In this document: positions 1 to 64,000 of the stretch, piece after piece
Position numbering within the stretch: position 1 is the first letter of the stretch
How the letters are laid out: each line of letters begins with the position of its first letter
Source: Vibrio pelagius
Lineage (GTDB): Bacteria; Pseudomonadota; Gammaproteobacteria; Enterobacterales; Vibrionaceae
Reading direction: 5' to 3'
NCBI RefSeq assembly: GCF_024347575.1
Contig: NZ_AP025503.1
Coordinates: forward strand, 806,001-870,000
Length of the DNA stretch: 64,000 nucleotides
Notes under the pieces: generated by a model
The model's input: only the letters and a program-made list of their open reading frames with translations
The model's database searches: none
Told to the model about the DNA's origin: nothing
Position numbers and translations under genes: made by a program

Positions 1-751
1 CATAGTCATGAAATGGCCCAAGCATCAGTCGGTATTTGTCATCTACTGGCTGAAGAAAAGTTTTGACCGATAGTTTTCGGCTCAGTTCACTCGCGAGTTT
101 TTCACTGCGATCTTGATGCTGGGAAGTCGCAACTTGAATAATATATTGTGGTAGTGCCGCTTTCTTCTTTTCGTCGGTTGGGATATCAACGGTTATCACT
201 TCAATTTCGACATTAGCCGTCCCGGTACGAATCACGTCTAATTTGTATGCAGCTGCGTAGCTTAAATCAATGATGCGACCCTCATGAAAAGGGCCACGGT
301 CATTAACGCGAACAATGGTGCTCTTATTATTGTCGGTATTGGTCACTTTCACATAGCTTGGAATTGGCAGTGTCTTGTGCGCAGCGGACATTGAGTACAT
401 GTCGTACACTTCACCATTAGAAGTCAAGTGCCCGTGAAACTTCTTGCCATACCAAGATGCTTTGCCTTTCTCTGTGAATCCTTTGCTATCGCGAACGATT
501 TTATAGTCTGCACCACGCAGGGTGTAATCACTGTTACCCCCTAGGCTGTAAGGTTCATATTTTGGATGTGCATCTTCTAAATGCTCAACTGAAATGGGTG
601 CATCAGGGGCGATGTCATCGTTAATGTCGTAGCGACCCGATTGTGAATCTGGTTGTGATGAACAACCGTTGATCAGCACGACTAAGCTCCCAACTAACAT
701 CAGTTGTTTGAGATGCGATGATTTGTCGGAGGTCTGTGTACCGTTGTTCAT
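1..751 (-). CDS. rlpA: RlpA, septal-ring lytic transglycosylase lipoprotein (3' end cut by window)
   Basis: RlpA cleaves glycan strands stripped of stem peptides and acts at the septum from the outer membrane. I translated the reverse strand from the ATG at 751. It gives a lipoprotein signal with the lipobox LINGC, then a double-psi beta-barrel domain (GKASWYGKKFHG, later VRVNDRGPF and IIDLSYAAA). A SPOR peptidoglycan-binding domain begins at PQYIIQVATS and is cut by the left window edge. About 250 codons are present. The gene starts 15 bp after the rodA stop, so it is probably the last visible member of the mrdA-rodA operon, as in E. coli. Confidence 0.93.
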   Translation of the reverse strand, partial: MNNGTQTSDKSSHLKQLMLVGSLVVLINGCSSQPDSQSGRYDINDDIAPDAPISVEHLEDAHPKYEPYSLGGNSDYTLRGADYKIVRDSKGFTEKGKASWYGKKFHGHLTSNGEVYDMYSMSAAHKTLPIPSYVKVTNTDNNKSTIVRVNDRGPFHEGRIIDLSYAAAYKLDVIRTGTANVEIEVITVDIPTDEKKKAALPQYIIQVATSQHQDRSEKLASELSRKLSVKTFLQPVDDKYRLMLGPFHDY

Positions 752-766
752 TGTGTTAATTATCAC

Positions 767-1888
767 TTACGTCGCCTTTGAGAATGCTTTGCGGTGAGTG
801 TGGATTGACATCAAAATACCAAAACCAGCCATCAATGTAACCATCGAAGTACCCCCATAACTAACAAGAGGTAGAGGTACACCTACCACGGGTAGAATGC
901 CACTAACCATACCAATGTTTACAAAAATATAAACGAAGAAGCTTAAAACAATACTACCGCCCATCATTCGCCCAAACGCGGTTTGAGCTTGGCTTGCGAG
1001 AATCAGACCGCGGCCAATAATGAACAGATAGATAGCAAGAAGAAATAGAATACCGATCATGCCCCATTCCTCGGCAATGACCGCAAAGATAAAGTCGGTA
1101 TGACGCTCCGGAATAAACTCCAGCTGAGATTGAGTCCCTTGTAGCCAACCTTTACCTGAGATACCGCCAGAGCCAATCGCAATCTTACTTTGAATAATAT
1201 GGTAGCCCGCACCGAGTGGATCGGATTCTGGATCAAACAGAGTACGTACACGAACCTTTTGGTATTCGCGCATTAAGAAGAACCACAGAATTGGGATAAA
1301 CGCACCCAAAGCTACCGCTGCACTCGCGATGATTTTCCAACTGATACCCGCCAAGAAAATCACGAAAATACCAGACGCCGCAATCAAGATTGACGTTCCT
1401 AAATCGGGCTGCTTGGCGATAAGAATGGTGGGTACAAATACCATTACCAATGAGATGACTAGCGTTTGAAATGTCGGGGGGAGTGAACGCTTACCAATGT
1501 AACGAGCTAGCATCAGTGGTACAGCGAGCTTAAGTAGCTCCGAAGGTTGGAAGCGAACAAATCCGAAATTCAACCAGCGCTGAGCTCCCTTGGAGGCTTC
1601 ACCAAAGAACAGCACGCCGAGTAGCAATATCACACCGCCAATAAACAGCACCGGAGCCAATGTCTCATAGGTGCGCGGGGAGATCTGTGCGAGGAAGATC
1701 ATTACGCCAAGTGATAACGCCATACGCATCGCTTGACGATCCATCATCGCCAAACTTTGACCGCTTGCGCTGTACATTATCAGCAACGCAAACCCCATTA
1801 ATACTAAGATGCCAAGCAGAAGCGGCAAATCAATATGGAATCGCTCAAATAGGGCGCGATTTTGACCAGTAGAGAGATCGAGTTTCAT
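767..1888 (-). CDS. rodA: RodA, SEDS peptidoglycan glycosyltransferase of the elongasome
   Basis: RodA polymerises lipid II into glycan strands during lateral wall growth, paired with PBP2. The 373-residue product is almost wholly hydrophobic with about ten membrane segments. It carries the SEDS signatures [17 protein letters not shown], the loop [15 protein letters not shown] with its key Asp, and [12 protein letters not shown] near the C terminus. The length matches E. coli RodA (370). Its ATG shares one base with the mrdA stop (TAATG), so translation is probably coupled and the two partners are made together. Also called mrdB. Confidence 0.97.
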
Positions 1889-3780
1889 TATTGTGTTGCC
1901 TTACTCTTATATTCATCGCCCAGAACAATATGGTCGAAGATTCGTCTCACAACAGGACCACCGTTTGATGAGCCACCGCCTGCGTTCTCGAGTACGATGG
2001 TCACGATTGCTTTAGGGTCATCCAACGGTGCAAAGCCAGTAAAGAGCGCGTGGTCACGTAGGTGTTCTGCGATTTCATCAGCATTGTACTCTTCATCTTC
2101 TTTCAATCCGAAGACTTGCGCAGTACCGGATTTACCGGCGGTCAGGTAAGACATACCTTGGAAAGAGCGACGAGCCGTCCCTTTACGACCGTGGTTTACC
2201 AGCTTCATGCCTTCTTTACCTATGTCCCAGAATCGCTGCTTTACACCTGTAATTGGTGGATAAGTTTCGATATCAGACAGCGATTGTGTCTCAAGTGGTT
2301 GTCCATTTTCAATGGTGGCACGCAACAGGTGCGGAGCAATGACTTCACCTTCATGTACCAATACCGATGTTGCTTTCGCTATCTGCATGGGTGTTGCTGT
2401 CCAGTAGCCTTGTCCAATACCGACAGGGATGGTATCCCCTTGATACCAAGGCACACGATGACGAGCCATTTTCCAATCACGCGTAGGCATGTTGGCTTTA
2501 CTCTCTTCATGGATATCGATACCCGTGTAGTCACCAAAACCAAACATCATCATCCAGCGTGATAGGCGGTCAATGCCCATATCAAAGGCGATTTGGTAGA
2601 AGAAGGTATCCACAGATTCTTCAATTGCTTTAACGATATCAACAGTGCCGTGCCCCCAGCGTAGCCAATCACGGAAAGGTTTGGTTTTTGAGTTTGGAAT
2701 CTTCCAATACCCCGGGTCGTTACGGGTAGTGTTTGGTGTGATCACACCTTCTTGCAACGCGGCTACTGCGATGAAAGGTTTAATCGTTGATGCTGGTGGG
2801 TAGATACCCAGAGTCGCTCGGTTTACGAGTGGACGGTTTTTGTCGTTGAGCAGGGCGTTGTAACCTTTGGACGAGATACCGTGCACAAAGGCATTTGGGT
2901 CATAGCTCGGGCTAGAGACCATAGCGAGTACCCCGTTGTCTTTTGGATCGAGTACAACGGCTGAGCCGCGACGTCCATCGAGTAATTTGTGTACGTAAAG
3001 TTGAAGGTCAATATCGAGGTTCAATACGATGTCTTTGCCTGGAATCGCGGGTACAAATTTTAATGTACGAATAACACGCCCACGGCTGTTAACTTCAACC
3101 TCTTGGTAGCCGGCTGTACCATGTAGTATGTCTTCGTAATAGCGCTCGATACCCAACTTACCGATGTCGCGGGTCGCTTGATAGTTCGCGTCTTTCTCTT
3201 CACGAACCAGACGTCGCATATCGCGGTCATTAATGCGTGATACGTAGCCAATCACGTGTGTCAGTACATCACCATATGGGTAAAAACGCTTGAGAGTACC
3301 TGTCACCTCGACACCTGGGAACTTGTGCTGGTTTACAGAGAATACCGCCACTTGATCTTCAGTGAGTTGGTTGAGGATAGGAACGGACTTGAAACGACGC
3401 GTATTGCGGCGATCGCGATTGAATCTTTCGACGCGCTCTGGGCTGATTTCTAAAAGTTCTTGGAGACGCTTAATGGTGTCATCCATGTCCTTAATTTTTT
3501 CAGGAGTGATCTCCAGGTCGAATACTGGACGGTTTTCCGCCAGTAATACACCATTTCGGTCATAGATTAGGCCGCGAGTCGGTGCGATAGGAACAACTTT
3601 GATACGGTTGTCGTTCGAGCGGGTTTTATAGTCTTGATATTGGTTGACCTGAATGTTGTACAGGTTGGCAACCAAAATGCCCATCATGATTACAATGCCT
3701 ATAAACGCAATAAAAGCACGACTAGCAAATAGTCGTGCTTCTTCTTTGTAATCACGGATTTGGCTACGTTTACGTAACAT
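1888..3780 (-). CDS. mrdA: PBP2, peptidoglycan transpeptidase of the elongasome
   Basis: Class B penicillin-binding protein that cross-links new wall made by RodA; the target of mecillinam. The 630-residue protein has one N-terminal membrane anchor (about residues 20-42), a pedestal/dimerisation domain and a C-terminal transpeptidase. The catalytic motif is S331-T-I-K334, followed by the SVD motif and KSGT. The spacing and length fit E. coli PBP2 (active Ser330). It follows rlmH by 6 bp in the operon and overlaps rodA by one base. Confidence 0.97.
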
Positions 3781-3786
3781 TAACGC

Positions 3787-4257
3787 TTATTCTCGGTGAT
3801 ACGGATGATTAGCTGTAATGCTCCAAGCTCGGTACAGGCTTTCTGCCATGATAACTCGCACAAGCGGGTGCGGTAGAGTCAGAGCCGACAGAGACCAACT
3901 TTGGTCAGCCGCCGCTTTACATGCTGGAGCAAGCCCTTCTGGGCCACCAATCAGGATAGAAACATCACGTCCATCCAGTTTCCAGCTCTCTAGTTGTTCA
4001 GCTAGTTGTGGTGTATCCCATTTTCTGCCTGGGATATCGAGCGTCACAATACGGCTGCCTTTTGGGACCGCTGCTAGCATCGCTTCGCCCTCTTTTTGCA
4101 GAATGCGTGCAATGTCAGCATTTTTGCCGCGTTTGCCCGCTGGAATTTCTACCAATTCCAGTGGCATATCGTGTGGGAAGCGACGCTTATATTCTTGAAA
4201 GCCTTCCTCAACCCATTTTGGCATTTTGGTGCCAACGGCAATTAATTGGATCTTCAC
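3787..4257 (-). CDS. rlmH: RlmH, 23S rRNA pseudouridine-1915 N3-methyltransferase
   Basis: SPOUT-class enzyme that methylates pseudouridine 1915 in helix 69 of 23S rRNA on the assembled 70S ribosome. The 156-residue length is typical. The C-terminal half carries the knotted SAM-binding region, seen as LIGGPEGL and then [18 protein letters not shown], and ends in the conserved NHPYHRE tail. It lies 3 bp after rsfS and 6 bp before mrdA, the conserved rsfS-rlmH-mrdA order. Confidence 0.97.
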
Positions 4258-4260
4258 AGA

Positions 4261-4578
4261 TTAGCCCCACAGCTTTTCTAGTTGGTATAGCTCGCGTTGC
4301 TCAGCTTGCATCACGTGAAGCATGCTAGTGCCCATATCTAGGACAACCCATTCGCCTTCTTGTTCCCCATCCATACCTAGCGGCTCGAGGCCGACTTTTT
4401 TCACTTCACTTGCGACATGTTCCGCGATAGAAGCGACGTGGCGCTTTGAAGTACCAGTACAAACGATCATGTAGTCTGTCACACTGGATTTACCTTCAAC
4501 GTCGATGGTGATGATCGACTCTGCTTTCATGTCGTCGGCTTTATCTGCAAGAAAATCTCTTAGTTCTTCACGTAACAC
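4261..4578 (-). CDS. rsfS: RsfS, ribosome silencing factor
   Basis: Binds L14 on the 50S subunit and blocks subunit joining when nutrients are short. The product is 105 residues, the usual size, with the family core SVTDYMIVCTGTSKRHVASIA and a C-terminal WVVLDMG..LHVM block. In E. coli, nadD and cobC lie between holA and this gene; here only 49 bp separate it from holA. It heads the rsfS-rlmH-mrdA-rodA-rlpA run. Confidence 0.96.
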   Translation of the reverse strand: MLREELRDFLADKADDMKAESIITIDVEGKSSVTDYMIVCTGTSKRHVASIAEHVASEVKKVGLEPLGMDGEQEGEWVVLDMGTSMLHVMQAEQRELYQLEKLWG

Positions 4579-4627
4579 AGGGTGTTCCTTAAATCTTAAT
4601 TTTGCGACTCAAAATCATATCACGCTT

Positions 4628-5653
4628 TTATGCGGGAAAGGGGATTGAAGCCGAGGGGATACAAAACTCAACACTCAATTGGTGAATGAGTGGCCAAGGT
4701 GATTGCTCATACTGGGTTTTAGAGAGCAATTCAGCTTGAGTAAGCAGTGCAAACAGAGAGTGTAACTGAGTCACTGAGACTCGTGTTAGCGCTGCGTTAT
4801 AAAGGGGTTTCTTAGATTGCCAGATACGATGTTTCTCGAACACTTGTCCGATAGGCATCTGCTGCATCTGCTGTTGCATTTGAAGCAGCAGTGTTAGCTC
4901 TCGCTGAATACTACGCAAAAGAATCACGGCTTCCACACCTTCCGCCTCTAATTGGCGCAAAATACGTTGAGCTCGATTACCTTTACCTGCGAGTAGGGCA
5001 TCTACCCAGTGGAAAGGGGTAAAATGATTATGACGACTTAATGACTCTTCAAGTCGAACTAAGGTCAGCTTACCATCAGGGTATTGCAGGGCTAGCTTCT
5101 CTAAGCTTTGGGTCAATGCGAACAAGTTACCTTCATGCCATTGAGCCAACATTTGCGTCGCTTCGGCGTCTGGCTGTAAACCAATTTGGCGACAGCGAGC
5201 TTGAACAAATTGAGGCAAGCGGCCAACGTCAGGGGGTAAGCAGCTTACCCAGTGACCTTGGCTTGAAAGTGCTTTAAACCACTTCGCGTTCTCTTGTGCC
5301 TTAGTTAGTTTGGTTCCGATCAACACTAACATGATGTCTTCATGCAGCTGATCTGATAGCGCCAATAGCTCTTTCGCGATAGCGGCATTTACACCAGACT
5401 CTGGCAACTCTAACTCGATCAGTTGACGGCTCGAAAACAGACTTAGGGCTTGGGTACAGTCGTAAACATCATTCCAATCTAGGCTGCTGTCGATAGCAAA
5501 GCGATGACGCTCTTCAAAGCCTTGCTCTTTAGCGGCTTTCTGAATCGACTCACGGCTTTCTTGAAGCAATAGCGGTTCGTTACCAAAGATCAAATAAACG
5601 CGGCTAAGCTGCTTATTTAATTGCTCTGATAAACGGTCTGCAAAAATACGCAT
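4628..5653 (-). CDS. holA: DNA polymerase III delta subunit
   Basis: The delta subunit opens the beta sliding clamp within the clamp loader. At 341 residues it matches E. coli HolA (343). The N terminus YLIFGNEPLLLQESRESI and the AAA+-like fold without a functional P-loop are typical, and the C-terminal collar helices follow. It starts 9 bp after lptE, so it is probably in one transcript with leuS-lptE. The start ATG at 5653 gives the expected MRIFADRLSEQL N terminus. Confidence 0.96.
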   Translation of the reverse strand: MRIFADRLSEQLNKQLSRVYLIFGNEPLLLQESRESIQKAAKEQGFEERHRFAIDSSLDWNDVYDCTQALSLFSSRQLIELELPESGVNAAIAKELLALSDQLHEDIMLVLIGTKLTKAQENAKWFKALSSQGHWVSCLPPDVGRLPQFVQARCRQIGLQPDAEATQMLAQWHEGNLFALTQSLEKLALQYPDGKLTLVRLEESLSRHNHFTPFHWVDALLAGKGNRAQRILRQLEAEGVEAVILLRSIQRELTLLLQMQQQMQQMPIGQVFEKHRIWQSKKPLYNAALTRVSVTQLHSLFALLTQAELLSKTQYEQSPWPLIHQLSVEFCIPSASIPFPA

Positions 5654-5662
5654 CAGTTAACC

Positions 5663-6283
5663 TTATTGAGCAGACTCAGTTGAATCTGGAGTTACCTCAA
5701 CATTTTTAATGTTGTACTGCTTCTCTAGCTCTTTAACTTGAACTTCTTCTAGGTCTTCAAGGTTCATGCTGTTCGCAGCAATGTTGGCTTTCAGGCGTGC
5801 CATTTGACGTAGGATTTGGCTTGCAGCTAGCTTGCGCATCTCATCTTCAATCATGTCGCGTTCGACCGATTTTGCGAGTGCTGTTAGCGGGTTATCTAGG
5901 TAACTACGAGTTACGCTGGTGGTAAAGGTTTTATCGCCCAGTTCAGGAATCGTCACACGATAAGAGGCATTGAAAGTCAGTTCCTTCTCAGCAGCACGTG
6001 TGTTCTGGTAGAGAGAGAGCGTACGCTCATTAACGCTTTCGCTTAGTAGGTGAAGGTTAGGCGTTTTGCTGGTTGGCGCAGCAATTTCCACGTTACTCAT
6101 ACGCAACTGGCTCTTCACCATACGCGTAAACGTACTGTATTGGTCGTAACTGGATACTGAGATCTTGTTCAGTTCCTCGGGTACAGAGTAGTCACCACGC
6201 AGGTGAAAACCACAGGCTGAGAGTAGGCTGACAGTTAGAACAACGAAGGTAGCTTTTAACGAAGACAGTGAAATCAGGCGCAT
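5663..6283 (-). CDS. lptE: LptE, LPS-assembly lipoprotein
   Basis: Outer-membrane lipoprotein that plugs the LptD barrel and helps deliver LPS to the cell surface. The 206-residue protein has a signal peptide ending in the lipobox LLSACGFHLRG, which is the family's N-terminal hallmark. The C terminus has an acidic, coiled-coil-like extension (NLEDLEEVQVKELEKQ). Gene order leuS-lptE-holA is as in E. coli (lptE was formerly rlpB). Confidence 0.95.
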   Translation of the reverse strand: MRLISLSSLKATFVVLTVSLLSACGFHLRGDYSVPEELNKISVSSYDQYSTFTRMVKSQLRMSNVEIAAPTSKTPNLHLLSESVNERTLSLYQNTRAAEKELTFNASYRVTIPELGDKTFTTSVTRSYLDNPLTALAKSVERDMIEDEMRKLAASQILRQMARLKANIAANSMNLEDLEEVQVKELEKQYNIKNVEVTPDSTESAQ

Positions 6284-6381
6284 TATTTGATGGCTCTCAT
6301 AAAATGGATTACTTATTTAAAGGCTTTAAGTTTAGGGGTAACCGTGCTGGGTATTAACCAATGTAAAAGCGTTTAAATAAG

Positions 6382-6408
6382 TAGACAGGGTGGGGTGCAC
6401 CCTGTCTA
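6382..6408 (-). terminator. Hairpin after leuS
   Basis: An 11-bp perfect stem (TAGACAGGGTG with CACCCTGTCTA) and a 5-base loop lie in the 211-bp leuS-lptE gap. There is no real U-run on the minus strand, so it may be an attenuating or processing hairpin rather than a full intrinsic terminator. Nothing else was recognised in this gap. Confidence 0.5.
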
Positions 6409-6494
6409 TTGACTGCGAAGTGGCAATTAAGTTCTTTAATTCCTATCGCATTGTGAGTGTTTACTCAACCAATCAGTCACGATGTGACGAATGA

Positions 6495-9068
6495 TTAGTT
6501 AGCAACGATGTTCAGTAGCTTACCCGGTACGTAAATCACTTTACGAACAGTCTTGCCGTCTGTGAACTTAGTTACGTTCTCATCGTTTAGACCTAGCGCT
6601 TCAATATCTTCTTTCGAGATATCTGCCGGTACTGTTAACTTCGCACGTAGCTTGCCGTTTACTTGAACGATGATTAGCTTCTCGTCTTCAACCAGAGCTT
6701 TCTCATCGTGTGTTGGCCATGTCGCATTATCGATGTCTTCTTGACCCAGCGCTGTCCACATTTCGTAAGAGATGTGAGGAGTGATAGGGTAAAGCATTGC
6801 AACAACTGCTTTTAGTGCTTCATCAAGGATTGCACGGTCTTGTACAGATTCTTGAGGCGCTTTAGCTAGCTTGTTCATCAGTTCCATGATAGCTGCGATA
6901 GCCGTGTTGAACGTTTGACGACGAGCGATATCGTCAGTCACTTTCGCGATTGTCTTGTGAACGTCACGACGAAGTGCTTTTTGGTCGCCAGACAGTGCCG
7001 ATGCATCAACAGCTTCTGCAGCGCCTTTTGATGCGTGCTCGTTTACGAGTTTCCAAACACGTTTCAGGAAGCGGTTCGCACCTTCAACGCCAGACTCTTG
7101 CCACTCAAGAGTCATGTCTGCAGGTGATGCAAACATCATGAATAGACGAACCGTATCAGCACCGTACTTGTCTACCATCTCTTGTGGGTCAATACCGTTG
7201 TTCTTCGACTTAGACATTTTGATCATGCCCGAGTGTGTTACATCACGGCCAGCGTTATCTTTCGCTGAAGTGATACGGCCTTTACCGTCACGCTCTACAG
7301 CTACGTCAGTTGGTGCAACCCACTCTTTACCGCCTTTGTCGTTCTCGAAGTAGAACGCATCCGCTAGTACCATGCCTTGACACAGTAGCTGCTTGAACGG
7401 CTCGTCAGATGTTACGTAACCTGCGTCACGTAGCAGTTTGTGGAAGAAGCGCGAGTACAGTAGGTGCATACAAGCGTGCTCGATACCACCGATGTACTGG
7501 TCTACTGGTAGCCAGTAGTTCGCTTTTTCTGGATCTAGGATGTCGTCAGCTTGTGGTGAACAGTAACGCGCATAGTACCAAGAAGATTCCATGAACGTAT
7601 CGAACGTGTCAGTCTCACGTAGAGCTGGTTCGCCGTTAAATGTTGTTTTCGCCCACTCTTTGTCAGCTTTGATTGGGCTAGTTACGCCGTCCATTACCAC
7701 GTCTTCTGGAAGAATGACTGGTAGTTGGTCAGCGGGTACTGGATGAACCTCACCATCTTCAGTGGTTACCATTGGGATTGGAGCGCCCCAGTAACGTTGA
7801 CGAGATACACCCCAGTCACGTAGACGGAAGTTTACTGTCTTAGTACCTTTGCCTTCTGCTTCAAGCTTGGCTGCGATTGCATCGAACGCCGCCTGGAACT
7901 CTAGGCCATCGAACTCACCTGAATCGAACAGTACGCCTTTCTCAGTGTACGCTTCTTCAGAGATGTTTAGTTCGCTGTCGTCAGCAGGCTTGATCACAGG
8001 GATGATGTCTAGGCCGTACTTAGTCGCGAATTCGTAGTCACGTTGGTCGTGTGCAGGTACTGCCATTACAGCGCCTGTACCGTAATCCATCAGTACGAAG
8101 TTAGCTACATAAACTGGCACTTCACGACCGTTCAATGGGTGAATAGCAGTAAGGCCAGTTGCCATACCTTTCTTCTCCATTGTCGCAAGTTCAGCTTCCG
8201 CTACTTTGTTGTTCTTACACTCGTCGATGAAGGCCGCTAATTCAGGGTTGTTCTCAGCTGCGATTGCCGCTAGAGGGTGACCTGCTGCAATACCTACGTA
8301 AGTCACACCCATTAGTGTGTCTGGACGTGTTGTATAAACTTCTAGGTCTTGTTGACCTTTCACTTCAAACTTGAGTTCTACACCTTCAGAGCGACCGATC
8401 CAGTTGCGCTGCATGGTTTTAACCATTTCAGGCCAACCATCTAGGTTGTCTAGATCGTCTAGTAGCTCTTGTGCGTATTCAGTGATCTTGATGAACCACT
8501 GTGGGATCTCTTTTTGCTCTACAGGCGTGTCACAACGCCAGCAGCAGCCGTCTTCAACCTGCTCGTTTGCTAGAACAGTTTGGTCGTTTGGACACCAGTT
8601 AACTGAAGAAGTCTTCTTGTACACTAGGCCTTTTTCGTAAAGCTTAGTGAAGAACTCTTGTTCCCAACGGTAGTACTCAGGCGTACAAGTTGCGAATTCA
8701 CGGTTCCAGTCGTAACCAAAGCCTAGAAGTTTAAGCTGGTTCTTCATGTATTCGATGTTTTCGTAAGTCCAAGGCGCAGGTGCTGTATTGTTCTTAACCG
8801 CTGCGTTTTCTGCTGGTAGGCCGAATGCATCCCAACCGATTGGCTGCATTACGTTTTTGCCTTGTAGACGTTGGAAACGAGATACCACATCACCGATCGT
8901 GTAGTTGCGCACGTGACCCATGTGCAGTCGACCACTTGGGTATGGGAACATGGATAGACAGTAGAATTTTTCTTTATTTGGGTCTTCACTTACAACAAAG
9001 GTCTTGTTGTTATCCCAGTGCTGTTGAACTTTTTGTTCAATTTCTTGCGGATTGTATTGTTCTTGCAT
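6495..9068 (-). CDS. leuS: Leucyl-tRNA synthetase
   Basis: Class I synthetase that charges tRNA-Leu and hydrolyses mischarged products in its CP1 editing domain. The 857-residue protein has the HIGH-type motif in [15 protein letters not shown] near residue 50, a large CP1 insertion, a zinc-type CCWRC region and KMSKS in [11 protein letters not shown]. The length matches E. coli (860). It is divergent from ybeL across 160 bp and appears to lead the leuS-lptE-holA transcript. Confidence 0.98.
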
Positions 9069-9228
9069 CGATGATGTCCGGTTATCTTGGAATTTGTGAG
9101 TCTGGTTTGATCAGACTTCAATAGATCGTCATAGAATACCTAAAGGAACGAACTACAACAATAGCTATACCTGTCATACTCTCATTATCTCGGGTATTGA
9201 TTTAGGTCTGCAATCTTGAGGAGGACTT

Positions 9229-9699
9229 ATGCCAAAGAAAAAAGCACTCTATGAAGAGCTAGTGGAAGATGTCATCGAAATACTTAAGCATAGCCCTGAA
9301 GAGATCAACAATAAGCTTGAAACGTCAGGCAAGCTTGCAAAAGCGGCGAATGATATGACGAAAGATGAGTTGTCTTTGATCTCGGCTTACGTTAAATCGG
9401 ATCTGAAAGAGTTCTCTGAAAGCTATGAGGAGAGCAAAAGTGGACCGTTTTATTTGATGATTGCAGATTCCATCTGGCATGGCTTGCTGGAAATCACTGA
9501 CCGCACCAAGGTCGAGTGGGTAGAGCTGTTCCAAGATCTGGAGCATCAAGGGCTCTATCAAGCAGGAGAAGTGATCGGTTTAGGTCGTCTGATTTGCGAT
9601 GATTGTGGTCACCAAACGGAGTACAACCACCCAACCACCATCATTCCGTGCATCAAATGTGGCGGTAAAGGGTTTAGCCGAAAAGCGCTCAAGCCATAA
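9229..9699 (+). CDS. ybeL: Zinc-ribbon protein of the YbeL (DUF1451) family
   Basis: Function unknown. The 156-residue product has a charged, helical N-terminal two thirds and a C-terminal zinc ribbon with two CxxC pairs (CDDC and CIKC). Size and layout match E. coli YbeL, whose gene is also near leuS. A strong Shine-Dalgarno (GAGGAGG) sits just upstream of the ATG and confirms the start. It is a single plus-strand gene facing lnt. Confidence 0.9.
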   Translation: MPKKKALYEELVEDVIEILKHSPEEINNKLETSGKLAKAANDMTKDELSLISAYVKSDLKEFSESYEESKSGPFYLMIADSIWHGLLEITDRTKVEWVELFQDLEHQGLYQAGEVIGLGRLICDDCGHQTEYNHPTTIIPCIKCGGKGFSRKALKP

Positions 9700-9752
9700 A
9701 AGCTCGTAGACAGTAAATGCACTTAAACCATAGTGCTCTCTCCGACATCAAC

Positions 9753-9782
9753 AAAAAAGGGTTGACCTATCAGGCCAACCCT
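9753..9782 (-). terminator. Rho-independent terminator of the ybeZ-lnt operon
   Basis: Stem AGGGTTGACCT (9758-9768) with AGGCCAACCCT (9772-9782) has one mismatch. On the minus strand it is followed by six U residues (the A-run at 9753-9758). The orientation fits the end of lnt, not ybeL. Confidence 0.8.
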
Positions 9783-9793
9783 AAAACGCTTTA

Positions 9794-9862
9794 TCTCGAA
9801 TCTCGAATCTCGAATCTCGAATCTCGAATCTCGAATCTCGAATCTCGAATCTCGAATCTCGA
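9794..9862. repeat. 7-bp tandem repeat (TCTCGAA), 9 full copies plus 6 bases
   Basis: Nine exact head-to-tail copies of TCTCGAA fill 9794-9856, and a partial tenth runs to 9862. The array starts 3 bp past the lnt stop codon and lies before its terminator, so it would be transcribed as lnt 3' UTR. The unit is not a multiple of three, but no coding frame uses it. Confidence 0.98.
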
Positions 9863-9864
9863 CC

Positions 9865-11379
9865 CTAGCTTTTCTCTCTCAAACGCCAGCCAATGACTAA
9901 GCTCAATAGTACCCATACGTAGAGTGGCCACGTGCCAACAACGCGGTAAGGTGTTTGACCATCGGTAGAGATGAGCTCAGCCTTTAACACCGCTGTCTCG
10001 AACTGCGGTACTTGCTCAACGATTTTGCCTTTGTGGTCAGTTACCGCGGTCACACCGTTATTGGTAGAGCGAATAACTGGCTTACCAAGCTCTAGAGCAC
10101 GCATTTGCGCGATCTCCATGTGTTGCAGTGGGCCAATTGAGCGACCAAACCACGCGTCGTTGGAGAGCGTTAAAATGAAGTCAGTCTCTTCGGTCACGTT
10201 CTGACGAACTTGATCATTAAAGATGATTTCGTAACACAGCGCTGGCGCGAGGTGACGACCATTTGCCACGATGTTTGGCTGAATGAAATCACCGCGACTA
10301 AACGACGACATTGGCAAGTTGAAGAACGGTGCCAGTGGGCGCAAGATATCTTCAAACGGCACAAACTCACCAAACGGAAGTAGGTGGTGTTTGTGGTAGC
10401 GCTCACTTGGGTCGTAGCTGTACTCGCCGTATGGGTTTACCCCAAGCGAGAGAATGCTGTTGTAGTACTTCTTCTCTTCAGACTGATTAAGCACACCAGT
10501 GATGATTGAGCTGTTATTCATCTTGGCTGCGCTATCAAGGTTGCGCAGAAATGATGGAATTTCAACTTCAAAGGCTGGAATGGCGGCCTCTGGCCAGATG
10601 ATGATGTCTGCGCCCCAGTTATCGCGGCTCATGTCGGTGTATTTCATCATAGTAGGCCAGCGTTGGCTTGGTAACCATTTGGAGTCTTGGTCAACGTTGC
10701 CTTGAATGAGTACAACCGACGTGGTTTTGTCTGGATTCGGTGTCACCCAGTTGATGTTACGAATACCAAAGCCGGTACTCAATAAAACCACTGGAATCAA
10801 CCCGACACTCCACGCTCTATTAATCGCAGTGTAAGCCAGTGCGCTCGCGGAAACGATAACGGCTAAGGTAATCAGTTCCACACCACCAATCGGTGCAAAT
10901 GACCCAAGAGGAGACTCTATTTGGCTGTAGCCAAGCCATAGCCACGGGAAACCTGTCATAACCCAGCCGCGTAGCCAGTCTGTTACTAACCATAGGGCTG
11001 GTGCTGCAAGGAAAAAACGAGTGAGGTTATTGTTCGGGAAGAAGCGGTTGAGCGCCCATGCGAACAGACCCGTATAAACGGCGAGATATCCAATAAGCAA
11101 GCCCATTAGGAATAGGTTTGCGGCCAATGGCATGCCGCCGAAGCCGTCAATACTGACGTAAACCCAGCTGATCCCGGTAGCAAATTGACCAAAACCCCAA
11201 GCGTAGCCTGTCCACAGTGCACTTTGGGTACTTTGCTTGTGCAATAGGATTAACAGGATAGCTGGGCTAAGAATAGCGATAGGCCAGAAAGAGTAGGGAG
11301 CAAATGCAAGGGTTGTGATAGCGCCAACAAAAACGGCCGCAAGCGGCCGTAGTAGGCGATGAATAAATGGTTTAGTCAT
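9865..11379 (-). CDS. lnt: Apolipoprotein N-acyltransferase
   Basis: Last step of lipoprotein maturation: it adds the third acyl chain to the N-terminal Cys at the inner membrane. The 504-residue protein has about six to seven N-terminal membrane segments, then a nitrilase-like periplasmic domain. The triad is E264 ([12 protein letters not shown]), K330 ([12 protein letters not shown]) and C382 (PALCYEIIF), close to E. coli E267, K335 and C387. It follows corC by 32 bp. Confidence 0.97.
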
Positions 11380-11411
11380 CTAAATTATGTCATCTCTTCA
11401 GAGAGAAGTTG

Positions 11412-12302
11412 TTATTCTTCGATAGTTGGAAGAGGTTGCTCGTCTGGGATAGTTACCTGTAATTGAATCACACGGCGGTTATCTGCAGAGGTGACTTTGA
11501 AATGGTAGTTTTCAATTTCTACGATTTCGCCGCGAGTCGGCAGGTGCCCAAAGGCTGTCATTACCATACCACCAACAGTATCCACTTCGTCGTCACTAAA
11601 GCTGGTTCCAAATGTGTCATTGAACTCTTCAATAGTGGTCAAAGCTTTTACTGAGAAGGTATGCTTGCTCAGCTTACGAATGTCTAACTCTTCTTCATCG
11701 TCGAACTCGTCTTCAATTTCACCAACGATTTCTTCGAGGATATCTTCAATGGTTACGAGACCAGATACACCGCCAAACTCATCGACAACGATAGACATGT
11801 GGTAACGCTCTTCACGGAATTCCTTGAGTAGGCGGTCAACACGCTTACTTTCTGGAACAACAACCGCAGGACGAATCACTTGCTCAATGTCGAATGGGGC
11901 GCTGTCTGAGCCCAAATACTTAAGTAGGTCCTTCGCTAAAAGAATGCCCTCTACATGGTCTTTATCTTCACTGATCACTGGGTAGCGAGAGTGTTGAGCA
12001 TCAGTAATCAACGCAATCAATGTATCTAAGTCATCGGTGCGTTCAACTGTAACCATTTGAGAACGCGGCAGCATGATGTCACGCACGCGCATCTCAGAGA
12101 TTTCCATTACACCCTCAAGCATGTCGCGAGTGTCGTGGTCAATTAGGTCATTAATTTCAGAGTCGCGGATTACATCTACGAGCTCTTGGCGGTCTTTTAC
12201 CTCGCCTTGAAATAGTTGGCCTAGGCGTTCAAAGAAGGACTTTCTACTCGGACCTTCAGATTTTTTACTTCCCTCAGAAGTGGGGGGGTTACCTTCGTTC
12301 AT
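11412..12302 (-). CDS. corC: CorC/YbeX, CBS-domain protein of Mg/Co homeostasis
   Basis: Soluble protein with paired CBS domains (about residues 70-190) and a C-terminal CorC_HlyC transporter-associated domain (about 205-285). The signature [15 protein letters not shown] opens the first CBS unit, and [27 protein letters not shown] closes the second. The 296-residue length fits E. coli YbeX (292). In E. coli it is linked to Mg/Co efflux and to ribosome-related phenotypes shared with ybeY and ybeZ. There is a 120-bp gap to ybeY with nothing recognisable in it. Confidence 0.95.
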
Positions 12303-12422
12303 GATTTCTCAAAAAATAACGCTATCAGAAGTGTGATAGCACACATAACAACTCAGATACCAATCGTGTTTCAGGGTTCATGGAGCTGCTGTTTCTCTGC
12401 AATCTATCTCTCTAGAATTCGT

Positions 12423-12884
12423 TTACTTTTCTAGGATGTAAGGGTCTTCGTACCCCATAGCTTGCATGATTTCTGTTTCGAGTGATTCCATCTCTTCAGC
12501 TTCATCATCTTCGATATGATCATAACCTAGCAGATGCAGACTGCCATGTACAACCATATGAGCCCAGTGTGCTAGCAGAGGCTTGTTTTGTTCTTCTGCT
12601 TCCTTTTCTACCACTTGGCGACAAATGATGAGATCACCTAAAAGATCGAGCTCAATACCCGGAGGCGCCTCGAACGGAAAAGACAGCACATTGGTTGGTT
12701 TGTCTTTTCCGCGATACTCATGATTCAGCTGGTGGCTCTCTTCCGTATCAACGATACGAATAGTCAATTCCGCATTCTCTTGGAATTGTGGAATTGTTTT
12801 GTCCAACCACTGCTGGATATCTTGTTCAGTCGGTAAGCCTTGTTCATCTTCGACTGCTAATTGCAGGTCTAGTTCAATAGACAT
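12423..12884 (-). CDS. ybeY: YbeY, rRNA-maturation endoribonuclease
   Basis: Metal-dependent RNase needed for 16S rRNA 3'-end maturation and ribosome quality control. The 153-residue product has the zinc motif [11 protein letters not shown] with three metal-binding histidines, and the [15 protein letters not shown] core strand region. It abuts ybeZ directly (stop and start adjacent at 12884/12885), which agrees with their functional partnership. Confidence 0.97.
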
Positions 12885-14006
12885 CTATTTATCACCTTGC
12901 TGCGCAACCACAGCGCTATCTTGTGTTGCTAATGGTTTCTCTGCTGGCTGTTGAGCTTCAAGCAGTTTGGCTTCACGCTCTTCACGCTTACGACGTTCAA
13001 ACTCTTTACGCTCTTTTTGGTCTTTCGCTTCCCATTTTTCATACGCGTTAACGATACGAGCAACAACTGGGTGACGAACCACGTCTTCAGACATGAAGAA
13101 GTTAAAGCTGATGTCATCGACTTCACTCAGCACTTCAGTTGCATGACGTAGGCCAGATTTCGCACCACGAGGTAAATCGATCTGGGTGATATCCCCCGTG
13201 ATTACTGCACGTGAGTTGAAGCCAATACGAGTCAGGAACATCTTCATTTGTTCAACCGTGGTGTTTTGGCTTTCGTCAAGAATGATGAAGGCATCGTTCA
13301 GAGTACGACCACGCATGTACGCAAGCGGTGCAACCTCAATCACGTTACGTTCAATCAGCTTCTCAACACGTTCAAAACCTAGCATCTCGAACAGTGCATC
13401 ATAAAGAGGGCGTAAATAAGGGTCGACTTTCTGGCTTAAGTCACCAGGAAGGAAACCGAGTTTCTCACCTGCTTCAACCGCAGGACGCGTTAATAGAATA
13501 CGACGGATCTCTTGGCGCTCAAGTGCATCTACGGCTGCTGCCACCGCTAGGTAAGTCTTACCAGTACCTGCAGGACCAATACCAAAGCTGATGTCATGAG
13601 TCACCATGTTCATTAGGTATTGCGCTTGGTTTGGCGTACGCGGCTTAATCACGCCTTTTTTGGTCTTGATGAACACTTCTTTGCCGTGCTCAATGCTTGA
13701 CTCAGTAGTTTGCTCTAGGACACCAGACTCTTTGATCGCCAAATGGATTTGCTCTGGCTCGATGTCTGGAATATTACCTTTCACCGGAGCAGATTCAACA
13801 TACAGACGTTTAACGATCTCAAGCGCGGCTGCCGCAGTGTGAGGCCTGCCGACGATAGTGAAAAAGTTGCTGCGGTAGTTGATCTCAACACCTAAACGGC
13901 GCTCAAGGTGTTTAATGTTGTCATCGAATGGCCCACATAGGCTTGCAAGGCGACGATTATCTGCTGGTTCTAGATTGATCTCTAGAGTAACGATTTTATT
14001 GCTCAA
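12885..14006 (-). CDS. ybeZ: YbeZ, PhoH-like ATPase
   Basis: PhoH-family NTPase that partners YbeY in RNA metabolism. The 373-residue protein has an N-terminal KH-like region, a Walker A motif GPAGTGKTYLA (about residues 143-153) and Walker B FIILDESQN. The last 60 residues are a charged Lys/Glu/Arg-rich tail (KDQKERKEFERRKREERE), probably a helix. It appears to lead the ybeZ-ybeY-corC-lnt operon. Confidence 0.95.
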   Translation of the reverse strand: MSNKIVTLEINLEPADNRRLASLCGPFDDNIKHLERRLGVEINYRSNFFTIVGRPHTAAAALEIVKRLYVESAPVKGNIPDIEPEQIHLAIKESGVLEQTTESSIEHGKEVFIKTKKGVIKPRTPNQAQYLMNMVTHDISFGIGPAGTGKTYLAVAAAVDALERQEIRRILLTRPAVEAGEKLGFLPGDLSQKVDPYLRPLYDALFEMLGFERVEKLIERNVIEVAPLAYMRGRTLNDAFIILDESQNTTVEQMKMFLTRIGFNSRAVITGDITQIDLPRGAKSGLRHATEVLSEVDDISFNFFMSEDVVRHPVVARIVNAYEKWEAKDQKERKEFERRKREEREAKLLEAQQPAEKPLATQDSAVVAQQGDK

Positions 14007-14044
14007 ATTAGCCTCTCATTTTGTGCCACCGACTCTTTTCAATC

Positions 14045-14081
14045 AAAAAAGAGCAAGAAGCCCGATTGAGACCGGGCTTCT
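14045..14081 (-). terminator. Rho-independent terminator of miaB
   Basis: Stem AGAAGCCCG with CGGGCTTCT and an 8-base loop (14056-14081). On the minus strand a run of six U follows a few bases after the stem (A-run 14045-14050). It separates miaB from the ybeZ operon. Confidence 0.75.
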
Positions 14082-14171
14082 AATGGCGATTTCCCTATTT
14101 CTAAGATGGTCACTTAGTTAGGTAATTTCAAGCTTTGCAGTTCAGCTTTGTGCTGAATCTAGATGTTTTGC

Positions 14172-15596
14172 TTATGGTGTAAATGTTGCTACACCTAGCT
14201 CGTCTTCACGTTTTGTTTTCGCCATCATCTGCGTTGGAGAGATGATAGTGCGTAGGTCCATGTCTTTTTCTGTACGAACCAGTTCACCACGTAGAGAGTT
14301 AGCGAATACGTCTGTGATCTTCACGTCAACGAATTGACCGATAAGGTCTGCGCTGCCTTCGAAGTTCACAACACGGTTGTTCTCAGTACGCGCGCGAAGC
14401 TCCATTAGGTTCTTCTTAGACGGACCTTCCACAAGAACGCGTTGTTCTGTATCAAGCATCAGACGCGAGTAACGCATTGCTTGAGAGTTCACCACTTGTT
14501 GTAGTTCGTATAGACGCTCTTTTTTCTCTTGCTCAGGCACGTCACATGGGTAATCTGCAGCAGGTGTACCTGGACGAGGGGAGAAGATAAAGCTGAAGCT
14601 CATATCGAAATCTACGTCTTTGATCAGTTTCATCGTTGCTTGGTGATCCATTGCGGTTTCACCTGGGAAGCCAACAATAAAGTCAGAACTGATTTGAATA
14701 TCAGGACGAGCTTTACGTAGCTTACGAATGATCGACTTGTACTCGATAGCTGTGTGAGGACGCTTCATCATGGTTAGGATGCGGTCACTACCACTTTGTA
14801 CTGGTAGGTGCAGGAAGCTCACAAGCTCTGGCGTATCTTCGTACACAGCGATGATATCGTCAGTAAACTCAAGTGGGTGACTCGTTGTGAAACGGATACG
14901 GTCGATACCATCGATAGAAGCGACAAGGCGAAGTAGTTCTGCGAATGAACAGATGTCACCTTCGTGCGTTGGACCGCGGTATGCGTTTACGTTTTGGCCT
15001 AGTAGGTTAACTTCACGTACACCTTGTTCAGCTAGCTGTGCGATTTCGAATAGCACGTCATCCATTGGACGGCTAACTTCTTCACCACGCGTGTAAGGTA
15101 CAACACAGTAAGTACAGTACTTAGAACAGCCTTCCATGATAGAAACGAAGGCGGTTGCACCTTCAGCGCGAGGCTCTGGTAGACGGTCGAATTTCTCGAT
15201 CTCTGGGAAAGAGATGTCCATTACTGGCGCTTCATCGCTTAGAGATTGTTTGATCATCTCTGGTAGGCGGTGCAGTGTTTGTGGGCCAAAGATTACGTCA
15301 ACATATGGTGCACGTTCACGGATGTGGTCGCCTTCTTGAGTCGCTACACAGCCACCCACACCGATCACAACACCGTCTTTTTTGTCTTTTAGCGTTTTCC
15401 AACGACCAAGCTGGTGGAATACTTTCTCTTGCGCTTTTTCGCGGATAGAACAGGTATTCAGTAGTAGTACATCTGCTTCCTCAGGTACTTCTGTTAGCTC
15501 ATAGCCATTTGCGGCATTTAGCAGGTCAGCCATTTTTGATGAATCGTATTCATTCATCTGGCAGCCCCAAGTTTTAATTAGCAGTTTCTTACTCAT
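14172..15596 (-). CDS. miaB: MiaB, tRNA-2-methylthio-N6-isopentenyladenosine synthase
   Basis: Radical-SAM enzyme that methylthiolates i6A37 in tRNAs reading UNN codons. The 474-residue protein has an N-terminal UPF0004 domain with cluster ligands C12, C49 and C83. The radical-SAM motif is C157-x3-C161-x2-C164 (CSKYCTYC), and a TRAM domain lies at the C terminus. All three auxiliary and all three SAM cysteines are present. It is divergent from ubiF as in E. coli. Confidence 0.98.
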
Positions 15597-15931
15597 GTTT
15601 TGTTCGCTCGATCGTTAGTTTAATTTAAGGGAGCAAATCGCCCAGTGTTAATCCGCGGTTATGGTCTCTATTATAGCTTCTAAATATGGCTAAAATAGCG
15701 CTACCCTAACAGCAAGCGGCGTATTGTACTGGTTTCAAAACCGACTGACTAGTGGTCTAGCAAAATCTCTTATGTAGTGGTTTTTATTCTCGTTAAGATT
15801 GTTAGTTATTTCGAGAAACACTATACACAGCAAGGGATTGTCCATTTTGAGATTAAGGTTTTTGGTTACAAGTAAGTTGTGAAAACGTACAATCAAAAAC
15901 AGTCATTGAATCAAACTGATAAGTACAAAAT
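15597..15931. other. Divergent intergenic region miaB / ubiF
   Basis: 335 bp, AT-rich, which must hold the promoters of both miaB (minus) and ubiF (plus). I see no clear sigma-70 pair, hairpin, repeat or small gene that I would defend. Confidence 0.6.
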
Positions 15932-17107
15932 ATGAACAGTTACGATATTGTGGTAGTCGGCGGTGGTATGGTTGGTGCAGCAACCGCTATCGGATTTGCG
16001 CAGCAAGGTATGCGTGTCGCGGTGATCGAGGGCTTTGCCCCGCAAGCCTTCGAAAAGACACAACCTATGGACATTCGTGTCTCTGCGATTTCTCAAGCCT
16101 CTGTGGATCTGCTGGATTCGCTAGGTGCTTGGGATGCAATCGAGAATATGCGAGTTTGCACGTATAAACGCTTAGAGACTTGGGAACATCCAGAGTGCCG
16201 TACGCGATTTGACGCTGCATCTTTAGAGTTACCTCGACTGGGCTATATCGTCGAAAACCGCCTTATCCAACTTGGGTTGTGGGCGCAATTTGAACGTTAT
16301 GACAATATTGAACTGCTATGCCCAGAAAAGCTCGATACCATTGAATTTGGTGAAACGAACATTGTGGTGTTGCAGTCGGGCTTGCGTCTATCAACTAAAT
16401 GGGTTGTTGGTGCAGACGGCGCGAATTCGGCTGTTCGTCAGCAAGCGGGAATTGGTATCACGGCTTGGGATTACCGCCAACACTGTATGCTGATCAATGT
16501 CGAGACGGAACTTCCTCAGCAAGACATTACTTGGCAGCAATTTCTACCAAGTGGCCCTCGTTCTTTTTTACCTTTGGCGTCGCTTAATGAAGAGGGTAAG
16601 GAAGTGGGGCAAGGCTCTTTGGTTTGGTACGACAAGCCGTCACGTATTAAGCAATTGTCAGCAATGAGTCCAGAGAAGCTGCGTGCAGAAGTGTTAAGTC
16701 ACTTCCCTGCGGAGCTGGGTGATATCAAAGTGCTTCAATCGGGCTCTTTCCCTCTGACTCGCCGACATGCTCAGCGTTACGCTCAAAACAACTGTATCTT
16801 GGTCGGAGATTCTGCACACACCATCAACCCTCTGGCTGGGCAAGGGGTGAACCTAGGCTTCAAAGACGTGGCAGCTCTTATTAAACTGACTAAAGATCAA
16901 GGCGAGTTAACTGACTCTGTCGCAAGAAGCTACGAGGTTAAAAGAAGAGGGGATAACCTCATCATGCAGAGTGGCATGGACTTCTTCTACAAAACGTTTA
17001 GTAATGATCTTGGCCCACTTAAATTTGTTCGCAATGCAGCATTAAAGCTTGCAGAGAATTCAGGACCAATTAAAAACCAAGTATTGAAGTATGCTTTGGG
17101 GCTGTAG
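15932..17107 (+). CDS. ubiF: UbiF-type FAD monooxygenase of ubiquinone synthesis
   Basis: Hydroxylates 2-octaprenyl-3-methyl-6-methoxy-1,4-benzoquinol at C6, the last hydroxylation in ubiquinone synthesis. The 391-residue protein has an N-terminal FAD-binding GxGxxG (VVGGGMVGAATAIGFAQQG), the mid-chain GADGANSAVR motif and the C-terminal GDSAHTINPLAGQGVNLGF motif. UbiH and UbiI are close paralogues. The assignment to UbiF rests mainly on its position beside miaB and a tRNA operon, as in E. coli. Confidence 0.88.
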   Translation: MNSYDIVVVGGGMVGAATAIGFAQQGMRVAVIEGFAPQAFEKTQPMDIRVSAISQASVDLLDSLGAWDAIENMRVCTYKRLETWEHPECRTRFDAASLELPRLGYIVENRLIQLGLWAQFERYDNIELLCPEKLDTIEFGETNIVVLQSGLRLSTKWVVGADGANSAVRQQAGIGITAWDYRQHCMLINVETELPQQDITWQQFLPSGPRSFLPLASLNEEGKEVGQGSLVWYDKPSRIKQLSAMSPEKLRAEVLSHFPAELGDIKVLQSGSFPLTRRHAQRYAQNNCILVGDSAHTINPLAGQGVNLGFKDVAALIKLTKDQGELTDSVARSYEVKRRGDNLIMQSGMDFFYKTFSNDLGPLKFVRNAALKLAENSGPIKNQVLKYALGL

Positions 17108-17134
17108 TTGATAGTCTCGTACAGCTAAAGAAGT

Positions 17135-17161
17135 AAAGGAGAGCCAATGCTCTCCTTTTTT
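17135..17161 (+). terminator. Rho-independent terminator of ubiF
   Basis: Perfect 10-bp stem AAAGGAGAGC / GCTCTCCTTT with loop CAAT, followed by a T-run on the plus strand, 28 bp past the ubiF stop. Confidence 0.88.
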
Positions 17162-17175
17162 GTATCCACTACTTA

Positions 17176-18222
17176 CTATACTTGCTGTGTGACACAAACT
17201 GGTGAACCCACTTCTAAAGAGTGACCGCTGTAGGTTAAAGAGCCGTCTAGTTTATTGCGTTTGAAAGTGGTCAGATTGTTGGAGTGTTGATTTGCAGCGA
17301 CTAGCCACTCTCCATCATCAGTAATATGAAAATCACGAGGGAAGCTGCCTTCAGTACGATAGCTATCCACAAAAATCGGCTTTTGATTCACTGGGTCGAG
17401 TTTAAAGTGACTGATCCTTGATTGGTGTCGGCAAGAGACATAAAGATGCTGCTCATCTGGCGATAGCTTGATTGCAGCGGCCGCTTCTCCTTTTTCTGAA
17501 TTAGGGAGCGCATCCATCTCATCAACAATATGCCAACGTCCAACGGCCTTCTCTAGCATTAGAATCGTTTCAGATAGCTCACATACCACATAGGCTTTAT
17601 CTTCAGCCTTACTGAAAACCATATGACGAGGCCCATTGCCTGCAGGAACTTGAATAGATTGTACAGGCTCTTCTAAAAACTCCTCTTGCTCCTCATCGAA
17701 GCAGTAGAAGTTGATGCGATCGGCGCCAAGATCAACGGTCACAAACTGTGGCGAGTGCGTTAAAAACAGCGACTGATGGGCATGTGGCCCTGTTTGTCTA
17801 TCTTGGTTGGGCCCTGAACCTGACATTTTTAGTGTTTTTATTCGCTTATCGATGTTGCCATTGATACCCAAACTAAAAATATCGAATGTGCCAGAAGAGT
17901 ACTGGGAAGTGATGGCAAACTTATGGTTAGGATCTATCGAGATGTGACATGGGTGATCCCCCAATATGAACTCGGAGTTAGATAGGACTTTTGAACCTGT
18001 CTCTGAAATATGAAATAGCTGAGGTTGCGACTGTTGGTCGATTTCAGATGCGGTATAGATGCCCAGCTTTGTAGAGACAACAAAAGAGGGGTTAATGCAC
18101 TTTGCGATCAGTTGTGGAGGGTTCAGCTTACCTGTTTCTAGATCAAACTGAGTTTGATACACACCTTGGCTTCCATTTGGATCTTCTGTGTAGCAACCGA
18201 TGGTTAAAGGGAGAGTTCTCAT
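17176..18222 (-). CDS. Lactonase-family beta-propeller protein (6-phosphogluconolactonase-like)
   Basis: The 348-residue product belongs to the YbhE/Pgl beta-propeller lactonase family. Typical repeats are seen as GPHAHQSLF, VTVDLGADRINFYCF, GNGPRHMVFS, KLSPDEQHLYVSCR and GSFPRDFHITDDGEWLVAANQ. No signal peptide is evident. E. coli Pgl (331 residues) hydrolyses 6-phosphogluconolactone in the pentose phosphate pathway. Family members also act on other lactones or have unknown roles, and Vibrio often has a separate DevB-type enzyme, so the substrate is uncertain. It stands alone, convergent with ubiF. Confidence 0.8.
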   Translation of the reverse strand: MRTLPLTIGCYTEDPNGSQGVYQTQFDLETGKLNPPQLIAKCINPSFVVSTKLGIYTASEIDQQSQPQLFHISETGSKVLSNSEFILGDHPCHISIDPNHKFAITSQYSSGTFDIFSLGINGNIDKRIKTLKMSGSGPNQDRQTGPHAHQSLFLTHSPQFVTVDLGADRINFYCFDEEQEEFLEEPVQSIQVPAGNGPRHMVFSKAEDKAYVVCELSETILMLEKAVGRWHIVDEMDALPNSEKGEAAAAIKLSPDEQHLYVSCRHQSRISHFKLDPVNQKPIFVDSYRTEGSFPRDFHITDDGEWLVAANQHSNNLTTFKRNKLDGSLTYSGHSLEVGSPVCVTQQV

Positions 18223-18345
18223 AGCGCTGTCATACTCAATGTGAAAGTGGAGTCGACATTGTCTTATAAAAAGGTAACTAAGTGCTGAATCTAGGGGAAA
18301 TACTTGGTGATGTGGTTAGCAGATTTGTATATTTCAGATAAAAGA

Positions 18346-18369
18346 AAACCCAGCTAAAAAGCTGGGTTT
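18346..18369 (-). terminator. Rho-independent terminator of the 20-gene tRNA array
   Basis: Stem AAACCCAGCT / AGCTGGGTTT with a short A-rich loop (U-rich on the minus strand). On the minus strand it is followed by TTCTTTT. It lies 7 bp past the last tRNA. Confidence 0.85.
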
Positions 18370-18376
18370 CTAATAA

Positions 18377-18461
18377 TGGTGCGGAAGGAGAGACTTGAAC
18401 TCTCACACCTTGCGGCGCCAGAACCTAAATCTGGTGCGTCTACCAATTCCGCCACTTCCGC
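18377..18461 (-). tRNA. tRNA-Leu (TAG), last gene of array
   Basis: 85 nt including encoded CCA. Acceptor GCGGAAG pairs with CTTCCGC; anticodon loop TTTAGGT gives TAG (reads CUN); class II variable arm closed by a GCAA tetraloop. Confidence 0.98.
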
Positions 18462-18564
18462 ATCAATTCTTTTGGCCATACCGATGATTGGTAAAATCAG
18501 TATCACGTTGTATTTGATTGTTTTACGTGTCAATCACACACTCTTCGTTTCCGAAGAAGAATAA

Positions 18565-18649
18565 TGGTGCGGTCGGAGAGACTTGAACTCTCACACCTCT
18601 CGGCGCCAGAACCTAAATCTGGTGCGTCTACCAATTCCGCCACGACCGC
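18565..18649 (-). tRNA. tRNA-Leu (TAG), variant form
   Basis: 85 nt with CCA. It has the same anticodon as the other nine Leu genes but a different acceptor (GCGGTCG paired with CGACCGC) and a GAGA variable-arm loop. Only the gene at 20442 shares this form. Confidence 0.98.
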
Positions 18650-18720
18650 AACAATTCTGTAGTCATACCGATAATTAGTAAAATCAGTATCACGTTGTAT
18701 TTTTCATTCTAATGAAAGAA

Positions 18721-18797
18721 TGGTGGCTACTGCGGGATTTGAACCTGCGACCCCATCATTATGAGTGATGTGCTCTAACCAACTGAGCTAAGTAGCC
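18721..18797 (-). tRNA. tRNA-Met (CAT), elongator
   Basis: 77 nt with CCA. Anticodon loop CTCATAA gives CAT. The body resembles E. coli elongator metT: 5' G1 paired in a GGCTACT acceptor, without the initiator mismatch. Confidence 0.97.
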
Positions 18798-18842
18798 AAC
18801 TTGTTTCTCTTTCGAGATCTCTTTGTTTCCAAAGAAGAATAA

Positions 18843-18927
18843 TGGTGCGGAAGGAGAGACTTGAACTCTCACACCTTGCGGCGCCAGAACCTAAATCTGG
18901 TGCGTCTACCAATTCCGCCACTTCCGC
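18843..18927 (-). tRNA. tRNA-Leu (TAG)
   Basis: 85 nt with CCA, common GCGGAAG acceptor form with a GCAA variable-arm loop. It opens a Leu-Gln unit repeated every 265 bp. Confidence 0.98.
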
Positions 18928-18979
18928 ATCAATTTGTAGTTAAGGAGATGATTGGTGAATCTCAATAACGTTGTATTAG

Positions 18980-19054
18980 TGGCTGGGCTACCTGGATTCG
19001 AACCAGGGAATGCCGGCATCAAAAGCCGGTGCCTTACCGCTTGGCGATAGCCCA
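18980..19054 (-). tRNA. tRNA-Gln (TTG)
   Basis: 75 nt with CCA. Anticodon loop TTTTGAT gives TTG; acceptor TGGGCTA pairs with TAGCCCA. Close to E. coli tRNA-Gln(UUG). Confidence 0.98.
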
Positions 19055-19107
19055 ACTGGATTGTTTCATGTGTCAATCACACGCTCTTCGTTTCCGAAGA
19101 AGAATAA

Positions 19108-19192
19108 TGGTGCGGAAGGAGAGACTTGAACTCTCACACCTTGCGGCGCCAGAACCTAAATCTGGTGCGTCTACCAATTCCGCCACTTCCGC
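19108..19192 (-). tRNA. tRNA-Leu (TAG)
   Basis: 85 nt with CCA, common form, same sequence as the gene at 18843 exactly 265 bp away. Confidence 0.98.
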
Positions 19193-19244
19193 ATCAATTT
19201 GTAGTTAAGGAGATGATTGGTGAATCTCAATAACATTGTATTAG

Positions 19245-19319
19245 TGGCTGGGCTACCTGGATTCGAACCAGGGAATGCCGGCATCAAAAGCCGGTGCCTT
19301 ACCGCTTGGCGATAGCCCA
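19245..19319 (-). tRNA. tRNA-Gln (TTG)
   Basis: 75 nt with CCA, same sequence as the gene at 18980. The spacer next to it differs by single bases (AACATTG for AACGTTG). Confidence 0.98.
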
Positions 19320-19372
19320 ACTGGATTGTTTCATGTGTCAATCACACACACTTCGTTTCCGAAGAAGAATAA

Positions 19373-19457
19373 TGGTGCGGAAGGAGAGACTTGAACTCTC
19401 ACACCTTGCGGCGCCAGAACCTAAATCTGGTGCGTCTACCAATTCCGCCACTTCCGC
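19373..19457 (-). tRNA. tRNA-Leu (TAG)
   Basis: 85 nt with CCA, common GCGGAAG/GCAA form. Confidence 0.98.
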
Positions 19458-19548
19458 ATCGCTAATTTATTCTCTCAGCAAAGAGTGTAGTCATACCGAT
19501 AATTGGTAAAATCAGTATCACGTTGTATTTTTCATTCTAATGAAAGAA

Positions 19549-19625
19549 TGGTGGCTACTGCGGGATTTGAACCTGCGACCCCATCATTATGAGTGATGTG
19601 CTCTAACCAACTGAGCTAAGTAGCC
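19549..19625 (-). tRNA. tRNA-Met (CAT), elongator
   Basis: 77 nt with CCA, same sequence as the gene at 18721. The ~60 bp on its low-coordinate side also match those beside 18721, showing a segmental copy about 828 bp long. Confidence 0.97.
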
Positions 19626-19668
19626 AATCTTTCTCTTTCGAGATCTCTTTGTTTCCAAAGAAGAATAA

Positions 19669-19753
19669 TGGTGCGGAAGGAGAGACTTGAACTCTCACAC
19701 CTTGCGGCGCCAGAACCTAAATCTGGTGCGTCTACCAATTCCGCCACTTCCGC
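19669..19753 (-). tRNA. tRNA-Leu (TAG)
   Basis: 85 nt with CCA, common GCGGAAG/GCAA form. Confidence 0.98.
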
Positions 19754-19806
19754 ATCAATTTTTTAGTTAGAGAGATGATTGGTGAATCTCAATAACGTTG
19801 TATTAG

Positions 19807-19881
19807 TGGCTGGGCTACCTGGATTCGAACCAGGGAATGCCGGCATCAAAAGCCGGTGCCTTACCGCTTGGCGATAGCCCA
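19807..19881 (-). tRNA. tRNA-Gln (TTG)
   Basis: 75 nt with CCA, same sequence as the other Gln genes of the array. Confidence 0.98.
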
Positions 19882-19934
19882 ACTGGATTGTTTCATGTGT
19901 CAATCACACGCTCTTCGTTTCCGAAGAAGAATAA

Positions 19935-20019
19935 TGGTGCGGAAGGAGAGACTTGAACTCTCACACCTTGCGGCGCCAGAACCTAAATCTGGTGCGTCTA
20001 CCAATTCCGCCACTTCCGC
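19935..20019 (-). tRNA. tRNA-Leu (TAG)
   Basis: 85 nt with CCA, common GCGGAAG/GCAA form. Confidence 0.98.
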
Positions 20020-20071
20020 ATCAATTTGTAGTTAAGGAGATGATTGGTGAATCTCAATAACGTTGTATTAG

Positions 20072-20146
20072 TGGCTGGGCTACCTGGATTCGAACCAGGG
20101 AATGCCGGCATCAAAAGCCGGTGCCTTACCGCTTGGCGATAGCCCA
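20072..20146 (-). tRNA. tRNA-Gln (TTG)
   Basis: 75 nt with CCA, same sequence as the other Gln genes of the array. Confidence 0.98.
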
Positions 20147-20199
20147 ACTGGATTGTTTCATGTGTCAATCACACGCTCTTCGTTTCCGAAGAAGAATAA

Positions 20200-20284
20200 T
20201 GGTGCGGAAGGAGAGACTTGAACTCTCACACCTTACGGCGCCAGAACCTAAATCTGGTGCGTCTACCAATTCCGCCACTTCCGC
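20200..20284 (-). tRNA. tRNA-Leu (TAG), single-base variant
   Basis: 85 nt with CCA. Common acceptor form, but the variable-arm loop reads GTAA instead of GCAA. This is the only copy with that change, and the loop stays a GNRA tetraloop. Confidence 0.98.
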
Positions 20285-20336
20285 ATCAATTTGTAGTTAA
20301 GGAGATGATTGGTGAATCTCAATAACGTTGTATTAG

Positions 20337-20411
20337 TGGCTGGGCTACCTGGATTCGAACCAGGGAATGCCGGCATCAAAAGCCGGTGCCTTACCGCTTG
20401 GCGATAGCCCA
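20337..20411 (-). tRNA. tRNA-Gln (TTG)
   Basis: 75 nt with CCA, same sequence as the other Gln genes. The spacer on its low-coordinate side follows the repeated pattern and that on the other side departs from it. Confidence 0.98.
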
Positions 20412-20441
20412 ACTGTGATATCCATTAAGATATCTAAATAA

Positions 20442-20526
20442 TGGTGCGGTCGGAGAGACTTGAACTCTCACACCTCTCGGCGCCAGAACCTAAATCTGGT
20501 GCGTCTACCAATTCCGCCACGACCGC
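20442..20526 (-). tRNA. tRNA-Leu (TAG), variant form
   Basis: 85 nt with CCA. Acceptor GCGGTCG paired with CGACCGC and a GAGA variable-arm loop, matching the gene at 18565. Confidence 0.98.
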
Positions 20527-20598
20527 AGCAAATCTTTATAGTCATACTGAATATTGGTGATTCAATATAACGTTGTCTTTTCTTTCTCGAAGAAAGAG

Positions 20599-20675
20599 TG
20601 GTGGCTACTGCGGGATTTGAACCTGCGACCCCATCATTATGAGTGATGTGCTCTAACCAACTGAGCTAAGTAGCC
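20599..20675 (-). tRNA. tRNA-Met (CAT), elongator
   Basis: 77 nt with CCA, same body as the other Met genes but with distinct flanking spacers. Confidence 0.97.
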
Positions 20676-20751
20676 ATCTGAGAGCGAGACAATATAAACT
20701 AAACTCGCTTTCAATGCTATTACCTTTTAAAAGATAATTACACTTAATTTG

Positions 20752-20826
20752 TGGCTGGGCTACCTGGATTCGAACCAGGGAATGCCGGCATCAAAAGCCG
20801 GTGCCTTACCGCTTGGCGATAGCCCA
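20752..20826 (-). tRNA. tRNA-Gln (TTG)
   Basis: 75 nt with CCA. Third gene of the transcript; its spacers are unlike the amplified ones, so it may belong to the ancestral core. Confidence 0.98.
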
Positions 20827-20855
20827 ACAATTGATATCAAAAGATATCTCAAATA

Positions 20856-20940
20856 TGGTGCGGAAGGAGAGACTTGAACTCTCACACCTTGCGGCGCCAG
20901 AACCTAAATCTGGTGCGTCTACCAATTCCGCCACTTCCGC
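20856..20940 (-). tRNA. tRNA-Leu (TAG)
   Basis: 85 nt with CCA, common form. Second gene of the transcript, after Met, as in the Met-Leu-Gln start of the equivalent E. coli operon. Confidence 0.98.
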
Positions 20941-20988
20941 ATATTTCCTAAAGACTCTAACTCATTTAAGAGGAAAGTATTTAGGAAA

Positions 20989-21065
20989 TGGTGGCTACTG
21001 CGGGATTTGAACCTGCGACCCCATCATTATGAGTGATGTGCTCTAACCAACTGAGCTAAGTAGCC
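20989..21065 (-). tRNA. tRNA-Met (CAT), first gene of array
   Basis: 77 nt with CCA, elongator type. It is promoter-proximal, about 50 bp from the predicted transcription start. Confidence 0.97.
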
Positions 21066-21121
21066 ATTTCCAAATTGTCGTTCCGTTTTGAAGCGTTGCT
21101 GCTTCGTTGGGAACGGGGCGC

Positions 21122-21150
21122 ATTATGCGTAGTTGAGTGAAACCCGTCAA
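21122..21150 (-). promoter_or_regulatory. Sigma-70 promoter of the tRNA array, stringent type
   Basis: On the minus strand: -35 TTGACG (21145-21150), 17-bp spacer, -10 CATAAT (21122-21127), then a GC-only discriminator (GCGCCCCG). A T/A-rich tract just upstream (A-run on the minus strand) resembles an UP element. This set is typical of rRNA and tRNA promoters controlled by ppGpp and growth rate. Confidence 0.88.
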
Positions 21151-21297
21151 CTTTTTTTTTAAATAAATCACGAATAAATGCCTGTTCGATTTCTTTTTAG
21201 ACAAAGAGGCGTATTTGTGATCAAAAAATGGGGTTGAAACCCGATGTTTTGGTGAAGTTAATTTTTATATGGATAGAACTCATTGAATTGAGAAAAC

Positions 21298-21326
21298 AAA
21301 AAAGGCCAGTGAGAACACTGGCCTTT
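21298..21326 (-). terminator. Rho-independent terminator of pth-ychF
   Basis: Perfect 11-bp stem AAAGGCCAGTG / CACTGGCCTTT with loop AGAA (21301-21326). U-rich sequence follows on the minus strand, 23 bp past the ychF stop. Confidence 0.88.
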
Positions 21327-21348
21327 GGCAATAAGTTGCTAATAAAAC

Positions 21349-22440
21349 TTATACGTTGAAGCGGAAGTGAACAACATCGCCGTCTTTAACGATGTAGTCT
21401 TTACCTTCTAGACGCCATTTACCTGCATCTTTTGCACCGCTCTCACCGCTAAATTCGATGAAGTGGTCGTAACCAACAACTTCTGCACGGATGAAGCCTT
21501 TTTCGAAGTCAGTGTGGATCTTACCTGCAGCTTGTGGCGCAGTTGCACCAACAGGGATAGTCCAAGCACGTACTTCTTTAACACCAGCAGTGAAGTAAGT
21601 TTGCAGAGTAAGTAGTTCGTAACCAGAACGGATCACACGGTTTAGACCTGGTTCTTCGATACCCATGTCTGCTAGAAACTCTTCGCGATCTTCGTCTTCA
21701 AGTTCAGATAGCTCAGATTCAATAGCGGCACATACAGCAACAACGACATTGTTCTCTTTTTCTGCGTATTCACGAACTGCGTCTAGGTACGGGTTATCTT
21801 CGAAACCGTCTTCGTTTACGTTCGCAATGTACATTGTTGGCTTAAGTGTCAGGAAGTTTAGGTAGCCAATTGCTGCCGCTTCTTCTTTTGAAAGCTCAAC
21901 TGTACGCGCCATACCACCTTCAGTCAGAACTGGTAGTAGCTTTTCTAGAACAGTGATTTCGAACTTAGCGTCCTTGTCACCGCCTTTTGCTTTTTTAGTG
22001 TTACGTTGAATTGCACGCTCACAGCTGTCTAAGTCAGCCAGTGCAAGTTCAAGGTTGATCACTTCGATGTCATCGATTGGTGATACTTTGCCAGAAACGT
22101 GAACGATGTTTTCGTTTTCAAAACAGCGAACTACGTGACCAATTGCGTCAGTTTCACGGATATTTGCTAGGAACTTGTTACCCAGACCTTCACCTTTAGA
22201 AGCGCCAGCAACTAGGCCCGCGATATCAACGAATTCCATCGTTGTAGGAAGGATCTTCTGCGGATTAACAATTTTCGCTAATGCATCTAGACGTAGGTCA
22301 GGTACTGGAACGATACCTGTGTTTGGTTCGATGGTACAAAACGGGAAGTTTGCTGCCTCGATACCTGCTTTAGTTAGTGCATTAAACAGAGTTGACTTAC
22401 CAACGTTTGGTAGACCAACGATGCCACATTTAAAACCCAT
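21349..22440 (-). CDS. ychF: YchF, Obg-family ATPase
   Basis: Ribosome-associated P-loop ATPase of the Obg family (OLA1-like) linked to translation and oxidative-stress control. The start at 22440 ([22 protein letters not shown]) gives 363 residues, as in E. coli. A longer frame to 22500 would overlap pth and is rejected. The G1 motif is GLPNVGKST. The G4 position reads NVNE instead of NKxD, in line with ATP rather than GTP use. A coiled-coil insertion and a C-terminal TGS domain follow. It is 10 bp after pth. Confidence 0.97.
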
Positions 22441-22450
22441 GATATAAACC

Positions 22451-23041
22451 TTATTCTGCTTTGAACGTATGTAAGCGATTTTGTGCTTTTGATAGGCCAT
22501 CTTTCAATAAGATGTCTAGGCTGCGTACTGACTCGTCAACAACGGCATCAATACACTCTTGCTCTTTTTGCGGAGCTTTGCCTAATACATAACCTGCAAC
22601 TTTATCTTTGTGTCCCGGATGGCCTATGCCTAAACGAAGACGGTAGAATTCTTTATTGTTACCCTGCTTGCTGATGATGTCTTTGAGTCCATTGTGACCG
22701 CCGTGACCGCCACCCTTTTTGAACTTACCAATACCAGGTGGAAGATCGAGTTCATCATGTGCAACCATGATCTCTTCTGGCTTTATTTGATAGAACTTCG
22801 CCATTGCCGCAACGGCCTTGCCGGATAAATTCATGTAAGTTGTTGGGATCAACAAGCGAAGATCTTCACCGTGAACCATAATGCGCCCAGTCAAACCAAA
22901 GAACTTTGCTTCATTCTTTAGCGTAACGTTGTGCACGCGTGCTAATTCTTCAACTACCCATGCGCCCGCATTGTGGCGAGTTTTGGCGTATTCTGGACCT
23001 GGATTTGCCAGTCCAACGAGAAGTTTTATTTGTTGGCTCAA
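22451..23041 (-). CDS. pth: Peptidyl-tRNA hydrolase
   Basis: Recycles peptidyl-tRNAs released prematurely from ribosomes. The 196-residue protein has the family start [20 protein letters not shown] with N13 and catalytic H23, the acidic partner in [11 protein letters not shown], and [12 protein letters not shown]. It is co-transcribed with ychF, the conserved pth-ychF pair. Confidence 0.97.
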
Positions 23042-23153
23042 GGTATGGATCTCTCTCGGGATTTCAAAAAGCGCCGTATGATATCACAATTTATGAAAAA
23101 GGTGCGAGCAGTGGAATACTTGTCTCTGCTCGAGAACCTCACTTATGACACTA

Positions 23154-23315
23154 ATACCAATCGTAGTAAATAATTGCTCACCCTAGCTTGTTAAAATGCT
23201 CGATAACTGCGTTAGAATTTTTGATTGTAGAATAACTACTTATCGAAAAATTCTGCCTTGTTCTCAAGCCTTTTTCCTGCGCTATTTTTGATCACTTATT
23301 TACTGTGATTGGTAT
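23154..23315. repeat. 162-bp imperfect palindromic (MITE-like) element
   Basis: The ends are inverted repeats of about 25 bp: ATACCAATCGTAGTAAATAA on the left, and a right end whose complement is ATACCAATCACAGTAAATAA. The centre has a second dyad (AGAATTTTTGAT with ATCGAAAAATTCT) around a short TGTAG/CTACT hairpin. It has no coding capacity. From memory such units are scattered in Vibrio genomes; this was not tested here. Confidence 0.75.
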
Positions 23316-23342
23316 AACCTTAGCGCAATATAGGACAGGTAT

Positions 23343-23370
23343 AAAAAAAGCACTTCAATTGAAGTGCTTT
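23343..23370 (-). terminator. Rho-independent terminator of lolB-ispE-prs
   Basis: Perfect stem AAAGCACTTC / GAAGTGCTTT with loop AATT. A-run on the low side gives a U-run on the minus strand. It is 36 bp past the prs stop. Confidence 0.88.
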
Positions 23371-23405
23371 TTAAACGCATAACTCTATGGGTAGAGTAGT
23401 GAGTT

Positions 23406-24350
23406 TTAGTTAAACATCGCAGAGATTGACTCTTCGTTGCTGATACGACGAATCGCTTCAGCAAGCATGCGAGATAGGCTAAGAGTTGTTACTTTACCTG
23501 TCGCTGCCATCTCAGGAGATAGTGAGATAGAGTCAGTAACGATAACTTGGTCTAGAACAGAGTTCTTGATGTTGTCTGCTGCACCACCAGAGAATACAGC
23601 GTGAGTTGCGTAAGCGAATACACGCTTAGCACCGCGCTCTTTTAGCGCTTCAGCTGCTTTACATAGTGTGCCACCTGTGTCGATCATGTCATCAACGATA
23701 ACACAGTCACGACCTTCAACATCACCGATTAGGTTCATCACTTCAGAAACGTTAGCACGTGGACGACGCTTATCAACGATAGCGATATCAACGTCACCTA
23801 GAGCTTTCGCGGTTGCACGAGCACGTACAACACCACCTAGGTCAGGAGAAACCACTACTGGGTTCTCTAGGCCACGGTTAGCCATATCTTCTAGAAGAAC
23901 TGGAGTACCGAAGATGTTATCAACGGGTACATCGAAGAAGCCTTGGATTTGTTCAGCGTGTAGGTCGATAGTAAGAACGCGGTCAACGCCAACGTTAGAA
24001 AGGAAGTCTGCAACAACTTTTGCAGTAATTGGCACACGAGCAGAACGTACGCGACGATCTTGACGGGCATAACCGAAGTAAGGGATTACAGCAGTAATAC
24101 GGCCAGCAGAAGCACGGCGCATTGCGTCAATCATTACCACCAATTCCATTAGGTTGTCATTGGTTGGTGCACAAGTAGATTGAATTAGGAATACATCACT
24201 ACCACGAACGTTCTCGTTGATTTGTACAGCGACTTCGCCGTCAGAAAAACGGTCTACAGTAGCATCGCCAAGAGAGATGTATAGACGGTCAGCAATACGT
24301 TGGGCTAGTTCAGGTGTTGCGTTACCAGCAAATAGCTTCATATCAGGCAC
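23406..24350 (-). CDS. prs: Ribose-phosphate pyrophosphokinase (PRPP synthase)
   Basis: Makes PRPP from ribose 5-phosphate and ATP for nucleotide, His, Trp and NAD synthesis. The 314-residue protein begins [16 protein letters not shown], as in E. coli Prs (315). It has the flexible-loop motif [12 protein letters not shown] and the PRPP-binding [13 protein letters not shown]. It is 28 bp after ispE in the conserved lolB-ispE-prs operon. Confidence 0.98.
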
Positions 24351-24378
24351 GGTGGAAACCTCAGGGTTGCGTCCAGTT

Positions 24379-25254
24379 TTAATTAGATTGTGGGTGGGCT
24401 GATTGGTATTCAGCCAGCGCCTCTTTTAAAGGTGAAAAATTTCGACCTTTAGCAATAAATGCAGAAGCGTTGTCAGACAGTTTTTCCAGTACAGATTCTG
24501 CTTCGTTTTTGCTCGAAAATTCCGCAAAAACGCAAGAACCTGTGCCAGTTAATCTCGACGGCGCATATTGTAGCAGCCATGAAAGTTGCTTATCAACCTC
24601 TGGGTACAGCATTCGTACAATTTTTTCGCAATCGTTTACGTATTCTTGCTCTAGAAGCGTTGCTAGCTCTCGCTTCGGCGTGTTTCTAGTTAAATCTGGG
24701 TGAGTGAATATGTCTACAGTTGCAATGCTTACCTGAGGTTTAACCACCAAATACCATTTCTCTTCTGGATTTGCTGGATGCAACTGCTCACCCACACCCT
24801 CAGCAAAAGCCGAGAAGCCACGAACGAATACAGGGACGTCCGCCCCCAGTTTTAAACCTATCTCTGCTAATTGATCATCAGAAAGGCCGAGTTGCCATAA
24901 ATAGTTTAATGCGACTAACACGGTTGCTGCATTTGATGAACCACCGCCAATACCCCCACCCATAGGCAAAACTTTCTTGAGTTCAATATCAGCGCCGAAG
25001 TTTGTATTGGTGTACTGTTGAAGAGCAGTTGCGGCTTTCCAGATTAGGTTATCTTCTGTAGCAACACCTGGGATTTGAGGCGAAATCGTAATGTGGCTTG
25101 AGCGTTGGTGTGCTGTGATGCTGAGTTCGTCACCGAAGTCGACAAACTGAAACAGAGTTTGCAATTCGTGATAGCCGTTATCACGACGACCGTTAATGTA
25201 GAGAAAAAGGTTCAGTTTAGCCGGTGACGGCCAATGAGTTTGCGTCGAAATCAT
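24379..25254 (-). CDS. ispE: 4-diphosphocytidyl-2-C-methyl-D-erythritol kinase
   Basis: GHMP kinase of the MEP isoprenoid pathway. The 291-residue protein has the N-terminal [12 protein letters not shown], the ATP loop [17 protein letters not shown] and the C-terminal [12 protein letters not shown]. Its start overlaps the lolB stop by 4 bases, implying coupled translation. Confidence 0.97.
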
Positions 25255-25895
25255 TTATCGAGTGTCCATTTAGAGACCACAATGTTGATCTTATTTTCAT
25301 CTTGTTTAAAGGAGAGTCGTGTTGGAAGAGGCAGTACCTTTTCAACGGTATCATTTTGGCTATCGAAGTTTTGGCTCAGTGTGACATCGCGATAGCGGTC
25401 AAAGTTAAGTTGCCAAGCTTTGTCATCGATCTGCTTAGAAAGCGCTTCTACGGTATTGTTGGCGTTCAATAAGTAGGTGTCTGCTTGATCGGGATTACCG
25501 AGTAGCCATTGTGGTAGATGATCAACGGGGATCGTCAGCCCAGTTAGTTGTCTAACCAGTTTAGATGCACTTCTATGGGTAAATACTTGATCATCATAAG
25601 TCACGACTTTAGCGCCGTACTCGTTGATTGTCAGGTTAAGTGCGGTTTGACCTAGGAACGTAGTCAGTCGCAATTGACTGAAGTTTGGTGAGTGTTTCCA
25701 CAAAAAGTTGAGGCTTTGGCGCTCTTCAGGAGAGATGTAGGCCAACTTACCTGTAGCTTGATAATATTGGATCTCTTGCAGTTGTCGCTGATGTGCTTGC
25801 CATTCCACGCTGGTCGGCTGTTCTGGTGCAGAAACACAACCTGTTACGACTAGACAGAAAAAAATCAAAGAGGCAATTTTACGAAATCTATCCAT
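25251..25895 (-). CDS. lolB: LolB, outer-membrane lipoprotein receptor
   Basis: Takes lipoproteins from periplasmic LolA and inserts them into the outer membrane; it is itself a lipoprotein. The 214-residue protein has a signal peptide with lipobox VTGCVS, then the LolA/LolB-type half-barrel ([25 protein letters not shown]). Divergent from hemA across 161 bp, as in E. coli. Confidence 0.95.
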
Positions 25896-26056
25896 GTTTG
25901 CTCACAACTTGTTCAATAACATCGAAAAAACGCTTCAACTATAGCATTGAATTCACGAACTCAGGAAAACAAATACTGCTTACCCTTTAAATAGAGCCAT
26001 GCATCAAGTAAAATTCGGCATCCTGTTTTTAAACCCTGATCGAGAACTTCTGATAC

Positions 26057-27316
26057 ATGTCTTTGCTTGCCGTAGGTATCAATCACAATACAGCGTCGGT
26101 TGAATTGCGAGAAAAAGTAGCGTTTGGTCCAGATAAATTATCTGATGCACTAAAGCAACTTAACGCAAATGCACACGTGAATGGAAGTGTCATACTCTCC
26201 ACTTGTAACCGAACAGAAGTGTACTGTGACGTTAAAAGTGCGGCTAAGAATAAGCTGATTGAATGGTTATCAGTATTTCATGACGTTAGCCCAGAAGAGC
26301 TGAAACCCAGCCTGTATATTCATGAAGAGCAAGCGGCAATTAAACACCTAATGCGTGTTGCTTGTGGCTTAGACTCTTTAGTATTGGGTGAGCCTCAAAT
26401 TCTCGGACAGGTAAAACAAGCGTATTCTGATTCGCGTGAGCAGAAAGCCGTCGATGCATCGATGGAGAAGCTGTTCCAAAAGTCATTCTCTGTTGCTAAG
26501 CGTGTACGTACTGAAACTGAAATTGGCGGTAGTGCCGTTTCTGTTGCTTACGCAGCTTGTACATTGGCGAAACACATCTTTGAGTCGATTGAAGATTCGA
26601 CGGTGTTGCTAGTAGGTGCCGGTGAGACCATCGAGTTGGTAGCAAAACACCTCTCTGCTAATGGCTGTACTAAAATGATTGTGGCTAACCGAACGCGTGA
26701 GCGTGCTTTAGGTTTAGCCGAAGAGTTTGGTGCTGAGGTGATCAGCTTGAATGAGATCCCAGATCATCTCAATAAGGCGGATATTGTGATCAGCTCAACA
26801 GCGAGCCCTCTGCCGATTATCGGTAAAGGTATGGTTGAGACCGCACTTAAACAGAGAAAGCATCAACCCATGCTGCTGGTTGATATCGCGGTGCCTCGTG
26901 ATGTCGAAGCGGAAGTGGGCGATCTTAACGATGCCTACCTATACACAGTGGATGACTTACAATCGATTGTGGATGGCAACATCGAGCAGCGCAAGGTTGA
27001 AGCGATTCAAGCTGAAGCGATTGTCAGTGAAGAGAGCGCCGCCTTTATGAGTTGGATGCGCTCCCTGCAAGCGGTGGATAGCATTCGTGAGTACCGAAAG
27101 TCAGCGAATGAAATCAGAGAAGAATTATTAAGCAAGAGTTTACAGTCACTGGCTGCGGGCGGTGATCCTGAGAAAGTCTTGCTTGAGCTGAGTAATAAGC
27201 TCACAAACAAATTGATCCATGCTCCAACACGCGCACTACAAAGTGCAGCTGAGCAAGGAGAACCTGCGAAATTAACGGTCATTAGACAGAGTTTGGGCTT
27301 AGAAGACCCTCAATAA
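26057..27316 (+). CDS. hemA: Glutamyl-tRNA reductase
   Basis: First committed step of tetrapyrrole synthesis: it reduces Glu-tRNA to glutamate semialdehyde. The 419-residue protein has nucleophile C50 in [11 protein letters not shown], the [17 protein letters not shown] block, an NADPH domain and a C-terminal dimerisation helix. It leads the plus-strand hemA-prfA-prmC-sirB2-sirB1-kdsA run. Its substrate source, gltX, is also in this window. Confidence 0.98.
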
Positions 27317-27345
27317 ATTTAGACCTCCAAAAAGATAAGACGAAT

Positions 27346-28434
27346 ATGAAAGCCTCGATTCTAGTAAAGCTTGAAACACTTGTTGAACGCTACGAAGAAG
27401 TTCAACACCTGCTTGGTGATCCAGATGTGATCGGTGATCAAAACAAATTCCGCGCACTATCGAAAGAGTACTCTCAGTTAGAAGAAGTGACCAAGTGCTT
27501 CCAAGCGTACCAGCAAGCGCAAGACGATCTAGAAGCTGCCGAAGATATGGCGCAAGAAGACGACGAAGAGATGCGTGAAATGGCGCAAGAAGAGATTAAA
27601 GAAGCGAAAGAGGCGATCGCGCGCCTGACTGATGAACTTCAAATCCTACTGCTGCCAAAAGATCCAAACGATGAGCGTAACTGTTTCCTAGAGATCCGCG
27701 CTGGTGCTGGTGGTGACGAAGCGGGTATCTTCGCAGGTAACCTGTTCCGTATGTACTCTAAATTTGCTGAGAAGAAAGGCTGGCGCGTTGAAGTAATGAG
27801 CAGCAATGATTCAGAGCAGGGCGGTTACAAAGAGATGATCGCTAAAATAAGCGGCGAAGGCGTTTATGGCGTGATGAAGTTTGAGTCTGGCGGTCACCGT
27901 GTTCAGCGTGTGCCAGAGACAGAATCTCAAGGTCGTGTTCATACTTCAGCATGTACCGTTGCTGTTATGCCTGAAATCCCAGAAGCGGATCTTCCAGAAA
28001 TTAAAGCGGCAGACCTGAAAATTGATACCTTCCGTGCATCAGGCGCGGGTGGTCAACACGTTAACACCACGGACTCTGCAATCCGTATTACTCACTTGCC
28101 AACAGGTACAGTGGTAGAGTGTCAAGACGAGCGTTCTCAGCACAAAAACAAAGCGAAAGCGATGGCAGTTCTTGCTGCGCGTATTGTACAAGCTGAAGAA
28201 GAGCGTCGTGCTGCTGAAGTATCAGACACCCGTCGTAACCTACTAGGCTCGGGTGACCGTAGTGACCGTATCCGTACTTACAACTACCCACAAGGTCGTG
28301 TTTCTGATCACCGTATCAACCTAACACTTTACCGCCTGAACGAAGTGCTAGAAGGCGACCTACAAAGTCTAGTTGATCCAGTACTGCAAGAGCACCAAGC
28401 CGACCAACTTGCTGCGCTAGCTGAGAACAACTAA
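27346..28434 (+). CDS. prfA: Peptide chain release factor 1
   Basis: Reads UAA and UAG and releases the finished peptide. The 362-residue protein has the stop-codon anticodon tripeptide P190-E-T192 (PxT class) and the catalytic G235-G-Q237 in [10 protein letters not shown]. It lies 29 bp after hemA. Its methylase gene prmC is directly next, as in E. coli. Confidence 0.98.
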
Positions 28435-28439
28435 ACCCT

Positions 28440-29294
28440 ATGCAATCTGCCTATACGGTTGAAAGTGCATTAAAAGCAGCAATCGTACAGCTTCAAGAGG
28501 GCGAGAACACTTCGCCCTCTATTGATGCTGCTGTGCTGCTTTGCCACACGCTTGATAAACCTCGTTCCTACCTTCTTACTTGGCCAGAAAAACATCTGAC
28601 TCTCGAACAAGAACAGCATTTCAACGAACTGCTGACGCGCAGGCTCACCGGAGAACCAGTCGCGTATATTGTCGGTGAGCGAGAGTTTTGGTCGTTACCT
28701 TTGAAAGTTTCTCCTTCAACCTTGATTCCTCGACCTGATACTGAGCGTTTGGTTGAAGTCGCGTTGGATAAAACATTTGGTAAGACAGGTGACATCCTCG
28801 ATTTAGGTACAGGGACAGGGGCGATTGCGTTGGCACTCGCATCTGAGATGCCTAACCGCAATGTGACTGGGATTGACCTGCGTCCTGAAGCGCAACAACT
28901 CGCTAGCGAGAATGCGGAACGCCTTAACATCACCAACACCACTTTTTTAAATGGCAGTTGGTTTGAACCGTTATCTGAAGACAGCCGCTTTTCGTTGATC
29001 GTATCGAATCCACCTTACATTGAGAAAGATGATCCACATCTGTCTCAAGGGGATGTGCGCTTCGAACCTATTACAGCGCTGGTTGCGGAAGAGAAAGGTT
29101 TAGCAGACATCAAGCATATTGCCGACCATGCTCGCTACTATCTAGAAGCCGATGGTTGGTTGGCATTTGAGCACGGTTACGATCAAGGAGATGCGGTTCG
29201 CGAGATCATGCAGGCCTTGGGCTATTTAGACGTCATGACAGAAAAAGACTATGGCGGCAATGATAGAGTCACTTTGGGACGCTATCTACCTTAG
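28440..29294 (+). CDS. prmC: Release factor glutamine methyltransferase
   Basis: Methylates the GGQ glutamine of RF1 and RF2. The 284-residue protein has an N-terminal helical domain, the SAM motif DLGTGTGAIALALA and the N190-P-P-Y193 substrate motif. It is 5 bp after prfA. Confidence 0.97.
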   Translation: MQSAYTVESALKAAIVQLQEGENTSPSIDAAVLLCHTLDKPRSYLLTWPEKHLTLEQEQHFNELLTRRLTGEPVAYIVGEREFWSLPLKVSPSTLIPRPDTERLVEVALDKTFGKTGDILDLGTGTGAIALALASEMPNRNVTGIDLRPEAQQLASENAERLNITNTTFLNGSWFEPLSEDSRFSLIVSNPPYIEKDDPHLSQGDVRFEPITALVAEEKGLADIKHIADHARYYLEADGWLAFEHGYDQGDAVREIMQALGYLDVMTEKDYGGNDRVTLGRYLP

Positions 29295-29340
29295 TGTCGG
29301 TGTTAGATAAAACGCAAATAAAAGAAATTAAAGGGATATC

Positions 29341-29724
29341 ATGTACGAAGGTTTAAAACATTTTCACTTATTGACGGTTGGGCTTAGTGCTCTACTACTG
29401 TCAGTTCGCTACGCGCTTATGATGGCAAATTCTCCAATGCTTAAGCACCCATTCCTGCAACGCTTCCCACATATCAACGACTCACTACTGCTGTTGTCTG
29501 GTATTGGTCTGATCTTTATTACTGGTTTTATTCCATTTACCCCAGCAGCGCCTTGGCTAACAGAGAAACTGACTTGTGTTATGGCATACATCGCACTGGG
29601 CTTCTTTGCGCTTAAGTTCGGTAAAAACAAGTTGCTTAGAACCTTTTCGTTTTTCGGTGCGTTAGGTTGGTTGGCGATGGCAGGTAAGATTGCTGTTACT
29701 AAAGTGCCAACGTTCTTCGGCTAA
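29341..29724 (+). CDS. sirB2: SirB2-family inner-membrane protein
   Basis: Small membrane protein of unknown function; E. coli YchQ is the equivalent. The 127 residues form about four hydrophobic segments and start MYEGLKHFHLLTVGLSALLL. Its place between prmC and the sirB1 gene is conserved. The sir name comes from Salmonella invasion-gene genetics and does not define a role here. Confidence 0.88.
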   Translation: MYEGLKHFHLLTVGLSALLLSVRYALMMANSPMLKHPFLQRFPHINDSLLLLSGIGLIFITGFIPFTPAAPWLTEKLTCVMAYIALGFFALKFGKNKLLRTFSFFGALGWLAMAGKIAVTKVPTFFG

Positions 29725-29731
29725 TTGTTTT

Positions 29732-29794
29732 CCTGTTTAGGTTAGTTATCTGCCTGTTTAGGTTAGTTATCTTAGTATTTCGGTTAATTATCTA
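29732..29794 (+). repeat. 21-bp tandem repeat, three copies, ending at the sirB1 start codon
   Basis: Copies at 29732-29752 and 29753-29773 differ by one base (CCTGTTTAGGTTAGTTATCT plus G or T). A third, decayed copy at 29774-29794 runs into the sirB1 ATG. The repeats fill nearly the whole sirB2-sirB1 gap. Confidence 0.9.
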
Positions 29795-30603
29795 TGTACG
29801 AATTTTTTGACGAAGACTTTGACCAGCTAGAGCTGGTGGAAGGTGCTTTGATCTTAAATAAAGCGGTAAACCCTGAGACTCAAGACAAGTGGGCAGAGCT
29901 AGAACTGGCTCGACTGCTAAGCGATGCTGAGCAAGCATTGGTGCATGAGACAGATGAACAGCAAAAGTTTGAATCTTTTATCCGTCTGTTCTTTTATGAG
30001 TGGGGCTTTGCTGGAGATAAAGATGCGTATTTCTCTTCAGATAATGCGTTTATTGATAAAGTCCTAGAGCGCAAAAAGGGTGTACCGGTGAGCTTAGGTG
30101 CCATCTTCTTATATTTAGGACGTAAGTTGGGTTTCCCTGTTGATGGTGTCTCTTTCCCAACGCAATTCCTACTCAAGGTTACTTGGTACGATCAAGCTCC
30201 TGTCTACATCAACCCTTACAATGGTGAGTATGTTGGGCAACAAACCCTGCGCGCTTGGTTGATTGGTCATGATGGCCCGCTTGCTCAAGTGAAAAGCGAA
30301 CATCTTGAAGTTGCTGATCACCCAACTATTATCGGTAAGTGGTTAGCACTTTTGAAAAGCGCGTTGCTGCGAGAAGAGCGCTATACTCTTGCACTAAAGT
30401 GTACTGATTTGGCGTTAACTTTTGTGCCAGATGATCCGTATGAAATTCGCGATCGTGGTTTTATCTATCAGCAACTGGATTGTCACCAAATCGCTGCGAC
30501 TGATTATCAGTATTTTATTGACCAATGCCCAGATGACCCAGCGTCTGAGTTACTTAAATCTCAAGTGAACGCGATGAACGAAAAAGTCGTTGTGGTTCAC
30601 TAA
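29794..30603 (+). CDS. sirB1: SirB1-family protein (transglutaminase-like fold with TPR tail)
   Basis: Equivalent of E. coli YchA; biochemical role unknown. The 269-residue protein has an N-terminal transglutaminase-like region (RKKGVPVSLGAIFLYLGRKLGFPVDGVSFP) and C-terminal TPR-like helices (YTLALKCTDLALTFVPDDPYEIRDRGFIY). No good Shine-Dalgarno precedes the ATG; the third 21-bp repeat copy occupies that place. It may depend on translation of the gene upstream. Confidence 0.88.
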   Translation: MYEFFDEDFDQLELVEGALILNKAVNPETQDKWAELELARLLSDAEQALVHETDEQQKFESFIRLFFYEWGFAGDKDAYFSSDNAFIDKVLERKKGVPVSLGAIFLYLGRKLGFPVDGVSFPTQFLLKVTWYDQAPVYINPYNGEYVGQQTLRAWLIGHDGPLAQVKSEHLEVADHPTIIGKWLALLKSALLREERYTLALKCTDLALTFVPDDPYEIRDRGFIYQQLDCHQIAATDYQYFIDQCPDDPASELLKSQVNAMNEKVVVVH

Positions 30604-30607
30604 TTAA

Positions 30608-31480
<873 letters not shown>

Positions 31481-31496
31481 TCGTAATTAAAGAACG

Positions 31497-31523
31497 AAAG
31501 CCGGCATTTGAGTCGGCTTTTTT
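31497..31523 (+). terminator. Rho-independent terminator of the hemA-kdsA operon
   Basis: Stem AAAGCCG / CGGCTTT followed by a T-run, 16 bp past the kdsA stop. Confidence 0.83.
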
Positions 31524-31940
31524 GTGTCTATAATTTGTGTAGTTGTACTGAGGGACATTTGTCATTCCACACTGAAATGGCACTTATTGGTGTGTTATAT
31601 TATAACAATAAGTGCTTGATAATAATTATAAATTTAGCTTAAGTTATCTTAACTTGTTGATTGGTTAATCAATATCACAAACGGCGCGTAAACGCATGAA
31701 AACGTTTGCCTGTGATCACTTATTGAATGAAATGCAACTTCGTTTGTTTGTTACACAATCGAAAGCTGATTAAGGTGATCTATCCTACATAAATATGAAA
31801 TCACTCTGTTAGGTTTACCTTCTTAATTTAAACTACTTCAAGTTTTACTATCCTTTAACGATGTTTGCCAAACAAGCGTCCGTTTAATTGCGATGGCTTT
31901 AAAGCAGTGGATTCCCCCTAAAAAGTTCAAAGGTATGACA
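31524..31940. other. Intergenic region upstream of nutA
   Basis: About 415 bp of AT-rich sequence between the kdsA terminator and the nutA start. It holds a PurR-like palindrome (31696-31711). No small gene or confident -35/-10 pair was found. A frame opening at 31893 lacks a signal-peptide start and is not used. Confidence 0.6.
31696..31711. promoter_or_regulatory. PurR-like operator upstream of nutA
   Basis: ATGAAAACGTTTGCCT matches 14 of 16 bases of the PurR box written as ACGAAAACGTTTGCGT, including the central AAAACGTTTGC. A purine-repressor site would suit a nucleotide-scavenging enzyme. It is about 230 bp upstream of the start codon, so the 5' UTR would be long or a promoter lies nearby. 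Inferred from one motif only. Confidence 0.45.
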
Positions 31941-33602
31941 ATGAAGCAACGCCTTATTCTAAAGACAGCACTCAGTGCTGCGATCCTAGCAACTCTTGCA
32001 GGTTGCGCATCTCAACCTGCTCAAGAGTGGGAAAACGATAAAACTTACAAGCTAACTGTTCTGCATACTAACGACCACCACGGTCGCTTCTGGCAGAATA
32101 AATACGGTGAGTACGGCATGGCCGCTCGTAAGACTCTAATCGACGAGCTTCGTGAGGAGATTCGTGCGGAAGGTGGTAGCGTGCTGCTTCTATCTGGTGG
32201 TGACATCAACACAGGTGTACCAGAGTCAGATCTACAAGATGCCGAACCAGATTTTAAAGGTATGAACAAGATTGGTTACGATGCAATGGCGTTGGGTAAC
32301 CACGAGTTTGATAACTCTTTAGACGTACTCGCTAAACAGATCGATTGGGCGAACTTCCCAATGCTATCTGCAAACATCTATGATAAAGCGACCGGTGAGC
32401 GCAAGTTCCAAGCTTACGAAATGTTTGAAAAGCAAGGTATTAAGATTGCTGTTATTGGTCTAACGACAGAAGACACCGCTAAGATCGGTAATCCTGAATT
32501 TATTGCTGGCATTGACTTCCGTGATCCAAAAGAAGAAGCGAAAAAGCTGATTGCTGAACTGAAAGAGACAGAAAAGCCGGATCTTATCTTCGCAGTTACT
32601 CACATGGGTCACTACGAAAACGGTCAACGTGGTGTTAATGCACCGGGTGACGTTGCTCTAGCTCGCTACCTAAACGAAGGCGACCTAGATATGATCGTTG
32701 GTGGTCACTCTCAAGAGCCTGTATGTATGGAAGGCCCGAACGTAGCGAAGAAAAACTTCAAGCCAGGTGACGAGTGTAAGCCGGATGTACAAAACGGTAC
32801 TTACATCGTTCAAGCTCACGAGTGGGGTAAATACGTAGGCCGTGCTGACTACGAATTCCGTAATGGCGAACTAGAGATGGTAAGCTACGACCTGATCCCA
32901 GTTAACTTGAAGAAGAAGGTTAAGATCGACGGTAAGAAACAACGTGTTCTTATCCAAGATGAGATTGCACAAGATCCAGAACTACTAGAGTTCCTACGTC
33001 CGTTCCAAGAACAAGGCCAAGCACAGCTTGAAGTTAAGATTGCTGAAACGAATGGCAAACTTGAAGGTGATCGTAACGTTGTTCGTTTCCAACAAACAAA
33101 CCTTGGTCGTCTGATCGCAACATCTCACATGGAGCGTGCTAAAGCTGACTTCGCTGTGATGAACTCTGGTGGTGTTCGTGACTCTATCGAAGCGGGTGAA
33201 GTGACGTACAAAGACGTATTAACGGTTCAACCATTTGCAAACATCCTAACTTACACTGACATGACGGGTGCTGAAGTACTGGATTACCTAAATGTTGTTG
33301 CAACGAAACCAATCGACTCTGGCGCTTACGCTCAGTTCGCTGGTATCTCAATGACAGTAGAAAATGGCAAGGTTTCTAACGTATTCATCGGTGGTAAGCA
33401 ACTTCGTCTAGACGAAACGTACCGTTTCACTGTACCAAGCTTCAACGCTGCGGGCGGCGACGGTTACCCTAAACTAACGGGTCACCCAGGTTACGTAAAC
33501 ACTGGTTTTGTTGACGCTGAAGTACTAAAAGAGTACCTAGAAGCAAACAGCCCAGTAGACGTAAACGCGTACGCACCATCTGGTGAAATGGTTTACAAAT
33601 AA
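31941..33602 (+). CDS. nutA: 5'-nucleotidase / UDP-sugar hydrolase lipoprotein (NutA/UshA family)
   Basis: Surface or periplasmic enzyme that strips phosphate from nucleotides so the nucleoside can be taken up; Vibrio NutA is the chloride-dependent type. The start at 31941 has an AAAGG site 7 bases upstream. It yields a lipoprotein signal with lipobox LAGC22 and 553 residues; V. parahaemolyticus NutA is of similar size. The N-terminal metallophosphatase carries TVLHTNDHHGRF, GDINTG and GNHEFDN. The C-terminal substrate domain has MNSGGVRDSIEAG and the stacking-loop region FNAAGGDGYP. Confidence 0.93.
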   Translation: MKQRLILKTALSAAILATLAGCASQPAQEWENDKTYKLTVLHTNDHHGRFWQNKYGEYGMAARKTLIDELREEIRAEGGSVLLLSGGDINTGVPESDLQDAEPDFKGMNKIGYDAMALGNHEFDNSLDVLAKQIDWANFPMLSANIYDKATGERKFQAYEMFEKQGIKIAVIGLTTEDTAKIGNPEFIAGIDFRDPKEEAKKLIAELKETEKPDLIFAVTHMGHYENGQRGVNAPGDVALARYLNEGDLDMIVGGHSQEPVCMEGPNVAKKNFKPGDECKPDVQNGTYIVQAHEWGKYVGRADYEFRNGELEMVSYDLIPVNLKKKVKIDGKKQRVLIQDEIAQDPELLEFLRPFQEQGQAQLEVKIAETNGKLEGDRNVVRFQQTNLGRLIATSHMERAKADFAVMNSGGVRDSIEAGEVTYKDVLTVQPFANILTYTDMTGAEVLDYLNVVATKPIDSGAYAQFAGISMTVENGKVSNVFIGGKQLRLDETYRFTVPSFNAAGGDGYPKLTGHPGYVNTGFVDAEVLKEYLEANSPVDVNAYAPSGEMVYK

Positions 33603-33653
33603 TTAGGTAAATCGAGGGTTTAGATTGACTCTCAGCGCCTGATAATTTTAACT

Positions 33654-33679
33654 AAAGCGATGCTTCGGCATCGCTTTTT
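33654..33679 (+). terminator. Rho-independent terminator of nutA
   Basis: Perfect stem AAAGCGATGC / GCATCGCTTT with a TTCG tetraloop and a T-run, 51 bp past the stop. Confidence 0.9.
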
Positions 33680-33703
33680 GTTTATCTGATATTTGGAAAA
33701 ACC

Positions 33704-34177
33704 ATGACACCGGCCATCAATCTTGCAAAGAAGAAAAAAGTTACTCATACCATCCATCAGTATGACCACGATCCAAGCCACGACAGTTATGGGTTAGAGG
33801 CTGTGGAAGCGTTGGGACAAGACCCAAAGAAAGTCTTTAAAACACTACTTTTCTGCTTGAATGGTGTTGCCAAAGATCTCGCGGTCGCCGTGATTCCTGT
33901 CGACCAGAAGCTGAACCTGAAACTGGCAGCGAAAGCGGCGAAAGGTAAGAAAGCTGAGATGGCCAACCCGGATATTGCGCAGAAGACAACGGGTTATGTC
34001 GTTGGTGGAATTAGCCCTCTTGGTCAAAAGAAGGCGCTACCAACTTTCATCCACTCCAGTGCAGAACCTCAAGATACCATCTGTGTTAGCGCGGGCAAAC
34101 GAGGTTTAGAGATTGAGTTGGCGCCAAGCGACCTTGCCAAACTGACTCGAGCTCAGTTTGTCGATTTGTGTCTGTAG
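33704..34177 (+). CDS. ybaK: Cys-tRNA(Pro) deacylase YbaK
   Basis: Trans-editing enzyme that hydrolyses cysteine wrongly attached to tRNA-Pro. The 157-residue product is a single YbaK/ProX domain. It has the family motifs GLEAVEALGQDPKKVFKTLL, the Lys-rich AAKAAKGKKAEMA and GYVVGGISPLGQKK. It is a single gene convergent with rluF. Confidence 0.95.
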   Translation: MTPAINLAKKKKVTHTIHQYDHDPSHDSYGLEAVEALGQDPKKVFKTLLFCLNGVAKDLAVAVIPVDQKLNLKLAAKAAKGKKAEMANPDIAQKTTGYVVGGISPLGQKKALPTFIHSSAEPQDTICVSAGKRGLEIELAPSDLAKLTRAQFVDLCL

Positions 34178-34203
34178 TCGACTCACATACTCTCTTCGAA
34201 TAC

Positions 34204-34235
34204 AAAAATGCCCACTAGAGTTAGTGGGCATTTTT
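34204..34235. terminator. Bidirectional terminator between ybaK and rluF
   Basis: Perfect 14-bp stem AAAAATGCCCACTA / TAGTGGGCATTTTT with loop GAGT. A/T tails on both sides let it serve both convergent genes. Confidence 0.92.
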
Positions 34236-34248
34236 ATTATTCAGCTTG

Positions 34249-35349
34249 CTACTTCTTGAGGCTTAATGTGCCGCCAACGCGTTTCTTCGGCGCTTGGTTT
34301 GTCTCTTGTCTGCGAACGTTTGTCGGCTTGCTATGAGAACGAGAAGGCGCTTTACCACGGTTGTTATTACGCTCTTGGTCTTGGCGATTCGTACGTTGAC
34401 GCTCACCACTTTGTTGGTCGTCACCGTGAGATGGACGTTTACCACGCTTAGAGTTTGGCGCATGACGGAATTCATCGGCATTATTACCTTTGAAGGTACG
34501 TGGGCGGTTCTCTTTCTGATTACGACGCGCTCTAGAGCCTTGGTTCTCTTCTCGGCTATCAAACAGTTTTGCATCGGTTGCTTTGCGAATGCGTTGACCT
34601 TTAGCGTTTAGTTTCGACGCTTCTTCTGTGCTCACTGAGCCTTCACACATTGCCAAGATTTCCGCGATCTCGTCATCACTTAGGTAGCGCCATTTACCGT
34701 TAGGAATACCATCAAGGGAGATGTTCATGATACGCACGCGACGCAGCTTGAATACCTCGTAACCTAAGGCTTCACACATACGACGAATCTGACGGTTCAA
34801 GCCTTGAGTTAAAGTAATACGGAAAGAGAACTTGGTCTCTTTTTCCACCTTACATGGCAGGGTAACGGTATCTAGGATCGGTACGCCTGACGCCATTTTC
34901 TTCAAGAACTCGCCTGTGATTGGTTTATCAACACGAACCACGTACTCTTTCTCGTGGTTGTTGCCGGCACGAAGGATCTTGTTGACGATATCGCCATCGT
35001 TGGTCAAGAAAATCAAGCCGTCTGAAGGTTTATCAAGACGACCAATAGGGAAGATACGTTTATGGTGGCCCACAAAGTCGACAATGTTCCCTGGGATATC
35101 ACGTTCAGTAGTACAAGTGATACCGGTTGGCTTGTTTAGAGCGATATAGATAGGCTTCTCTTTCGAGCGAACAGGTTTGCCATCAATCTCTACGTCATCA
35201 CCAGGTAGGACTTTTGTGCCCATTTCTGGAGTCTTGCCATTAATGGTGACACGGCCAGCATCAATTAGCTTGTCAGCTTCACGGCGTGAGCAAAAGCCAG
35301 TTTCACTGATGTATTTATTGAGACGTTTCGCTTGGGATTCTTGTGACAT
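34249..35349 (-). CDS. rluF: RluF, 23S rRNA pseudouridine-2604 synthase, with long basic tail
   Basis: RsuA-family pseudouridine synthase. The 366-residue protein has an N-terminal S4 RNA-binding domain (about residues 5-60), the catalytic motif [20 protein letters not shown] with D106, and [17 protein letters not shown]. The family fold ends near residue 238. The remaining ~125 residues are very polar, rich in Arg, Lys, Asn, Gln and Ser, and probably disordered. RluF rather than RluB or RluE is chosen from the motif details and is not certain. Confidence 0.88.
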
Positions 35350-35390
35350 GATTTTCTCTTAGCGTTTCACAACGGAATATAGGTAAACAA

Positions 35391-35415
35391 AAAGCAACTA
35401 CCGAGTAGTTGCTTT
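35391..35415 (-). terminator. Rho-independent terminator of smrA
   Basis: Perfect 11-bp stem AAAGCAACTAC / GTAGTTGCTTT with loop CGA. On the minus strand it is followed by TTGTTT. It lies between smrA and rluF. Confidence 0.78.
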
Positions 35416-35488
35416 CTGAGTATGTATCTTTAACTGCGCATAATTTTAGCATCTAGTGTGAGCTTGAGCACGAATTAAATTTCCTGAG

Positions 35489-36070
35489 CTAACTCATGCG
35501 CTTCTGATGTCTTTCTCGGTTTTCTAACTTTTTATCGTCACTTTTTCTTAGCATCACATACACCGCCCCCGTGCCGCCATGGAACTGCTGCGCAGAGTGA
35601 ACACATTGCACGTCATTAATCTGCGAGAGCCAGTTTGCCACGTAGCTTTTCATCATCGCTGGTGGGTTAGAGCGTTCACCCTTGCCGTGAACAATAATCA
35701 CAGTACGAATATCCATACGTAGACATTGACGCAAGAAAGAGAGGATCTCGTTCCGTGCATCTTTAAGCGTTTTGCGGTGCAGGTCGAGCTTGGCCTGAAT
35801 TGGGTATTTTCCTAAGCGCAGCTTTTTATATACGCCATCTTGCACGCCATCTTTCTTGTACTCCACGATATCTTCAGGTTTCAGCATCGGAGAGTAGTCT
35901 AGAGAGAGGTAATCTTTTTCATCGTCAGAGAGCCACATTGCCGCTTCGCGCTTAGCAAGGTGAGACTCGGTGACTCGGTGAACTTTTTGATGCTCCGCGG
36001 TATCTTGGTCAATACGCTTAACGTCGCCCATCATTTGTTGGAATAGATCTAGGTCGTCATCATGAGACAT
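35489..36070 (-). CDS. smrA: SmrA-type Smr-domain endonuclease
   Basis: The 193-residue product has a C-terminal Smr domain: LDLHRKTLKDARNEILSFLRQC, then TVIIVHGKG and the final GGTGAVYVMLR. Stand-alone Smr proteins (E. coli YdaL/SmrA, YfcN/SmrB) nick DNA or cleave mRNA at stalled ribosomes. The N-terminal 85 residues are acidic and variable. The choice of SmrA over SmrB is tentative. Confidence 0.82.
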   Translation of the reverse strand: MSHDDDLDLFQQMMGDVKRIDQDTAEHQKVHRVTESHLAKREAAMWLSDDEKDYLSLDYSPMLKPEDIVEYKKDGVQDGVYKKLRLGKYPIQAKLDLHRKTLKDARNEILSFLRQCLRMDIRTVIIVHGKGERSNPPAMMKSYVANWLSQINDVQCVHSAQQFHGGTGAVYVMLRKSDDKKLENRERHQKRMS

Positions 36071-36141
36071 AGTGGTTATCTCAAGTTGGAGAGGGATAAA
36101 GAAAGTATACCTAAGTTATGGGGTGGTTCAAAAACGAAAAA

Positions 36142-36172
36142 ACCGGAGCAGACAATATTAGTCAGCTCCGGT
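36142..36172 (-). terminator. Rho-independent terminator of the small DUF3149-like gene
   Basis: Stem ACCGGAGC / GCTCCGGT with a 15-base loop, followed on the minus strand by TTTTTTCGTTTTT. It is 56 bp past the small reading frame's stop, showing that this locus is a transcribed unit. Confidence 0.82.
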
Positions 36173-36227
36173 GCAAAGCATCTTTAAGTCCCAACTTAAA
36201 CAGGTTGGTGATTAAGGCTTGGCGACT

Positions 36228-36369
36228 CTAGTGAGGAGATTTGTCGGTCATAACCTTGTAAATGAAGAAGCCTCCATAAAACATCATGAGACCAAGAGCC
36301 CCGAAGATTACTATCATTGAAGATAGTCCCACTGCATTACCAAATAGGAGATCTAGCCAAAAGTCCATG
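36228..36369 (-). pseudogene. Small membrane protein resembling DUF3149, apparently frameshifted at codon 3-4
   Basis: An ATG at 36369 has a good Shine-Dalgarno (GAGG, 8 bases upstream) but reads only ten codons before a stop. If one T is removed from the run of five after ATGGAC, the frame opens to MDFWLDLLFGNAVG and continues as one hydrophobic segment (SSMIVIFGALGLMMFYGGFF) to a TAG at 36228, 46 residues in all. It also has its own terminator. Size and sequence resemble the DUF3149 family. So either a one-base insertion broke the gene or the T-run length is a sequencing error. No in-frame ATG start exists as written; a GTG lies about 27 bp further upstream. Confidence 0.6.
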
Positions 36370-36558
36370 TGTATACCTCAAAGTTATGTGACACGTATAA
36401 TTCTATTAACTGAACCTATCGGTTTACTGATCTGGATCAATCCTGTTGCATAAGTTAAATCTTTGTTGGTGAGTGTGTGTATTTGGTCACATTCTCATCG
36501 TGCTTGGTTGTCTTTTGTTCGAACGGTATAATATTGAAGGAAATAATGAAAAAAGCGC

Positions 36559-36586
36559 TTGCGGATAAACTCAGATTCCGTATTAT
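36559..36586 (+). promoter_or_regulatory. Sigma-70 promoter of tRNA-Pro
   Basis: -35 TTGCGG (36559-36564), 16-bp spacer, -10 TATTAT (36581-36586), then ACGCTCC as a C-rich discriminator. An A-rich tract lies just upstream. It sits 37 bp before the tRNA. Confidence 0.72.
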
Positions 36587-36623
36587 ACGCTCCATCGACA
36601 GGCAATGAGCCAGTTAGATATCT

Positions 36624-36700
<77 letters not shown>

Positions 36701-36707
36701 CTTTTAG

Positions 36708-36732
36708 AAAGCCTGCTCAATGAGCAGGTTTT
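36708..36732 (+). terminator. Terminator-like hairpin in first tRNA-tail unit
   Basis: AAAGCCTGCT / AGCAGGTTTT with loop CAATG, 8 bp after the tRNA CCA. One G-U pair at the base; the T-run is interrupted (TTTTCGTCGTTTT). Confidence 0.7.
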
Positions 36733-36817
36733 CGTCGTTTTAGGGTAAGGGAAAGGAATAGAACCCAAATGGGGTTCGTCTGATGTTCAAAACACGCTCT
36801 TCACCGACCATTTTTAG

Positions 36818-36842
36818 AAAGCCTGCTCAATGAGCAGGCTTT
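36818..36842 (+). terminator. Terminator-like hairpin in second tRNA-tail unit
   Basis: Same hairpin as at 36708, here with a fully paired stem AAAGCCTGCT / AGCAGGCTTT. Confidence 0.7.
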
Positions 36843-36930
36843 CGTCGTTTTAGGATGTAGGAAATAGGAATAGAACCCAAATGGGGTTCGCCTGATGTTC
36901 AAAACACGCTCTTCACCGACCACATTAAAG

Positions 36931-36975
36931 AAAGCCGTAGCCCTCCTTATAATAGATAGGGGCTACGGCTTTTTT
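36931..36975 (+). terminator. Strong final terminator after the tRNA-Pro repeats
   Basis: 13-bp stem AAAGCCGTAGCCC / GGGCTACGGCTTT with a 16-base loop and a six-base T-run. It would stop any read-through from the repeats. Confidence 0.88.
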
Positions 36976-37127
36976 GCATTCTAACGGATATGTCATTCCC
37001 TAGAGCGGCGAAGGAGCGAGTAGGGAATCTTCTTCCATCTTCAAAAGAAAGGACTGACCCCTAAGGTCAACCCTTAACATAATTGGATACGAAATATCAT
37101 CACTCGATGAATGACTTACGACAGCTG
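36976..37127. other. Remainder of the tRNA-Pro / TraB gap
   Basis: After the repeats the gap holds an 8-bp stem ATTCCCTA / TAGGGAAT (about 36993-37029) around a GC-rich loop. It may be an interspersed repeat or part of the end of the TraB-family gene. Nothing else was recognised. Confidence 0.5.
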
Positions 37128-37997
37128 CTATTTCACTTCGCATTGCGTCTGTTCACTCTTCGACAACTGAACCACTTCAAAACCGCGTGCCTTCAACAAG
37201 TCGATAAGACTCTGTTCTCCAATAAGATGCATTGCACCAACCACAACTAAATACGTTGCCTCTTGTTTTAGCTTCCAATTGTTACTGCTCAGCTTATCAG
37301 CCCAGTCATGATTGCGATCGGTAAGAAACGCTGCGGTTAGCTCCGGTGACATGGCGGCCAGTTCTGCGAGACGCTCTAGGTTTTTCTTGTCTCCCGCTTT
37401 CCAACTATCGATCAAGCAGCGGGTTGCCTCGCCCGTTTCATCAAACTCTTCAATAGAGCTCAGCAGCAGCTCTTTGCCTCCCTCTCCACCTTGAGCAATC
37501 AAATCAATCTGGAACTGCAATGACTCTAAGGTAATAAGAGGCTTATTAAGCTGTTGTGCAAGAGCAGCAACGTGAGCGTCGACACCAAACTGCGGCAGAT
37601 AACCTAGTTGCTCAAACTGCTTCATTTGGATTGTGAGTGCTGTAGCCCACGGTGGTGAAAGTAACATTTGCTGATGCGGTAAGTTGAGAGATTGGGTGAT
37701 CTGTTTAAATTGCGCCTGTTGAGTGTCATCGAGCACATCAGCGGTTGTGATTGTTGTCGAAGGGTACTTTAAGCCTCCGGTCTGTTTGAGGTCTGCCTCC
37801 AAGATAAGTCCATTACTGCGTTTAAGTGCATTGTTGATTGGATTAGGAAGCGGGTACATGGATTCATCGCCGGCATGCACAGAGCCAAAAATGATGAACT
37901 CAAGTTGACCTTTTTTCGCCTGCCAGAAGAGAGGCTCTGCGATTGCGGTCGAGCACGCTGTACAGAAGAGAACAATAAAGCTGAGTATTTGGCGCAC
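37128..37997 (-). CDS. TraB/GumN-family protein, exported
   Basis: The 289-residue product has an N-terminal signal peptide (MRQILSFIVLFCTACSTAIA) and a TraB/GumN domain. The first conserved block is FIIFGSVHAGDESMYPLP (GxxH type), and the second is TYLVVVGAMHLIGEQSLIDLL near the C terminus. E. coli YbaP is the same type. The fold is related to EreA/ChaN and TIKI metalloproteases, but the bacterial function is unknown. It is alone and divergent from the chitobiase. Confidence 0.85.
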   Translation of the reverse strand: MRQILSFIVLFCTACSTAIAEPLFWQAKKGQLEFIIFGSVHAGDESMYPLPNPINNALKRSNGLILEADLKQTGGLKYPSTTITTADVLDDTQQAQFKQITQSLNLPHQQMLLSPPWATALTIQMKQFEQLGYLPQFGVDAHVAALAQQLNKPLITLESLQFQIDLIAQGGEGGKELLLSSIEEFDETGEATRCLIDSWKAGDKKNLERLAELAAMSPELTAAFLTDRNHDWADKLSSNNWKLKQEATYLVVVGAMHLIGEQSLIDLLKARGFEVVQLSKSEQTQCEVK

Positions 37998-38400
37998 ATT
38001 GGCTCCTTAATTGATTGTAGTCGCTCGTTAAAATCCATTTTGACGTTGGTTTTTAACGTAATTTTATTAGAGATTAATCACGTTATAGCGATAAAAAATC
38101 CGCTCATTGATTTGACTTTAAAAATATCACAGCGAAATGCGGTGAGTAATCTATCAATTTTGTCTTAGAATCTGTGAAGTGATTCCCAATATTTACGTCA
38201 AAACAAAAATGACGGATTGTTCGTTGTGTTTAAGTTTATGATTTAAAAGCTTTTATATTTTTATTTCCCATCGACGTTTGAAGTTGATCACCTTCTTGCT
38301 TCGATTTAATTCACGGCAAAAAATAACGTCATATAGTGAATTTATCTTTTGGAGGTGCACTTATTTGCTTCCACACAATTTTAACTTATGGGTGAATATG
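37998..38400. other. Divergent region between the TraB-family gene and chitobiase
   Basis: About 400 bp, AT-rich. A half-good CRP-type site (TGTGA-N6-TCCCA at 38173-38088+, i.e. 38173-38188) is present. That would fit carbon control of chitin use, but the second half matches only 3 of 5. No hairpin or confident promoter was found. Confidence 0.45.
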
Positions 38401-41052
38401 ATGTTGAAGAGAAACTTATTATCAGTCGCAGTTTTAGTCGGGTTAACAGGATGTGCTGTTACACAATCGACAGAGCAACAAGTCGTGAATACATTGGCGG
38501 ACAATCTTGATGTTCAATATGAGGTGTTGACGAATCATGGTGCGAATGAAGGTCTCGCATGTCAGGACTTAGGCGCAGAATGGGCATCTTGTAATAAGGT
38601 AAACATGACGCTAGTTAACCAAGGTGACGCGGTTGACTCTAAAGATTGGGCTATCTACTTTCACAGTATTCGTCTGATTCTGGATGTTGATAATGAGCAG
38701 TTTAAAATTACTCGTGTAACAGGAGACCTACACAAACTAGAACCTACAGATAAGTTTGATGGTTTTGCTGCGGGCGAAGAAGTTGTCCTTCCGCTGGTTG
38801 GTGAATACTGGCAGCTCTTTGAAACTGACTTCATGCCAGGCGCGTTTGTTGCTGCACCAAACGCAGAGCCTAAGATGATCACTTCTCTTAACACAGAAGA
38901 CGTTGCCTCTTTCGTGACTGGCCTTGAGGGTAACAACCTAAAACGTACGCCAGATGACAACAATGTATTTGCAAACGCTGTGTCTCGTTTCGAGAAGAAC
39001 GAAGACCTAGCAAAACAAGACGTATCAACCACGTTACTACCAACGCCAATGTCTGTTGAAGCAGGTAAAGGTACGGTAAATATCGCGGCGGGTATTGCGC
39101 TGCCTAAAGACGCATTCGATGCGACTCAGTTTGCAGCAATTCAAGATCGTGCAGAAGTGGTAGGTGTGGATGTTCGTGGTGATCTTCCTGTAAGCATCAC
39201 TGTTGTTCCTGCAGACTTCACCGGTGAATTAGCAAAATCTGGTGCTTACGAAATGAGCATCAAAGGCGACAGTATTGTGATTAAAGCGTTCGACCAAGCA
39301 GGTGCTTTCTACGCAGTACAATCTATCTTTGGCCTGGTAGATAGCCAAAATGCTGATTCTCTACCACAACTGTCTATTAAAGATGCGCCGCGTTTTGATT
39401 ACCGTGGTGTGATGGTGGACGTGGCTCGTAACTTCCACTCTAAGGACGCAATCCTTGCAACGCTTGACCAAATGGCAGCGTACAAGATGAACAAACTACA
39501 CCTTCACCTAACGGATGATGAAGGCTGGCGTTTAGAAATCCCGGGTCTGCCTGAGCTGACTGAAGTGGGTGCTAACCGTTGTTTCGATTTGGAAGAGAAA
39601 AGCTGTTTACTGCCTCAGCTTGGCTCAGGTGCAACGACAGACAACTTTGGTTCTGGCTTCTTCAGCAAAGCAGACTACGTGGACATCTTGAAGTACGCGA
39701 AAGCGCGTAACATCGAAGTGATTCCTGAAATCGATATGCCAGCGCACGCTCGTGCAGCAGTGGTATCAATGGAAGCACGTTACGACCGTCTAATGGAAGA
39801 AGGTAAAGAAGCAGAAGCGAACGAGTACCGCCTGATGGATCCTCAAGATACATCGAACGTAACGACGGTTCAGTTCTACAACAAGCAAAGCTTCATCAAT
39901 CCATGTATGGAATCTTCCACTCGCTTCGTTGATAAGGTGATTTCAGAAGTAGCAGCAATGCACCAAGAGGCTGGCGCACCTTTAACTACATGGCATTTCG
40001 GTGGTGACGAAGCGAAGAACATCAAGCTAGGCGCTGGCCTGCAAGACATCAACGCAGAAGAGAAAGTGAGCTGGAAGGGTAACATTGATTTGTCCGAGCA
40101 GGACAAGCCATTCGCACAGTCTCCACAATGTCAGACTCTGATTGCTGACGGTACGGTAAGCGACTTTGGTCACTTACCAAGCCACTTTGCTGAAGAAGTG
40201 TCGAAGATGGTGGCAGAGAAAGGCATTCCAAACTTCCAAGCTTGGCAAGATGGTCTTAAATACAGTGAAGGTGAGAAAGCGTTCGCAACAGAAAATACGC
40301 GTGTTAACTTCTGGGACGTTCTTTACTGGGGTGGCACGTCATCAGTGTATGAGTGGTCTAAGAAAGGTTACGACGTGATCGTTTCTAACCCAGACTACGT
40401 GTACATGGACATGCCATACGAAGTTGACCCGAAAGAGCGTGGTTACTACTGGGCAACACGTGCAACAGATACTCGTAAGATGTTTGGCTTTGCACCAGAG
40501 AACATGCCTCAGAACGCAGAAACCTCTGTAGACCGCGATGGTAACGGCTTCACTGGTAAAGGTGAAATCGAAGCGAAACCTTTCTACGGTCTATCAGCAC
40601 AGCTTTGGTCTGAGACAGTACGTAACGACGAGCAATACGAGTACATGGTATTCCCTCGCGTACTAGCAGCCGCTGAGCGTGCATGGCACCGTGCTGATTG
40701 GGAAAACGACTACAAAGTGGGTGTTGAATATTCGCAAAACTCTAACCTAGTAGACAAAGCTGCGCTAAACCAAGACTACAACCGCTTTGCGAACGTACTT
40801 GGCCAACGCGAACTGGCTAAATTAGAAAAAGCGGGTATCGACTACCGCCTACCTGTACCAGGTGCGAAAGTTGAAGCGGGTAAACTGGCAATGAACGTTC
40901 AGTTCCCAGGTGTAGAGCTGCAATACTCTGTGGATGGTGAAACTTGGCTAACGTACGACGACAATCAGCGACCAAGCGTTGAAGGTGAAGTTTATATCCG
41001 CTCTATCTCAGAAAGTGGCGAGCGAGCGAGCCGAGTGACCTCGGTAAAGTAA
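38401..41052 (+). CDS. chb: Chitobiase / beta-N-acetylhexosaminidase lipoprotein (GH20)
   Basis: Splits chitobiose and longer chitin oligosaccharides to GlcNAc at the outer membrane. The start at 38401 gives 883 residues, the length I recall for V. harveyi Chb, with lipobox LTGC18. ATG at 38398 and a TTG at 38365 with a strong GGAGG are alternatives. Domains in order: N-terminal CHB_HEX carbohydrate-binding region, GH20b, the GH20 TIM barrel (KLHLHLTDDEGWRLEIPGLPELT, catalytic pair in TWHFGGDEAKN) and a C-terminal Ig-like CHB_HEX_C domain. Confidence 0.95.
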   Translation: MLKRNLLSVAVLVGLTGCAVTQSTEQQVVNTLADNLDVQYEVLTNHGANEGLACQDLGAEWASCNKVNMTLVNQGDAVDSKDWAIYFHSIRLILDVDNEQFKITRVTGDLHKLEPTDKFDGFAAGEEVVLPLVGEYWQLFETDFMPGAFVAAPNAEPKMITSLNTEDVASFVTGLEGNNLKRTPDDNNVFANAVSRFEKNEDLAKQDVSTTLLPTPMSVEAGKGTVNIAAGIALPKDAFDATQFAAIQDRAEVVGVDVRGDLPVSITVVPADFTGELAKSGAYEMSIKGDSIVIKAFDQAGAFYAVQSIFGLVDSQNADSLPQLSIKDAPRFDYRGVMVDVARNFHSKDAILATLDQMAAYKMNKLHLHLTDDEGWRLEIPGLPELTEVGANRCFDLEEKSCLLPQLGSGATTDNFGSGFFSKADYVDILKYAKARNIEVIPEIDMPAHARAAVVSMEARYDRLMEEGKEAEANEYRLMDPQDTSNVTTVQFYNKQSFINPCMESSTRFVDKVISEVAAMHQEAGAPLTTWHFGGDEAKNIKLGAGLQDINAEEKVSWKGNIDLSEQDKPFAQSPQCQTLIADGTVSDFGHLPSHFAEEVSKMVAEKGIPNFQAWQDGLKYSEGEKAFATENTRVNFWDVLYWGGTSSVYEWSKKGYDVIVSNPDYVYMDMPYEVDPKERGYYWATRATDTRKMFGFAPENMPQNAETSVDRDGNGFTGKGEIEAKPFYGLSAQLWSETVRNDEQYEYMVFPRVLAAAERAWHRADWENDYKVGVEYSQNSNLVDKAALNQDYNRFANVLGQRELAKLEKAGIDYRLPVPGAKVEAGKLAMNVQFPGVELQYSVDGETWLTYDDNQRPSVEGEVYIRSISESGERASRVTSVK

Positions 41053-41074
41053 ACACACAATAAAGTTTAATGAC

Positions 41075-41103
41075 AAAACTCCCTTTTCATAGGGAGTTTT
41101 TTT
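41075..41103 (+). terminator. Rho-independent terminator of chb
   Basis: Stem AAAACTCCC / GGGAGTTTT with an 8-base loop and a long T-run, 23 bp past the stop. Confidence 0.9.
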
Positions 41104-41491
41104 GTTGCTGAATACTCGATCTGTTTAAAGTGGGGTTGCGAGGTTAGGTGGCTGTTGAAGATTATGATTTGGCTCTGATTCATCATCATGGTGATGAAGC
41201 TCTCATTATTTTTGCTAAAAAATAAGTCTGCTATAAAAAAGTCTCAAATCAGTGTGATTGAACGACTCAAAACCGTTTGAAGATCTGATATTTGTGTGAT
41301 CTAAAGGGGTTTTTAGTTTATAAGTACGGTTTTTATCAATTTTTACTTTTTATAAGTAATTGAATACAAAGTTAAAAATAACTTGTTGTTTTTTGACGGT
41401 GAGGAAGATCACTGAGATGACTCTTTTATTTTGAAACAAAAATTAATTCGAGCAACATAGATTTCATGCCAGGGAGGCAACCCATTACTCA

Positions 41492-41529
41492 AGCGGCGAA
41501 GGTGAATGATGTACCAAAGATATGCCGCT
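41492..41529 (+). promoter_or_regulatory. Stem-loop in the 5' leader of the KdgM-type porin
   Basis: AGCGGC (41492-41497) pairs with GCCGCT (41524-41529) around a 26-base loop, ending 26 bp before the ATG. Just upstream is a small GGG/CCC hairpin with loop AGGCAA. I could not match it to a known riboswitch class. It may be an sRNA target or a stabilising leader, as is common for porin mRNAs. Confidence 0.4.
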
Positions 41530-41555
41530 GAAAAATCAAACTAAGGCAGTTTACT

Positions 41556-42248
41556 ATGAAAAAAATTATCGCTCTAAGTGCTCTATCTCTTGCTTTCTCT
41601 TCTAGTGCTTTTGCTGGTTCTTCTTACGTAACAGGTAACATTCAGCTCCATGATGACGGTCGTATTCACGGTTCTGACATGACTTCAACACTCGAAGCAG
41701 GTCATACGTTTGATAATTCTCTAGGGGGCTTAACTGTTTACACTGAGTTTGATGGTATCCAACTGGGTAAACTTGAGTCTGAAAATGGCGGTGCAGGTAA
41801 TACAACTCCGGGTATTACCGTAGGCGGTGAGCAATCTTTCAACATTACTGACAATCTATGGGTTGCGGCGGGTTACCAGCATCTATTCTCTGCAGGTGAA
41901 AGCATTCAGTACCGTCCTCTTGTAAAGATTGGCTACAACTTCGATAACGGTATTTCGATCAGCAACCGCACACGTGCTCATATTGATGCAACTTCTAACG
42001 ATGATAAAACAGATTATCGCATGGACAACCGCATCGGCTACACAGTTAACGATGATCTTGCGCTTAGCTACAACAACGTTTACATGATCGAAGCTGAAGC
42101 AATGGACCACGAGTTGCGTGCAACATGGACTCGTCAAGGTGTCCAACCTTACTTTGAGTTCCGTAGCCAAGCTAACGGTGTAGATTTCGCAAATGGTGAC
42201 TCTAAGCAGAACAACGCATTCGTATTCGGTGCTTCTTACGGCTTCTAA
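41556..42248 (+). CDS. KdgM/OmpG-type outer-membrane porin
   Basis: The 230-residue product has a signal peptide (MKKIIALSALSLAFSSSAFAG) and alternating beta-strand sequence to a terminal FGASYGF, the usual C-terminal Phe of outer-membrane barrels. Motifs such as GGLTVYTEFDG, GYNFDNGISISNRTRAHID and LRATWTRQGVQPYFEFRSQ fit the oligogalacturonate-specific porin (KdgM) family of 12-strand barrels. The substrate is not certain; it could be pectin or alginate oligosaccharides, or another acidic sugar. No sugar-catabolism genes lie beside it except the chitobiase. Confidence 0.82.
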   Translation: MKKIIALSALSLAFSSSAFAGSSYVTGNIQLHDDGRIHGSDMTSTLEAGHTFDNSLGGLTVYTEFDGIQLGKLESENGGAGNTTPGITVGGEQSFNITDNLWVAAGYQHLFSAGESIQYRPLVKIGYNFDNGISISNRTRAHIDATSNDDKTDYRMDNRIGYTVNDDLALSYNNVYMIEAEAMDHELRATWTRQGVQPYFEFRSQANGVDFANGDSKQNNAFVFGASYGF

Positions 42249-42367
42249 TTGAGTTCTAGCGGCAAGAGGGTGCTCTTGTCGGCTCTATGCACAGCTGAGT
42301 GCAGAAGGGGGATTTAGCATCAACAGCCTAGTTGGTGCTATAAAATTTGCTTTACTGTCCAAAGCAA

Positions 42368-42438
42368 AGAGCCTAGTTTGCAATCTAAGTCTTAGGTTAG
42401 TCTAATTCTTAGGTGTGTAGTGACTAGGCTCTATTTTT
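42368..42438. terminator. Probable terminator between porin and copper genes
   Basis: AGAGCCTAGT (42368-42377) pairs with ACTAGGCTCT (42423-42432), with ATTTTT after it on the plus strand. The loop is long (45 bases) and contains smaller dyads around CTAAG/CTTAG. It fits the end of the porin transcript. Confidence 0.55.
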
Positions 42439-42487
42439 CGTTATAGGCTGGCAGCGCTCAGTGTTACTCGCTTTAGCGAAAGGACGT

Positions 42488-42928
42488 TTAGTTGCCTTTG
42501 TAGTGGCGATACTCGAACACCTGACCTTTCTCATTGAAAGCGTATACCGAATACTCATCCTTTTGGTCGCCATACTCCATACCTGGTGATCCCATCGGCA
42601 TCCCCGGAACGGCAAGACCAATAGCATTGCGTGGTGGGTTATCTAAGAAAGCTTTGATGTCATCAGCAGGGATGTGACCTTCGAATACATAGCCATCGAT
42701 CTCAGCTGTATGGCAAGAGGCGAGCTCTGGTGCTACGCCAAGTTTTTGCTTAACCGCGTTCATGTTGTCGTGGAGCTTTTCTGTTACTGTAAATCCAGCT
42801 TCTTGCATGTGAACGGTCCAATCTGTACAGCAGCCACAGTAAGGAGATTTGTGATTAAGCACGTTGGCAGCCAATGCTTGTCCAGACATAAAAGTAAGTG
42901 CCGTGAGAGTGAGAACTTTACGAATCAT
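42488..42928 (-). CDS. DUF411 (CopG-like) periplasmic metal-binding protein
   Basis: The start at 42928 has GAGG 7 bases upstream and gives 146 residues with a signal peptide (MIRKVLTLTALTFMSGQALA). The mature part has SPYCGCCTDW, a Cys cluster, then ASCHTAEIDGYVFEGHIPADDI and VPGMPMGSPGME with Met residues that could bind Cu(I). DUF411 proteins are found in copper and silver resistance loci. It begins 22 bp after copA and should share its transcript. Confidence 0.9.
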   Translation of the reverse strand: MIRKVLTLTALTFMSGQALAANVLNHKSPYCGCCTDWTVHMQEAGFTVTEKLHDNMNAVKQKLGVAPELASCHTAEIDGYVFEGHIPADDIKAFLDNPPRNAIGLAVPGMPMGSPGMEYGDQKDEYSVYAFNEKGQVFEYRHYKGN

Positions 42929-42950
42929 GGTGTACCTCATAAAGATAAAA

Positions 42951-45653
42951 TTATTGGTTTTTATTGTCGGTGGTTTTGAATAGTCGTAAGCGGTTTGCGT
43001 TGCTTACAACGGTTATGGAAGATAGAGCCATCGCAGCTCCCGCCACCACTGGGCTCAATAAGAACCCGAAAAATGGATAAAGCACACCCGCAGCAATTGG
43101 AATGCCGAGCGAATTATAAACAAAAGCTCCAAATAGGTTTTGTTTCATATTCTTCACCGTAGCTTGCGATAACTCAATCGCGTTGCTTACCGAAACCGGA
43201 GAAGAGTTAAGCAGTGTCATTTGTGCACTTTCGATGGCGACATCGCTACCACTGCCCATTGCGATACCGACATCGGCTTGAGCAAGCGCGGGCGCATCAT
43301 TGATACCATCGCCAACCATCGCAACTTGATAATAGCGCTGTTGCAGCTTGACGATATGTTCTGCTTTTTGGTCAGGTAGTACGTCGGAGATGACATCATC
43401 AATTCCTAATTGAGCGCCAATTGCTTGAGCGACCGCTTGGTTGTCACCAGTCAGCAGCACAGTATGAACACCGCGATTTTGTAATTGTTGAATCGCTAAC
43501 TTACTGTCGCTTTTCAATGTGTCAGAAACGCCGATAATGCCTTCTAGCTGATGGTTTTTAGAGACAAAAATAGGAGTCCAGGCAGCTTGGTTACACGCTT
43601 CAATTGCGCTCACTGCAGTCTCAAGCTGGATACCGAGACTCTTCATAAAGCTGAGCGATCCCACTTGCACCCATTGGTCATCAATCTTGGCTTTGATACC
43701 TTGACCGCGTAGGTTTTCAAACTCTGAAACTGGCTGGATCTCAAGGCTTAAAGACTGGGCATGCTGACATATCGCTTTAGCCAGTGGATGCTCTGAAGCA
43801 ACCTCTAAAGAGTAAGCGAGAGTCATGAGTTCAGCTTCAGTGGTGTTGTAACTAAACACCTGTTGTACTTGGGGTTTGCCCTCGGTCAAGGTGCCCGTTT
43901 TATCAAACACTACTGCATCAACCTTGCTTGCAGATTGCAGTACATCGGCATCTTTAATCAGTATGCCTAGTTCGGCTGCTTTGCCTACACCTACGGTGAC
44001 TGATAGAGGTGTTGCCAACCCAAGTGCACAAGGACAAGCGATGATAAGAACTGTGGTTGAGACAACCAGCATGTAACTTGCGCTAGGTTCAGGACCGAAA
44101 ACAAACCAAACCCCAGCGGCAATAGCGGCAATCGCGACAACAACAGGCACAAATACTGCCGAAATAGAGTCGGCTAATTTGGCAATAGCAGGTTTAGTGC
44201 TCTGTGCCTGTCGAACCATCTGAATAATACGAGCAAGCATAGTGCTAGAACCTGTACCCGTCGTTTCTATTACAAGGGTGCCGTCACCATTAATAGTGCC
44301 CGCTGAGACCTTGTCTGCAGCTTTCTTAATGTTCGGTAGAGGTTCGCCAGTAAGCATCGACTCATCGACATACGATTCGCCCGAGACAACAACACCATCG
44401 ATCGGCATCTTTTCACCGGGCTTCACTCGAATCTGCATACCGACTTCAATAGCTTCCACGGCAATAGACTGCTCTTTGCCATCAATAATCGCGGTCGCTT
44501 GTTGAGGTTGAAGGTTAATTAGGGCCTGCAATGATTGGGTGGTACGAGCCTTAGCTTTGGCCTCAATATAGTGCCCTAGAGAGATAAGACCGATGATCAT
44601 TGCGCTCGCTTCAAAATAGACATGACGTGACGCTTGCGGGAACCAGCTTGGTGCGATGACGACCAACATTGAATACAACCATGCAGCACCCGTGCCGAGA
44701 GCGACCAAGGTGTCCATGGTTGCTCGTTTATGCTGTAAAGATTGCCATGCATTGATAAAGAATTGTCGACCCGAGGTCGCAAGTAGTACCAAGCAGATGA
44801 ACCCCATCAAGCCCCAACCGATCTGGTCATTGGTACTTTCGATCATCATGCTACCGCCGAATAATCCCCATGCCATCATAGGCACACCCAGAGCCAATGC
44901 TGAGATCGAGTTGATCAAAAACGATCGCTGAAGCTTCGTATGCTGACGCTGCTGCTGTTCTTGCTGAGTCTGAGCATCTTCTACAAAGTCCGCTTGATAG
45001 CCAGCATCTTTTACGGCTTGCAGAAGCGGTTGTTCTATCTGATCACGGCTGCTCGAACTAAAGACGAGCGCGGTTTGCTCGGCGAGGTTAACTTGAACTC
45101 GTTCGATATGATTAACAGACTTAAGCGCTTTTTCGACTGAAGAGACACAGCTAGCACAGGTCATGCCCTGTAAAACTAGGTGATACGCGTGTGCTTGCTC
45201 CGTTGAATCCTGAACCGGAGTATTCTCTGAGTTAGCTTCTTTTCTATCTTCAACGGTGTCAGTGTCTTCTGAATATGGGCGTGCTTGATAACCTACTGCC
45301 TCTACACACTCGATAACCTCTTCCTCAGAAAGCTGGGTGGTTAGTGTCAGTTCTGTTTTAGAGACATCGAACGTGCCAATTTGCGGGTGTTCTCGTAGCG
45401 CCGATGTGAGTTTGTTGACGCACTTGCCGCAGTTTAAGCCAGACAGAGATAAGTGCCACTGATGACCAATAGAATAACCCAGCGTACCGATTAGCTCTGA
45501 AATCTCGCGATAACTTAAAGGTGTCACCACATCAATATAGGTCGGAGACAAGTCGTTGATGTCGGTATTCTCGACGTCACTGAGTAAGTTACGCACTTTT
45601 TTTGCGCAACCCATGCAGTTTAAGCCGTTCAATGGGGTCATGTAGTGGTTCAT
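42951..45653 (-). CDS. copA: CopA, Cu(I)-exporting P1B-type ATPase with three N-terminal metal-binding domains
   Basis: Pumps Cu(I) from cytoplasm to periplasm. The start at 45653 has GGAGT upstream and gives 900 residues. A longer frame to 45713 would begin inside the promoter and is rejected. Three HMA-type units carry C13-M-G-C16, C75-G-K-C78 and C166-A-S-C169. The first two are unusual (LNCMGC, LNCGKC) and only the third is the classic GMTCASC. The membrane motif [11 protein letters not shown], the phosphorylation motif [11 protein letters not shown] and the hinge [10 protein letters not shown] follow. It is transcribed with the DUF411 gene. Confidence 0.95.
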
Positions 45654-45682
45654 AGTGATACTCCAATTCTCATCTATGGCTA

Positions 45683-45713
45683 AACATAAACCTTCCCGTA
45701 AGGGTAAGGTCAA
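45683..45713 (-). promoter_or_regulatory. CueR-type promoter of copA
   Basis: On the minus strand: -35 TTGACC (45708-45713), a 19-bp spacer and a -10-like TATGTT (45683-45688). The over-long spacer is the mark of MerR-family activation. Inside it lies a dyad ACCTTCC-N7-GTAAGGT (plus strand, 45690-45710) that closely matches the E. coli copA CueR box. The copA ATG is about 30 bp downstream. Confidence 0.88.
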
Positions 45714-45839
45714 TATTCTTTCTTAAAATTTTGCTGAGACGGACGTACTGAGGCGTGGAAGTGGGTGTCTGTTGCTATCATCACTCAACTTGAAGGTAAG
45801 GTTTCTATGAAGAACCGAGTATTTATCGCTCACTACTGA

Positions 45840-45867
45840 TTGTAGAATTGAATGGGAGTGATAAAAT
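45840..45867 (+). promoter_or_regulatory. Probable promoter of gltX
   Basis: -35 TTGTAG (45840-45845), 16-bp spacer, -10 TAAAAT (45862-45867), then AGCGCCC. It is about 80 bp upstream of the gltX ATG. Confidence 0.5.
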
Positions 45868-45948
45868 AGCGCCCAAATTTTAGGACTGGTGAGTAGGGAT
45901 CTATCCACCAGACACTGAACTGATCACCTACACAATCAAGGTATTTAA

Positions 45949-47376
45949 ATGACGGTTAAAACTCGTTTTGCTCCTAGCCCAACTGGCTATCTTCACGTTG
46001 GTGGTGCACGTACTGCACTTTACTCTTGGCTATTCGCTAAAAACCAAGGCGGTGAATTCGTTCTACGTATCGAAGACACAGACTTGGAGCGTAACTCTCA
46101 AGAAGCGGTAGATGCAATTCTAGAGGGCATGCAATGGATGGGTATGGAGTGGGACGAAGGCCCTTACTTCCAATCTAAGCGTTTTGATCGTTACAACGAA
46201 ATGGTTGATAAGCTACTTGCTGAAGACAAAGCATACAAATGTTACGCGTCTAAAGAGCTGCTTGACGAAATTCGTGCAGAGCAAGAAGCAAACAAAGAGA
46301 TGGCTCGCTACGATGCAAACCACCCTAAAGTTGTTGCAGCGAACGCAGCAGCAAAAGAAGGTGATGCGTGCGTTATCCGTTTCCGCAACCCGAAAGAGGG
46401 CAGCGTAGTATTTGAGGACCAAATCCGTGGTCGTATTGAAATTGCTAACAGCCAACTTGATGATCTAATCATTCGTCGTACAGACGGCGCTCCTACTTAC
46501 AACTTCGTAGTAGTAGTGGATGACTGGGACATGGGTATCACACACGTTGTTCGTGGTGAAGACCACATCAACAACACACCTCGTCAAATCAACATCTATG
46601 AAGCACTGGGCGCGCCAGTTCCAACATTCGCTCACTGTGCAATGATCCTAGGTGATGACGGTGCGAAACTGTCTAAGCGTCACGGTGCTGTATCAGTAAT
46701 GCAATACCGCGATGAAGGTTACCTACCAAACGCACTAAACAACTACCTAGTACGTTTAGGTTGGTCTCACGGTGACCAAGAGATCTTCTCTCAAGAAGAG
46801 ATGATTAACCTATTCAGCCTAGATGCAATCAGCAAGTCTGCGTCTGCGTTCAACACTGAAAAACTACTTTGGTTGAACAACCACTACATCAAGACTTCTG
46901 AGCCTGAGTACGTTGCAAAATACCTGCAATGGCACCTAGACGAGCAGAAGATTGATACAGCAAACGGCCCAGCTATCACAGAAGTGATTAAGCTAGTCGG
47001 CGAGCGTTGTAACACGCTGATCGAACTTGCAGAGCAATCTCGTTACTTCTACGAAGATTTCTCTGAGTTTGAAGCGGGTGCGGCGAAGAAGCACTTACGT
47101 GGTGTTGCTAAAGGTCCACTAGAGCTTGCTCTTGCTAAAGTTGAAGCGCTTGAAGAGTTCACAACAGCAAACATCAAAGACGGTGTGATCGCAGCAGTCT
47201 GTGAAGAGCTAGAGATCGGCATGGGTAAAATCGGTATGCCACTTCGCGTAGCAGTGACAGGTGGCGGTCAGTCTCCTTCTGTGGATGCTGTGATGGAGCT
47301 TGTTGGTAAAGAGCGCGTTATCGCTCGCATCAAGATGGCTCTTGAGTTCATCGCAGAGCGTGAAGCTAACGCTTAA
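45949..47376 (+). CDS. gltX: Glutamyl-tRNA synthetase
   Basis: Class Ib synthetase that charges tRNA-Glu, which also feeds HemA. The 475-residue protein has the HIGH-type motif [21 protein letters not shown] at the N terminus and the KMSKS-type motif KLSKRHG. The length matches the family (about 470). It is a single gene convergent with the last gene of the aryl-polyene operon. Confidence 0.98.
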
Positions 47377-47396
47377 TTGAGCAATTATTAGATTCA

Positions 47397-47431
47397 AAAA
47401 AGGGTCAGTAACTTGGTTACTGACCCTTTTT
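47397..47431. terminator. Bidirectional terminator between gltX and the aryl-polyene operon
   Basis: Perfect stem AAAAAGGGTCAGTAAC / GTTACTGACCCTTTTT with loop TTG and A/T tails on both sides. It ends both converging transcripts. Confidence 0.93.
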
Positions 47432-47452
47432 ATTTAACTGAAACTTTTAAAA

Positions 47453-47917
47453 TTACAGTTTCTCATCGGCAATCATTTGAGTCGCTTCTTGAGCTGTCTT
47501 CTTGTCAAATAAGATGTCCATCATCGCTTTGATGCGTTCCATATCATCGCCGAACTTAGATAAGTTGGCACTATTTGGCGCTTTAAACTCAACGTTACCG
47601 ACGCGCTTTTGGCCTTGGTAAGCTGAGATCTTGGCGTCTGCGACGAAGGTTCTAAAATCCCAACTCCAGCGAGAGACATAGTCTAAGGTGACTTCTTCAG
47701 GCTTGTGTTCAGAGCCATCTGTGACAACCTTACACTTCACTTGGTTGTTCAAACACCAGTCAAGCATAGAATCAAGAAACACAGAACGTGTCTTGGTGTC
47801 TTCTACAATCGTGACGTTTTCAATACTGTTTGCGTCTGGCAGAGCGTTGCCTGAGTATTTAGGCGCGCTACAACCAGCCAGTAGTGCAACGGCGAATAGG
47901 ATTAGGGCGTTTTTCAT
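47453..47917 (-). CDS. Small lipoprotein (Sbal_3080-like), last gene of the aryl-polyene operon
   Basis: The 154-residue product has a lipoprotein signal (MKNALILFAVALLAGCSAPKY). The mature part has a Cys pair (WCLNNQVKCKV), a YVSRWSWDFRTFVADAKISAY stretch and a helical C-terminal tail. It resembles the Sbal_3080 family lipoproteins. The function is unknown. It is 8 bp after apeR on the same strand, just before the operon terminator, so it may belong to pigment export or be a passenger gene. Confidence 0.72.
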   Translation of the reverse strand: MKNALILFAVALLAGCSAPKYSGNALPDANSIENVTIVEDTKTRSVFLDSMLDWCLNNQVKCKVVTDGSEHKPEEVTLDYVSRWSWDFRTFVADAKISAYQGQKRVGNVEFKAPNSANLSKFGDDMERIKAMMDILFDKKTAQEATQMIADEKL

Positions 47918-47925
47918 TATGGCTC

Positions 47926-49149
47926 CTAGATTTTCTTAAAGATGATAGAGGTGTTGATACCGCCAAAGGCAAAGTTGTTGCTCATTAGGTATTTAACATC
48001 CAATTCGCGACCAGAGCCCGTGATGTAATCCAGTTTACCGCACTGTTCATCCACATTTTCAAGGTTAAGCGTTGGACTGAACCAACCGCTATGCATCATT
48101 TCTAGGCTGAGCCATGCTTCAATCGCACCACACGCGCCTAGTGTATGACCAAAGTAACTCTTGAGAGAGCTGATTGGCACTTCACCGAAGATGTTCGCTG
48201 TTGCATTACTCTCGGCAATGTCACCTTTCTCTGTCGCGGTGCCGTGTGCTGAAACATAACCAATTTTGTCTGCAGCAAGGTCTGCATCTTTGAGGGCTTT
48301 TTCCATACAGATCTGCATGGTTTCCATTTGCGGCTGGGTTACGTGGGCGGCATCACAGTTGCTGGCAAAGCCGATGATTTCCGCATAAATCTTAGCGCCA
48401 CGTGCTACTGCATGCTCGTACTCTTCAAGAATCAGAGTACCAGCGCCTTCACCAATCACTAGGCCATCGCGTTCACTGTCGTATGGACTTGGTGATTTCT
48501 TGGGTGTGTCGTTTTTCAAACTGGTTGCAAAAAGGGTATCGAACACCGCAGATTCTGTTGGGCAAAGCTCTTCACCACCACCTGCAACCATCACAGTTTG
48601 GTAGCCGTGCTTGATCGCTTCATAAGCGTAGCCGATGGCTTGGCTTCCGGACGTACATGCACTGCTGGTGGGAATAACACGACCACGAAGTCCGAAGAAC
48701 AGACCCACGTTAACTGCAGCTGTGTGCGGCATCATCTGTACGTATGTGGTAGCTGTAATTGCTCGTGTCGATTTCTCATTCAGCATCACACCAAACGCAC
48801 CAACTGCATCAGTACTGCCGGTTGAAGAGCCGTAAGCAATACCAGTTTCACCATTGGTTAATACGTCATGCCCAATTAAGCCAGCTTGCTCAAGAGCATT
48901 CTCGGTCGCGACCGTTGCTAGGCGAGATACACGACCCATGCCACGAACTTGCTTGCGCTTGTAGTGCTTTGGCAGTTGGAAATCGTCAATTGGTGCAGCG
49001 AGTTTGGTGTTGAGGCCGTCATATTGCTCAAAGCTTGGCATGTACTGAGTCGCGTTCTCGCACGCTTTTAGTTTTGGTTCGATATCTTGCCAGTTGTTGC
49101 CAAAGGCTGTAACGCCTGACATTCCAGTAACGACTACACGGCGGGTCAT
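47926..49149 (-). CDS. apeR: ApeR, beta-ketoacyl-ACP synthase of aryl-polyene synthesis
   Basis: FabF-like condensing enzyme. The 407-residue protein has nucleophile C165 in PTSSACTSGSQAIGYA, and the two catalytic His in VSAHGTATEKGD and YFGHTLGACGA. In the aryl-polyene system this KS is separate from the main KS/CLF pair and is thought to take part in early or starter elongation. It overlaps apeQ by 4 bases. Lettering follows the Xenorhabdus ape scheme as I recall it. Confidence 0.88.
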   Translation of the reverse strand: MTRRVVVTGMSGVTAFGNNWQDIEPKLKACENATQYMPSFEQYDGLNTKLAAPIDDFQLPKHYKRKQVRGMGRVSRLATVATENALEQAGLIGHDVLTNGETGIAYGSSTGSTDAVGAFGVMLNEKSTRAITATTYVQMMPHTAAVNVGLFFGLRGRVIPTSSACTSGSQAIGYAYEAIKHGYQTVMVAGGGEELCPTESAVFDTLFATSLKNDTPKKSPSPYDSERDGLVIGEGAGTLILEEYEHAVARGAKIYAEIIGFASNCDAAHVTQPQMETMQICMEKALKDADLAADKIGYVSAHGTATEKGDIAESNATANIFGEVPISSLKSYFGHTLGACGAIEAWLSLEMMHSGWFSPTLNLENVDEQCGKLDYITGSGRELDVKYLMSNNFAFGGINTSIIFKKI

Positions 49150-49871
49150 ACTAGACCTCCATTTACAGAGATCACCTGACGCGTGACATAAGCGGCGATA
49201 TCAGACATGAGGTAGCTCACCAAGCCTGCGACTTCTTCCGGCTCGCCCATGCGACGTAGTGGAACTTGTGGTAGCGCGTGCTCTTTCACATGATCATCAA
49301 CCATACCTGTATCAATCAGACCTGGAGCGACACAGTTCACGGTAATCTTGCGTTTTGCCAGTTCAAGGGCGAGCGATTTGGTTGCACCAATAACACCCGC
49401 TTTCGCAGCACTGTAGTTAGTCTGACCGCGGTTTCCCATGATGCCAGAGACAGACGCTAGAGTGACAATTCGGCCACCTTTACGTTTTTGAACCATCGGC
49501 ATCACGCATGGGTGAAGTACGTTGTAGAAGCTATCTAGGTTAGTATGGATAACGCCATCCCACTCTTCTTCTGTCATGGCAGGGAAAGCCGTGTCACGAG
49601 TAATTCCCGCATTGTTTACCACACCGTAGTATGCACCGTGTTCTGCAATATCTGCTTCAAGTGTCTCTCGGCACTGTTCACGATTACTGATATCAAACTG
49701 AATCAGACGGCCTGAGCCCCCTTCTGATTCAATTTGCTCTAGAGTCTCTTGAGCACCCTGCTTGTCACCCATATAGTGAACAGCAATGTGAAAGTCATCT
49801 TTGGCAAGTTGAATAGCAATGGCCTTACCAATGCCTTTGCTGGCACCGGTGACTAATACTTGGCGAGTCAT
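49146..49871 (-). CDS. apeQ: ApeQ, 3-ketoacyl-ACP reductase
   Basis: FabG-like SDR that reduces the 3-keto group in each elongation round. The start at 49871 (MTRQVLVTGASKGIGKAIA) has GAGGAA upstream and overlaps apeP by 4 bases (ATGA); a longer frame to 49937 is rejected. The product is 241 residues with TGASKGIG, NNAG and the catalytic YSAAK. Close to FabG in size, but placed inside the pigment operon. Confidence 0.9.
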   Translation of the reverse strand: MTRQVLVTGASKGIGKAIAIQLAKDDFHIAVHYMGDKQGAQETLEQIESEGGSGRLIQFDISNREQCRETLEADIAEHGAYYGVVNNAGITRDTAFPAMTEEEWDGVIHTNLDSFYNVLHPCVMPMVQKRKGGRIVTLASVSGIMGNRGQTNYSAAKAGVIGATKSLALELAKRKITVNCVAPGLIDTGMVDDHVKEHALPQVPLRRMGEPEEVAGLVSYLMSDIAAYVTRQVISVNGGLV

Positions 49872-50332
49872 GACTGATTCCTCGTTTTCATTTCTTGTAA
49901 TTTTTGTTCTGTTGGCACGTAAACATTGAGTTGACACTGAGCCACCAACTCTCCTTGGTGCTCTACTTTTGATGTGAACACCGCCATGCCGTTATCTTCC
50001 ATCAATTGTTCTGCATAGATATCTAAGGTTTGTCCCTTGGTAAAATGGTCGCAAAGCGATTTGTATCGACGCGAACCTAAAAGAAAACCGATGGGAGGCT
50101 GCTCGCCTTGATTCAATGCATGATACCCAGACCATGCAGCGACAGACTGCGCCATAAACTCAATGCCAACATATGCGGGCATGGTTTGAGATTCTGAGTC
50201 GTAGAATAGATGATGTTCACCAATATCTACCTGGCAGTGAATCGCTTGTTCTTCAATCTTGATCGCTCTGTCGATAAGAATCATCGGATCGTCGTGGGGA
50301 AGAAGTTGGTCTACCGAAGGGATATTAGTCAT
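49868..50332 (-). CDS. apeP: ApeP, hotdog-fold dehydratase subunit
   Basis: 154-residue hotdog protein with LLPHDDPMILIDRAI and MPAYVGIEFMAQSVAAWSGYHA, typical of the FabA/FabZ-like family placed in aryl-polyene clusters. In the characterised system ApeI and ApeP work together as the dehydratase that creates the conjugated double bonds. It overlaps apeO by 8 bases and apeQ by 4. Confidence 0.87.
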   Translation of the reverse strand: MTNIPSVDQLLPHDDPMILIDRAIKIEEQAIHCQVDIGEHHLFYDSESQTMPAYVGIEFMAQSVAAWSGYHALNQGEQPPIGFLLGSRRYKSLCDHFTKGQTLDIYAEQLMEDNGMAVFTSKVEHQGELVAQCQLNVYVPTEQKLQEMKTRNQS

Positions 50333-51503
50333 TTACTACACCAAAAATAAGGCTAATGTTGTTTCCACCGAAGGCAAACGAGTTGCTTAAGATGTTTTTT
50401 GATTTGAGCTTTTGGTAACAGTCTACCAAATCAATATCGATATCTTCAGCTTTATCCTGACATTTTTGTAAGGGAAGAGATAAATCGAAACTAAGGATAT
50501 GCCATGCGATGGCGGCCTCGACTGCGCTGGCTGCTCCGAGAGTATGGCCGGTAAGTGGCTTGGTTGAGCTCACTGGCACTTTGTTTGGAAAGACGCGCGA
50601 GATAGCTTTGCTTTCCATTGAGTCATTGAGCGGCGTCGCTGTGCCATGCGCATTGACATAGCCAATCTGTTCTGGCTCTAGGTCGGCATCACGAAGTGCA
50701 TTTCGCATCGCTTGCTCTGCTCCATTACCTTCAGGGTGCGGTGCAGAAATGTGGTGAGCGTCAGAGCTATCGCCGCAACCGAGAAGCGCGACGGATGGCT
50801 GTTTCAACTTATCTTTACTTAGCAACATGAAGGCCGCTGCCTCACCGATATTGATGCCTTTACGTTGCGCACTGAACGGTTGGCAATGCTCGGTAGATAA
50901 GGCCTCTAAGCCATGAAAGCCGTTTAAGGTTAGTTTGCATAGGGTATCGACACCGCCAACAATGACAGCATCGACCATTCCTGAGTTGAGCAGTCGCTTG
51001 GCACTCAAAAACACACGGCCACTTGAAGAGCAGGCGGTAGAGATAGCGTAATTTGGGCCTTGCAGGTCGTAATAGTGACTCACGAATTCGCTGATATTAC
51101 CAAGCTCTTGTTTAGAGTAGTGGTATGACTGTGGAAATTGTCCATTTTTCAATTTCTCGGTGAACGCGAGCTCACCATCTGAAATGCCGGATGTACTTGT
51201 CCCTATAATAACGGCAACTCGGTCATGACCATATTTGGCTTTAGCTTGCTCGATCTCTGACTCTATTTGCGACAACGCAGACAAAGCAAGACGATTGTTA
51301 CGTGAGTTGTACTCCTCGAAAGGTGCTTGGATGCTCGGAAGCTCACCGTCAACTCGCCCGACGACTGTTGGCTGTCCATCATTTAATAGATCGAGTGCTT
51401 CCACCATATTTGAGCCAACACCACTTTGTAGGCGCTGGTGAATATCATTGTGATTAGAACCCAAAGCGGAGTGAAAACCACAGGCATGAATGTAAATCGT
51501 CAT
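50325..51503 (-). CDS. apeO: ApeO, main ketosynthase (KS) of the aryl-polyene machine
   Basis: 392-residue FabF-like condensing enzyme with C158 in AISTACSSSGRVF, His in VNAHGTATPLND and His in PLTGHTLGAASAVEAA. In known systems ApeO pairs with the inactive homologue ApeC (chain-length factor) to extend the polyene with malonyl units. It overlaps apeN by 4 bases and apeP by 8, indicating tightly coupled translation. Confidence 0.88.
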   Translation of the reverse strand: MTIYIHACGFHSALGSNHNDIHQRLQSGVGSNMVEALDLLNDGQPTVVGRVDGELPSIQAPFEEYNSRNNRLALSALSQIESEIEQAKAKYGHDRVAVIIGTSTSGISDGELAFTEKLKNGQFPQSYHYSKQELGNISEFVSHYYDLQGPNYAISTACSSSGRVFLSAKRLLNSGMVDAVIVGGVDTLCKLTLNGFHGLEALSTEHCQPFSAQRKGINIGEAAAFMLLSKDKLKQPSVALLGCGDSSDAHHISAPHPEGNGAEQAMRNALRDADLEPEQIGYVNAHGTATPLNDSMESKAISRVFPNKVPVSSTKPLTGHTLGAASAVEAAIAWHILSFDLSLPLQKCQDKAEDIDIDLVDCYQKLKSKNILSNSFAFGGNNISLIFGVVND

Positions 51504-52156
51504 AGTGTTTCGTTCTTCGTTGCTGGAGTGGTTAGGTTTGAACTCAGGGTTTGGATATTGATACGATACCCCTGTGTGAGGTGCTCAAACACAATGTCTC
51601 CCTCTACTTTCTGTTGGTTATCTGTCGCAAAGTAGCGGATTTCGATGACCGGTGTATTGCTCTTATCGTAGACGACACGTTGGTTGGCTGTTTCAACAAT
51701 GTGCCAACCTATGTCGCTCAACGAACTTTGCCATGCCTCGATTGGCCATAGCGTTAGCATGAGATTGAACAGTACTTGCTCTGGTGCTGGCAGGGTGTCA
51801 TCGAGCCCAGTTAATACCTGCGTATCGATTGTATCATCTTGATACTGAAGAGATAAAATTCGGGTGCCCCAAGAGGAGAAGCCTGCGAGCACTACCTTGT
51901 TTTGATTAACTTGCAGTTGTACCGGTAGCTGTTGTTGTGTTTCACCCCAGCTCGCCGTAATCAGTTGGCTTGTGGTCAATTCATAGCCAAGCTTTGCTGG
52001 TTTAGGAAGCGCAACTTGTGTGTTTTCATCAATAGTGACCAAGGCTTGGCGAGTATTTTGCGGACCAAGAGAGCAAGCACTTAACGTTGCAGCAAGCACA
52101 AAGGCTACTCCGATCTTTATCGAATAGCGCCATGTTTTAAGGTGTGCTAGAACCAT
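51500..52156 (-). CDS. apeN: ApeN, DUF3261-type lipoprotein
   Basis: 218 residues with an N-terminal signal and lipobox TLSACSLG, then a single DUF3261-like domain. A conserved VFEHLTQGYRINIQTL closes the protein. The role is unknown but it is regularly found with the MMPL exporter and LolA-like carrier, so it likely helps move the pigment-lipid to the outer membrane. It shares one base with the apeM stop (TAATG). Confidence 0.8.
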   Translation of the reverse strand: MVLAHLKTWRYSIKIGVAFVLAATLSACSLGPQNTRQALVTIDENTQVALPKPAKLGYELTTSQLITASWGETQQQLPVQLQVNQNKVVLAGFSSWGTRILSLQYQDDTIDTQVLTGLDDTLPAPEQVLFNLMLTLWPIEAWQSSLSDIGWHIVETANQRVVYDKSNTPVIEIRYFATDNQQKVEGDIVFEHLTQGYRINIQTLSSNLTTPATKNETL

Positions 52157-54516
52157 TATTTTGTCCTTCTTTTCGCTGAATTACCTTCAGCTCCTATCGC
52201 CATTGGAGAGAGCAACCACGCCACAAATATACCAGTGAGCACGGTGACACCAAAGCTATGGATAGCGTGAGTCTGGCTTAGGGATAGCAACCCAAAGGAG
52301 AGAAGCGTTGTGATGCCGGAGAGCGATATCGCGAGTAGGGTGCCAAGCGACTTCTTCTGTTCGGCAAAAAATAGCGTGTAATCGATACCGATACCTAAGA
52401 TCAGTATTAGGCCGAGTAGATTGAAGAGATTGATGCTTGAGCCTACAGCGGCTGTAACGCCAAGCCCGGCAGCACCCGCAATGATAGATGGCAGCAGCAT
52501 GATGATGGCTCTTTTAGGGCCATAGCGCCAGCCTAGAACCAGCCCAATACCTGCCAGTGCTACCAGCAGTAGCTCCAGTACTTTGACGCGATACTCAGAA
52601 AATAGTGAAGAGATTTCATCCGCTTTGTTGAGGTACTTAATCCCTAAAAGCTGAGTCTCTTTATTGTTTAACCACGCCTCAAAACGCTGTGAGTCATCAA
52701 TATCTTGGAGAAGCACGATTGCGGCTTGTTGACCATTGATGGGGTCAAGCCACAATGAACGCATGGGTTCTGACACTGGTGAGCGTAAGAAGTCGTTCAC
52801 CGTGATCTCTCGATACACAGGGAGTTCAGGAAAGCTCGCCCAGCCCAGTCCACTCTGTAGAGGTTGGCTTTGATTGCGATACAATTCACTGACGAGTTGG
52901 TAGTTGAGCTTTTGCTCATGAGTCGTTGGCAGGAGCTGGTGGATACTTCGATAACCAGAAAGCGTCCCGTTGCTGACCAGTTGATCCAGCTCGTCGCCTA
53001 GTCGATGCAGTGATTTTAGCAGAGCTTGATCGTTGCCTGCGGTGATTAGCAGCATCGACTGACTATTGCCAATCCCTGATACTGATGTAATGGTCTGCTC
53101 TTGCGCCTTCAATGTCTCAGGCATCGCCTGCAACTGACGAATGTCATCAAGGTATTGAATTTGGGTCAATGCGACGATGCTAGCCGCAGCAATGAGCGTT
53201 GGCAAGGCGTAGCGCAGGGCAGGCTTGCTCCAAAGCTGGAGCCATGCGTTCAGCAGGGAAGCAAGAGGTAGCGGTCGGTCTTGACTTGGTCGCTTCGCTA
53301 ATATCGGATACCAACAAACTACAGTCGTGTAGGCCGCAAACAGACCAATAGACGAAAACAACGCCAATTGTTGTAGGCCGGGGAACGGAGCAATCAGTAA
53401 CCCTAAGTAACCGATTAAGCTGGTCACTAAACCAAGACTTATCGCCATTAAAATATGTTTTAGCCCTTTGTCACTTTGCCAGCGAGACCCGGCAACTAGC
53501 CGGTCAGTAAGATAGTGGAAAGAGTAATCAATAGAGACACCGATTAAGCTCGCGCCGAACACTAAGCTGAATAGGTGCACTTGGCCAAAAATCACGACCG
53601 TGCTAGCCAATGCCACCAACAATCCGGTGCCGATCGAGATTAATGATAAGGCGAGGGGAAGGGCGCTGCGGAATGTCATCCAAATCAAAATAATGACCCC
53701 AGCTAAGGAGCCAAGGCCAATGGTATTGATTTCAGATTTAGCACTCTTGGTCCCATAGTCGGCATAAAACACGACGCCAGTATGTGCAATTTCAACGCCG
53801 AACTCTTGCTCGATATTTTGCTCAATCGACTCTATGAGCGGCAGCTTCTCTTGAGTATTCAGACTGTAAGGAGAACCAGCCAAAGTAGCGGTGATCAACA
53901 CATGAGTGCGCCCTGCGGACTGCGTTGTTAGGTAGTGCTCTTGCAGGGTGAAGTTGGTGCTGGTCTTGCCGACTTCACCAATGTAATCACGGAACAGCAG
54001 AAATGGATCCAGTGACAGCTCTGTCGCTGTGACTCCTGAAAACGGGTTATAGAGAGACTGGATTACGTATTGAACTTGGTTCTCTGGCGCATGCTCTAAG
54101 GTCTGCTTCTGCTGTTCTGTGAGGAGCTGAGCTCTATGCTGAAAATAGAAATCACTCCATTGATTTTGCGTGTTGGCACTGACCTTCCCCTGAACTTTAG
54201 AAAACAGCGGGGAGTCGTTGGCAAGCATGTCACGATTTAAACCACGTTCAAAACTTGCGGCAGCAGCGATCGCTTGCTTAGCCGATTCGGAAGAGACGAG
54301 AAAAAGTACCTGCTCGCTCATTGAGTTAGAAAGTTGCTCGAAAGCCTGCTCTGCCAAAGGATCTTGCTGATTCTTTGGAAGTAACTTCAGAATGTTGGTT
54401 TCAATCGGCACTGCAGAAGAAAAAGCGAATTGTTTGATTAACAATCCGCTAAAAAAAATGACGAGGATTAGCCAGGTTAAGGCAAATTTAGAGTTGGAAC
54501 TGCTGTGCTTCGTCAT
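52156..54516 (-). CDS. apeM: ApeM, MMPL/RND-type exporter
   Basis: Start at 54516 (MTKHSSSNSKFALTWLILVIFF) gives 786 residues and overlaps apeL by 29 bases; a start at 54603 would run deep into apeL. The layout is RND-like in two halves: TM1, a large periplasmic loop, five TM segments (including VSIDYSFHYL), then again TM7, a loop and five TM segments (including GIDYTLFFAEQKKS). Such MMPL proteins move lipids or hydrophobic products. Here it probably exports the aryl-polyene lipid. Confidence 0.87.
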   Translation of the reverse strand: MTKHSSSNSKFALTWLILVIFFSGLLIKQFAFSSAVPIETNILKLLPKNQQDPLAEQAFEQLSNSMSEQVLFLVSSESAKQAIAAAASFERGLNRDMLANDSPLFSKVQGKVSANTQNQWSDFYFQHRAQLLTEQQKQTLEHAPENQVQYVIQSLYNPFSGVTATELSLDPFLLFRDYIGEVGKTSTNFTLQEHYLTTQSAGRTHVLITATLAGSPYSLNTQEKLPLIESIEQNIEQEFGVEIAHTGVVFYADYGTKSAKSEINTIGLGSLAGVIILIWMTFRSALPLALSLISIGTGLLVALASTVVIFGQVHLFSLVFGASLIGVSIDYSFHYLTDRLVAGSRWQSDKGLKHILMAISLGLVTSLIGYLGLLIAPFPGLQQLALFSSIGLFAAYTTVVCWYPILAKRPSQDRPLPLASLLNAWLQLWSKPALRYALPTLIAAASIVALTQIQYLDDIRQLQAMPETLKAQEQTITSVSGIGNSQSMLLITAGNDQALLKSLHRLGDELDQLVSNGTLSGYRSIHQLLPTTHEQKLNYQLVSELYRNQSQPLQSGLGWASFPELPVYREITVNDFLRSPVSEPMRSLWLDPINGQQAAIVLLQDIDDSQRFEAWLNNKETQLLGIKYLNKADEISSLFSEYRVKVLELLLVALAGIGLVLGWRYGPKRAIIMLLPSIIAGAAGLGVTAAVGSSINLFNLLGLILILGIGIDYTLFFAEQKKSLGTLLAISLSGITTLLSFGLLSLSQTHAIHSFGVTVLTGIFVAWLLSPMAIGAEGNSAKRRTK

Positions 54517-55165
54517 CCGTAAGTCTTTGCGGTTGGTGGTTGAAGTTAGAGAATTCGATGAGCGTACTATCGCCTCGGATCTCCTTGAGCTCGATGCGTT
54601 CAATGTCGCTCTTGCCTTGCAAAATTATGCGCTCAAAAACAGCATTCATCGGTGCATGCTTGGGTGTGAGTGAGAGAGTCCAACTTGTCGTTGCGTCGCT
54701 TGGTGAAAAATTCAACGAAAATTGCTCTGTCAGTTTTTGAGTATCGCCATGAAACACCGAAAGAAAAATATGGCTGAAGTAAAAGGCCATTGGGTTCTCT
54801 TTGTCAGTGATCACTTGTGCAGGTTGTTTACCAAAGCGTTGGCTAAGCTTATTGTCAGTCAATACTAAATGCACAGGGAAAGGTGTGGTTTGGTTCCACA
54901 ATAGACCATTGGCTTTATCAAGCAGAAAGGAGCCTTGCGATAACAGCGGCTGATCGAACATTTCCATCGTGCGAGTTTGAGTGAAGTCGCCACGGATGAT
55001 GGATTGGTGACTCAGTGTTGTCTGTAAATCAGCAAGTGTCTTTACTTCTCCTTTTTCTGAGTCAGCCCAAACATGAGAAGCAACGAACAGGCTCAGAAAG
55101 CAGCACAACAGCACTCGGGAGAAGGTTGCTAATGAGGTCAGCGAACGAAAGCTAAGCAGATTCAT
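54488..55165 (-). CDS. apeL: ApeL, LolA-like periplasmic carrier
   Basis: The start at 55165 (MNLLSFRSL) has GAGAAG upstream and gives 225 residues; it overlaps apeK by 14 bases. A signal peptide (VLLCCFLSLFVASHVWA) is followed by a LolA-fold domain: IIRGDFTQTRTMEMFDQPLLSQGSF, then LLWNQTTPFP and IFLSVFHGD. By analogy with LolA it may shuttle a hydrophobic cargo across the periplasm, handing off from ApeM. Confidence 0.85.
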   Translation of the reverse strand: MNLLSFRSLTSLATFSRVLLCCFLSLFVASHVWADSEKGEVKTLADLQTTLSHQSIIRGDFTQTRTMEMFDQPLLSQGSFLLDKANGLLWNQTTPFPVHLVLTDNKLSQRFGKQPAQVITDKENPMAFYFSHIFLSVFHGDTQKLTEQFSLNFSPSDATTSWTLSLTPKHAPMNAVFERIILQGKSDIERIELKEIRGDSTLIEFSNFNHQPQRLTDDEAQQFQL

Positions 55166-55646
55166 GGCAAGACTTCTCTTTGTTAGCGGTAAAGGGGCTA
55201 TCTTCACTCAAGCAACCATGTTGATGCCAGTGGTTCACCTTTTCGGTGAGGGCGCTTGGAGAGGCAAAACACATCTCTTCTGTTTCAATCGCCACTGCAA
55301 CTTGCATTGTGTGAGCACGGGTCATTCTTTGGCCTGTCTTGGCATCATGAATCTCGTAGTCGACACGCAGTCGGTTTTCCCACTCAGTGAGGCGCGCAGT
55401 CACTTTTATCTCATGGTTGAATGGGATCGCTTTTACATACTTCACTCGAGTATCAATGATTGGCCACATGTAGCCTGAGTCCTTCATCTCAAGGTAGTTG
55501 TACTTTAGCTTGTCCATCATGACGCGTCTTGCTTCCTCAAAAAATCGGAAGTAATTGCCATGATAGATAACGCCCATTGGATCGGCGTCTTGGAATGAGG
55601 TCACAATGGTAACCTCGGCTGAAAGTGGATGAAGGATGTCAGACAT
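55152..55646 (-). CDS. apeK: ApeK, 4HBT-type acyl thioesterase
   Basis: 164-residue hotdog thioesterase of the YbgC/4-hydroxybenzoyl-CoA type, with SFQDADPMGVIYHGNYFRFFEEARR carrying the catalytic Asp region (about D20-D22). It may release the finished chain or remove stalled acyl groups from ACP. It is 32 bp after the ammonia-lyase gene. Confidence 0.85.
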   Translation of the reverse strand: MSDILHPLSAEVTIVTSFQDADPMGVIYHGNYFRFFEEARRVMMDKLKYNYLEMKDSGYMWPIIDTRVKYVKAIPFNHEIKVTARLTEWENRLRVDYEIHDAKTGQRMTRAHTMQVAVAIETEEMCFASPSALTEKVNHWHQHGCLSEDSPFTANKEKSCHESA

Positions 55647-55678
55647 AGTTGGCTCTTTCGTTAATACAGTTAGGCGGC

Positions 55679-57223
55679 TTAATACAGTGTCCAGTGCTGC
55701 TGTTGAATACGCTGAATAAACAGACGCAGATCGCTTTCCAATGGGCGGTCTTCAACAACAAACTCAAACTCTTGCATCACTTGATCACGGATCTGCTTCA
55801 AGTTGTCGCTCATGTGGTGCTCGTCGAGCTCATTAGCACGCTTACGTAGCTCCAGAGCTTGCGTTGCTGCTAAGAGTGAAGCGGCGGCAACTTGCTCAGT
55901 TAGCTCTAACACTCGCAAGCAATCACGAGCGGCGATCGTACCCATGCTGACTTTGTCTTGGTTATGGCATTCGGTCGAGCGAGAGAACACACTTGCTGGC
56001 ATGGTGTGTTTTAGCGCTTCTGCCGTCCAAGCTGAGATACCAATCTGAACTGCTTTAAAGCCGTGGTTGATTGGCTTACGCTCACCTTGAGCACCCGTTA
56101 GGTTGAACGGTAGACCATTGTTGAATTTGTAATCCATCAACTGCGCCATTTGACGATCAAGCAGATCGGCAAGGTTAGCGATTGCCGTTTTTAACGTATC
56201 CATAGCCATTGCGATGTGACCACCGTAGAAGTGACCGCCATGCAGTACACGCTCGTTATCACCGTCGATGATTGGATTGTCGTTCGCGCTATTGAGCTCG
56301 TTCTCAATCATTTGACGTAACCACGGCAGTGAATCTTCCACTACACCGATAACGTGCGGTGCGCAGCGCAGTGAATAGCGATCTTGTAGGCGGTCGCTAT
56401 TGCGCGGCGGACGATCAGCTTGCAAGTCATCACGTAACCAAGCGGCAACCTGTTGCTGGCCAGGGTGAGGTTTCACTGCAAACAGCGCTTCGTCGAAGTG
56501 GAAGTCATTACCGTGCATGCCGACAGACACCATGGCGGTGATTTTAGTTGATAGCTGAGATAGGTACTCAGCACGCTTGTAGGCGATACAAGCAAGAGCC
56601 GTCATGACCGATGTCCCGTTCATCAGCGCTAAGCCTTCTTTTGGCTTCAGCTTAATCGGTGTAATGCCTAGTTCGTTGTATACATCGCTCGTTGGTCGCA
56701 CTTCACCCTTGTACAACACATCGCGTTCGCCAATGAGCGCAGCCGCTAGGTAGGAGAGTGGTGTTAAGTCACCGCTTGCACCTACAGATCCTTCTTGAGG
56801 AATGCGTGGTGCAATGTCATTGTTGATCAGAGTAACGATTTGGTTGAGCAAGTCATGGCTAACCCCTGACACGCCTTGGGATAGTGAACAAAGGCGTGTC
56901 GCCAATACCGCACGCGCTTGATCATGAGTGAGTGTCTCACCAAGGCCACAACCGTGGAAGCGAGTCAGGTGCAGAGGTAATTCATCCACCAAGTTAGGTG
57001 GGATAGCAACGGTACACGAATCACCGTAGCCAGTCGTCACACCATAAATGACTCCTTCTTCTTTCAAAAGGCGTTCAAGAAATGCCACGCCTCGGTCAAT
57101 CTTAGAGGTGAAGGCTGGGTCGGTGTTCATGCTTGCGTTAGCACCTTGAGAGATCGCGACAACGTCTTCGATCGTTAGGCGTTCTGCACCAAATGTGATG
57201 CTATTTTGAGTCTTTTTCGTCAT
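55679..57223 (-). CDS. Aromatic amino-acid ammonia lyase (HAL/TAL family), MIO enzyme
   Basis: 514 residues with the MIO-forming triad A149-S150-G151 in GSVGASGDLTPLSYL, the catalytic loop YGVTTGYGDSC, and NDNPIIDGDNERVLHGGHFYG. MIO lyases remove ammonia from His, Tyr or Phe. In this cluster a cinnamate-type starter (from Tyr or Phe) is likely. However, the selectivity pair at residues 89-90 is F-H, not the H-L of tyrosine lyases, F-L of phenylalanine lyases or S-H of histidine lyases. No hutU or other hut gene is nearby. It overlaps apeJ by 23 bases. Confidence 0.85.
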   Translation of the reverse strand: MTKKTQNSITFGAERLTIEDVVAISQGANASMNTDPAFTSKIDRGVAFLERLLKEEGVIYGVTTGYGDSCTVAIPPNLVDELPLHLTRFHGCGLGETLTHDQARAVLATRLCSLSQGVSGVSHDLLNQIVTLINNDIAPRIPQEGSVGASGDLTPLSYLAAALIGERDVLYKGEVRPTSDVYNELGITPIKLKPKEGLALMNGTSVMTALACIAYKRAEYLSQLSTKITAMVSVGMHGNDFHFDEALFAVKPHPGQQQVAAWLRDDLQADRPPRNSDRLQDRYSLRCAPHVIGVVEDSLPWLRQMIENELNSANDNPIIDGDNERVLHGGHFYGGHIAMAMDTLKTAIANLADLLDRQMAQLMDYKFNNGLPFNLTGAQGERKPINHGFKAVQIGISAWTAEALKHTMPASVFSRSTECHNQDKVSMGTIAARDCLRVLELTEQVAAASLLAATQALELRKRANELDEHHMSDNLKQIRDQVMQEFEFVVEDRPLESDLRLFIQRIQQQHWTLY

Positions 57224-58949
57224 GGTGCTGATTGCTCAATGTCCAAAAATTAAAAAAGTTATACCATTGAAGGGGGGCCTTCAATGTGTAGTGCTGAAGT
57301 CGGTCAGCGTACTGCTGAACCACTTGTTGCAGTGTCTGTTCACGCGTCTTTCTTGGTAAGACTATCTTGTCGCTAAAATGTTCAAAGTAGACGTTAAAAT
57401 GAGGCTTTTTACTGCTATCGTCACGAAGCCCAAAGAGCAAGAATACTGGGGCTTTAAGAACAGAAGCTAACATAAATGGCCCCTGTGGGAATGGAGCTTG
57501 TTGTCCTAAAAACTCCGCCCATACTGAGCGGCTCTCTTTGCTGGTGGAGGTACGATCGCCAACAATCACGATCCACTCACCTTGTTCAAGTTTTTGTTGA
57601 AGCAAGATAGCGGTATCTGGTCCCATTGAGCTGACTTGGATAAGGTTTAAGTCTGAGTTTGGATTTACCGCTTTCATTACCGAATTAAAGCGTTCGGCAT
57701 GCTCCGTAAAGACCAGTGCGTTGATCTTAATATTTGAGTGTCTGCGACCGAGTGCGCGACAGAGTTCGATATTACCAAGATGCGAGCCTAGGATAACCAC
57801 GCCTTGCTCATTGTTGACCATATTTTCAAACTGATCTTGGCCATGAATCGTTAGGTTCTCAACCGAGAAATCTCCTTTCCAAGCGGCGAGTTTGTCCAAC
57901 ATAGTGTGACCAAACGAAAGCAAATGATGGTAGCTGGTTAGGTTACTTGGCAGATCAATATTGTGTTGCTCGGCATACAGCTTGAGTGTGTGTAGATAAT
58001 GCTCAGATGCTTCGCGGGCGCGTTTTCCTGTTAGGTGGTAGTAGCGCATCACGCCTTTGAGGATCAGATTGAAGACACCGCGTCCAAGCAGGGTGTAGAT
58101 CATCAACAGCAGTTTGATACCCAGCACTGTGCCGCGCTCTTGAGTGCGTGACCAGTGGGGTTGATTGCTGCCGCTTTTTTCTGTTTTGTTGAAGTGGCGG
58201 GCGATCAGTTTCGGAGCGCGTGGTAGCATGCCGAAAAACAGTCGAGTATGCATCCAGCTGATTTTTACGTTGTCCCACAGCGCATCGAAGTGCGAGATAC
58301 CGCCCTCTGGATAGATCACGCGAGTGTCGATAAAATCAATATCACAACCTTCCCAGTACAGACGCACCAACACTTCGATATCGAAATCCATACGCGAGCC
58401 AACATCGTACTTGTTGAGTACAGATTGTGTTGCAGTAATCGGGTAGGCGCGGAAGCCACACATGCTGTCTTTGATTGAGAAAGACAGGGTCTCTATCCAT
58501 ACCCAAATATGCGTTGCGTAACGCCCGTACAGACGTGATTTAGGCACACTGTCATCATAGACAGGCTGCCCAGAAATAAGGTGGGTTGGTGCTGCTTGCG
58601 ATTTTTCAAGAAGTTTAGGTAGAGCCTCTAGATCGTGTTGACCGTCAGCATCAATCTGAATGGCATGGCTGAAACCCAGCTGTTGAGCTCGTTCAATTCC
58701 CGCTTTGACTGCGCCGCCTTTGCCTTGGTTCTCGATTAGAGTCACTAAAGTTACGTTATCAAGCTCAGCCAATGGCTTTAGGTGCTGCTTGGTTTCGGCA
58801 TTGCTCCCGTCATCGACCAAAATAATGGGTAGTGCATAGCTTTTAAGGGATTCAATAACCGCTGCCACTGTCGAGCCGTGGTTATAGCAGGGAATCAAAA
58901 AACAGGCTTGGTAGCTTGTTTGGGCTTCAATGTCCGCCACGCTATTCAC
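57201..58949 (-). CDS. apeJ: ApeJ, glycosyltransferase-2 / acyltransferase fusion
   Basis: 582 residues in two parts. Residues about 14-240 are a GT2 domain (FLIPCYNHGSTVAAVIESL, ILVDDGSN, QIDADGQHD, DSMCGFRAYP). Residues about 330-565 are an LpxL/HtrB-like acyltransferase (ILGSHLGNIELCRALGRR, WIVIVGDRTS, FPQGPFMLA), joined by a short hydrophobic stretch. It may build the sugar-lipid to which the polyene is attached. It overlaps apeI by 8 bases. Confidence 0.87.
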   Translation of the reverse strand: MNSVADIEAQTSYQACFLIPCYNHGSTVAAVIESLKSYALPIILVDDGSNAETKQHLKPLAELDNVTLVTLIENQGKGGAVKAGIERAQQLGFSHAIQIDADGQHDLEALPKLLEKSQAAPTHLISGQPVYDDSVPKSRLYGRYATHIWVWIETLSFSIKDSMCGFRAYPITATQSVLNKYDVGSRMDFDIEVLVRLYWEGCDIDFIDTRVIYPEGGISHFDALWDNVKISWMHTRLFFGMLPRAPKLIARHFNKTEKSGSNQPHWSRTQERGTVLGIKLLLMIYTLLGRGVFNLILKGVMRYYHLTGKRAREASEHYLHTLKLYAEQHNIDLPSNLTSYHHLLSFGHTMLDKLAAWKGDFSVENLTIHGQDQFENMVNNEQGVVILGSHLGNIELCRALGRRHSNIKINALVFTEHAERFNSVMKAVNPNSDLNLIQVSSMGPDTAILLQQKLEQGEWIVIVGDRTSTSKESRSVWAEFLGQQAPFPQGPFMLASVLKAPVFLLFGLRDDSSKKPHFNVYFEHFSDKIVLPRKTREQTLQQVVQQYADRLQHYTLKAPLQWYNFFNFWTLSNQHHDEKDSK

Positions 58950-59304
58950 TTTTTTCTCCTAGCTTCATTTTGCCTGAAGAGTGCGTGCAATTGCCGTTAT
59001 CTGAGGTGTAGCTAAACGCCAGTTTTTGTTTATCTGAGTCCCATTTTAGTGCCAATGTGACCGTCGCATCGGGCAAAACGGGTTCTTGGAACTTGATCAC
59101 TTCCATACCTTTAAAGTGAGGCGGTACGCCCAACTCTTGGACTGCATAGGTGAGTGCCCAATCAATCTGAGTGACGCCGGGCAGGATAGGAAAACCCTTA
59201 AAGTGCCCTTTAAAGTCAGTTAAGTCGGCATCCACCTTAAGCGTGAGTGTCGACTCATTTGTTTGGGTCTCAATCTGTAAAATGGTTGGCTTTCTTTTGT
59301 CCAT
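58942..59304 (-). CDS. apeI: ApeI, hotdog-fold 3-hydroxyacyl-ACP dehydratase
   Basis: 120 residues, FabZ/FabA-like, with GHFKGFPILPGVTQIDWALTYA carrying the H-x3-G-x-P-x2-PGV signature. It acts with ApeP in the characterised aryl-polyene pathway. It is 46 bp after apeH. Confidence 0.88.
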   Translation of the reverse strand: MDKRKPTILQIETQTNESTLTLKVDADLTDFKGHFKGFPILPGVTQIDWALTYAVQELGVPPHFKGMEVIKFQEPVLPDATVTLALKWDSDKQKLAFSYTSDNGNCTHSSGKMKLGEKSE

Positions 59305-59350
59305 AGCACTGGCTTTACTTTATTGTTTTAATGACGTCGCTTGAGGCGAA

Positions 59351-60730
59351 TTATTGCGTGTTTATGATTTTTTCTATTTGTGGTGAGAGCCGCTTGCCTT
59401 GGCTATTGAGCGGGATCTCTTCAACTACTCTAAAACGCCTTGGTATCGCAATCGGTTCAAGCCACTTTCTAAGCTCATTGCGTAATAGTAACCAAAACTT
59501 GCCTTTACCGACACTGTTAAGCGTCTGTTTTCCTTCATCGGAAAGCACGATCACAGAAGCGAGAATCAAACGATTTGGCTCTTCAAATGGGATAACGGCG
59601 CATTCATTAATCCACGACAGCTGCTCAAGGCGCTTTTCTACTTCAACCAGAGAGATACGTTTCTCTTCAATCTTGATGATTCGGTCAGTACGACCTTTGA
59701 GAATAAATTGGTTGTCAGAAACCATTTCACACTCATCAGCCGTTTGGTACCAGTTGTCTCGGTCAATATAAGGTGACAGTAATTTGATGCAATTCTCTGG
59801 GTTTAATTCAGCTTGGATACATGAAAAGAGTTGCCAAGGGGTTTGAGCATCTAGCTGTTGACGGTAAGCGATTCCGCCCGTTTCTGTGCTGCCAAAAACT
59901 TCGATGGGCAGTTCACCAAATAGAGCGCGAGCTTGTTGGGCGGCTGCTAATGGCAGAGGACCACCAGACGAAAAAACGCCAACCAGAGGTTTCGCACTTT
60001 GCTCTTCAGAAAGACGCTTCAAGAGAGCTGGGCTGCTTACCAATACCATTTGTGAGTCGGCATGCGAAACGATTTGCTCTGGATACTCCAAATTGAAACG
60101 AGAAAAAGGTACTGACGAGCAGAGCGGCCATAAGATACGAAATAGCAAACCATAGATATGCTGATGCGAAACTGTGCTGTGAACACGGCTGCCTGTCAGC
60201 ATCGATTGCCAGTTTTTACTGAGCTCGGCAATCTCAATATCAAGCTGCTCTAGTGTTTTGTGTATCGCTTTCGGTGTGCCGCTTGACCCTGAAGTAAATA
60301 GAATCAGTTCTATTGCGCTAAGATCGATTGACTCATTGATCGTATCGCCTGCTTGAGTATCAAAGAGTTGGTTCGATAGGAGCAGAGTGTTGGTGTTGCT
60401 CACCACTTGAATACTTTCATCAACCAACAGCAGGTCATATTCACTACTGAGCTCAGATAGCGCTTCCGGTTGATAATTACCGGGCAGGACAATCTGCTTG
60501 TTTGATAAAGCACAAGCCATGAATGCGACTGTAAAAAAGTAGCTGTCTTGAGTACAGATAGCGGTACGTTGCGTCGATGCATCGGATAATAGACGGCAAA
60601 GTTTCGCTACATCATTTTGAAACTCTTGCCAGCTGATCTGTGATTTGTCATCAAAACAGAGAACGGAATCTAGAGATCGATTCACCAGGAATAGCTGAGC
60701 GAGAGAAGTATAGCGAGGGTGTTTGTTCAT
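59351..60730 (-). CDS. apeH: ApeH, AMP-forming acyl-ACP ligase
   Basis: 459-residue ANL-family enzyme with the P-loop-like FTSGSSGTPKAIHKTL, the FGSTETGGIAYRQ block and the hinge ILKGRTDRIIKIEEKRI. In the aryl-polyene pathway it activates the aromatic acid starter and loads it on an ACP. It sits 4 bp after apeG. It would use the product of the ammonia lyase or a 4-hydroxybenzoate-like acid. Confidence 0.87.
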   Translation of the reverse strand: MNKHPRYTSLAQLFLVNRSLDSVLCFDDKSQISWQEFQNDVAKLCRLLSDASTQRTAICTQDSYFFTVAFMACALSNKQIVLPGNYQPEALSELSSEYDLLLVDESIQVVSNTNTLLLSNQLFDTQAGDTINESIDLSAIELILFTSGSSGTPKAIHKTLEQLDIEIAELSKNWQSMLTGSRVHSTVSHQHIYGLLFRILWPLCSSVPFSRFNLEYPEQIVSHADSQMVLVSSPALLKRLSEEQSAKPLVGVFSSGGPLPLAAAQQARALFGELPIEVFGSTETGGIAYRQQLDAQTPWQLFSCIQAELNPENCIKLLSPYIDRDNWYQTADECEMVSDNQFILKGRTDRIIKIEEKRISLVEVEKRLEQLSWINECAVIPFEEPNRLILASVIVLSDEGKQTLNSVGKGKFWLLLRNELRKWLEPIAIPRRFRVVEEIPLNSQGKRLSPQIEKIINTQ

Positions 60731-60734
60731 AATT

Positions 60735-61292
60735 TTAGTTTTGACGTACGCGTTGTCGGATTACCCACTCGACGGCAAACAAAATACCAGCTAGTAGATA
60801 ACTGATTAAACCGTTGTAAAGTGTCCACAACTCAAGAGATTGGAAACAAGTATAGAGTGCGATGGCACCATTGAGCACAAAGAAGCCACACCAAACTTTG
60901 GTTACTTTTCTTGTGTAGTCGATGCCGCTTTGTGGTAGCTCTGGCTCTTGTAATCGAGCGAGGCGTTCAATGATCGTTTGAGGCTGAGTGAGGCTAAGTG
61001 CAAACACTGTGAACATACACAGATTGACGACAACCGGATAGTAGGTGAGCCAACCGTGCTGTTTAAATATCATGCCTAAAAGCAGTAGCAGTAAACCAGC
61101 ACCACCACTCATCCACGCAAGGTGTTTAAGTTCTTTGATCTTAGCCTGACCACCGGTCACGATTCGTACCAGAAACACGGTGGCCAACACTCCTCCTACC
61201 GCTTGCAGGCCAAACTTATTGAGCCCAAAGTAGACGGCAATTGGGTAAGAGAAGATGATCAGTGCCGACAATAGGGTCAGCAGGGGGCGCAC
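60735..61292 (-). CDS. apeG: ApeG, COG4648-type membrane protein
   Basis: 185 residues with about five to six membrane segments and short polar loops, beginning MRPLLTLLSALIIFSYPIAVYFGLNKFG. It matches the unnamed membrane protein usual in aryl-polyene clusters. The role is unknown. It shares one base with the apeF stop. Confidence 0.8.
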   Translation of the reverse strand: MRPLLTLLSALIIFSYPIAVYFGLNKFGLQAVGGVLATVFLVRIVTGGQAKIKELKHLAWMSGGAGLLLLLLGMIFKQHGWLTYYPVVVNLCMFTVFALSLTQPQTIIERLARLQEPELPQSGIDYTRKVTKVWCGFFVLNGAIALYTCFQSLELWTLYNGLISYLLAGILFAVEWVIRQRVRQN

Positions 61293-61549
61293 TATGCGTC
61301 CTTGAGAAGTTCAACGACAGACTCAACCACATCATTGACGGTGCGTACTGTTTTGAACTCTTCAGGCTTGATTTTTTTGCCCGTTACATTTTGCAAGTGA
61401 ACAACCAGATCCACAGCATCAATGCTATCAAGGTCAAGATCTTGATAAAGATGTGCTTCTGGTGTGATTTCTTCAGCATCTAGCTCGAATAGCTCGATAA
61501 GCGCATCTTTAACCTGATTAAATACTTCTTGTTGGTTTGCTTGTGTCAT
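61292..61549 (-). CDS. apeF: ApeF, acyl carrier protein
   Basis: 85 residues with phosphopantetheine site S42 in YQDLDLDSIDAVDLVVHL. Highly acidic N-terminal helix. One of two ACPs in tandem; in known systems one carries the starter and the other the growing chain, but which is which cannot be told from sequence alone. Confidence 0.9.
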   Translation of the reverse strand: MTQANQQEVFNQVKDALIELFELDAEEITPEAHLYQDLDLDSIDAVDLVVHLQNVTGKKIKPEEFKTVRTVNDVVESVVELLKDA

Positions 61550-61561
61550 AAGGAAATCTTT

Positions 61562-61822
61562 CTACTTGTTCGTTTGCGATGTGATGTAGTTTGCTAGATT
61601 AGCAACAGAAGCGAAGTGCTGACGTGTGTTTGAATCATCAGCGTCAATCACAATGTTGTATTTCTTCTTAATTGCCAGGCCAAGCTCAAGTGCATCAATC
61701 GAGTCTAGACCTAAACCATCACCAAATAGTGGAGCTTCAGTTTCAATTTCATCAATGCTCATATCTTCAAGGTTTAAAGCATCAATGATCAGCTGTTTTA
61801 GTTCGTTATGTAATGTTTCCAC
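61562..61822 (-). CDS. apeE: ApeE, acyl carrier protein
   Basis: 86 residues with phosphopantetheine site S41 in GDGLGLDSIDALELGLAI. It is 12 bp before apeF, and the two are clearly different in sequence, so they are not a recent duplication. Confidence 0.9.
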   Translation of the reverse strand: METLHNELKQLIIDALNLEDMSIDEIETEAPLFGDGLGLDSIDALELGLAIKKKYNIVIDADDSNTRQHFASVANLANYITSQTNK

Positions 61823-61905
61823 TTTGGCCTACTTGTCTATATACATGCGAGTCTGTGCGATCGAATAGAAGCACATTTACTCAAATCAAAAGGGTGATGA
61901 GAGGC

Positions 61906-62676
61906 TTATTGTTCTTGCTCGGGAAAAATGTTTTCCGCAAGATGCCGGTTTAAGCGCCTTGCCGCAGAAGTTAGATTATTTGAGCTCTCAATAAACGGTG
62001 TCACCTCTATTTTACCTTTGACTGAGACATGAAAAAAGGGTTTCGTTGAAGGAACTTGGTACCACTTCTTCTCTTTTGTGAGAAATGAGGGCGTGACCGT
62101 GATGTGAATGACACGTAGATCCGTCTCTGTTCGAGTGGCGATTTGCGCGGCACCACGCTGTAAAGAAGGAGTGACGCCGGGCGTAGTGCGCGTTCCCTCT
62201 GGAAATATCAACAACACGTTGCCACGAGAGAAACGCTCTTCACAACGTTCAAGAAGGTCATCAGGCGCTTGGTTAGGGATATAACCAGCGGCCTTTACAA
62301 TTCGCTTCATGAACAGGTTTTCCCAAATCGCGGCCTTAACTAGACAATCACACTGTGGCAGTTGAGATGCGATAAGGACATAATCAATTAAACTTGGGTG
62401 GTTAGCGACAATGATGCAGTTGCGATCTTGCTGTAGCGTTTCAATTCCATCAATGCGGTAGTCAATGGCGCCAGTGAATTTCATGATTCGGCAGAACGCA
62501 TTAAACGTGAGACAAATTAAACGCTGTGCTTTGAGTTCACGTTGGATGGTATTGGATGTGGTGATCGCAATCAGCGGCAGAATGATAAAACTCAGAACCA
62601 AACCGCCCAAGCCAAAAATCGAAAAGCACAGCCCAGTGGCGAATACTCGCCAGTATTGATTCAGTTTATTCACCAT
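61906..62676 (-). CDS. apeD: ApeD, PlsC-like acyltransferase
   Basis: 256 residues with an N-terminal membrane segment and the LPLAT motifs NHPSLIDYVLIAS (H-x4-D) and LIFPEGTRTTPG. It probably acylates the lipid carrier or glycerol-type acceptor of the pigment. It overlaps apeC by 11 bases, and 83 bp separate it from apeE. Confidence 0.87.
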   Translation of the reverse strand: MVNKLNQYWRVFATGLCFSIFGLGGLVLSFIILPLIAITTSNTIQRELKAQRLICLTFNAFCRIMKFTGAIDYRIDGIETLQQDRNCIIVANHPSLIDYVLIASQLPQCDCLVKAAIWENLFMKRIVKAAGYIPNQAPDDLLERCEERFSRGNVLLIFPEGTRTTPGVTPSLQRGAAQIATRTETDLRVIHITVTPSFLTKEKKWYQVPSTKPFFHVSVKGKIEVTPFIESSNNLTSAARRLNRHLAENIFPEQEQ

Positions 62677-63403
62677 GTTTATTCCACAACCAAGTTTGAC
62701 GTTTACCTGGGATTGTCCAATTGGATTGTTTTTTTAGGTAGTGCTGGAGAAACAGCAAACCTTGTGGGAGCGCGACTTCCTGTAACTCAATATCTGAGGT
62801 CTCTCTGCTGAGAGAGTATCCAGTTCCTTGGCTCAACACCAATCCTAGTGCGTAGTCAGAATAAACCTGAGTTTCGTATTCTTTATATAGCTCAGGTAGA
62901 GGTTGATCGAAATCGATGACCATCACTTTATGCTCAGGATGCTGACTCAAATAGAGATAGGCTTCAATGAGTGCATTATGGAATGTATCCACACCAGAAG
63001 CGATCGAGCTCAGAGGAAGCGGCGCTTTCACGGCAATTGTTGTCAGCCCGGCAGCGGTGTTGTGCACGGATTGAGAAAAGGCCATTGGAGACGCGTCTTC
63101 ACCCTCTAAAATTGATTTAACCAATGCGACGGTTCGGTGCAGTTCGCCATGACGGCTGGCAAAGACTAAGAAATGGATATCGTTTTCTTCAAGTAGTGTT
63201 AGTGCGGTTTGCACAGCAAGCTTGCTTTGAACACTCATGCGGCGACGCATCATCGGAGGAATTGTTTTGAAGTCAGTGGTCGTCTCTTCTGGCCACTGCA
63301 TTATTGCACTCCATGCCTGCCAATCCTGTTGAGTCGTGAGCCCAGGAGAATTTGCACACCATTTTTCAATATTGAACGACATTAAATGAGATTGATTTGA
63401 CAT
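62666..63403 (-). CDS. apeC: ApeC, ketosynthase-like chain-length factor
   Basis: 245 residues resembling a truncated ketosynthase N-terminal half (Ketoacyl-synt_2 type), with FSQSVHNTAAGLTTIA where active KS enzymes have their Cys. There is no nucleophilic Cys, fitting a partner that shapes ApeO rather than a catalyst. It is the first gene of the 16-kb minus-strand operon. The start is uncertain: MSNQ at 63403 or MSFNIEKW at 63382; neither has a clear ribosome site, and homologues tend to begin near the second. Confidence 0.82.
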   Translation of the reverse strand: MSNQSHLMSFNIEKWCANSPGLTTQQDWQAWSAIMQWPEETTTDFKTIPPMMRRRMSVQSKLAVQTALTLLEENDIHFLVFASRHGELHRTVALVKSILEGEDASPMAFSQSVHNTAAGLTTIAVKAPLPLSSIASGVDTFHNALIEAYLYLSQHPEHKVMVIDFDQPLPELYKEYETQVYSDYALGLVLSQGTGYSLSRETSDIELQEVALPQGLLFLQHYLKKQSNWTIPGKRQTWLWNKHGE

Positions 63404-63474
63404 AGAGTATTGATTTGAATTGGGTCTAATTAAATACTATGCGAGTTAAACACAAATATAGGTAAGGAAATACA

Positions 63475-63864
63475 ATGAAATTATTCAAAATTGCCGCTTC
63501 AATGTTATTCGTTTTGGTTCTCGCAGGCTGTGGTCGTGTACAGCCAGTTATGAACGTTGAGGATACTCCAGTTGCACATAATCTTCAAAGTAAACAGGTA
63601 AGATCAGCGATTTATGAGTCGGCAGTTGATCGCGGCTGGTTGGTTTCTGAGGTGAAGCCTGGTCTTATTCGAGCAGAGTTATATGTTCGCTCTCACCATG
63701 CGGTTGTTGAAATTCCTTACAGCGATAAATTCTATTCGATTCTGTATGTCGAGTCAGAGAACTTAAAATATGACGACGGTGAAATTCATCGCAACTACAA
63801 CCGTTGGGTCAATAACCTGAACGTTGATATTAAACGAAAGCTAGCGCAAATGGCCGCTGAATAG
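63475..63864 (+). CDS. Small lipoprotein, divergent from apeC
   Basis: 129 residues with signal and lipobox VLAGCGRVQ. The mature part has SAIYESAVDRGW..EVKPGLIRAELYVRSHHAVVEIPYSDKFYSILY and NYNRWVNNLNVDIKRKL, a pattern of a small alpha-beta domain seen in other lipoproteins upstream of ape genes. It has an AAGGAA ribosome site. It probably corresponds to the first letter of the ape scheme; function unknown. Confidence 0.8.
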   Translation: MKLFKIAASMLFVLVLAGCGRVQPVMNVEDTPVAHNLQSKQVRSAIYESAVDRGWLVSEVKPGLIRAELYVRSHHAVVEIPYSDKFYSILYVESENLKYDDGEIHRNYNRWVNNLNVDIKRKLAQMAAE

Positions 63865-63892
63865 TTTTATAAAGAATAAGTTAAGGTTTTTT

Positions 63893-64000
63893 GTGTCCAA
63901 TTATAATTTAGATCCATTCAATGCACTTGAAGCAAAAACAGAGGCTCAGAAGCTCTCTTTCGCGCCGATAGTGTTCCACACTGCACGTACACTGCGTGAT
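63893..64000 (+). CDS. SAM-dependent methyltransferase of the aryl-polyene cluster (3' end outside window)
   Basis: GTG start at 63893 with AAGG 6 bases upstream. The 36 visible residues read VSNYNLDPFNALEAKTEAQK and then LSFAPIVFHTARTLRD. This is the N terminus typical of the dimerising methyltransferases beside aryl-polyene genes, probably ApeB, which methylates the aromatic head group. It is 28 bp after the lipoprotein gene. Only the N terminus is seen, so the call rests on pattern and context. Confidence 0.68.
   Translation, partial: MSNYNLDPFNALEAKTEAQKLSFAPIVFHTARTLRD

Follow-up and report, generated by a model that had tools for sequence, protein, structure and literature searches.

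Several aryl-polyene (APE) systems are close enough to the locus considered here to serve as references. The E. coli CFT073 cluster, APE_Ec, runs from apeA to apeR, and our gene names follow Table 1 of PMC8253772. The same source proposes that the E. coli pathway starts from 4-hydroxybenzoate. It also reports that APE_Vf of Aliivibrio (Vibrio) fischeri ES114, when expressed heterologously, supplies all the genes needed for APE. By antiSMASH, an arylpolyene cluster in Vibrio europaeus is reported to share 85-90% similarity with the A. fischeri cluster 'arylpolyene Vf' (PMC13249269). Among solved structures, 6QSP and 7F28 are described as ApeO-ApeC complexes and 7F27 as AbApeR, and the AbApeR paper takes 4EWG for an ApeR as well (PMC8358021). 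The flexirubin of Chitinophaga pinensis is reported to begin with FlxA, an ammonia lyase about 1000-fold specific for tyrosine, and a 4-coumarate ligase (PMC3992019).

Our window is a 64,000-nucleotide stretch of the Vibrio pelagius genome. An earlier note, made from its letters alone, described a nearly complete APE cluster of 18 minus-strand genes. All 18 are present (47453-63403) and form a tightly packed operon (Table 1). We chose shorter starts for apeQ, apeL and apeM because the upstream ORF starts look too long; with these, neighbouring genes overlap by 1-29 bases at 11 of the 17 junctions and are 4-83 bases apart at the remaining 6. Sixteen of the 18 genes are apeC to apeR, each with its E. 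coli counterpart and arranged as in the E. coli cluster. The word "nearly" can be dropped. Since apeA, which the note did not list, is found on the plus strand, and the whole of apeB can be read in the sequence past the window, the cluster is complete. The window alone gives the impression that the methyltransferase is missing, and apeB rules this out. The note also stated that the set matches known ape genes. This stands in that a counterpart is found here for each of the 18 E. coli Ape proteins, but the ammonia lyase is not in the E. coli set.

Table 1. Features of the APE locus, with positions in the window and the supporting match.
Feature	Position	Strand	Support
11-bp inverted repeat, candidate two-way terminator	47402..47426		read directly; not in terminator scan
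Sbal_3080-family lipoprotein, accessory	47453..47917	-	NF040519 137.5 bits, over cut-off
apeR, second ketosynthase, C165/H302/H335	47926..49149	-	7F27 564 bits; 72% to E. coli ApeR
apeQ, ketoreductase (chosen start 49871)	49146..49871	-	TIGR01831 FabG2 423 bits, over cut-off (longer ORF scanned)
apeP, hotdog dehydratase	49868..50332	-	PF22817 ApeP-like 102.7 bits, over cut-off
apeO, elongating ketosynthase, C158/H286/H320	50325..51503	-	best solved match 6QSP_A
apeN, DUF3261 (LolB-like) protein	51500..52156	-	PF11659; 32% to E. coli ApeN
apeM, RND/MMPL exporter (chosen start 54516)	52156..54516	-	PF03176 (longer ORF scanned); 34% to E. coli ApeM
apeL, LolA-like periplasmic carrier (chosen start 55165)	54488..55165	-	PF03548 (longer ORF scanned); 41% to E. 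coli ApeL
apeK, thioesterase	55152..55646	-	PF13279; 49% to E. coli ApeK
MIO-type aromatic amino acid ammonia lyase (514 aa)	55679..57223	-	PF00221 551 bits
apeJ, glycosyltransferase family 2 + lipid A-type acyltransferase	57201..58949	-	PF00535, PF03279; 48% to E. coli ApeJ
apeI, hotdog dehydratase	58942..59304	-	PF22818 ApeI-like 78.8 bits, over cut-off
apeH, AMP-forming ligase, predicted for aryl starter	59351..60730	-	PF00501; 34% to E. coli ApeH
apeG, membrane protein (COG4648-like by E. coli gene label)	60735..61292	-	50% over 118 aa to E. coli ApeG
apeF, acyl carrier protein 2, Ser42	61292..61549	-	PF00550; 62% to E. coli ApeF
apeE, acyl carrier protein 1, Ser41	61562..61822	-	PF00550; 60% to E. 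coli ApeE
apeD, lysophospholipid-type acyltransferase	61906..62676	-	PF01553; 46% to E. coli ApeD
apeC, half-size chain-length factor	62666..63403	-	PF13723 229.8 bits; 37% to E. coli ApeC
apeA, small ApeA (lipoprotein)-type protein, divergent from apeC	63475..63864	+	39% over 126 aa to E. coli ApeA
apeB 5' end, methyltransferase	63893..64000	+	whole gene L012:1893-2960; 52% to E. coli ApeB

It is worth considering whether these could be ordinary fatty-acid genes. The note gave this as an outcome that would refute it. The solved structures closest to the ketosynthases and the chain-length factor (CLF) are APE enzymes, which excludes it. ApeO matches only 6QSP_A and 7F28_B at E<=1e-70, and ApeC matches only 6QSP_B and 7F28_A at E<=1, all four from ApeO-ApeC complexes. 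ApeR ranks AbApeR first (564 bits) and 4EWG second (535 bits), and a FabF-type enzyme follows at 263 bits. Residues were compared in 41 aligned sequences, which are the window and 40 related cluster stretches. The catalytic cysteine and both histidines of ApeO and of ApeR are invariant in 41/41; the active cysteines are C158 and C165, as in the note. It had called the CLF Cys-less. ApeC does have one cysteine (C16), but no conserved one, as no alignment column holds Cys in more than 4 of the 41 sequences. An apeR-like match occurs in 1940 of 5426 E. coli genomes.

Every other component that we looked for in an APE cluster is there too. Besides the pair of ApeO with a half-size CLF that has no active Cys, and the second ketosynthase ApeR, there are the ketoreductase ApeQ with the dehydratases ApeI and ApeP, two acyl carrier proteins with the predicted starter-activating ligase ApeH, the methyltransferase ApeB and, for lipid attachment and export, ApeD, G, J, K, L, M, N and A. 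Profile and E. coli matches bear out the note's calls for the ketoreductase, hotdog dehydratases, carrier proteins, AMP ligase, thioesterase, ammonia lyase, glycosyltransferase/acyltransferase, MMPL and LolA-like genes. The carrier serines are invariant (Ser41 of ApeE in 41/41 sequences, Ser42 of ApeF in 40/40), and the genome has only one recognisable phosphopantetheinyl transferase, which is the size of an AcpS. ApeQ is 70% identical to E. coli ApeQ and has Y153 and K157 in 41/41 sequences. It also matches Pfam adh_short_C2 ('enoyl-ACP reductase') at 192 bits; the NCBIfam models that it matches over cut-off are those of FabG-type ketoreductases. Twenty genes have dN/dS of 0-0.19 against three relatives, taken where dS is unsaturated, so the cluster is under purifying selection. 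The genes that the related stretches hold are collinear in 39/40. We are very confident that this is a complete, functional-looking cluster of the Vibrio type for making and exporting an APE.

At the downstream end, the Sbal_3080-family lipoprotein gene is found in just 4 of the 40 related stretches and is therefore not core. The inverted repeat sits in the 77-base gap that separates the convergent ends of gltX and the ape operon. Scanning for promoters and terminators yielded fewer sites in the real sequence than in shuffles and is therefore no guide here. Of the 40 stretches 10 include gltX, but most of the 40 stop so close to that point that a missing gltX carries no meaning.

By analogy with characterised clusters the individual enzymes would work as follows. 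ApeH would load an aryl carboxylate onto ApeE, and ApeR and ApeO-ApeC would elongate it using malonyl units carried by ApeF. Each round would consist of reduction by ApeQ and dehydration by ApeI or ApeP, with no enoyl reduction step, which would give a growing conjugated polyene. ApeB would methylate the ring, lipid anchoring of the polyene would fall to ApeD and ApeJ (with ApeK), and its delivery to the outer membrane to ApeG, L, M, N and A. The note proposed a yellow, membrane-bound pigment that protects against oxidative stress; characterised relatives suggest that this may well apply here (PMC8253772).

The ammonia lyase has no place in the E. coli scheme, and none of the 18 E. coli Ape proteins matches it below E 0.1. 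Our comparison shows it to be a constant component, under strong constraint, of the cluster in its Vibrio form. In our sample of 118 genomes from the genus ApeC is found in 61, and all 61 have the lyase (64-100% identical); in 60 of them the two genes lie no more than 7.3 kb apart. One more genome, 79% complete, has the lyase without a found ApeC. The same link is seen in 295 genomes from the order, where PF13723 accompanies the lyase (E<=1e-120) in 92 of 92 lyase-bearing genomes and lies within 7.4 kb of it in 88. One can imagine that the high identity reflects a recent import. This is ruled out because the lyase dS values (0.35, 0.85 and 2.21 for three relatives) fall between or near those of the flanking apeJ and apeK while its dN is low; its dN/dS is 0.008-0.022. 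A reduced cluster (G061, L070) keeps an intact lyase frame, and no export, methylation or apeR genes are recognisable in it. It must be noted that only a 39-residue piece of apeD is left in G061, so that instead of being a minimal but working cluster it may be in decay.

What the lyase acts on is harder to read. The triad A149-S150-G151, together with F89, H90 and E418, is present in 41/41 sequences, and we take this Ala-Ser-Gly triad to be the MIO triad. RsTAL has H89 and, counted in the alignment, N432 at the positions of F89 and E418. The RsTAL-89 His is absent from all 41 Vibrio sequences, and 20 sequences from across the order have 17 Phe and 3 Tyr at this position. Without an RsTAL-type H89 the enzyme should not be filed as a tyrosine ammonia lyase, though it may still act on tyrosine; F89 and E418 speak against a simple tyrosine selectivity. 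A histidine ammonia lyase fits no better, as F89-H90 and HNQD stand against Ser-His and NQED in the genome's own HutH, where Ser-His at 89-90 and NQED near 420 presumably have the histidine-binding role. Going by these residues (F89-H90, E418), the pocket fits neither pattern. The motifs R-(F/Y)-H-G and ECHNQD, the latter with Cys replaced by Ser in 2 of the 41 Vibrio sequences, would mark a subfamily. Since its pocket is unlike that of either RsTAL or the histidine lyases, it may act on phenylalanine or on a tyrosine with a modified ring. If so, this would alter the head group or bypass the first elongation. Among the papers listed for the open-licence PMC literature, none makes an assignment for the ammonia lyase found in APE clusters of Vibrio.

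We think it probable that the lyase turns an aromatic amino acid into an arylacrylate (coumarate-like) starter that feeds ApeH. Such a starter would join the same chain one elongation round after 4-hydroxybenzoate. ApeH has no match among solved structures at E<=1e-15, and its match to the NCBIfam 4-coumarate ligase model is no evidence for coumarate because E. coli ApeH matches the same model, both under cut-off. The lyase cannot be a requirement for APE as such, since 45 of the 137 genomes with PF13723 in the order lack it at E<=1e-120 and the E. coli route is proposed from 4-hydroxybenzoate. We tentatively suggest that there may be two starter routes, one of the E. coli type from chorismate through 4-hydroxybenzoate, and one, in Vibrio and further genera of its order, in which the ring would derive from an amino acid by way of a lyase subfamily dedicated to this step.

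The strongest competing scenario is that the starter comes from chorismate only, as 4-hydroxybenzoate made by UbiC, and that the lyase has another task, for example in an aminomutase step or a side reaction. UbiC, a source of 4-hydroxybenzoate, is in the genome. The solved structures matched by the lyase include tyrosine aminomutases and AdmH (3UNV), which we take to be an aminomutase. ApeR, which is reported to be required for initiation (PMC8253772), is kept in 39 of the 40 stretches and highly conserved. We nevertheless consider this scenario unlikely, as it does not sit well with an operon-borne lyase that none of the 61 ApeC-bearing genomes of the genus sample is without and that tolerates so little amino acid change. 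An amino acid origin of the starter is our preferred reading, and the lyase would then point to where the aryl starter comes from in 61 of the 118 sampled genomes, with a clean and complete locus to work from.

A halogenated, xanthomonadin-like polyene is a good deal less probable. It would need the flavin halogenase-like gene that follows apeB outside the window to halogenate the aryl ring. The enzyme has matches of the CmlS/ChlB4/PltA type. The window's copy has GxGxxG, and WxWxIP and the Lys of KxGxxF are found in 28 of 29 aligned sequences, with one gap; we count these three motifs in favour of halogenation. Its best solved match (377 bits) is however 3NIX, a flavoprotein with no assigned reaction, it scores 144.5 bits against a cut-off of 900 for the NCBIfam halogenase model, and it is not found at E<=1e-40 in 12 of the 61 ApeC-bearing genomes of the genus. 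Xanthomonadin clusters are reported to contain a halogenase gene (PMC3691225).

Comparison with known systems puts the locus firmly among the APE clusters. It shares an ammonia lyase with the Chitinophaga pinensis flexirubin cluster. A flexirubin-type product, with the polyene esterified to a dialkylresorcinol in the Bacteroidota style, can nonetheless be rejected as hardly credible. In its favour, the lyase (FlxA, 362 bits against 700), the methyltransferase (FlxJ family, 492 against 560) and the LolA2-like carrier match flexirubin-cluster models, all under the NCBIfam cut-offs. Against it, a search of the genome for DarB, which would serve the dialkylresorcinol, gave no match over cut-off (best 29.8 bits against 550), and the E. 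coli-type anchoring genes ApeD and ApeJ are present. The closest solved relatives are the enzymes of Xenorhabdus doucetiae and Acinetobacter baumannii (6QSP, 7F28 and 7F27; PMC8358021). Relative to APE_Ec the order is the same save for the inverted apeA-apeB unit, which is divergent here, and the lyase, the flavin enzyme beyond the edge and the tail lipoprotein are extra. The cluster is a further Vibrio member of a very widespread and already known pigment family.

The locus is a complete, ordinary Vibrio aryl polyene (APE) cluster. Reading the window, positions 806001-870000 of contig C1, for open reading frames found all 18 minus-strand genes claimed in the earlier note. The tight packing it described also holds, with overlaps of 1-29 bases at 11 of the 17 junctions and gaps of 4-83 bases at 6, given the starts chosen in this analysis for apeQ, apeL and apeM. 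The cluster had been called nearly complete, and here only the "nearly" has to go. Once apeA (plus strand, 71 bases from apeC) and the adjoining apeB are counted, apeA to apeR are all represented in the window and the DNA next to it. A flavin enzyme gene directly follows apeB past the window edge. To its right are flagellar and chemotaxis-like genes, judged by eye from their translations.

Coordinates of the cluster and of other features (L012, DNA across the right edge of the window; L070, stretch G061:C1:350802-370801)
Feature	Coordinates	Strand	Remark
Cluster, apeC to apeR with lyase and tail lipoprotein	window 47453-63403	-	
Sbal_3080-family lipoprotein (tail)	window 47453-47917	-	follows apeR by 8 bases; scattered occurrence in relatives
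Ammonia lyase (MIO-type)	window 55679-57223	-	
apeB	L012:1893-2960		starts at window 63893, ends beyond window
Flavin enzyme	L012:2970-4229		
Array of 20 tRNA genes	window 18377-21065	-	10 Leu(TAG), 6 Gln(TTG), 4 Met(CAT)
Reduced APE-like cluster	L070:3824-11646		apeC, E, H, I, lyase, K, O, P, Q

Each of apeA to apeR has one counterpart among the 18 E. coli ape proteins (BLASTP against L011, the E. coli cluster), at 30-72% identity and in the same order. The gene names come from Table 1 of PMC8253772. The earlier match to the known ape set is right for 16 of the 18 minus-strand genes; the E. coli set does not include the lyase or the tail lipoprotein. Neither of these nor the flavin enzyme has a counterpart below E 0.1 among the 18 in BLASTP. 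In E. coli apeA-apeB precede apeC on the same strand, so the pair is inverted in the Vibrio window. Pfam and NCBIfam are consistent with the ape names, ApeP-like and ApeI-like scoring above their cut-offs; Pfam gives nothing for apeA or the tail lipoprotein. The nearest solved structures are 6QSP and 7F28 for ApeC/ApeO and 7F27 for ApeR, as assigned in a passage of PMC8358021. The flavin enzyme, part of the divergent apeA-apeB unit, is flavin halogenase-like; among solved structures it matches 3NIX best and then CmlS, ChlB4 and PltA-type halogenases.

Of the 118 genus genomes sampled, 61 carry ApeC (E<=1e-3, the window's own counted). A single scan of named genomes with ApeC gave three loci, all Vibrio: V. 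fortis at 85% and two further Vibrio strains at 76% and 55%. We retrieved 40 of the remaining 60 stretches that carry ApeC, and for the genes present 39 of the 40 are collinear with the window. Of the 40, 4 hold the tail lipoprotein, 30 hold apeA and 28 hold the flavin enzyme. As each stretch was trimmed to about 20 kb on a fixed layout, a gene missing near an edge carries little weight. Genome-wide (E<=1e-40) the flavin enzyme is in 49 of the 61 ApeC genomes and in one genome without ApeC. The local and genome-wide counts do not agree everywhere: in G033 (L068) there is only an 89-residue piece, which is not listed at the genome-wide threshold, and in G015 (L078) the gene is missing from the stretch and present on a different contig. 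By median identity over the 40 stretches apeQ (91.0%), apeR (87.8%) and the lyase (87.7%) are the most conserved cluster genes, and apeC (53.9%) and apeN (50.2%) drift fastest. Two stretches of the same genus, L073 (G013) and L074 (G043), keep the gene order with far more divergent proteins (apeC 34-36%, lyase 64-65%), and apeA and the flavin gene are absent from both.

Matches to the lyase at E<=1e-60 occur in 104 of the 118 genus genomes, most of the weaker ones being HutH-like (31-34% identity). The close type (64-100% identity) is in 61 of 61 ApeC genomes and in G117, a 79% complete genome where ApeC was not found. In 60 of the 61 no more than 7.3 kb separates it from apeC, and in G031 it is on a separate contig. 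An order-wide sample of 295 genomes has the lyase (E<=1e-120) in 92, and all 92 have PF13723. The two are at most 7.4 kb apart in 88, split over contigs in three and 23 kb apart in one. Conversely, the lyase was not found at this threshold in 45 of the 137 PF13723 genomes of the sample. Against three relatives at dS 0.35, 0.85 and 2.21 the lyase dN/dS is 0.020, 0.008 and 0.022, and since its dS is comparable to that of neighbouring genes the lyase is constrained and not recently imported.

It must be noted that G061 has a reduced cluster. Its apeD is only a 39-residue, remnant-like match, and its sole apeR match is apeO itself. apeF, apeJ, apeR, the methyltransferase and the export genes were not found in this stretch. 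The set fits the lyase belonging to the chain-building core. The cluster may simply be decaying, or it could be a producer of the free polyene acid.

The main question raised by the cluster is the substrate of the lyase. Aligned to the tyrosine ammonia lyase RsTAL (2O6Y), it has F opposite H89 and H opposite L90, with residue numbers counted in the alignment. The H89 column reads F in 2O78. All 41 aligned Vibrio sequences share F89, H90 and E418. A set of 20 from across the order, made up of the window lyase and those of 19 out of 76 lyase-bearing genomes of other genera, has F at position 89 in 17 and Y in 3, with H90 and ECHNQD in all 20. The genome's own HutH, at 31-33% identity, carries S-H and NQED at those sites. 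Because its F89-H90 and ECHNQD differ from the residues of RsTAL and HutH, the lyase is by pattern neither a HAL nor a textbook TAL. Among 120 homologues listed, some are labelled tyrosine ammonia-lyase (UniRef) and others histidine ammonia-lyase (NCBI), but these are names only. H89F turns RsTAL from tyrosine to phenylalanine, according to an excerpt of PMC9002059.

By established chemistry, extending 4-hydroxybenzoyl-ACP by one round yields a coumaroyl thioester, and a lyase product would therefore join the same polyene chain series. We infer that it feeds the chain in this Vibrio cluster. UbiC is present in the source genome (4.96 Mb, 3 contigs) beside the lyase, so both starter routes are possible. 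Searching that whole genome for a phosphopantetheinyl transferase, PF01648 finds only one, of AcpS size, and the 4PPT_N profile finds nothing over its cut-off. In characterised systems, as parts of PMC8253772 and PMC8358021 describe them, ApeH loads 4-hydroxybenzoate onto ApeE, ApeR and ApeO-ApeC extend the chain, ApeQ, ApeI and ApeP process it, and ApeB methylates; anchoring by ApeD/J/K and export by ApeG/L/M/N/A are those authors' proposals. The flexirubin starter is made from tyrosine via the lyase FlxA and a 4-coumarate ligase, as stated in a section of PMC3992019.

An andrimid cluster is also labelled "arylpolyene-NRPS" in a passage of PMC5209532, so an antiSMASH arylpolyene label alone is no proof. 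The gene-level tests go beyond such a label and bear out the APE identity of the window cluster. For an arylpolyene cluster, a 2026 Vibrio pangenome paper reports, in one part of PMC13249269, a similarity of 85-90% to APE_Vf, the Aliivibrio fischeri cluster.
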